Part shown: positions 1 to 32,824 of the stretch, piece after piece
How positions within the stretch are numbered: the first letter of the stretch is position 1
Layout: each line of letters opens with the position of its first letter
Source of the DNA: Boothiomyces macroporosus
Taxonomy: Eukaryota; Chytridiomycota; Chytridiomycetes; Rhizophydiales; Terramycetaceae
Reading direction: 5' to 3'
DNA: 32,824 bases
Assembly: GCA_027604185.1 (NCBI GenBank)
Contig: JADGKB010000135.1
Location: 1-32,824, forward strand
Notes under the pieces: model-generated
The model's database searches: none
The model's input: the letters and a program-made list of their open reading frames with translations, nothing else
Told to the model about the DNA's origin: nothing
Position numbers and translations under genes: made by a program

Positions 1-915
1 ACATGACGGTTGGCAGGCCAACAGGGATGGCGGCAATGGTGATAATAACGGTTTGCTTGAGCGAGTCGAGGAAAGAGTTTCCCTTCGTGGTCATAGAGTC
101 GATAAAGATAATGAGGGCCATAACAACAGTGATGATGACCAGAAAGTCGCCGATGGTCTTGATGACCTTCTGGAAGTGTCCTTCGTCGTTGGTCATGGAG
201 ATCAGGTTGGCAGCGCGGCCAATGTAGGTGTGGATACCAGTCTTGGTGACGACACCCATCATCTGGCCCTGCTTTACGATCGAGGAGGAGTACGCAATGG
301 CGTCCTTCCCTTTAGAGACAGGGAGCGATTCGCCCGTGAGAGCAGCCTGGTCGATTTGCAAGTTTCCTTCAGTGACTTCGCCAGTGGCATCGATACCCAG
401 CAATCTGGCGTCGGCTGGAACAATGTCACCCAGTCTGAGAATGATGATGTCGCCAGGGACCAAAAGAGCAGCTTCGACTTCCACCAATTTGCCGTTTCTC
501 CAAGCCCTAGTCTTCAGGGCAAGGGTGTTCTTCAGCGCATCCAAGGCAGATTCAGCCTTGGCTTCTTCGTGGAACCCAATGACAGCGTTGGCAATCAGAA
601 CAAAAACAAGGATACCAAAGTCGATCCAGTTGCCCAAGATGGCAGACAGGATCGTAGCGATTTCCAAAAGGTAAGAGATGGGGCCCAAAAAGTAGCCCAA
701 GAACTTCAAGTAAGGATTCACCCGGACTTCAGGCAGCTCTATAGTTAGCAACAGTTACCATTAGGGCCAAACTTTTCCAAACGAGCAGCAGCTTCCTCGT
801 CACTTAACCCTTTGCTTGGGTCAGTTTGAAGCAGTTTTTCATATTCAGCATCAATTTCATCCGCAACTTCTTTATGTTCAGTATTAGATACAGGTTTGTT
901 GTTGGCTCCGGCCAT
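1..915 (-). CDS. Plasma-membrane H+-ATPase A (P3A type), 5' part, runs off the left edge
   Basis: Proton-pumping P-type ATPase that builds the plasma-membrane proton gradient. The ATG at 915 opens an acidic cytosolic N-terminus. A 20-nt intron (739-758, GTAACTGTTGCTAACTATAG) interrupts the conserved N-E-LPEV stretch. Removing it joins the two frames exactly where paralogues B and C have an intron. The rest covers TM1-TM2, the actuator domain with LTGES, TM3 and the TM4 motif PVGLP, where the window ends before the DKTGT phosphorylation site. Codons are strongly C/G-ending, unlike the A/T-ending copy B, which suggests high expression. Upstream (916-1293) is its promoter region. The family call is firm; the proton specificity is inherited from the family. 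Confidence 0.93.
739..758 (-). other. 20-nt spliceosomal intron in H+-ATPase A
   Basis: GT at 758, AG at 739, with a CTAAC branch-like motif five bases before the terminal TATAG. Splicing restores the codon for the Glu of the conserved N-E-LPEV motif. The intron sits at the same codon and phase as those at 3963-3982 (copy B) and 32065-32086 (copy C), whose internal sequences are unrelated. This makes it the clearest single proof that ultrashort introns here are real. Confidence 0.93.
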
Positions 916-1293
916 AAATACAAAGATAGATAATGGCGATTTTTCTTTTCTATTTATAGTGGTGATGGCTGTAAATCTGCCCCCTACACTGAAACTTTGG
1001 GCGTACAATGGGGGAGATGAAATTAATTTATCGCTTGTGCTACTAGCGGTATTTACTCTTGATATCCACAGATAAGCAAGTTAAGCATAGGACCGTTGAA
1101 AATTCACAGAAGAATTAATTCTCCACTTTGCATGAATAGTTTTACTCTAAAAATTAACAAACACAATGGAACAATAATGTGACAAACACAAGAGGTTCCA
1201 TCCCCTCGCCTCAACAATGCAAATTTCCGAATAGTCGAACAATGTCATCAAACATTTTTATTGAAAAACTTTTAACAAATCTATCGTGCTTTG
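916..1293. other. Intergenic region between H+-ATPase copies A and B
   Basis: A 378-bp AT-rich stretch upstream of copy A and downstream of the copy B stop codon. It must hold the copy A promoter and the copy B terminator. I see no supported gene, tRNA or convincing repeat. A pyrimidine-rich tract lies just upstream of the copy A ATG. Confidence 0.6.
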
Positions 1294-4103
1294 TTAGGGC
1301 GAGCTATTATTTCCTTCTGAATTTCCCGCAGTGAGAGGTTCCATGCTTTTAGACATTTTTATATTTTTTGCCTTTCCAAAAGCATTGGCGGCCGAGATAA
1401 CCAAAAGGGTTCTACGTAGCTTCTTAAAGTTCTCGTGTACTCTTTCCTTTGTATGCTTCATATTTAATCGTTTTTGCAACTTTTGCTTGTGTTTCTGGGA
1501 AGGCCAGAGTTTAGATACAAGCTCAAATGACCAATACTTGAACGTGAAAACTTTGACAATATCAAGTAGCATAAACACGACTCCAGATACCGCCAATATT
1601 CCAAAGGTCCAACCTGCACCAATTGGATAGGCTTCCAACCATGAAGGGCCAAACAATGTAATGACACCAGCAACAATCTGAGTACCGATAATAGCAGTCA
1701 AGAAAGTCCAAGATGGCATTGATTTCCACCACCAAGTTGATAATCTGGTAGAGAAAATTACAAAGTGAGGACACGATGAGATTTGCAAATACATTGCAGT
1801 TTGCACAATTTGATGATTGATTACATCAGAAAGTACAGGTAGACCATTTTGATCTAGTGGTGGTGGAAATTGGAATGGATACACACTTTTTAGAGTAAAA
1901 AAGTGGGCAAAAGAAACGACCATCAATAGGAATCCCAATATAAACGACAGAGTCAAAAGTTGTCCAAGTCTCCACTTGTCTGGTCTCTTTGAAATTCGGG
2001 CATGGTCAACAGAAATAACCAGAGTAGCAGCATCATTTAGAACGGCGATTAATAGAATCAATCGATCAGGGAGAGCAAAGTTGAATGCCAGGATAGAGAT
2101 GAAGAAGAACAACAAAAAGTGGATAGTGGAAGCAATACGGTAGAGAGCATATGATCGCATACGTTGGAAGATAGCTCTTGAGCATTTGATACCATCAACG
2201 ATAGTAGACAAACCTTCAGCGAGCAAGACAATATCTGCAGCGGAACGAGCAGCTTCGGTACATCCTTCAACAGCGATACCAACATTGGCTTTCTTCAAAG
2301 CTGGAGCATCGTTTACACCATCACCTGTCATACCAACCAAGTATCCACGCTTTTGCAACAGTTCGACAACTCTGAATTTGTGTTCAGGAATAACGTGAGC
2401 AAATCCATCAGCCTTTTCACATCTGTCAATGAGAGCCTCCTCATCTAGTGAACTATCAACCAACTTGTGAGCATCCAAAATGTTTCTTTGCATTCCAAGA
2501 CGGAAAGCGACTTCTTTAGCAATGATTTGTTGATCACCAGTAATCATCTTTACGTTCACACCCATTTCTTCACATTCCTTGATGGTAGCACCAGAATCTT
2601 CACGAGGAGGATCCAAAAGAGAAATCAGACCAATCAATTCAAATTTGTTACAATCTGCATCAACAGTTCGGGCAACACCAAGAGCACGGAGACCACGACC
2701 GGCCAAATCGATAATAGCATTACTTCCATCTTCATGACCCCCACATATCTGGATTACAACTTGCGGAGCCCCTTTGATCACACGAAATTGTTCCTGTGTA
2801 TCCAACTTTGTAACTCTCGCTTCCGTATATTTACTGGTAGGGTTGAATGGAATAAAGTTGGTGACTTTATACCCAGGAATTTGATGATCTTGCACTTCTC
2901 TATCACGAAGAAGCGGAACTTGTTGTTGAGCAGTCCTACGTACAGTACTTTCAATCGGATCTTGAGCTCCATGTTCGGAAGAGAAGAAAGAGTTTAATAG
3001 CAAGTCTTCAGCAGTATATTTTTCTCCGGTTCCACGTAAATTGTCAGTACTATTCCCTTTATACGCCAAAAAAGGCTTATCAAAGGATAGTTTGTTCATC
3101 GTCAAAGTTCCTGTTTTATCCGAACAAAGGATAGACACAGAAGCAAGCTCTTCGATTGCCGTGAGACGCTTAACAATCACTTTCTTCTTTGCAAGTTCAG
3201 AGGCGCCAACGGCCATAGTAACAGACATGACTGTGGGCAGCCCGACTGGAATAGCGGCAATGGTGATAATAACAGTTTGTTTCAGCGCATCACCGATACT
3301 TTGCATCTTGTCAAATTTGGCATCAAAAAATATTATCACCGCCATTACAATCGTGATAATAATTAAAAAGTCGCCAATAGTTTTGATAACCTTTTGGAAG
3401 TGACCTTGCTCATTAGTTATTGATATTAGGTTTGCCGCACGTCCAATATACGTGTGTATACCAGTTTTAGCCACTACAGCAAGCATAGCTCCTTGTTTAA
3501 CAATCGAAGAAGAGTAAGCCAACACTCCTTTGCCTTTAGATACTGGAAGAGATTCACCAGTAAGAGCAGCTTGATCAATTTGCAAGTTTCCTTCCGTAAC
3601 TTCGCCAGTTATTCCAACTCCCAAAAGTCTGCAATCCGCAGGGATAATATCACCAAGACGTAAGGCAATTACATCTCCGGGTACAAGCAAGGCAGCTTCA
3701 ACTTCGACAAGCTTTGCGTTTCTCCAAACTCTAGTTTTTAAAGCAAGTGTATTTTTCAGCGCATCTAGAGCCGATTCTGCTTTGGCTTCTTCGTGGAACC
3801 CGATAATTGCGTTTGCGATTAAAACGAATACCAATATCCCAAAATCTATCCAGTCACCAAGCCAGCCAGACAATATACACGCTATTTCAAGTAGATATGA
3901 TATAGGTCCAAGAAAATATCCCAGGAATTTCAAATATGGATTCGCTTTAACTTCAGGGAGTTCTAAATTAGTATTTAAATACCGTTTCTACCAAATTTCG
4001 CCAAACGCTCAGCAGCTTCCGCATCGGTTAGTCCTTTGAGCGGGTCGGTTTGAAGTAACTCCTCCAACTCTGGTTCGATTTCTTCCAACTCTTTCTCGCC
4101 CAT
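1294..4103 (-). CDS. Plasma-membrane H+-ATPase B (P3A type), complete
   Basis: Complete proton pump of 929 residues once the 20-nt intron at 3963-3982 is removed; the rest is one open frame. Visible motifs are LTGES in the actuator domain, PVGLP in TM4, CSDKTGTLT with the phosphorylated Asp near residue 322, MITGDQ, and TGDGVNDAP in the hinge. TM6 reads IAVLNDAATL, with the Asp that family work identifies as the proton-binding carboxylate. The C-terminus is basic, ends around 1294 and is longer than the last TM segment, as expected of an autoinhibitory tail. The start MGEKELEEIE at 4103 gives an acidic N-terminus like copies A and C. Codon use is A/T-ending and its sequence is the most diverged of the three. 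It shares a 214-bp divergent promoter region with the deubiquitinase. Confidence 0.95.
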
Positions 4104-4304
4104 TAGTAAATTTAGAGAAAAACGAGGCCTTCAAATGCATACGCGTTGTGATGATGTAATTTTGACAAGGCCGAAATACAATAGCTGATGCAATTGAGAT
4201 CAAGATTATATTTCAAATGCCCCGGATATTCTTCTCCTATTTTTATTCATCTAGTTGGTACTGCTTCCCAACATTGATATTTGAGAGTTCGAACAAAAAA
4301 AATC

Positions 4305-4312
4305 ACCAATCA
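4305..4312 (+). promoter_or_regulatory. CCAAT-box ACCAATCA upstream of the deubiquitinase
   Basis: ACCAATCA lies five bases before the ATG at 4318, in the divergent H+-ATPase B/deubiquitinase spacer. The same octamer recurs at 8036-8043 and 31233-31240, also upstream of genes. CCAAT boxes are bound by the NF-Y/HAP complex in fungi. The position so near the ATG is unusual. Confidence 0.4.
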
Positions 4313-4317
4313 GAAAA

Positions 4318-5891
4318 ATGTGGGAGGCACTTGATTCCATGCAGCTAATACAAATAGGAGTAGCAATTATAGCTGGGATTGGGATTTGGAAATATACGCA
4401 GCCGTCAAGCGGATCCAGCGGTTCCGGTAAAAGGGTCAAGTATCCCGGGGGACTATATAACGATGGAAACACCTGCTTTATGAACAGCGTTATTCAAGTA
4501 GACAGTAGTTAATGATAGGCGCTGGTGTCGATGCCATCGTTAATTGCATATCTGGAACAAACAAAAGACGAGAATTTAAAAGTTACATGTGCAATGTTAT
4601 ATTTAGCTGAAGGTGTTTCTCACTAACCTAGCATTGAAATTCGATTACGGAAAGAGAGCGCTTCGTCCGCATGTCCTCACTAATGCTCTTTGCGGGCAGG
4701 GAAACAAGCATCTTTTGGGCTATCAACAGCAGGACGCCCAAGAATTTTTCCAGCATGTTTCAACTTTGCTTTCAACCGAAGGAAAGAAAGGCACTAGACT
4801 TTCGCTGGACATCTTTCAGTCAAGTGACAATGACCTGAAATATTACTTTGTGGGCAGGGAATGCACAATTTCGCGATTTAATTCTGGGAAAAGTCCATTA
4901 ACAGGATTGCTGGCAAGTAGAATCACCTGCATGAAGTGTGGATACAAAGTAACATCAATTAATACCAGAGCCCATTAAAGCATGACACGTTTGACAATCT
5001 TTCTTTGACTATCCCTGCCCAATCAGGGTATACGTTAAAAACATTGTTAAGAAACTACACGTCTCCAGAAATCATTCAGGGATTTATCTGTGATAAATGC
5101 ACCATGATTGCAACACGAGCATCTCTTGAGAAAAAGAAGAATACTGTGGAATCTTTTCAAAAGGAGCAGATTACTGTACCACAGAAAACGGAGCCTGTCA
5201 AAGCGAAAAAGAAAAAGAAAAAGAAGAATTCTAAAGTCAGTCCTATTTCGAGTCAAAGAGTTCCTGGTATGGATCTGCCGTCAAAGATCAAGTTTCTTGA
5301 TGATGCAATATCTCTTGGGAAATTCGATGTTGATTTCGTAAGTTGGAATTTTAATTTTAGCCAAAAGAAATAGAAAAGACAAAGATCTATGCACCAGTTT
5401 CGAAACAGGTTTCGATTGAATCTGCCCCTCAATGTCTGTGTTTGCATATGCAGCGGTCCATGTATCTCCCATCTGGTCATCTAATTAAAAATAATGCTGC
5501 TGTGAATTTTGAAGATACTTTAGATATTACTGATATGATTTTACCGCCAATACCCCTTAAAGCCTTAGAGAAAGATTCCATAAAAGAAACCCCACAAGAT
5601 GTGCAAGAATTTCCAGGGATTGAAGCTGTTAAACAAGTGCCGCGAATTATCTTGAAACCCAAATTACGTTTTATTTATGAAGTAGTGGCAGTTATACTGC
5701 ATTATGGTCATCACGAAGCAGGTCATTTTGTTACGCTCCGAAAGATTAAGCACACCACAGAAAATGGAACAAAAGATATTTGGTATAGAATATCAGATGC
5801 GACAATTGATAGAGTAACTGATGTAGAAAATGATGTGTTCTTGCACGGAAGCCAGTACGCTTATATGATATTTTATGAACGCTTAAAATAA
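4318..5891 (+). CDS. Membrane-anchored ubiquitin-specific protease, USP30/Ubp16 type
   Basis: Peptidase C19 deubiquitinase of 496 residues after removing four introns (4498-4518, 4613-4631, 4949-4968, 5338-5360; 21, 19, 20 and 23 nt). An N-terminal hydrophobic segment (residues about 10-26) precedes the catalytic core, as in USP30 and yeast Ubp16, which sit in the mitochondrial outer membrane. The Cys box is GNTCFMN with Cys53, and a QQDAQEFF box follows. Zinc-ribbon-like CxxC pairs occur (CMKCG, CDKC). The His box is GHFVTL with His442. After WYRI comes Ser465-Asp466, so the third catalytic residue may be Ser as in USP30. A lysine-rich insert lies near residues 250-270. Every intron restores a family motif, for example VIQ-ALVSMPS and GYK-SPLKHDTF. 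Location is inferred from family. Confidence 0.92.
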
Positions 5892-6010
5892 TAAACTTCA
5901 CCCCACTGCTACCGACATATAATTTTTAAATGTAAACTAATGACGGAATTTTTCATTTTCTAGTCTGGTTTGTAATTGCTCAATCGTATTTTTACCCTTA
6001 AAACGCGTCA

Positions 6011-6721
6011 ATGACAAAGGGCAAAGTTGCACAATCGCAAAAGTCTAAATTAGCGCCAAAGACCAAATCAGCCAAGGTAGTTAAAAAGGTGGCTGCTCCA
6101 ACTAGAGGTACAAGTCGTTAATCCTAGTCACTACGCGTAGTACCGCTGCTTCAACTAGCAATGTATTGCAAAAGAAAGGCAATTCAAACTAACCATAGTC
6201 AAAGAAGCACCAAAATCAGAAGCTGCACCAGCAAAGAAAAAGGATGCTCTTGAAAAAGCACGTCCAACTGCTGGATCCAAATCTAGTCCAAAGAAAACTG
6301 TTGCTAAAGCAAAAACCACCACGGCTTCTCCTAAAAAGACTGAAAAGAAAGTTGCGGAACCAAAGAAGGAAAAAGTAGAATCGGCAAAAGCTGATTCCGT
6401 AAAGAAAGCGGTAAAGGTAGAGTCTGCAAAGAAGCAAGGAAAGGAAGCCGTTAAAGTGGACTCGCCAAAGAAACAAACCAAGGCGCAAGTTAAAGTATCT
6501 TTGCCAAAAAAGACTGTCAAATCGCCAGCTAAAAGTGTCAAAAAGACTGTGATGAAAAAGGTGCCAGTAAAGAATGGCAAGGCAGGATGGGTTTCTAAAA
6601 AAGTAAGTGAACCAGGAATGGCTACTAGAAGCATGCGTAGTGGTAATGTAGATTAACCAGAGGCAAAAAAGTATTAAAAGTGGTTAACCAAATCAAAGCC
6701 AAGGGAAAATCTAAAAAATAA
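6011..6721 (+). CDS. Lysine-rich, histone-H1-tail-like chromatin protein
   Basis: A 216-residue protein made almost entirely of Lys, Ala, Ser, Val and Pro, with SPKK-type motifs (SSPKK, ASPKK, DSPKK) like linker-histone tails that bind the DNA minor groove. No winged-helix globular H1 domain is present, so it resembles tail-only H1 proteins rather than canonical H1. Three 20-nt introns are needed: 6108-6127 (GT-AG), 6179-6198 (GC-AG) and 6643-6662, which must use the second AG of CCAGAG because the first leads to an early stop. After splicing it ends in a basic tail at 6721. It is convergent with the RRM gene, 58 bp away. The role in chromatin is inferred from composition only. Confidence 0.8.
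6179..6198 (+). other. 20-nt GC-AG intron
   Basis: GCAATTCAAACTAACCATAG starts with GC instead of GT. It keeps a perfect CTAAC branch-like motif and the TAG end. Without splicing, the lysine-rich frame stops inside it; with splicing, the frame continues as KK-VKEAPKSE. No GT donor nearby gives the same frame. Confidence 0.75.
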
Positions 6722-6779
6722 TAAAACCAGATTCTCCATATATCCACCTTTATTATACAATTAAATTTGATTTTAAACA

Positions 6780-7988
6780 TTAAAGTGTTTTATATCTGGA
6801 TTCATGGTCTGAAGATGACGGAGGATACTCATCTTCAGCTGCAGTGGCAACAGCATCTTCCGAAGCCCAAGTTTGTTCTTGGTTGTTTTCCGTTTTTGAT
6901 TCCTCTTGTATATAATTTGGATCATAAGGAACTGCCATCATTGGATATGGTGGCATCATATAATAATTAGGATATGGAGCAGGTGAATTTCCCCAAGACA
7001 GTCGAATATTTGAACCGCCTACCATCAATCGAAACTTACCAATATTAACCCCAGCCAGTTGCTGAATAGCCATTTCAGCACTAGAGTGATACTGATATGA
7101 CACAAATCCGCATCGCATACCCGGAGGGATTTTTACGTTTAATATCTCGCCAAATGGAGAAAAATGTCTAGGGTTAGATTTATAATACGAGTAAAGTTCT
7201 TCCTCAGTTACATTTGGAGCCAAACCTCCCACAAATACAGTAGTATTATTAGGATCATAGCATACTGGAGGATACCCGTATGCGTAAGCTGGATAGTGCT
7301 TCCCTTGGACAGGTGAAGTAGGACTAATGGGGACCATCCCGAGTCTATTTTTTGGTGTAGCTACAGAAACTCTAATAGGTCTAGATCCGCTATGGTTAGT
7401 GTTAATTCTACCATATTTTCCCCTTCATTTCTACCATGGCATTTTGTTGCTCCTTTTCGTCGCTGAAGCGAACAAATCCGTATCCCTTGGATAATCCCGT
7501 ATTAATATCAGTCACAACTTTTGCGGATCGGACAGAGTTGTATTTTGATTGAAAAAGGTTCTATGTTAGAAAAAGGTACTAAAAGCATCAAGTCGGTAAC
7601 TTCCGAAGACAAATCTCCAACAAAAACAGAGTATTCCGGTCCCGTCTGAGGTAGGCCGCTTTGGTTAAAGAGAGTCTTGCCTGAAGATTCCGCTGATCCC
7701 ACCAGTTGCCCAGTTGAGCTTTAAAGTTCGATTAGTTCCTGGAATCAGAGTTCCATTCATATTGTTCAGGTAGTTTTGGGCTGATTCGTGCGAAGAAAAA
7801 TCAACGAAACAGTAACCAGCAGACTGTTGAGTGAACTTGTCCCTGATTAGCTTTACGTTCACAGTTTCTCCAGTTAGCGTATACCTATGTGAGCCAAGCG
7901 AATACCAAGTCTGGCGAATAAACGCTTCGTCCATCCATACATCCAAATCCCCCATGTAGATGGTGGTCTTATTGTGGTTTGTCGTCAT
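6780..7988 (-). CDS. Three-RRM RNA-binding protein, Nam8/RBP45/TIA-1-like
   Basis: RNA-binding protein of 360 residues with three RRMs (about 8-85, 103-175 and 215-290) and a Pro/Tyr/Met-rich tail. RNP motifs are visible: IYMGDL and AGYCFVDF in RRM1, VFVGDL and KGYGFVRF in RRM2, VFVGGL and CGFVSY in RRM3. This order and the linker RPIRVSVATPKN match the Nam8/Csx1/RBP45 family, which acts in splicing or mRNA stability. Six introns fit: 7885-7905, 7681-7702, 7561-7579, 7390-7411, 7168-7188 and 7019-7039 (21, 22, 19, 22, 21, 21 nt). Three of them have no stop and a length divisible by three, so they are supported by family alignment rather than by frame. The 7885-7905 intron is the least certain. 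Confidence 0.9.
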
Positions 7989-8422
7989 ATAGTTAAAGTT
8001 TAACTGTTTGCAAATTAAGCCTCGTTTTTAAATTGACCAATCAAATTCGAGTGTCCAAATAAGGAAGTCTGTGCCACAATGCCTTGAACTGACTCATTCT
8101 AAAATGGACATAGATCAAGCAGTAATAACCATACGATCATGATCTATTAATCTGTCGTCTCGCATTATGGTATTGTTCAGGGCTGTAACTTGGCGACAAA
8201 TTTTTATCGACTTGTACATGTGAAATTTTAATTAAAAATTTTCCACCAGCAGCATTGACGCATGTTCATTCCTGCAATTGTTAAAGTCAATCCTAATGTT
8301 GCCACAGTCAAGATCGCTTAGCAATGTAAAACCTGTCGCAACTTTTCAAAGCCCCCAAAAGGCGTTGGCGCCTCTGCCCTTTGCATGAGATAAATTTCCT
8401 CATTTTTGATTTTTTTCATTGA
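7989..8422. other. Intergenic region; possible small split gene on the minus strand
   Basis: 434 bp between two divergent genes. It holds an ACCAATCA box (8036-8043), a GGCGCC palindrome near 8366, and two pyrimidine/purine-rich tracts before the array. On the minus strand open segments from ATG 8386 to a stop at 8015-8017 can be chained with introns of 20 (GC-AG), 36 and 31 nt into about 95 codons with no recognisable family. The CCAAT box falls inside the proposed last exon, and two of the introns are off-size, so I do not call a gene. Confidence 0.3.
8036..8043. promoter_or_regulatory. CCAAT-box ACCAATCA upstream of the RRM gene
   Basis: ACCAATCA on the plus strand, 48 bp before the RRM-protein start codon, which is on the minus strand. 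The same octamer occurs at 4305 and 31233. Confidence 0.35.
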
Positions 8423-9499
8423 ATGAAGTATCTGTTGATTTCAGCAGCGCACGCTTATATTTCATTTACTCAAGTTCATGATGATCCAAGTTGCTCACAG
8501 TCGTTCAATGCGGATCAATTGGCGGATTTATACTATTTAACATCTGTGTTTAAACAAGTTGCTGCAACTACTGGAGCTCCAGGACCACTAGGGGAAAGTG
8601 CAGGAAATGGACCACCACCTACAGGGCAAAATCGTCCTCCGCCTCCACCATTAGCAAACGGAACCCCACCGCCAATAAGAGTATCAATGGGATGCTATCC
8701 ATCCATTTCTTATCCCGGAAACTTTGCATATTTCCTTCTAGATAGTCAAAATACACTGTCTTATTATGACAAGTGCACATTTGGTGACTGTTCTGTAGGA
8801 TGTAGTTTGATTGGAACGTCTTCCTATGCTCAAAATGCCTCCAGTTCGGTCCATTGTCTTCCTCAGAGCTACGTTCCTACTGTATCCCTGACCAAAAACT
8901 ATCGTCAAAAGTTTTATAACGCAGGACAAAATTGCAATGGGACTGTGATCTATTACGTTGATGTCCCCATCTATGACTCTTGCACTGCTATTGCGAACGG
9001 ATATGCGATTTCAACTCTAAATGGAAACGTACTGACCCAAAATTATTGTGCTGATAGTAAATGTACCAGTTGTCAGACATCAAAAACAATTAAGCCTTGG
9101 GAATTCAAGAATAGCTGCACTCTAGTTCAAGATGGAAACGGGCTGCCATTATTTAGCACAGTAGGTATGCTGGTAGTAAATGGGGTTGAAGCTCCTCCAC
9201 AATTGAATTCGACAACACCTGTACCGACAGCTACCGCAACCGCGTCAAGCTCTAATGATCAATCACCCTCCTCAAATGTAGTTATAATCAGTGTTGTTGT
9301 TGGGGCTGTGATCATTCTCTTGTTTGCTATCGCACTGCTGTCAGTCTTTTACTACAAGCGAAGGGCGAAAAAGCTTGACGAAAAGTTTGAATCTGTTGCT
9401 ATGCTTCCAACTGAGCCGCCATCTGTTGTTTCTGGAATGGACAGAGGGACGTATTTAATGTATCTTGATTCTGTTGATGAAAATGCCAAACACACTTGA
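8423..9499 (+). CDS. 12-Cys type I membrane protein, array member 1
   Basis: First of five tandem paralogues of a family I do not recognise. It has 358 residues: a short hydrophobic leader (MKYLLISAAHA), a Pro-rich stretch (about 50-88), an ectodomain with 12 cysteines, a Ser/Thr-rich stalk, one TM helix (about residues 288-312), a basic stop-transfer (YYKRRAKK), and a cytosolic tail ending GMDRGTYLMYLDSVDE. Shared ectodomain markers are GCYPS, YDKC, a Cys pair DCSVGC, DSKCTSC and PWEF. This copy has no intron, unlike members 2-4. Its N-terminal motif VHDDPSCSQS departs from the VNxPxCW of its siblings. Topology is inferred from hydrophobicity; function is unknown. A surface receptor or adhesin role is only a guess. 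Confidence 0.85.
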   Translation: MKYLLISAAHAYISFTQVHDDPSCSQSFNADQLADLYYLTSVFKQVAATTGAPGPLGESAGNGPPPTGQNRPPPPPLANGTPPPIRVSMGCYPSISYPGNFAYFLLDSQNTLSYYDKCTFGDCSVGCSLIGTSSYAQNASSSVHCLPQSYVPTVSLTKNYRQKFYNAGQNCNGTVIYYVDVPIYDSCTAIANGYAISTLNGNVLTQNYCADSKCTSCQTSKTIKPWEFKNSCTLVQDGNGLPLFSTVGMLVVNGVEAPPQLNSTTPVPTATATASSSNDQSPSSNVVIISVVVGAVIILLFAIALLSVFYYKRRAKKLDEKFESVAMLPTEPPSVVSGMDRGTYLMYLDSVDENAKHT

Positions 9500-9685
9500 G
9501 AGTTTTAGAATATACATATTAGTTTTTTATTTTGTCTTGTACCTGGGAAATTCTCTAGAATCTGGGATAGTCTCAACCGAAAGATCTTTGTGAAATCATC
9601 CCCAAGCTGGTCTGGTACCTTGATTTTGATTCGTTCAATTCTGCAAGCACAGATCCACACTATCAAAAAAATTTCGCACTTCAAA

Positions 9686-10812
9686 ATGCTTTTGTTCAAT
9701 TTGGTTACAAATTCGGTTATGGCGGATGTTTTTATAGCAGTAAACTCACCTGATTGTTGGCCCAGCCAAACCCTAACCCCCAAAAATGCTGATCTATTTG
9801 CCGATTATTATTATGTAGCTGCCCCAGTTATGAATTCAATTCAGCCAACAGCGCCAATTCTTAAACGCCAGGCTGGAAGTGGAAGACCTCCTCCTCCACC
9901 AACTGGAAGTGGGCTGCCCAATGGTGCAAACGGAGGGCCTGGATCTGGCTTTCCAGGAGGGAATCCTCCTCCACAAGGTGGTAACGGTTTAGGGATGCCA
10001 CCGCCAGTAACTATTGGATGCTTTCCTTCAGTAACAAATCCAGGCACTTACTCCAATTGGCAGAATACCTCTTCAGGACTACAGTTTCAAGATCAATGTA
10101 ATAGTGTTACCTGTGATACTGGATGTAAGGTTATCAGTTCTGTCTCAAATAAGTGTGGATCACCATATCAAGTGCCTGATCCAAAGCTTTCCTCCAGGTA
10201 ATTTACATTAACCACAGTCTAGTACAAAGCTACTACAAAAGAATGGATTCAACCTGTTCTACAACTTATGCCTCTAAATTAGTGGTACCAGTCTACCCAC
10301 AATGTACATCTTTATCAAACGGATTATTTGGAATTTCATTGATATCAAAAACAAGTGTGGTTCAGGGATTATGCAGCGATAGCAAATGTTCTGATTGCTT
10401 ACATTCTTCGTCAATTAAGGCTTGGTCTATTCAGTCAGTTTGTTCACAAACTGTTGACAGTTCGGGAAATTTCATTTACAACTCGGTTGGAGTACTAAGC
10501 CTTGGGAGTGCTTCATCTACAACAGATAATAGCACACTTACATCACAATCCAATCCTGCGTCTGTCCAAAATAGCTCCGGTGCTTCTGGACTATCAACCG
10601 TTGCAGTAGTAGTAATTGCTGTTTCTTGTGCGCTCTTCCTACTATCTGCTTTGCTTTTAATATACTTTTATGATATTCGAGGAAAGAGAAAGGCAAGAGA
10701 AGCTAGAGCGCTTGAAAATATCCCACTGCAATCTGAACCGTCTTCATATGTCGCTGGAATGGACAGAGGAACTTTTTTGATGTATTTGGACCGTGTAGAG
10801 AATGAAAAGTAG
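9686..10812 (+). CDS. 12-Cys type I membrane protein, array member 2
   Basis: 368 residues after removing a 20-nt intron (10198-10217). It starts MLLFNLVTNSVMA, a likely short signal, then VNSPDCWPS. A long Gly/Pro-rich stretch follows (PPPPP and GGNPPPQGG), then GCFPS, the VTCDTGC pair, and after the intron DSKCSDC and the remaining cysteines, 12 in total. One TM helix (about 310-335) and the tail GMDRGTFLMYLDRVENEK are conserved with member 1. The intron lies between cysteines 6 and 7. The ATG at 9686 is preferred over an upstream GTG extension. It starts 186 bp after member 1. Confidence 0.84.
10198..10217 (+). other. 20-nt intron splitting the 12-Cys ectodomain (member 2)
   Basis: GTAATTTACATTAACCACAG. 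It falls between conserved cysteines 6 and 7. Removing it yields SSSLVQSYYKRMDSTC, which aligns with the intronless SLTKNYRQKF stretch of member 1. Equivalent introns occur in members 3 (11356-11375) and 4 (12526-12546), but not in members 1 and 5. Confidence 0.88.
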
Positions 10813-10975
10813 GCAATAAAATAATAGTATAAAAATGGCGTGTAATGCTAATATGAACTAGTTATTTAAAAAGTATTCGTTTCTCTATCGACTGTGCTGG
10901 GTATTAACGCAAGGCGTTTTGACAGGCGAATACGAAACAGCCAGTTGAAACAGCGTGGCGATATTCTTTGACCAA

Positions 10976-11946
10976 ATGTTAATATCCATTCTGCTGTATA
11001 GAGTAAAAGGACAGATTGAGATTGGAGTAAACACTCCGCAATGCTGGCCCTCTCAAGCCCCTTATAATTCCTTTTCACAACAGTACACTTTGACAGTTTA
11101 CTATAAATCCAACAAGTCTAGCCCTGGGTTACCAATATCAATTACGCAAGATAACCAAACACAGTGCTTTCCATCCTTGACTACACCAAACACTTTTGCA
11201 TATATTCAAACGAATCCAGTCTCCAATGTATCTCTACTTTACGACAAATGTTCCGGTTTCACGTGCACAGAAGGATGTATAAATACTGGGCTAGCCAACA
11301 CTGTACCGTGCTCTCCGTATTCTTTTTCCAACCTCACATTCGCAAATCAATCAGCGTAGCTAAATATTAATCTAGATTGAAAAAGAGATATTTCGCTCCC
11401 CGTGATACGACATGCAACAGCACTGAAGCTTATTCAATCACTGTTCCCATATTTGATAACTGTACTGCAATTAATAGTCAGTTTGCAAAGTCAGTTTTGA
11501 CATCTACTAACCTGACACAATATCTGTGCAGTGACGCTGAATGCAGGAATTGTACCACTTCTACTACTGTGCAACCTTGGGAAATTAACACGAATTGCGA
11601 GCCAGTGATAGATTTGAATGGTAAAGTAATCTCAAGGGTAATCTCACAAGTGTTTTTGAAAAACCAAGAACCAAATCCGTCTCCTGGACCAACTGAAACG
11701 CAATTACCGTCTTCTAGTTCGCAAGGGATAAGTATATGGTACTATGTTATCCCTGCCATCATTATTGGAGTCGCGATATTACTAACCGCAACCTACTGCG
11801 GAGTAAAAAAGTATAAACCTTTGAAATTAGCTCTAAATAGAGATCGCGGGGTGTCTAGTCAGACTGAAGAGCAGTCTGGAGTGATGCTGCTTCAGTTGGA
11901 ATCCGTTTTGAGGGGATTCCCTACCGAAGTTGATGACATTGACTAA
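10976..11946 (+). CDS. 12-Cys type I membrane protein, array member 3 (tail degenerate)
   Basis: 316 residues after removing the 20-nt intron 11356-11375. The start MLISILLYRVKG is short and only weakly hydrophobic; then come VNTPQCWPS, CFPS, YDKC, FTCTEGC, DAECRNC and PWEI, keeping all 12 cysteines. It lacks the Pro-rich insert. One TM segment (about 255-275) is followed by KKYKP. The cytosolic tail has lost the GMDxxTYxMYL motif and ends ESGVMLLQLESVL-like with an acidic terminus, so it may have lost or changed its intracellular partner. The reading frame is intact. Confidence 0.82.
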
Positions 11947-12070
11947 TAAAGTAGACTTGAACCACGATCTAATAAGCTTACTCATAATTATTTGGAACCT
12001 CATTTTAATGCGCTTTGACTATGTGATCAAGAGCCGCTTTGACTTGGGAAAATTCTTTTTCAGAAAAAGG

Positions 12071-13159
12071 ATGTTTTCGATTTTGGCAGCATTCACTAGA
12101 GCTCAGACAATATCTGTTCCAGTAAATGATCCGCAATGCTGGATATCATCCGACTTTAATACCAATGTCGACAACTTTGCCAACATGTATTACATTACTA
12201 CACCACTAATGACTGACTCTGCTGGAGTTTCACCAATCAAACGAAGCCAAGCGGAACTATTGCAGTTTTCTAATCCTACTACTGCAACTGGCGGACCACC
12301 TCCGAAGATGAGTTTGGGGTGCTATCCGTCATTCCAGAACAATGGATACTATTCTTACTGGAAATATGACAGTGCAACTAAAACCATCTCTAATTATGAC
12401 TATTGCTTAGATACTGACTGCGCTTCTGGATGTGCTATCAGGGGTATGCTGACTTACCCTTCCGACTACAAAGTACCATGTACGTTAATGACCTATATAG
12501 ATCCAGCGGTAAATTTGAACAATAGGTAGCCCAATATTTAACGTAGTTTGGTGATGAATTTCTATCGCAGGATAGATAACAGTTGCACCGGGAGCATGGT
12601 GTACTCTTTGGTGATCCCAATATATAAAACATGCACCAAAATCGGTAATTACTATGGGTTCTCTACACTGTCAGGAAACTCGCTAACTCAAACACTGTGC
12701 ACCGACAACTCCTGCCAAAAGTGTCAGAATTCTAGTGAAACTAATTACTGGCTCAATACAGATAAATGTACAGGAACCACCAGTCATAATGGAACACCAA
12801 TGTACAACTTTTTAAGTGTATTGTATGTTGATGGCGTTGCCCAAAACGCAACTAATAATGGCAGCGGTGCATCGCCAACTGGCGGATCTTCTTCAGGCTC
12901 ATCAAGCTCCTCTATTTCATGGCAAGCGGTTGCAATTCCAACTCTTGTAGCTGTATCAGTAATTCTCGCTGTCGTATTTTTGGTTGGAATCGTAAAGTAC
13001 AAGATTTCCCTTCAAAAGAAAGCCGTGATGGAGAGAAATGCGAGCAGACTGAACCGGCTGAATGCTAGCGCTCCGTTTGTGGAACAACCGACTGAAATCG
13101 TGTCTGGTCTTGATCAGGAGACTTATCTCTTATACATGGAAACTCTTGACAAGAACTGA
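12071..13159 (+). CDS. 12-Cys type I membrane protein, array member 4
   Basis: 355 residues after removing the 21-nt intron 12526-12546. Signal MFSILAAFTRAQ, then VNDPQCWIS, GCYPS, YDYC, TDCASGC and, after the intron, DNSCQKC, with 12 cysteines. A Gly/Ser-rich stalk precedes one TM helix (about 290-312). The tail reads PTEIVSGLDQETYLLYMETL, the family motif. Two in-frame upstream ATGs exist, but the one at 12071 gives the best signal peptide. The Pro-rich region is reduced to GGPPP. Confidence 0.84.
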
Positions 13160-13360
13160 TTTTTTTGTTATTTTTAATATAAGCTATAGTAGAACTTGGC
13201 AGAGATTAATTTTACAGCCACGCTCGAGCTTCCACCAGATTAATGATTAGCACAGATGAGTAATGTGGTCGGATATGCAAGATATCTTCAGTATTAAACC
13301 AAAAAGTCCGACGTGGGAATACTCCACGTAATCAAGGCCCCGCTTAAACTTATACCAAAT

Positions 13361-14260
13361 ATGATTCCGATTTTGATCTCGTCCATAAACTCCATTCTCA
13401 TACCTGTAAACGACCCGCAATGTTGGCCAAGAAGTACCCCAGATCTACTAGAAAGCTATTACTTTATCAAAGTGAATAATACGGGGATAAAGAAGGGAGT
13501 CGTGTACCAACCTGGGCCAGGTTATGCAGTCTCCAGTATCCCACAGCCTGGATGCTTCCCTTCGCTCAACCAGAAATCAACATTTTCATATTGGGACAAC
13601 TCATCGCTGTATGATTATTGCTCTACGCCAGATTGTGCTGGACCATGTGTATTAATGGGCAAAAGTACAACTCAACCATGTACCTTTACAACAATTACAA
13701 ACTCACTCCCGTCAAAAACAATCAATATCGGATACTACACCGACCTGCACTGCAATTCCGAACCGATTTACCAAATACTAGTACCATTTTATGACCAATG
13801 CACCCAAATCAAAAACTCGACGTTTGCTAAATCGATACTGGAATATAATAGTGTAGAACAGCAGCTTTGTAGTGATCGTCAATGCTTGAATTGTTCGGTT
13901 CCGAAAACTACTGATGTGTGGGATCTACCGACTGAATGCACACTCGGGCAGATTTACAATAGCGTACCACTAATGAAAAAAATTGTCGTTGATACAACAA
14001 CTACACCTTCAGCAACTCCAACTAGCACTTCTATGCCAAGTAACGATTCAAACTCGGTCGTGTGGATCCTTTCCGCACTAATAATTCTGCTTGTGCTCGG
14101 CTTGATTGTATTACTGGTAATCTATTTCAAGCCCAAAGTGGAGCCAGATAACGATCTAATAATAAGGATGGAGCCGAGGTCATATTTGGCAGGGTTAGAT
14201 GCACCAACATACCAAATGTACCTTGAATCAATAGAAAATAATTACTTGATGAAGAAATAA
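13361..14260 (+). CDS. 12-Cys type I membrane protein, array member 5
   Basis: 299 residues, intronless. Signal MIPILISSINS, then VNDPQCWPR, GCFPS, YDYC, PDCAGPC, DRQCLNC and W, with all 12 cysteines but no Pro-rich insert. A Thr/Ser-rich stalk precedes a TM helix (about 246-270) and the tail SYLAGLDAPTYQMYLES. It is the last member of the array and ends only 10 bp before the convergent TRM3 stop codon, so the two mRNAs almost certainly overlap at their 3' ends. Confidence 0.84.
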   Translation: MIPILISSINSILIPVNDPQCWPRSTPDLLESYYFIKVNNTGIKKGVVYQPGPGYAVSSIPQPGCFPSLNQKSTFSYWDNSSLYDYCSTPDCAGPCVLMGKSTTQPCTFTTITNSLPSKTINIGYYTDLHCNSEPIYQILVPFYDQCTQIKNSTFAKSILEYNSVEQQLCSDRQCLNCSVPKTTDVWDLPTECTLGQIYNSVPLMKKIVVDTTTTPSATPTSTSMPSNDSNSVVWILSALIILLVLGLIVLLVIYFKPKVEPDNDLIIRMEPRSYLAGLDAPTYQMYLESIENNYLMKK

Positions 14261-14270
14261 AGATGTATGT

Positions 14271-17200
14271 TTATTGAATTACCTGCTGCTTGACATACTC
14301 CCATATAATCATTGACCCAGAAACGTGCACATTCAAACTGCGGATTAGTCCATATTGTGGGATTTCTACTATATGGTCCATTAGAACTAGTAGATTTGGT
14401 GGAATGCCTTCGCGTTCTTTTCCAAGTACCAATACGCTCTTTTTCGGGAATTTGAACTGCTCAAGTGAAACGGAATGTGTAGCTTGTTCAACTCCTATAA
14501 GACTGTACCCATCTTGCTTTAGCTGCAACAAGTAATCTTGCAAATCTGATACTTTAACTTGTTTCATTGGCATCCACTTGTCTGCAGATACACAACTAGC
14601 TATAAAGTTGGGATCTTTTAGAACATTAAAGTTATCCATTACCAGGAGTTCTGCATTGAATGTTTCAAGAGTCCGACAAAGCCCACCTAAATTTGGTGTC
14701 TTTTCAATCAAAGAAGCAACGACAATAAGCGGATTGCGCTTTGTATTGTCTTGCTTTACTGAAAAGTCAAGGCTGGTAATCTTTTCCCAAGGTACAATTT
14801 TCTTTTGCAAAATATCAGACTGGATTTCTTGTTGTTCTTTGATTTTGGTTTCTTGCTTGAGTCTATTACTAGCTCTAGCTTCTTTACGTTTTTCAAATCT
14901 GGTCTCATATCCAGCTTTCACCCTGCCATTTGGATTCATTCTTTTGAAAGCTGTGCATGAAATACGTTCTTCGCTATCCAGTTCGAGTATTTCTATTACG
15001 TTATTGAATATGAACTCCAAGTTCAAATCGTTGAGTGCATGGAACCCATTCGTGAAATAATACTCTCTACATTTTTGTAAATGCTTTTGAATGTCTTTAT
15101 GGCTATTCATGTACTCGACAACGATCTTGATATGCCCAGGTCCAGATTCAACAGTATTGTAAACTGTAGAGATTAAGTATTGCGCCATTACTCTAATGTT
15201 GAAATGGTTATTCGTTAACCAAGGATACAGCAAGTAAATCTAATTTAGTATTAATTACATGTTCAGCGACAAAATTTTGCTCGGTAGTTGCATTAAATAT
15301 CATGAGGAGAATACTAAACAGCGAACCAATTGTATGTGCCTTTTGATCATCCGATACAAGTTTCGTAATTTGAGGTAAATATAATTGCGGATTTGTTACT
15401 GCTAATCTAGTGATTGCCCACTCGATAAACACCCTGGTCTGTGCAATGGTTTCCTTGATCAGCAGTTTTACCAATAACGAAAAATCTGTAAATGCAGAGT
15501 CTAGAAGCAAATGAACAGACTGCCAAATTCTCAAGTTACGTTTGTGCTCTTTGCTATTGATGAATTTTGCATTTTCCAATTTGTCTAATAGCATGTAAAT
15601 GAGCTCTGAATTGTTTTCGGTAGTGTTGTTGAGAATGGTATTTGCCCTGATTCTGACGGTATAATCCAAGTTATAAAAGTTCCATTCTGCTGTGTCTTTA
15701 ATTTCACCAATTTCATCAACCGTAAGGAAAGGTTGTTTTTGTTTTAGAGCAATTAAAGCTTCATGTTTTTGATCTAGAATATCCTGCTCTCTATTGGGCC
15801 CATACAAGCACATTTCCACCAGGATTTCCTTGTTTACATCTTGAATTTCTTTAGCTGCCAATGTAACTATTCCTAACCTTGTTTCACCCCACTTTAAATA
15901 CTGCTTCCACATTTGCAATTGCAAATTTGGATGTTTAAACGCAAGTTTTGTAAATGATTCAATCAGGAATGGGAAATCTTTGGTTGTCCATGACTCGTCA
16001 ATTGTTCGTTTGCCAGCATCTAGAACGGTTTCCATTTGTTCATCAGACAGATTTTCCTTGTAAATGGAATTAAACAAATACCCAGCAGTATAGGAAGTAC
16101 TGCAGTCTAGTAAATCCATTATTTCGCTATAATCCAATTGCATTCGTTCTAGCAATTTGTATTTGATGATATTAAACTCTTTATCTCCATTTTGTTGTAA
16201 AATCTCTTTGGGGATGGCCATTTCCTTGTTGTAGTACAAGCAATGCAATGCAACATATTCAGGGTAATGCTTGTTTTCGACTTTAATCTCTAAACCGTAC
16301 TTTTCCACAATTTCAAAGCATTCCTTGATAATCTGTAAATCACTTGAATGCTGTATTTCGTTTTTCAAAAACTCCAACAAATACTTGTTGTTTGTAGATA
16401 GTTTCATCATCAAGTACTTTTTCGGTTCGTAAGGAGAGTTGAGTCTATCGGTTGTGATCCCATATTTTGACAGAATTTCTATTCCTTGCTTTTCATTTTC
16501 AAAAGGATTGGTTCCATCTATAAAACTTTTAAGGATTTCGTCAATCTTTTCTCTCGGGAATTCAATATTGCAGCCAGATAAATGAATACAAGCCAACAAT
16601 AGCGGAGTATGCTTCTTGTGTAGCATTAGTATAGGTAACAGTGATTCAGAAATCAATTCTTTGAGATTCAGGTGCTTAAAGAATTGCATTTCCTTGTTTA
16701 GCAATTGGTAAATATTCTTCAAGTCTTGATCATCAATTTCCAGCCCATCTTGATTCAGCACATAATGCCTAAGCCCCTCCAAGTAAAACAGAATGGGAAT
16801 TCGAGTAGTGATTAGAGGTAGGATAGAAATCACCATTTTCAAATCTTTTAATCTTGAAACGTAAGATGCCACCATATCACCAAATTCACATTCAATGTTA
16901 CTGGCAATCATTTGGTAAAATGCAGGCTTATCCATATAAATCAATAATTCTCTTTGAAACTCTTTGTCTTGGATATCTAGAGTCAAGATATGCTGGACGA
17001 GTTTCTTTCTCACAGGAAAAGAAGAGTTTTGCAAGCCTATGTTAATACAGAGCACCTTTTCTTAGAATAATTACATTCCAAGGATGTTCAATCCTACCCA
17101 GTAGTTTTAATTGGGGAACAATCAAGTGAATGTACGGTTCTTGGATAGTTTCAAACAAGACAAAGAAATCGTTCATTTCTGGCTTTAACCGTTTTAATAG

Positions 17201-17948
17201 TAACAATGCGTACTTGATTTCATCATCGTTCAATAATCCATTCTATTGTTAAATTGTTCTTTTTTTATAGTTGAATACGTGGAATTACTATAGTTGATTA
17301 TACTATTACGGTTGAATTTACTGTAGCTGAATACAATGCTATAGTTGACTAGTTGAGTAGTTGAATATAGCAATACAGCCAAATAATAATCCAACCAGAT
17401 AACTATAGCAATACAGCCAAATAATATTCCGACCAGATAACTATAGCACAGCCAAATAATATTCCGACCAGATAACTATAGCACAGCCAAACAATTGTAC
17501 TTACTTGAATAAGAGAAATTGTAGTTGGGTTCCACAAATCAACAGTAAATAAATCCACCAGCCTTAGCAACCCAAACAAATCATTCTTGACTTTATCATA
17601 GATGGCAGATTCATACTCCATCATTTGCGGGTAACAAAATGATATAATCAGTCTCGTTGGCTCCATTCCTAGAATTTGCTGTTTATCCAACAACGAAACA
17701 AATTTCAAATTCCTCTTGTTGATCTTTAGCTTGTGCTTGAAAATAGGAGCCAATAAATCCATGATTCCAAATGGCTGAACTCCTTCCCTTTCCTCATTCA
17801 AGTAATCAAACACTGGTTCCAGCAAATGCAAAATTTCCTTTTCGATTCCTCTGCGAATTATTTCCTTTAGTAATTCAGTGATATCTTGGGAAGCAATCAT
17901 CAAGGAAGTAATCCTTAGCAGCTCGCTGTCTGTAATGTATTTTTCCAT
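14271..17948 (-). CDS. TRM3: tRNA (guanosine-18 2'-O)-methyltransferase, Trm3/TARBP1 family
   Basis: 1125 residues after removing introns at 17243-17504 (262 nt), 17037-17055 (19) and 15240-15258 (19). Most of the protein is helical repeat-like sequence, as in Trm3/TARBP1, ending in a SpoU domain. The SpoU motifs are [21 protein letters not shown] and [18 protein letters not shown], which bind S-adenosylmethionine in a trefoil knot. The family methylates the ribose of G18 in the D-loop of cytosolic tRNAs. The segment [17 protein letters not shown] also matches family sequence. It is some 300 residues shorter than yeast Trm3. The start at 17948 lies only 6 bp from the divergent kinase start. 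Confidence 0.93.
17243..17504 (-). other. 262-nt intron of TRM3, carrying tandem repeats
   Basis: Donor GTAAGT at 17504, acceptor CAATAG at 17243. It joins TISLIQ to [11 protein letters not shown] with the frame kept. It is ten times longer than the usual intron here. Its 5' half is a tandem array (17366-17504) and the remainder is rich in TCAACTA motifs. Reading through gives a hydrophobic repetitive peptide and a stop at 17403. Confidence 0.82.
17366..17504 (-). repeat. Tandem repeat (35-38 bp units) inside the TRM3 intron
   Basis: Units at 17366-17403, 17404-17441, 17442-17476 and 17477-17504 (the last partial, merging into the splice donor). In transcript sense each full unit begins GTTATCTGG and ends GCTATA before the next G, so every junction reads CTATAG-TT and looks like a splice acceptor followed by a donor-like GT. 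Confidence 0.9.
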
Positions 17949-17954
17949 AAAAAA

Positions 17955-18705
17955 ATGAATCGCTTTGCAAAGATTTTAATCCCTGGTGGACTTGGAATAG
18001 GAGCCTACTATTATTACCAGTCTAGGAATCAGGACCAAGTAGTGTTTGTGTTAGGCGGTCCTGGTGCAGGGAAAGGAACCCAATGTGCCAACCTGGTTAG
18101 GGATTATAATTTCACCCACTTGTCTGCTGGTGATTTACTAAGAGAGGAAAGAAACAGAAAGGATTCTTCTGTTGGGCAGTTGATTAATACCTACATTGCT
18201 GAAGGCAAAATTGTTCCAATGGAAATCACAATCGGGCTTTTAAAGGAAGCAATGAAGAAGAGCGGAAGCCATCGATTCTTGATTGACGGCTTTCCTAGAG
18301 CATTGGACCAGGCCCAAGAATTTGAAAAACAGGCAAGTACCTTTTAATGATATTCTATTATTGTATCACTGCAACAACCAACCTGTTAAATGATACATTA
18401 CGCGTAATAGAATAGGATATCAATGACAGGTCTAATACTAGGTTTGCAAAGGGAAATTTGTCTTGTTCTTTGATTGCCCTGAACAGGAAATGTTGCATCG
18501 ATTACTAAAGAGAGGCGAGACTAGCGGTAGAGTAGATGACAATATCGAATCAATCAAAAAGCGATTCAGGACATTCAGAGAAACTAGTTACCCTGTTGTC
18601 GAGTACTATGAAAAACAAGGAAAAGTAGAACGGGTTTCTTGTTTAGACACTGTCGAAAAAGTATACGAAAATACTAGAAGAGTGGTTGAGAAACAATTGA
18701 AATAA
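17955..18705 (+). CDS. URA6: UMP/CMP kinase with N-terminal hydrophobic extension
   Basis: 213 residues after removing the 109-nt intron at 18333-18441. P-loop [10 protein letters not shown], the NMP-binding stretch [26 protein letters not shown], the lid [14 protein letters not shown] and IESIKKRF match the eukaryotic UMP/CMP kinase family, which phosphorylates UMP and CMP in pyrimidine nucleotide supply. About 28 residues precede the core, including a hydrophobic [14 protein letters not shown] segment absent from yeast Ura6. It could anchor or target the enzyme, but it might be untranslated if a later start is used. It is head-to-head with TRM3 (6 bp) and ends 16 bp before the convergent repeat protein. 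Confidence 0.92.
18333..18441 (+). other. 109-nt GC-AG intron of the UMP/CMP kinase with internal inverted repeat
   Basis: Starts GCAAGTACC, ends TCTAATACTAG. Phase-0 removal joins EFEKQ to [14 protein letters not shown], matching the family exactly. Arms at 18348-18368 and 18391-18422 are complementary over about 20 pairs with two bulges, so the RNA can fold into one hairpin that brings the splice sites together. Confidence 0.85.
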
Positions 18706-18721
18706 AAAGATTGTTGGTGGA

Positions 18722-20135
18722 TTACTTTAAAAGGATTTCATTGTAACAATTGGTTCTTTTAATTCTTGGTATCACTAGCCTATTGATACTAGCAATTTCT
18801 CTGGAATATGATTGCATTCTGGTCGCCCACAGTAACCCAATAACAATGATAAAAATAATTGCCGAAAACAAGTATTTGTCTTGTTAATAAATCTTTACCT
18901 AATGCAGTGCTCTTAACAATGGTAGGTTGTACTTGTTCAATAAAATCCTCTATTTCTTCTTGCATTGGTACATTTCCTATTCTTCTATTCCTAATTTCTC
19001 TTTTAGATTTAACAGGAGCCTGTTCTTTAAGATTTCTCTTTTTGGATACTGGCGAATCAGATATATTTGTTCTATCGTGATGAATTGCATTATGGATGTT
19101 CTTTAGTTGTTGATGAACGTTGCCTGGATTGTATATTCTATCACTTTTGTTTGCTCCTTTCTTTATTTCCGTTTTATTTTCGTTGGAATCAGGGTCCAGG
19201 TGACTTCTATCATGGTGAATAGCGTTGTGGACATTGTTGCGGACATGGAAATGAGGGTGGTCTGGGTTGGGATTAGCTGTTGCCAGTTTATCCACTCTTG
19301 AAGGTGAGTTTGCATTATTTACAGCCATACTGTCAAGCATATGGTTTCTATCATGGTGAATAGCGTTATGTATCATCTCACGTATACCAGAGTAGGAATA
19401 TTGATATGAGCCTTGGTTAGAAATAATATGGTGATCAATTTGGCCTCCAGATTGTCTTGAGGAATCGACTTTTGATTTTTCGCTTTGCAAGACTGGGACT
19501 AATTGAGGGTATTTCTTTGCCATCTGGTGTAGTTTATCGTCTATTTGATGAGCAATGATGTCTTGTTTGATTGTGTCTTCATTAATCATTTGCAAGTCCA
19601 TTGTTTCGTTCAACAGTGCTTCATTTGTATTTTCATACAGCTCAACAACCAAATCTGGATTATCCAATTGATTGTTTGTATTAGAGAAGCCAAACAGTTC
19701 ATAGTCATTCGATTGGTATTGATCAGAGTGAGAATGTTTATGGTGCATTCTCTCCAGATCTTCCAAGTTGCTTATTGTCAAACACTGCAAAGTGGAAAAA
19801 CAATATGGTTGTAAAGGGTTAGACAGGTGGCAGTAATCAAGATGGTGATACTGGCTCTCTAATTGTTCCAGCCTTTCCAAATCTTTTTCAAACTCTACCA
19901 TTTCATCAGCATAATGGCGCTGTCTTTTAGAGTCCATTAGCATAGTATTTGTTTGCATCATTTCCAAGACTGGTTTTTTTGACGCACCATCGCCAGTATG
20001 ATCAAGGTTCACCTCTTGGGATGTTTCAACTGTATACTTTTTGAGAGAGGACCAGAAATCCTTTACCTCTTCGCTTCGAGGTACAACTTGCACTGGCTTT
20101 GCAGCCACCAGCACCAGTAAAGCCATCAGTTGCAT
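18722..20135 (-). CDS. Secreted or type I membrane protein with three HNAIHHDR repeats
   Basis: 464 residues after removing a 19-nt intron (18880-18898); family not recognised. MQLMALLVLVAAKPVQ is a clear signal peptide. A long polar lumenal/extracellular region has coiled-coil-like acidic segments, two His clusters (YHHLDYCH and MHHKHSHSD), and three copies of HNAIHHDR near residues 255, 303 and 348, about 46 residues apart. Dibasic stretches (KSKREIRNRR) follow. One TM helix (about 416-432) appears only after splicing, then a basic 30-residue tail. The ATG at 20135 is chosen because it starts the signal peptide. His-rich repeats could bind metal, but that is inference. Confidence 0.8.
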
Positions 20136-20377
20136 TATCACTTTTTTTCATTGCTGTTTATTTATATTTTTGTTTACAATAGTAAATATTTACATTCATA
20201 GGAACAATGGCTCTACAATGATAGTGAAAATTAAACAAATATAGCAGGCTATTTAATCACAAGTCGAATAAAGACTTTTCGATGCACACAACAATCGTAA
20301 AGACAGTGAAATTATACACGTATATTAGCTGTACAAGGATAAGATAATATTTTAATGATATTTTTACATACAGGTAA

Positions 20378-21073
20378 TCATTCAGCAGCAGCGGACACAG
20401 ACCCATAGTCGGAAGTAATCATCGTAGACAAAAACTCAAGCTCTTTAAACTCTTTATCTTTTCTCTTTGTACTCTTTGGTCTCCCTCTTCGTTTATGCTC
20501 AACATCCACACAGTCATCTTTTCCTAAATGCTTGCATCTCTTACAGGGCCGATTAGAATCGCAGGCCAAGTGAGCTTTTTTACAGTGTACGCATGCCTTT
20601 CCCACATGCTTTGGTCGCTTTCTATTTGGCGAATGTCTATATTTCACAGTCTTTTCTATAACTGGCGAAGACTTTTGTTAGAATTAGTATACTTTTTCGC
20701 TAGGCAACGATGGGCATTCTTGGTTCAAGTAAGATCCTGGTGACACCAGTTCCAAAGACGAGCTCTGGAACCACAGGCTAGACGTATATCCAGTATACTC
20801 TTCCAGTGGGTAGTAATTTTGCCACTGCTGCTCATAATTTGTATAATTCGGAAATGGGGGGCTATAATACAAGGCATTGGTTTCTGGAGTCTCTGGAATG
20901 CATTCTTTGTTGATTTCTCTCTTGCATTCTTTTTCTGGAGTATCATTCAGAGTAATTCCAAGCTGGTTGTCCATAAATACTGATAGCTGTAGTGATGAAG
21001 GAGCTAACGGGTTATTGTAATCCAAGTCGTTTTCCAAGTCGTTGTGAGACGTGGAACCCAATCTAAAAGTCAT
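20378..21073 (-). CDS. Zn2Cys6 transcription factor with C-terminal zinc cluster and AT-hook-like motif
   Basis: 224 residues after removing a 21-nt intron (20672-20692). The binuclear cluster has spacing CX2CX6CX5CX2CX7C (residues about 154-181; CVHCKKAHLACDSNRPCKRC), similar to the acuK/ERT1-like group and early-fungal relatives. It is followed directly by RRGRPKSTKRK, an AT-hook-like basic patch. The first 127 residues are acidic and rich in Asn, Pro and Tyr, suiting an activation region. The cluster sits near the C-terminus, whereas most fungal Zn2Cys6 proteins have it near the N-terminus. Target genes cannot be told from sequence. Confidence 0.88.
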
Positions 21074-21512
21074 GATAGATACTAGAAATGAAATTGAATC
21101 TACCTTTTCAGGAAATCGAAAGAATTAGAACAGGTTAATCTCACGTTCGACAATTACGTGACGTCAGATGCATAGAGTTGACAGTTGAATCGTGTCGAAA
21201 AAGTTTAGAAATAAAGACATCAAATTCAACTAGAGAACGTTATTGAAAGACGGATATCAGCATTTTGCAATCGCTTTTGAAGCCTCGTGATTCGATTCAC
21301 CAGTAATACACGCAAAGGCATTCTCAATTCAACTTGCCGAAGCGCTCTCGCAATTGATACTATTGAATATCATCCATATTCATACACTACAGTTGATGGA
21401 TATTCTAGATTTCATGATTCAATGAAATAGTATTCTAAAATTCCAAGATCTCCAGCCCGCCTAAACTCCAAAACATTAACCATATACCCTTTATTCCAAG
21501 ATTGCACAACTA
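21074..21512. other. Intergenic region with CRE-like site
   Basis: 439 bp between the Zn2Cys6 start and the Ran stop, so it contains the Zn2Cys6 promoter and the Ran 3' end. A perfect TGACGTCA octamer lies at 21159-21166, 86 bp upstream of the Zn2Cys6 ATG. No ORF, tRNA or repeat is convincing. Confidence 0.6.
21159..21166. promoter_or_regulatory. CRE-type bZIP site TGACGTCA
   Basis: The palindrome TGACGTCA, the consensus for ATF/CREB-type bZIP factors, 86 bp upstream of the Zn2Cys6 gene and embedded in ACGTGACGTCA. Confidence 0.45.
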
Positions 21513-22224
<712 letters not shown>

Positions 22225-22982
22225 TTTTTAGATTGGATCTGTAATTGAAAAAAAAATTTACTGAACATGTCACACCAGTCACATTTCGGACTACAGTGAA
22301 TATCAAAAACAAGTTGGGTTTACTTGGATTTACTAGCTGTATTTTATCCGCCTTTCTATTGCGGTTAGGGTTATGAGTATGCGGGTTTAGTAGGTCCCTA
22401 ATGCTGTTTTTTCTGCTGCTACTACTTTTGTGATTCAGAGTAGTATTTTTGAATGACAGACAAGTTAAGCCTTGCTGACAAATTTGATTGGAGGAAAGGT
22501 CTGTCATATTGACAGTTCAAAGTTTCTGAGTGCTCAATTATATTATTTTATAGGAACTTGTCAAACTCTGGTCTCCAACTCTTCTCATTCGTAAACTCTG
22601 GTCTTCAACTCTTCTCATTCGTAAACTCTGGTCTCCAACCCTTCTCATTCGTAAACTCTGGTCTCCAACTCTTCTCATTCGTAAACTCTGGTCTCCAACT
22701 CTTCTCATTCGTAAACTCTGGTCTCCAACCCTTCTCCATTCATATTCAGCAGACAAAATAATTCTGAAAATTATCAGATCTCAATCTATACTTTTTAATC
22801 TTTCTTGAACCTGAATCATGCATCTAACCCAATCTGCCACGTGTAGTTTGCAAATACATTTAGAGAACTCGTATTGCTTGAAACATGCGATCCCTATCTT
22901 TATACCTCGCGTATCCACTAGTGAAACTTTTTGGACAAGAGAGGCTTGGAATTGTGCTTGAAAATCTACCTCAATCTGCAAA
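22225..22982. other. Long divergent intergenic region (Ran / VMP1)
   Basis: 758 bp, one of the longest spacers in the window. It holds the 30-bp minisatellite at 22563-22736. A minus ORF with ATG runs 22507-22214 (97 codons, Ser/Asn-rich), overlapping the Ran start. A second minus ORF runs 23068-22781 (95 codons), overlapping VMP1 exon 1 in antisense. Neither has a recognisable family. I treat the region as promoter sequence. Confidence 0.5.
22563..22736. repeat. 30-bp minisatellite, about 5.8 copies
   Basis: Units start at 22563, 22593, 22623, 22653, 22683 and 22713 (the last truncated). Each begins AAACTCTGGTC and ends TCTCATTCGT, with only C/T differences at two positions. The period is a multiple of three, so several frames stay open on both strands, but no frame has an ATG start. 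Confidence 0.97.
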
Positions 22983-24138
22983 ATGGAAAAAATCACCATA
23001 TGGAACTCGCCATTCTTAATTCTCAAATACTTTATTTTGTATTTATCCGACTCTATTATTTCAATCATTTTCAAATTATTTCAAAATTTAATCCAAGTGT
23101 CAATATTCGTATCGCTAATTATTGCCATATATATTTTATATTATACCGATGGCGGGCACCAGGAGGTACTCTTCACTAATTAAAAGACATTTCAAGTCGT
23201 AGAGGGCTTTGTGGTGTGGTATGGCTGGTGGGTTGGCTTGGGAATAGCTTCCTCGGTTGGGTTAGGAACCGGACTGCATACATTTGTACTGTTTTTAGCG
23301 CCGTTAATCGTTCAAACTACTGTTACAGCGTATGCGTGCCAATCGCTTGATTTCAAGACCCATGGACACGACAGGTATCTTGATTTAATTACAGCTTCAT
23401 ATGCCCAGAAAAACAAACCGGAAATATTACGATATTTAATATATTCGCAAAAGTCTTTTTGGAAACTACCTTTTGGGGGATAGGAACTGCGATTGGAGAG
23501 CTACCGCCCTATTTCGTTGCCAGAGCAGGTAGATGATTTGTAACACAGCCGCATTAGCTGGCCAAGACGACCCCGAATTTGCATCGATTGAAACAATATT
23601 AAAGAAAAAGAGGAAAGAACGAACTATCTATGAAAACCTTCAAGTTATGATGCATAGTATGATGACAAACTTGGGGTTCTGGGGTATCTTGATATGTGCA
23701 TCAGTATCCATTATTAATTCAGGTTCCAAATCCATTGTTTGATCTTGCAGGCATAATGTGCGGGCATTTTGGAATTCCGTTCCTCACATTTTTTGGCGCA
23801 ACATTAATTGGAAAGGCAATGTTTAAATGCAACATTCAAGGGTTTTCAATTGTGGTTCTATTCTCAAAAGACATCCTGGTGTTAATTAGAGAAACCCTGT
23901 CTGACAAGGCTCCCTTTCTTAACGAAATCTTTGGGTCTTTACTTGACAAGCTTGCCAATCAATACAGTACCACTCCTGTAATACATTACTAATCTAGAAT
24001 GAAACAGAACATACATCGAATTTCATTGCGTTAGGCTGGAATACTTTCTTGATAGGGATGATTGTGTATTTCCTATTGTCCACTATCGAAACTCTTGCTG
24101 TATCTCATATGAAATTTTTAAACAAAAAATCCAAATAG
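22983..24138 (+). CDS. VMP1: VMP1 (vacuole membrane protein 1, DedA-superfamily)
   Basis: 351 residues after removing five introns (23166-23186, 23375-23394, 23529-23548, 23704-23722, 23978-23997; 21, 20, 20, 19, 20 nt). Conserved stretches are [46 protein letters not shown] and [14 protein letters not shown], all VMP1 signatures. In animals and Dictyostelium VMP1 is an ER scramblase-like protein needed for autophagosome formation, lipid-droplet and membrane-contact homeostasis. Several TM helices are visible. The C-terminus KKSK fits a KKxx ER-retrieval signal and supports the spliced end. The start [17 protein letters not shown] matches the family N-terminal region. S. cerevisiae has no VMP1, which argues for an early-diverging fungus. 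Confidence 0.95.
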
Positions 24139-24357
24139 ATTATATTCATCAATTGTGATTATTGAATTCTATTTTATCTAGACGTCTGTAGTTTGAATAC
24201 ATAAACCACGCAGTATGAGTGTAGAATAGTGTGCCCTATAGTCAGTCGCTGGAGCACACTAGGCGACACTCTTATCCTTGGAGTGATGGATAGCAATCAG
24301 CTCGCAAGAATACACAACCAAGACAATAATTGAACTATTGAAACATTTTATTCACCT
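24139..24357. other. Convergent spacer with strong stem-loop
   Basis: 219 bp between the VMP1 and MscS stop codons. It contains a two-tier hairpin at 24217-24271. Arms GAGTGT/ACACTC (6 bp) and AGTGTGC/GCACACT (7 bp) are separated by a symmetric 5/5 internal loop. It is followed by a smaller TATCC/GGATA stem at 24273-24292. No tRNA features such as a T-loop are seen. It could be a small structured RNA or a shared 3'-end element. Confidence 0.5.
24217..24271. other. Nested inverted repeat / hairpin
   Basis: Outer stem 24217-24222 with 24266-24271, inner stem 24228-24234 with 24254-24260, apical loop 24235-24253. An alternative stem GTCGC (24245-24249) with GCGAC (24263-24267) competes with it. 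Confidence 0.7.
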
Positions 24358-26336
24358 TCACATTTGTCTAAAGAATTTCAAATCGTATTTTTTCCACAAT
24401 TCGACCATATACTTTTTAATCTCATACATCAGCATATTCCTTCTCGCCATTCTTCTGCTGCCATCTTGGAAATTTCCTTTAAATGTAACAAAAAAGCTGC
24501 ATACTAATAAATGCGTGTGCTGCATTTCTTTGATATTGAGCGAACCAATGCTGATGAAATCTTTGGATTGTGAAGCGACAAACTCCTTGACTTTGGTTTC
24601 CAGTTCAACCAGCACTTCATGCGGAGTTTCAAAGTCTATTTTAGTTATATTTACCAACAGTAAATGAAATTTCATCCGATTGATCTGCAGATCTTCGTAT
24701 ATTTCCAATTGGTTCGGAAACTAGAGTTGCTACAATAAGAAAGATTTACATGTAGGTACGTAAAGTTTTTGTCCATCTCCGGTTCTTCTAAATACTGTAG
24801 TCAGCAAGTGAATTTCTTCAACAATCATCGTAACGCCTTTAATTACCACTCTATCTCCTATATCGTACGGGTGAGTAACAAACAAAAAGATGATGCTTTC
24901 AAATGTGGTTTTAGCCTGCGTCCCAAATACGAAACTAAGTGCAATGATGATACTGGTAAATGGCAGAACGGTGTTTAAATTAATACCGAATATTGGAAGT
25001 GAAAATAATCCGGTTAGTAGTAGCACAAATCCATAGATAAGACGGTTAAAATTTCCTAAAGCTTGCGAAACATCTCTCAGTGATTTTAGCAAGTTTCTTC
25101 GTTCTCTGTAAATCTTTTTAATTCCTCTCCTTAACGCTTTCTCATCAATATAACCAGTAGCATCCGGATCAAATAGCGCGAATGCTTCTTTAGCAGTCTC
25201 TACACTTTCAAAACACTGATAAAAGGTTGCGATTGTAATGTCGCTGCTGTCATTCAAAGACCGCCACAGTTTCTTTGACAGATTGATTGCATTCTTGTCG
25301 GAAATCAAGCTCAAGGTTTTCATTGTTTTTTTGTAGCTTGATCCTCCAATCTTTATGGACGAATCTTTGAATTCGCTGTTTGATATGGATGGTGCTGCAC
25401 CAACCGGTGATCCTGAATCGTCCCGTTTTTCATCAGTGCCTTCTCGTTCCAACTTTGATGTCGAACTGGTTTTCATTACTGAATTTTCAAGGTCGATCTT
25501 TACATCTGGCTTGAAATTTACTCTTTGGGTATTTTGGCTGCTATGAGCATCAAACATGTTTGCCAAAGCGAAATGCTTTATAGATAGTTTCAGCGTTTCG
25601 AGAATTTTGTTTGAAGCTTTGGATGCTTCAATTCTATCTGAATATGCTACATTGTGGAAATTGATTGCTACTGTAAAGACAAGCGTACCTACTGATATGA
25701 TAAACAGCTTTTGAAGGAAAAGTAAGATACACAATACATCTAATAGCATTAATGTTTGGGCAATTGCTAGCCAATACGGAACAAGGAGAAACTGCGCGAA
25801 TACAATGAAAAAGTACATCAAGACAAAAACCGACCCGAATGCAAGAGCCATCTGATACTTTACACTAGGCAAATGACCGAGATTTGTCCTCCATTTTTCA
25901 CTGACTTCCCCGTAGATAGCTGATATGAATGACACACAGAGCATTGGTGCTATTTTAAGAAAGTGCCAAAACATGACAATTGACATCCATGAAGCACTCA
26001 ACCACATTGACCTACCATTAGAGGTATTTACCATCGAACTATTTGCGGTTGTAGGTTCAGCTGCCCTTGATCAACTAAACTTTGATAATCCCAAATCAAC
26101 AGATTTGGAAGATTGTTTACATCAATCTCCACCAAGTAAACTGCTGGAAATGCCAATATACATGAAACTAAAATACCATTGACAATGAATGACGCCCATC
26201 CCCGATGCCTACTGCAACAATACACTTTTTTTGTTCGCTTCATTTCGGTTTCATCCAATTGGTCTTCCCCTTCGTAATCTGACTCATTATCTTGAATCTG
26301 CTCTTTTGCCTTTGGTGGTGCGCCTTTCCTCGGCAT
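24358..26336 (-). CDS. MscS-like mechanosensitive channel with EF-hand (Msy1/Msy2 type)
   Basis: 639 residues after removing introns at 26012-26031, 24730-24749 and 24636-24654 (20, 20, 19 nt). A charged N-terminus leads into about four TM helices, then a cytosolic EF-hand segment (FALFDPDATGYIDEKAL), two more helices including the pore-lining MscS segment, and the MscS beta domain (THPYDIGDRVVI ... GQKLYVPT ... NIRRSADQSDEISF). Fungal homologues in S. pombe are ER channels that limit Ca2+ rise on hypo-osmotic shock. Position 12 of the EF loop, usually Glu, is Ala, so Ca2+ binding may be weak. The two 3' introns restore NIRRS and SFTVDFETP. Confidence 0.93.
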
Positions 26337-26390
26337 TGCTAAGACGCGTTGAAAGTAAAAATTTCGAAAGCAGTCAACAATACAAATTTA

Positions 26391-27048
26391 TTAAATGGTA
26401 AAGGTCCAGTCCTGTATATATGGTCTATTGTATACTGGGTCACATTGCCAATGGAATGCATTGCTGCTGGACAGCAAGGTGCTTTGATAATCGGAGTTAG
26501 GCAGAGGCAGTTGGATAGAAGAAAGGCCTGCGAATGCCGTAGTGGGGATTATTTCATCCATTTCATAGTGCAGTATTGGCGTAGACCAATTCGTTGGGTT
26601 GTTTGAAGAAAGCGGTTGATCAAAAATATCCACTTCAATAGGGCTGTAACTACTGACTGGACTGACATAAGGATTAAAGCCAACTTTTTCTTTTTGTAAA
26701 ACTATCAATCCCTCCTTTTCGTTTGTAGCGAAAGTGTTATTTACTGTCTGTGGACTTGCCTCTCTTTCTATAGAACGTATTTTGTCTGTGGCATCTCCGA
26801 GCTTTCTAGAATGCGACGTATAATGCTGAATTAAAAAGGAGCTACCTGCATCATGTTGTCTCGCCTAGAAAACTTTGACTTGCATCCAGGAATGGGACAT
26901 GAATGGCTTTTCTCTCCGCTGTGTATTCTCATATGTCTAGCAAGGTGCCTTGGTTAGAGAGTTATTACCCGCTAGTTGAAAAGGTTGAATTACAGTCTGG
27001 GTGTAAACACAAGTGACGTTTAGGGTTCTTTAATCTGGAGGATGCCAT
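26391..27048 (-). CDS. C2H2 zinc-finger transcription factor A (two fingers, Msn2/Usv1-like)
   Basis: 205 residues after removing two 20-nt introns (26949-26968, 26826-26845). Two adjacent N-terminal fingers: CLHPDC ... HLARHMRIH and CPIPGCKSKFSRRDNMMQHY, joined by the usual HSGEK linker. The second matches the fungal stress-regulator type FSRxDNMMQHYxxH, which recognises GGGG-containing elements in Msn2-like proteins. The C-terminal 130 residues are Ser/Pro/Asn-rich and probably regulatory. The first intron cuts finger 1, the second follows NMMQ. Its paralogue at 30132-30469 has an intron at that second position. The stop codon is 54 bp upstream of the MscS start. Confidence 0.92.
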
Positions 27049-27390
27049 TGATTCTTGTTAATCAACCCTGGGGTTCTGTCTTTAAAAAGAAGTCATTTGC
27101 CTCCATTTACGAAAAGACCCTGAAGCGAGCTTTTAAACTTTGCTTGCTCGTAAATGAACCCTGAGTTTTACTTTGCACGAAAGATTTCCAGCTCACAACA
27201 GCCTGAATTCAGTAATTCTTTTAAAAACCTGTCTTTGCGGATGGGTTTCTTTAATTCACTCTTATTACTGGTGACCATTTCTGATTACACAAATTTGCAC
27301 CAATGGCCGGTTACGATTGACCATTCCCACTTTTCGTGCTACAAAAAATCTCTTTGTGGAAAACACAATTCCGTTTGTAAATGGAGATTT
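27049..27390. other. Intergenic region; possible small secreted Cys-rich ORF at its right end
   Basis: 342 bp holding the promoter of C2H2 factor A and the PRM1 3' end. A perfect 9-bp inverted repeat (CATTTACGA ... TCGTAAATG, about 27103-27155) could form a hairpin. On the plus strand an ORF with internal ATG at 27241 runs to 27441, overlapping the PRM1 3' coding end by 51 bp in antisense. It would encode 66 residues with a hydrophobic start and five cysteines. This is not called as a gene. Confidence 0.4.
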
Positions 27391-29259
27391 TTATTTAGGA
27401 ATGCAGTCAAGCACGATTGCAAGTGTTCCCCCAGTGATTAGGGTAATCCCAACCAGAAACAGAATTAGAAATGGAACGCTTTGTAGCCAGAGAGTTTGTT
27501 TGTACCATGATATCATGACCTGCAAATGGCCTTCAAACAAGACTGCTCCCTGCTTCAAGTCTCCTTCAACACCTCTGATTTTACCGACAAGGTCCAAGTT
27601 ATCTATCAGATAGGAAGAATCAAACCCAAACAAGTCTACGGTAACTCTAGGAATCTCAACTTGAACCCCACTCTTTAAATCTTGCACAATTTCCTTTAAT
27701 AGTACTGTAGTGTTGCCTAGTACACAAGTATAAAAGTCTCCAATTGCTTGGTCAATTAAGGGTACTGGCTTTAATGCGTCTCGTATAACTGACTCAAAGC
27801 TAGAAAAGATTGTAGTGATACCAGTATCTATTTGCGAAACAGTAGAATCCACGAATCCAAACAAGTTTGTATTAATATCTGTTTCTATTTCGCCCAACAA
27901 GCTGTTCATATCGGATAAGTAGGGTCCAACGGTGCTACTAACAGCGGTTTGAGCTATACTTTCAACTCCATGCACACAGTTTTCAAGCTCCTGTTTAACA
28001 GTAGGATAAACTGTCTTTAGGATCATTGGGATGAGTAGTGATTGCAAGTGAATCAAGTTGACTCCGAGTAATCCAACCACAATACATACCCAAGCCGTTG
28101 GATGACTGGTATAATCCATAAACCATAAAATCCTTCTTTTCACTTTCTCATTTAGCCCATCAAATGGCTGCCTGTCAAGTAACCATGATGTAAACAAGTT
28201 TGTCTTTGTATAATAGTAAATTTCTTGTGGATCAGGCTTTTTAAAGAATGAGCCAGAGATGTTTTTCTCTATAAACCGCAGTTTCTTTTTCTCTAGTTGG
28301 TGCTCATACATACTGACTGCAGCGCAGAATACAAAACTACCAGCTATTCCTATCAAGCAAGCAAACACCACGTAAACTATTCCAACAATTAGGGATTCGC
28401 AGAGTCTGTCTATGAATGATAAATCTACTAGTTGGTCACAGAATTGAATAGTGGTAATTTGTTGGGGCAGAGGCAGGAAATCAAAGGCATGTGGGTCTGA
28501 TAGATTTGTTTTCGAAATTAGTTCTGTAATTTTAGCATCAATATCAACTTTTAGAGAGTCAAATGGTCCAGACACCAGTTTAGATACTTGATTGTGTATA
28601 GAATCAAGTGATACAGGTGCATTGCCTACGCCAGCTAAAATAGTTGCTGTAGAGGCGGGTAAAGACCAGTGCATATTATCAGATACCCCAGGAATAGTAA
28701 CCGGAAGCGGAATATTGAATGACGGACCATGTCCAAAAGTCATAGAGTTCAGCCCATTCTTTATAGATGACAGTTCTGAATTAAGTGAATCTAGACTATT
28801 ATCTAAAACTAACGACATTGCATTCAACTGATTATTCACAAAATCAGAAATCTCTTTAGAATTAGCAGATACTTGCTTCAAACTAGCTTGAATTGAAAGG
28901 GTTACTAGACATTCTAGGGCTTTTTGGTAGCGGAACAAGAAGTACAGTAGAATGTTTTTCACCAGAGTGACGGTAAAATCAACTGATTGCGTTGCATGCT
29001 CTTCTGTTTTTTGAATTATCTTTGTTGTTTGTCTGTTGATTGATAATGCAACGTATCGCGGGGTAGAGGCCAAGATATTGGTGGCTGCTTCCAAGCTAGT
29101 GCAAGAGTGACTGATTTCTTTTTTAACTTGCCTTGCGTGTTGTTTTAACGACACGATAATCATCAAGAGAGCCCATAGCGAGAGTAGAAACCCAATACAG
29201 TACTTGTTTAGATAAGAACGAGATATTTTGGCATTCAGCCCTATATTTTTTTGTAGCAT
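27391..29259 (-). CDS. PRM1: Plasma-membrane fusion protein Prm1
   Basis: 622 residues, one exon, the only long intronless gene besides array members 1 and 5. Prm1 features are the start IGLNAKISRSYLNKY, then TM1 (CIGFLLSLWALLMIIVSL), the motif CTSLEAATNILASTPRYVA, a long coiled ectodomain, a central TM helix (LIVGIVYVVFACLIGIAGSF), a cytosolic loop, a third TM (AWVCIVVGLLGVNLI), a second ectodomain with few cysteines, and a last TM (FLILFLVGITLITGG). In yeast and Neurospora Prm1 promotes plasma-membrane fusion of mating cells, so this organism probably has a cell-fusion or sexual step. Length is close to yeast Prm1. Confidence 0.93.
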   Translation of the reverse strand: MLQKNIGLNAKISRSYLNKYCIGFLLSLWALLMIIVSLKQHARQVKKEISHSCTSLEAATNILASTPRYVALSINRQTTKIIQKTEEHATQSVDFTVTLVKNILLYFLFRYQKALECLVTLSIQASLKQVSANSKEISDFVNNQLNAMSLVLDNSLDSLNSELSSIKNGLNSMTFGHGPSFNIPLPVTIPGVSDNMHWSLPASTATILAGVGNAPVSLDSIHNQVSKLVSGPFDSLKVDIDAKITELISKTNLSDPHAFDFLPLPQQITTIQFCDQLVDLSFIDRLCESLIVGIVYVVFACLIGIAGSFVFCAAVSMYEHQLEKKKLRFIEKNISGSFFKKPDPQEIYYYTKTNLFTSWLLDRQPFDGLNEKVKRRILWFMDYTSHPTAWVCIVVGLLGVNLIHLQSLLIPMILKTVYPTVKQELENCVHGVESIAQTAVSSTVGPYLSDMNSLLGEIETDINTNLFGFVDSTVSQIDTGITTIFSSFESVIRDALKPVPLIDQAIGDFYTCVLGNTTVLLKEIVQDLKSGVQVEIPRVTVDLFGFDSSYLIDNLDLVGKIRGVEGDLKQGAVLFEGHLQVMISWYKQTLWLQSVPFLILFLVGITLITGGTLAIVLDCIPK

Positions 29260-29372
29260 TATTGGTTTCTAATTTTTTCAATCTTTTTATTGTAGTGGTT
29301 TGCAATGCATTGCTGTCACTTTCTTTTGAAACGCTCAATAGAGAGATAAAGGAAATCAAAACTAGATAATAT

Positions 29373-29936
29373 TTATCCATAGAACGGATCCCATTCTTCC
29401 TCGCTGTCTTGTGCCCTAATTTCTGCCCATTTCTTTTCCCTCTTTTGCCGTTCATATTCCGCATCATCAGTTTCAAACTCTTGTCTGCAAGAAGGACAAG
29501 TATTGTGCTAGATTAACAGTAGTTACCAGCTGCAGCCAAGGGACAATGCACTCACTATGGTACACATGCTTGCAAGGCAATATTTTTGAGTCTGACAAAC
29601 AGCTTTCCAAACAAATAGAGCAAGAAGCGGCAGAAGTACTACTTGGCAAGGTCTCTATAAATCTCTTTGAAGCTGGTGGTGGCCCTTTAACACTACATTA
29701 GCAATATATACTTTGCACTAGCTTCCTGGAACAATTGGTTTAATATATCATCCAGGACTTGGTTTGGTCCTTGCCGTTCTCTTAAGGATTCAAATATCGA
29801 AGAGACCATTTGGAAATTGATTTGCTGGTCAGTCATGAATGCAGATACATCCGGATTAACCAGGGTAGTGCTTGCCCTTGATTCTTGTATTCCATGCTCT
29901 ACTGTTGTTAACCCTGGTCTTACAGAAATAGCTCAT
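29373..29936 (-). CDS. RING-H2 E3 ubiquitin ligase (RNF126/RNF115-like RING)
   Basis: 167 residues after removing introns at 29902-29923, 29693-29711 and 29508-29526 (22, 19, 19 nt). The RING-H2 reads CSICLE ... LPCKHVYHSECIVPWL ... HNTCPSCR, with all eight zinc ligands; the third intron lies between the last His-containing helix and the final CxxC. An amphipathic region rich in Gln and Leu precedes it, and a charged tail EEEWDPFYG follows. Exon 1 holds only 13 coding bases. RNF126-type ligases ubiquitinate mislocalised or misfolded proteins; the substrate here is unknown. It starts 195 bp downstream of C2H2 factor B. Confidence 0.92.
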
Positions 29937-30031
29937 TGAAAAAAAGCTAAAATTTTTAAAGAGGATTTGGATATTCTTATTGGAAAGCTGGACAGTTTAA
30001 ATACACAGATATTTACACTTGGATATCCGGC

Positions 30032-30084
30032 TGAATTGCTTTTTGGAAATCCTAAATGAATTGCTTTTGGAAATCCTAAATGAA
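30032..30084. repeat. Short direct repeat, about two copies of a 24-bp unit
   Basis: TGAATTGCTTTTTGGAAATC followed by CTAAA, then repeated with one T fewer, then a third partial TGAATTGC. It lies in the 195-bp spacer upstream of the RING gene. Confidence 0.85.
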
Positions 30085-30131
30085 TTGCTCCTCCAACAGA
30101 CAGGTGGTAATGGACAATGGATCAAAATACT

Positions 30132-30469
30132 TTATTGCGACAGTAATTGATGCACCTTGGCTTCAATCAATTCCCGATTGTCTCGTAGAAACTTTTCAAA
30201 AGTAGTATCATTCAAAAGCTTTTTTGAATGCGATCGGTAATGCTACATTAGAAATATCGCACCTGCATCATGTTATCTTTCCGAGTGAATATTGCTTGGC
30301 AAGACTGTATGGGGCAGTGATGCGTTTTACTTCCAGAGTGTAGTTTCATGTGTCTGGAGAGATGTGATGAAGTGGTAAACAGAGTCCCGCAATTTGGTAA
30401 TTTACAGTGAAAGCGCTTTTCTACAGTCATTAGGAAAGTTGAAAACTGACTGTATTTATTATTAATCAT
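30132..30469 (-). CDS. C2H2 zinc-finger transcription factor B (two fingers)
   Basis: 105 residues after removing a 20-nt intron (30243-30262). Two fingers, CKLPNC ... HLSRHMKLH and CPIQSCQAIFTRKDNMMQHY, are clearly paralogous to factor A. The intron after NMMQ is at the identical place, whereas the first intron of factor A is absent. The C-terminal region is only about 30 residues, against 130 in A, so it has little room for an activation domain. The start may be at 30469 or at the internal Met (30430) just before finger 1. The 30469 start lies 4 bp from a divergent ATG. Confidence 0.9.
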
Positions 30470-30473
30470 TTCT

Positions 30474-30851
30474 ATGAGTAAAGAAATACTAGTGTCAATT
30501 TAAAATTACTCATAGTGAGCAGTACAGTTAGGCCAAAAAGATACTCTACTCGTTGAGTTATTACCACATAGCAGCTACTCGAAATGAAATAGTTGCTTCT
30601 CCAAATCTTATTGCAGATTGGGAAAGCCTTTATGAAACACTGCAAAGCCTTTTTAAGTAGAAATCGGATATGGAAGGCATTTCCAATACCCCAAAATATC
30701 TAAAGACTGTATTCTCTTCATTTTCACAAACTACCAAAACGAATTACCCAACAATTGGTGCTTCATAATCCGTATTGGAGCCAATCCCAAAAGACTCTTT
30801 CAAACATCAGCAAGTACAGACTATCCTATTGAAGCTGGTAAACTCAAGTAA
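30474..30851 (+). CDS. Probable small gene of unknown family, recovered with 20-nt introns
   Basis: No single ORF is long, but two 20-nt introns (30552-30571, GTTGAGTTATTACCACATAG; 30657-30676, GTAGAAATCGGATATGGAAG) join three open segments into one frame ending at 30849-30851. The well-supported part (30572-30851) reads as a globular protein, with DWESLYETLQSLFK followed by HFQYPKISKDCILFIFTN and NNWCFIIRIGANPKRLF. I do not recognise the family. The 5' exon is uncertain: the ATG at 30474 (MSKEIL) needs an off-size intron (26-29 nt) or another solution. If real, it is head-to-head with factor B. Confidence 0.5.
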
Positions 30852-31308
30852 CTGGATGACTGAAATTTTAATACTGCATTTGTTTCAAATCTCTCATCGC
30901 CATTAAGCCTATCCATGCGTCTCCGCTATTACATTTTCGTTATGGTCATCTTGAGTTGGCAAATTTAGAGATCGGAAAGGAGAACGTTGACATTCTTTTC
31001 CATTGGTGGGATGTTTAGGCGGGACTTGACCGCAATGCGGCACAGACAATGGAAAAACAAAGGTAGTACAGCGAGTTTGTACAACATTGAATTGTGATTT
31101 GAATGCTAAATGACCGTACAGCACACTAAAAGGACCGCAAACGGATACCCGATCGACAGCAGATTTATTCGTATTTCATTTTGCAAGAATTTCATTTATA
31201 CATGAAACACTAATCGCCAATTTTTAAAAACGACCAATCAGGGAACCACACAGCACTGGTTCATGGTGTTGTAAAAAAACACGCATCTGATTAGAATGTT
31301 CAATTTTC
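30852..31308. other. Intergenic region upstream of the SCOC-like gene
   Basis: 457 bp. Contains a CCGCAATGCGG hairpin near 31030 and an ACCAATCA box at 31233-31240. On the minus strand ATG 31195 to stop 30965 with one 21-nt intron (31106-31126) would give 69 residues with hydrophobic segments, but an alternative frame is open over the same stretch. No gene is called. Confidence 0.4.
31233..31240 (+). promoter_or_regulatory. CCAAT-box ACCAATCA upstream of the SCOC-like gene
   Basis: ACCAATCA 69 bp upstream of the ATG at 31309; the same octamer as at 4305 and 8036. Confidence 0.4.
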
Positions 31309-31576
31309 ATGGATAGCCCATTCGCGACAAACCCATGGAGTGACGGAAAAGAAGAATTCCTACCTCCGCTCCCTACTCCTCAAGATACAACTGATTCTTT
31401 AGTAAAGTAATGCTTATTTGATTCGTAGCGAGGCTCTGTCTCTCCAAGAGTCATTGCTGAGCGTGATTATACGTGTCGAGAAAGCTAAAGCTGCGTACAA
31501 AAAGCTATATGAAGAGAATCAAACACTGTCAGAGTATATGAAGAATCTTATGGGTGCGGTTGATGGCAGCAAGTAA
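31309..31576 (+). CDS. Short coiled-coil protein, SCOC/SCOCO family
   Basis: 81 residues after removing a 22-nt intron (31407-31428). The C-terminal part ALSLQESLLSVIIRVEKAKA plus LYEENQTLSEYMKNLM is a heptad coiled coil matching SCOC, a Golgi/trans-Golgi effector of Arl GTPases linked to autophagy; yeast Slo1 is the related Arl3 partner. The N-terminus (about 33 residues) is Pro/acidic-rich and unstructured. Without the intron the frame stops after DSLVK. Binding to an Arl GTPase is inferred from the family. Confidence 0.85.
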
Positions 31577-31894
31577 TCTGCATTCCTTATTACTGGCCTA
31601 ATTTGGGCTTTGAGAGGGGCCGTCATGAATTTGATTTAATAAATTGTTCCAGCTAGAATTTCAATGAAAACGAACCAGATAATCTCGTACCGCACTGAAA
31701 TTAGAGTGGTATGCTATTCCTATGAAAGCCAAGTCGGCCTAAATAATACCTATCGCCCTTGTAATAAAAAAAGTTCCCCGTTTCGCCACTCCGTTACACA
31801 AGTTTCCTTTTCCTACCGCATGTTGGGCGCTCATTTAAAAACTCGATTGCCCTTTGAATTTTCTTTAATTATCTGTTGTTTACTTATATCCTAA
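31577..31894. other. Intergenic region upstream of H+-ATPase C
   Basis: 318 bp holding the promoter of copy C. A plus ORF (31664-31894) without family resemblance ends right at the copy C start codon; I regard it as chance. No repeat or RNA gene seen. Confidence 0.55.
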
Positions 31895-32824
31895 ATGACA
31901 GGTGCATTCTTGCTTAACCATAGACGGTAACAAGGAGAAAGAAAACCACGATCCACACGCAGATGTTATCGATGACGAAGTTTTAAAGTTGATTCAAACT
32001 GACCCAAAGCATGGTTTGACTGACGCTGAAGTTGAAGAGCGATTAGCTAAATGGGGGCGTAACGGTAATCCTTAGTGTAACATTAGAATTGCCTGAAGTC
32101 AAGACCAACATGTACTTGAAGTTCCTTGGTTACTTTTTGGGTCCTATCTCTTACCTTTTGGAAATCGCAACTATTCTTTCCGCTTACTTGGGCAACTGGA
32201 TCGATTTTGGTATCCTTGTTTTTGTTCTGATTGCTAACGCTGTTATTGGTTTCAATGAAGAAGCCAAGGCTGAATCTGCCTTGGAAGCTTTAAAGAACAC
32301 TCTTGCTTTGAAGACTAGAGCATGGAGAAACGGCAAATTGGTGGAAGTCGAAGCTGCTCTCTTGGTTCCGGGTGATGTTATTGTCCTCCGTCTTGGTGAT
32401 ATTGTTCCTGCTGATGCTCAATTGTTGGGTATTGATGTTACTGGTGAAGAAAGTGATGCTGATTTGCAAATTGATCAAGCTGCCCTTACTGGTGAATCCC
32501 TTCCTGTTGCTAAAGGCAAAGGTCAAACTGCCTTCTCTTCTTCCATTGTTAAACAAGGTGCTATGCTTGCTGTTGTTACCAAGACTGGTGTTCACACTTT
32601 TATTGGACGTGCTGCCAACTTGATCTCCATGACCAACGACGAAGGACACTTCCAGAAGGTCATCAAAAAGATTGGTGACTTCTTGGTTATCATTACTTTA
32701 GCTATGGCTTTGATTATTATGCTTGATTCACTTATCCACAAAGGAAACTCTTTCTTTGATGCTCTTAAACAAACCGTTATTATCACCATTGCCGCCATCC
32801 CTGTTGGTCTGCCAACCGTCATGT
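31895..32824 (+). CDS. Plasma-membrane H+-ATPase C (P3A type), 5' part, runs off the right edge
   Basis: N-terminal 290 or so residues of a third proton pump. Exon 1 carries only seven coding bases (ATGACAG); a 22-nt intron (31902-31923) then leads to an acidic N-terminus MTDGNKEKENHD. A second 22-nt intron (32065-32086) is at the N-E-LPEV codon shared by copies A and B. It covers TM1-TM2, the actuator domain with LTGES, TM3 and PVGLP, ending at the same codon where copy A ends. Codons are mostly T-ending, but with patches nearly identical in DNA to copy A. Confidence 0.93.

Follow-up and report, generated by a model that had tools for sequence, protein, structure and literature searches.

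The genome of the chytrid Boothiomyces macroporosus almost certainly holds thousands of U2-type introns near the minimum size for the splicing machine; as read from the DNA, each would comprise a GTA(A) start, a YTRAY branch motif with its A 14-16 nt from the first G, and an AG (mostly TAG) five to six bases further on, giving a total length of 19-23 nt. The window analyzed here is a whole contig of 32,824 bases from this fungus (Chytridiomycota, Rhizophydiales, Terramycetaceae), whose genome comprises 15.2 Mb in 216 contigs. Together with 20 stretches of 10 kb from the 20 longest contigs, it forms a sample of 232,824 bases, or 1.5% of the genome. The 19-23-nt introns of the window are real and are widespread in the sample. 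The original prediction, made from the letters of the window, had proposed a fungal host in which introns of this size dominate. The host is indeed a chytrid, as the match of a MscS protein to HK103_001378 of B. macroporosus indicates, and the 19-23-nt introns are confirmed by gene models in the window and, across the sample, by decoys and by a spacing test that uses no models.

Ultrashort introns in the window

Our own finder modeled the genes; its coding model, periodic and of fifth order, was trained on 114 long open frames. In the window, 37 introns of 19-23 nt were modeled (9, 14, 7, 6 and 1 at 19, 20, 21, 22 and 23 nt), with 24 contributed by the gene finder, six more by regional runs, and seven more by motif-fitting segments tested for restored domains. 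The original prediction had counted 42 (9, 16, 9, 7 and 1); its size range holds, while part of its count was not reproduced. Further motif-fitting candidates lie where the gene models are ambiguous, for example at 20672-20692, 23166-23186 and 6643-6662. The modeled introns are as follows.

739-758, minus strand: H+-ATPase paralogue a, 20 nt, phase 1, after ..KFGPN; position and phase common to the three paralogues, sequence different
3963-3982, minus strand: H+-ATPase paralogue b, 20 nt, position as in paralogues a and c, placed by homology
32065-32086, plus strand: H+-ATPase paralogue c, 22 nt, position as in paralogues a and b
31902-31923, plus strand: H+-ATPase paralogue c, second intron, 22 nt, close to the start codon
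4498-4518, 4613-4631, 4949-4968 and 5338-5360, plus strand: four introns of a ubiquitin hydrolase gene, 21, 19, 20 and 23 nt; PF00443 across residues 1-438
6108-6127, plus strand: lysine-rich protein gene, 20 nt, from the gene finder and the regional run
7019-7039, 7168-7188, 7390-7411 and 7561-7579, minus strand: four introns of a multi-RRM gene; removal joins two RRMs, and the link to an additional upstream RRM is ambiguous
10198-10217, plus strand: tandem paralogue S2 (cysteine-rich protein), 20 nt, alignment column 185, phase 2
11356-11375, plus strand: tandem paralogue S3, 20 nt, column 185, phase 2
12526-12546, plus strand: tandem paralogue S4, 21 nt, column 185, phase 2
15240-15258, minus strand: intron of the large gene at 14271-17948, 19 nt, from the gene finder and the regional run
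17037-17055 or 17056-17074, minus strand: one 19-nt intron with two abutting candidates, from motif and gene finder
17243-17504, minus strand: modeled long intron, 262 nt, containing a tandem repeat
18880-18898, minus strand: 19-nt intron from the gene finder
21661-21681, minus strand: Ran intron 3, 21 nt, by alignment to human Ran
21994-22014, minus strand: Ran intron 2, 21 nt, by alignment to human Ran
22166-22187, minus strand: Ran intron 1, 22 nt, by alignment to human Ran
23375-23394, 23529-23548, 23704-23722 and 23978-23997, plus strand: introns of a VMP1-like gene; removal restores a 19-residue stretch that we take to be the VMP1 motif; PF09335 at 27.8 bits, below the cut-off of 33.9
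24636-24654, 24730-24749, 25668-25688 and 26012-26031, minus strand: introns of a MscS-like channel gene; the NCBI protein omits the same four
26826-26845 and 26949-26968, minus strand: introns of C2H2 gene a, with restored domains
29508-29526, 29693-29711 and 29902-29923, minus strand: introns of a RING gene, PF13639
30243-30262, minus strand: intron of C2H2 gene b at the site NMMQ|HY, the same site as 26826-26845 of gene a
31407-31428, plus strand: intron in a short open reading frame, 22 nt, weak gene model

Longer introns were modeled in places. That of 262 nt at 17243-17504 is plausibly real. A candidate of about 115 nt (18337-18451) was modeled in the first window run and is absent from the regional run, where the finder split that gene; it and the 262-nt intron may be the two exceptions to the 19-23-nt range in the original prediction. 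The window finder also proposed introns of 59 nt (at 6140) and 49 nt (at 11881), which are candidates only. The first window run, made without learned motifs, gave many apparent introns of 100-300 nt, several of which join genes, and was set aside. An intron proposed by the finder at 7885-7905 was likewise rejected, as the frame continues through it as an RRM-like stretch.

Intron lengths and spacing across the sample

In a length-blind first pass over the 232,824 bases, where any GT..AG intron of 10-300 nt was permitted with no length preference, the finder placed 10 introns at 19 nt, 17 at 20 nt and 10 at 21 nt, against roughly one at each background length. After re-estimation of motif and length it converged on 251 introns in the sample, with 41, 85, 48, 17 and 5 at 19-23 nt. 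The full spread of the 251 is 198 at 15-30 nt, one of 10 nt, nine at 31-100 nt and 43 over 100 nt, with a ceiling of 300 nt; six of these 43, all from the window, were inspected, and four join neighboring genes, one runs across an RRM and one is the 262-nt intron. Learned length weights and a 60-nt ceiling gave 122 models, 82 of them with introns; the introns numbered 227, of which 213 were 19-23 nt long. Genomes with ultrashort introns are recognized by a narrow band in which most introns are no longer than about 25 nt, and such a band is seen here under both settings (213/227 and 198/251). The original prediction had also called for the length distribution beyond the window; in the 1.5% sample the lengths peak at 19-21 nt, and the ultrashort introns occur in the 20 other contigs, taken together, as well as in the window.

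These lengths do not arise by chance pairing of donor and acceptor dinucleotides. With no learning and a 120-nt ceiling, GT..AG yielded 41 introns of 19-23 nt, versus 10, 6, 9, 11, 10, 7, 8, 7 and 5 for nine decoy pairs. The spacing test, for which no gene models were used, measured the distance from GTA to the A of YTAAY where an AG followed five or six bases later. Counts at 14, 15 and 16 nt were 85, 56 and 21, compared with 5.29 on average (s.d. 2.18) over 60-420 nt in the sample; no excess was seen at other spacings from 18 to 420 nt, where every distance gave 13 or fewer, although longer introns that are few and scattered over many lengths would go unnoticed here. Single longer introns, of 262 and 46 nt, are modeled. 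Counted by total length with YTRAY, there were 54, 93, 46 and 16 segments at 19, 20, 21 and 22 nt versus 9.2 (s.d. 3.2). Pairs with a GTAAG donor show a slight excess at most, 0.95 per length at 24-60 nt versus 0.69 at 121-420 nt, and for GTAAGT the values over the same ranges are 0.14 and 0.15.

Scaled from the 1.5% sample, window included, the genome-wide total would be of the order of ten thousand introns. Retention would introduce an in-frame stop for 41 of 49 introns with a length divisible by three, versus 91 of 148 others; the finder is poor at stop-free introns of the former class, and the difference is only a lead.

Sequence elements of the introns

Among 197 sampled introns of 18-24 nt, A is present at +3 in 91% and at +4 in 59%, and T at +6 in 59%, while position +5 carries T in 44% and G in 14%; the position-by-position 5' consensus is GTAATT. 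G at +5 is not enriched (14.4% of 209, versus 13.6% of 3329 GTA sites at chance distances). The acceptors are TAG (70%), CAG (17%) and AAG (13%). YTRAY was present in 141 of the 197 introns, with 56 lacking it by the scan used. In 131 of these 141 the branch A lies at 14-16 nt, and in 126 the AG ends five or six bases past it. U2-type introns have GT..AG ends and a branch motif at a fixed distance, and this is the arrangement found (YTRAY in 141/197). The elements are those that the original prediction described, with one adjustment: its placement of the branch motif 11-14 nt in refers to the start of the motif, and the A itself is at 14-16 nt. The interval from 5' splice site to branch appears to fit the 5' splice site helix and the branch helix and little more, and a polypyrimidine tract would probably not fit between the branch and the AG.

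Restored proteins, paralogues and public annotation

Intron removal had been predicted to restore known protein families, and alignments and domain matches bear this out for Ran, the H+-ATPase and the RING protein (PF13639); for VMP1 the motif is restored, whereas the family match stays below its cut-off. With its three introns removed, Ran aligns to residues 7-212 of human Ran with zero gaps. The piece of Prp8 obtained runs to 1139 residues, has introns of 21, 21 and 22 nt, and aligns with as many residues of the human protein (2359 bits); the part of this alignment that we inspected is gap-free to about residue 950, beyond all three junctions. SMU1, with four introns, scores 472 bits over residues 2-504. 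Short introns also lie inside aligned regions of the H+-ATPase, U2AF65, MCM7, RPAC1 and the mRNA export factor Rae1; the Rae1 alignment has short gaps beside the last two junctions. A 43-nt intron predicted at the cut-off 5' end of MCM7 is distrusted. As for U2-type introns elsewhere, removal thus restores conserved reading frames.

The three H+-ATPase genes have one intron position and phase in common, K(F/W)G(P/R)N|ELPEV, with introns of 20, 20 and 22 nt whose sequences are unlike. Five tandem genes, S1-S5, encode a cysteine-rich protein that is probably membrane-anchored (S3 and S4 were split by hand from one merged model); S1 (8423-9499) and S5 (13361-14260) lack the intron at column 185 and align straight through. 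The C2H2 genes a and b have one intron site in common and differ at another. Sites that are common to paralogues or cleanly missing from them reflect the behavior of introns, not of assembly errors.

The spliced MscS-like protein (24358-26336) is 98% identical to HK103_001378 of B. macroporosus. The NCBI protein equals our model except for 11 missing residues near the N-terminus, which a Terramyces protein keeps; this agreement indicates that the public annotation already removes the four introns. The Terramyces protein itself lacks the 25 residues that lie between the introns at 24730 and 24636, a gap that would arise if a gene finder had run from one intron's donor to the acceptor of the following one, and it also diverges near the intron at 25668. 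This may be a hint, no more, that Terramyces carries these introns too. As this protein also hints, exons in genomes of this type may be missed when a gene finder is set to a larger minimum intron length.

Spliceosome components and proposed mode of removal

The original prediction had proposed inspecting U2AF, SF1 and U1/U2 components for losses; within that scope, U1 and U2 snRNAs, U2AF65 and SF1 were all found. U1 snRNA gave one full-length match of 68.8 bits, just below the Rfam cut-off of 69.5, with the 5' end AUACUUACCUGG. There are two copies of U2 snRNA (142 and 135 bits), which carries GUAGUAUC, and U6 snRNA (62 bits) has an intact ACAGAG, so that canonical pairing regions are kept in all three. 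U2AF65 has both RRMs and the C-terminal UHM, and SF1, Prp8, SMU1, Isy1 and Cwc25 are all found in the genome. The major spliceosome expected for U2-type introns is therefore encoded in the form of U1 (just below its cut-off), U2, U6, Prp8 and the branch-site factors. RED, the partner of SMU1 in humans, gave no match with the Pfam models RED_N or RED_C, searches that lacked an informative positive control and are not proof of its absence.

It is improbable that splicing here relies on a heavily pared-down machine of the mikrocytid or microsporidian type. The empty search for RED (two Pfam models, same lack of control), the lack of preference for G at +5 (14%), which implies weak 5' splice site pairing, and the rewritten N-terminus of Isy1 would all fit such a machine. 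Mikrocytids, though, are reported to retain 17-19 proteins and the U2, U4 and U6 snRNAs (PMC10245619), whereas U1, U2, U6, Prp8, U2AF65, SF1, SMU1, Cwc25 and Isy1 are all present here. Everything sought except RED was found, in a partial inventory that covered these nine components and RED, and as far as examined the predicted splicing machine looks near-ordinary.

We consider it very improbable that the segments are removed from DNA, like the IES of ciliates, or skipped by ribosomes. DNA sequence, the evidence used here, would be compatible with such a process, but GT..YTRAY..AG is spliceosomal grammar, U1, U2, U6, Prp8, U2AF65 and SF1 are encoded, and, with no excess of longer motif introns up to 420 nt, the spliceosome would otherwise be nearly idle. 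Hardly any weight attaches to assembly or sequencing artefacts, or to chance GT..AG segments that let the finder jump frameshifts and stops: in Fusarium circinatum, erroneous introns of 5-23 nt are reported to affect roughly 2% of the core gene models (PMC5677156) and our finder did invent some, such as 7885-7905, but the sharp peak appears without gene models while the decoys are peakless, paralogues have the same site yet different sequences, and a second Boothiomyces assembly yields a nearly identical Isy1 protein.

Taken together, the spacing, the restored proteins, the paralogue pattern, and the snRNAs and splicing proteins make it most likely that these are U2-type introns in which little but the 5' splice site, the branch site and the AG is left. 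We propose a two-step removal from RNA, by way of a lariat whose loop would measure 14-16 nt. In this scheme U1 and then U6 would bind the 5' splice site and U2 the branch site, with almost zero linker between the two sites. The 3' AG would be used directly after the branch site, because the five or six bases between hold no polypyrimidine tract. In human extracts, the spliceosome is reported to assemble efficiently when about 50 nt separate the 5' splice site from the branch site, with SMU1/RED indispensable once this distance is short, and human B complex is estimated to require about 52 nt (PMC6692369). Given that estimate, the assembly path in Boothiomyces would have to differ, and SMU1 and a rebuilt Isy1 N-terminus might conceivably ease the steric strain.

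Isy1 and Cwc25

For Stentor, two changes have been conjectured to avert clashes with a tight lariat: Cwc25 has lost its glycine motif, and the N-terminus of Isy1 has diverged (PMC9505925). Boothiomyces Cwc25 starts MGGGDLNLKKSWHP, identical to human, and the retention of this start implies that the Cwc25 change is not needed at a loop size of 14-16 nt.

Boothiomyces Isy1 starts MAPKTLAQKQE, and our model agrees with the protein of Boothiomyces sp. JEL0838 in all but one of 241 residues. We aligned 12 proteins chosen by hand, not drawn at random, among 120 matches listed. Seven of the 12 (Gonapodya, Hyaloraphidium, Chlamydoabsidia, Dipodascopsis, Capsaspora, Cavenderia and Marchantia) start with M(A/S)RN.EKAQSML; Boothiomyces, Globomyces, Kappamyces and Gorgonomyces, all Rhizophydiales, do not, and the remaining sequence is incomplete. 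Among the matches listed, 110 start with M, comprising 42 with the strict motif, 14 with close variants (MAR.xEKS and similar), about 26 to 28 that begin at an inner Met, and others that are truncated or aberrant, a mixture that calls for curation. Upstream in the Boothiomyces Isy1 locus, no MxRN start turned up. Two lengths are conceivable for the first Isy1 intron, 49 nt in the model and 22 nt by our own reading, and the motif is restored by neither.

From these sequences, the part of Isy1 that enters the active site, its N-terminus, thus appears to be rewritten in Boothiomyces and degenerate in the three other Rhizophydiales. Its association with tiny introns, for which Boothiomyces supplied the intron lengths, is a putative correlation and a lead. 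Tentatively, the spliceosome of Rhizophydiales may have adapted to lariat loops of 14-16 nt through a rebuilt Isy1 N-terminus reaching the active site, convergent with Stentor and with the Cwc25 plug kept, although we rate this as rather less than an even chance. If true, Isy1, and not Cwc25, would be the part whose change permits tiny introns.

Comparison with other ultrashort introns

The comparison originally drawn with chlorarachniophyte nucleomorphs, at about 20 nt, and with the shorter introns of Stentor agrees with the published accounts (PMC4035089, PMC9505925). In the nucleomorphs of Bigelowiella and Lotharella, introns are reported from 18 nt, with 19 nt commonest, and as in Boothiomyces the size range is narrow and introns are many per genome (PMC4035089); unlike these relic endosymbiont nuclei, Boothiomyces has a 15.2-Mb fungal genome in which 20 nt is commonest. 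Stentor coeruleus, with 15-16-nt introns, is reported to have all snRNAs and a fixed branch position, as partly found here, and its commonest intron start, GUAAUU, corresponds to our per-position consensus GTAATT (PMC9505925). Its Isy1 N-terminus is described as non-conserved where that of Boothiomyces is rewritten. The two differ in the branch A, at 10-11 without a strong branch consensus in Stentor and at 14-16 with YTRAY here, and in the Cwc25 glycine motif, missing in Stentor and kept here (PMC9505925).

Mikrocytids have uniform tiny introns of 16-17 nt, like those of Boothiomyces, but are described as intracellular parasites with 224 introns and a reduced spliceosome (PMC10245619). Encephalitozoon cuniculi, a microsporidian and so a relative of fungi, likewise has very small introns with strict motifs, reportedly surpassed in smallness only by those of Paramecium and nucleomorphs; unlike Boothiomyces, with its extrapolated order of ten thousand introns, it is reported to have 37 and to have lost more than 50 core splicing components (PMC3629993). 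Introns of Paramecium and Nyctotherus are reported to be near 25 nt. Cryptococcus neoformans, which a survey of 644 fungal genomes cites for relatively short introns, has many introns like Boothiomyces, but their mean of 63 bp is three times longer (PMC8476143).

The size had been called exceptional, which holds for fungi as far as searched and does not hold for eukaryotes, given nucleomorphs, Stentor and mikrocytids. No report of such tiny introns in chytrids appeared in the titles or opening abstract lines of the matches listed, in a search outside which lay most subscription papers and all bioRxiv preprints. Ultrashort introns are therefore a kind already known, those of Boothiomyces rank near the shortest on record for any organism, and it is the first fungal case that we know of, outside ciliates, nucleomorphs and parasites.

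In this fungus, 14-16 nt from 5' splice site to branch apparently suffice as a matter of routine for a spliceosome that looks ordinary in the parts examined. The Stentor account proposed two changes, of which that in Cwc25 is not needed here and that in Isy1 recurs. Since sequenced relatives are available, ideas on minimal-intron splicing become testable.

Spliceosomal proteins

The N-terminus of Boothiomyces Isy1 (from 1225 onward in locus L030, which lies on contig C39) is rewritten in an alignment of 12 chosen proteins, one of them truncated; in the same alignment it is degenerate in three other Rhizophydiales (Globomyces, Kappamyces and Gorgonomyces) and intact in seven other eukaryotes. 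SMU1 is complete and carries four ultrashort introns (L034). The partner of human SMU1 is RED, for which the Pfam models RED_N and RED_C found no match in the genome, a result that is not proof of absence. The two Cwc25 loci, on contigs C49 and C100, are identical across all 3111 bases; to judge from this sequence identity, the contigs are duplicated or redundant.

Other features of the window

1-915 and 31895-32824: H+-ATPase paralogues cut off by the contig ends
8423-14260: tandem array of five paralogous genes, each coding for a cysteine-rich protein
17366-17495: tandem repeat, 35-38-bp unit, within a modelled 262-nt intron (17243-17504, minus strand)
22563-22741: minisatellite, 30 bp unit, 5.9 copies

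The two different H+-ATPase paralogues break at the same codon (..IPVGLPTVM), and the window termini share only 16 identical bases; the ends probably represent an assembly break within this gene family. The cysteine-rich paralogues probably encode a single-pass membrane protein, and one intron has been gained or lost among them (present in S2-S4, absent from S1 and S5).

Ultrashort introns and annotation

The annotated Terramyces sp. JEL0728 homologue of the MscS-like channel (P0002) lacks the exon between two Boothiomyces ultrashort introns (24730-24749 and 24636-24654), as if the annotation had bridged both introns and dropped that exon.

Among 197 predicted introns of 18-24 nt, retention would introduce an in-frame stop in 41 of the 49 of 3n length, compared with 91 of the other 148. 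This comparison is likely to be affected by detection bias; selection via nonsense-mediated decay, as reportedly acts on Paramecium introns, is a possible explanation.
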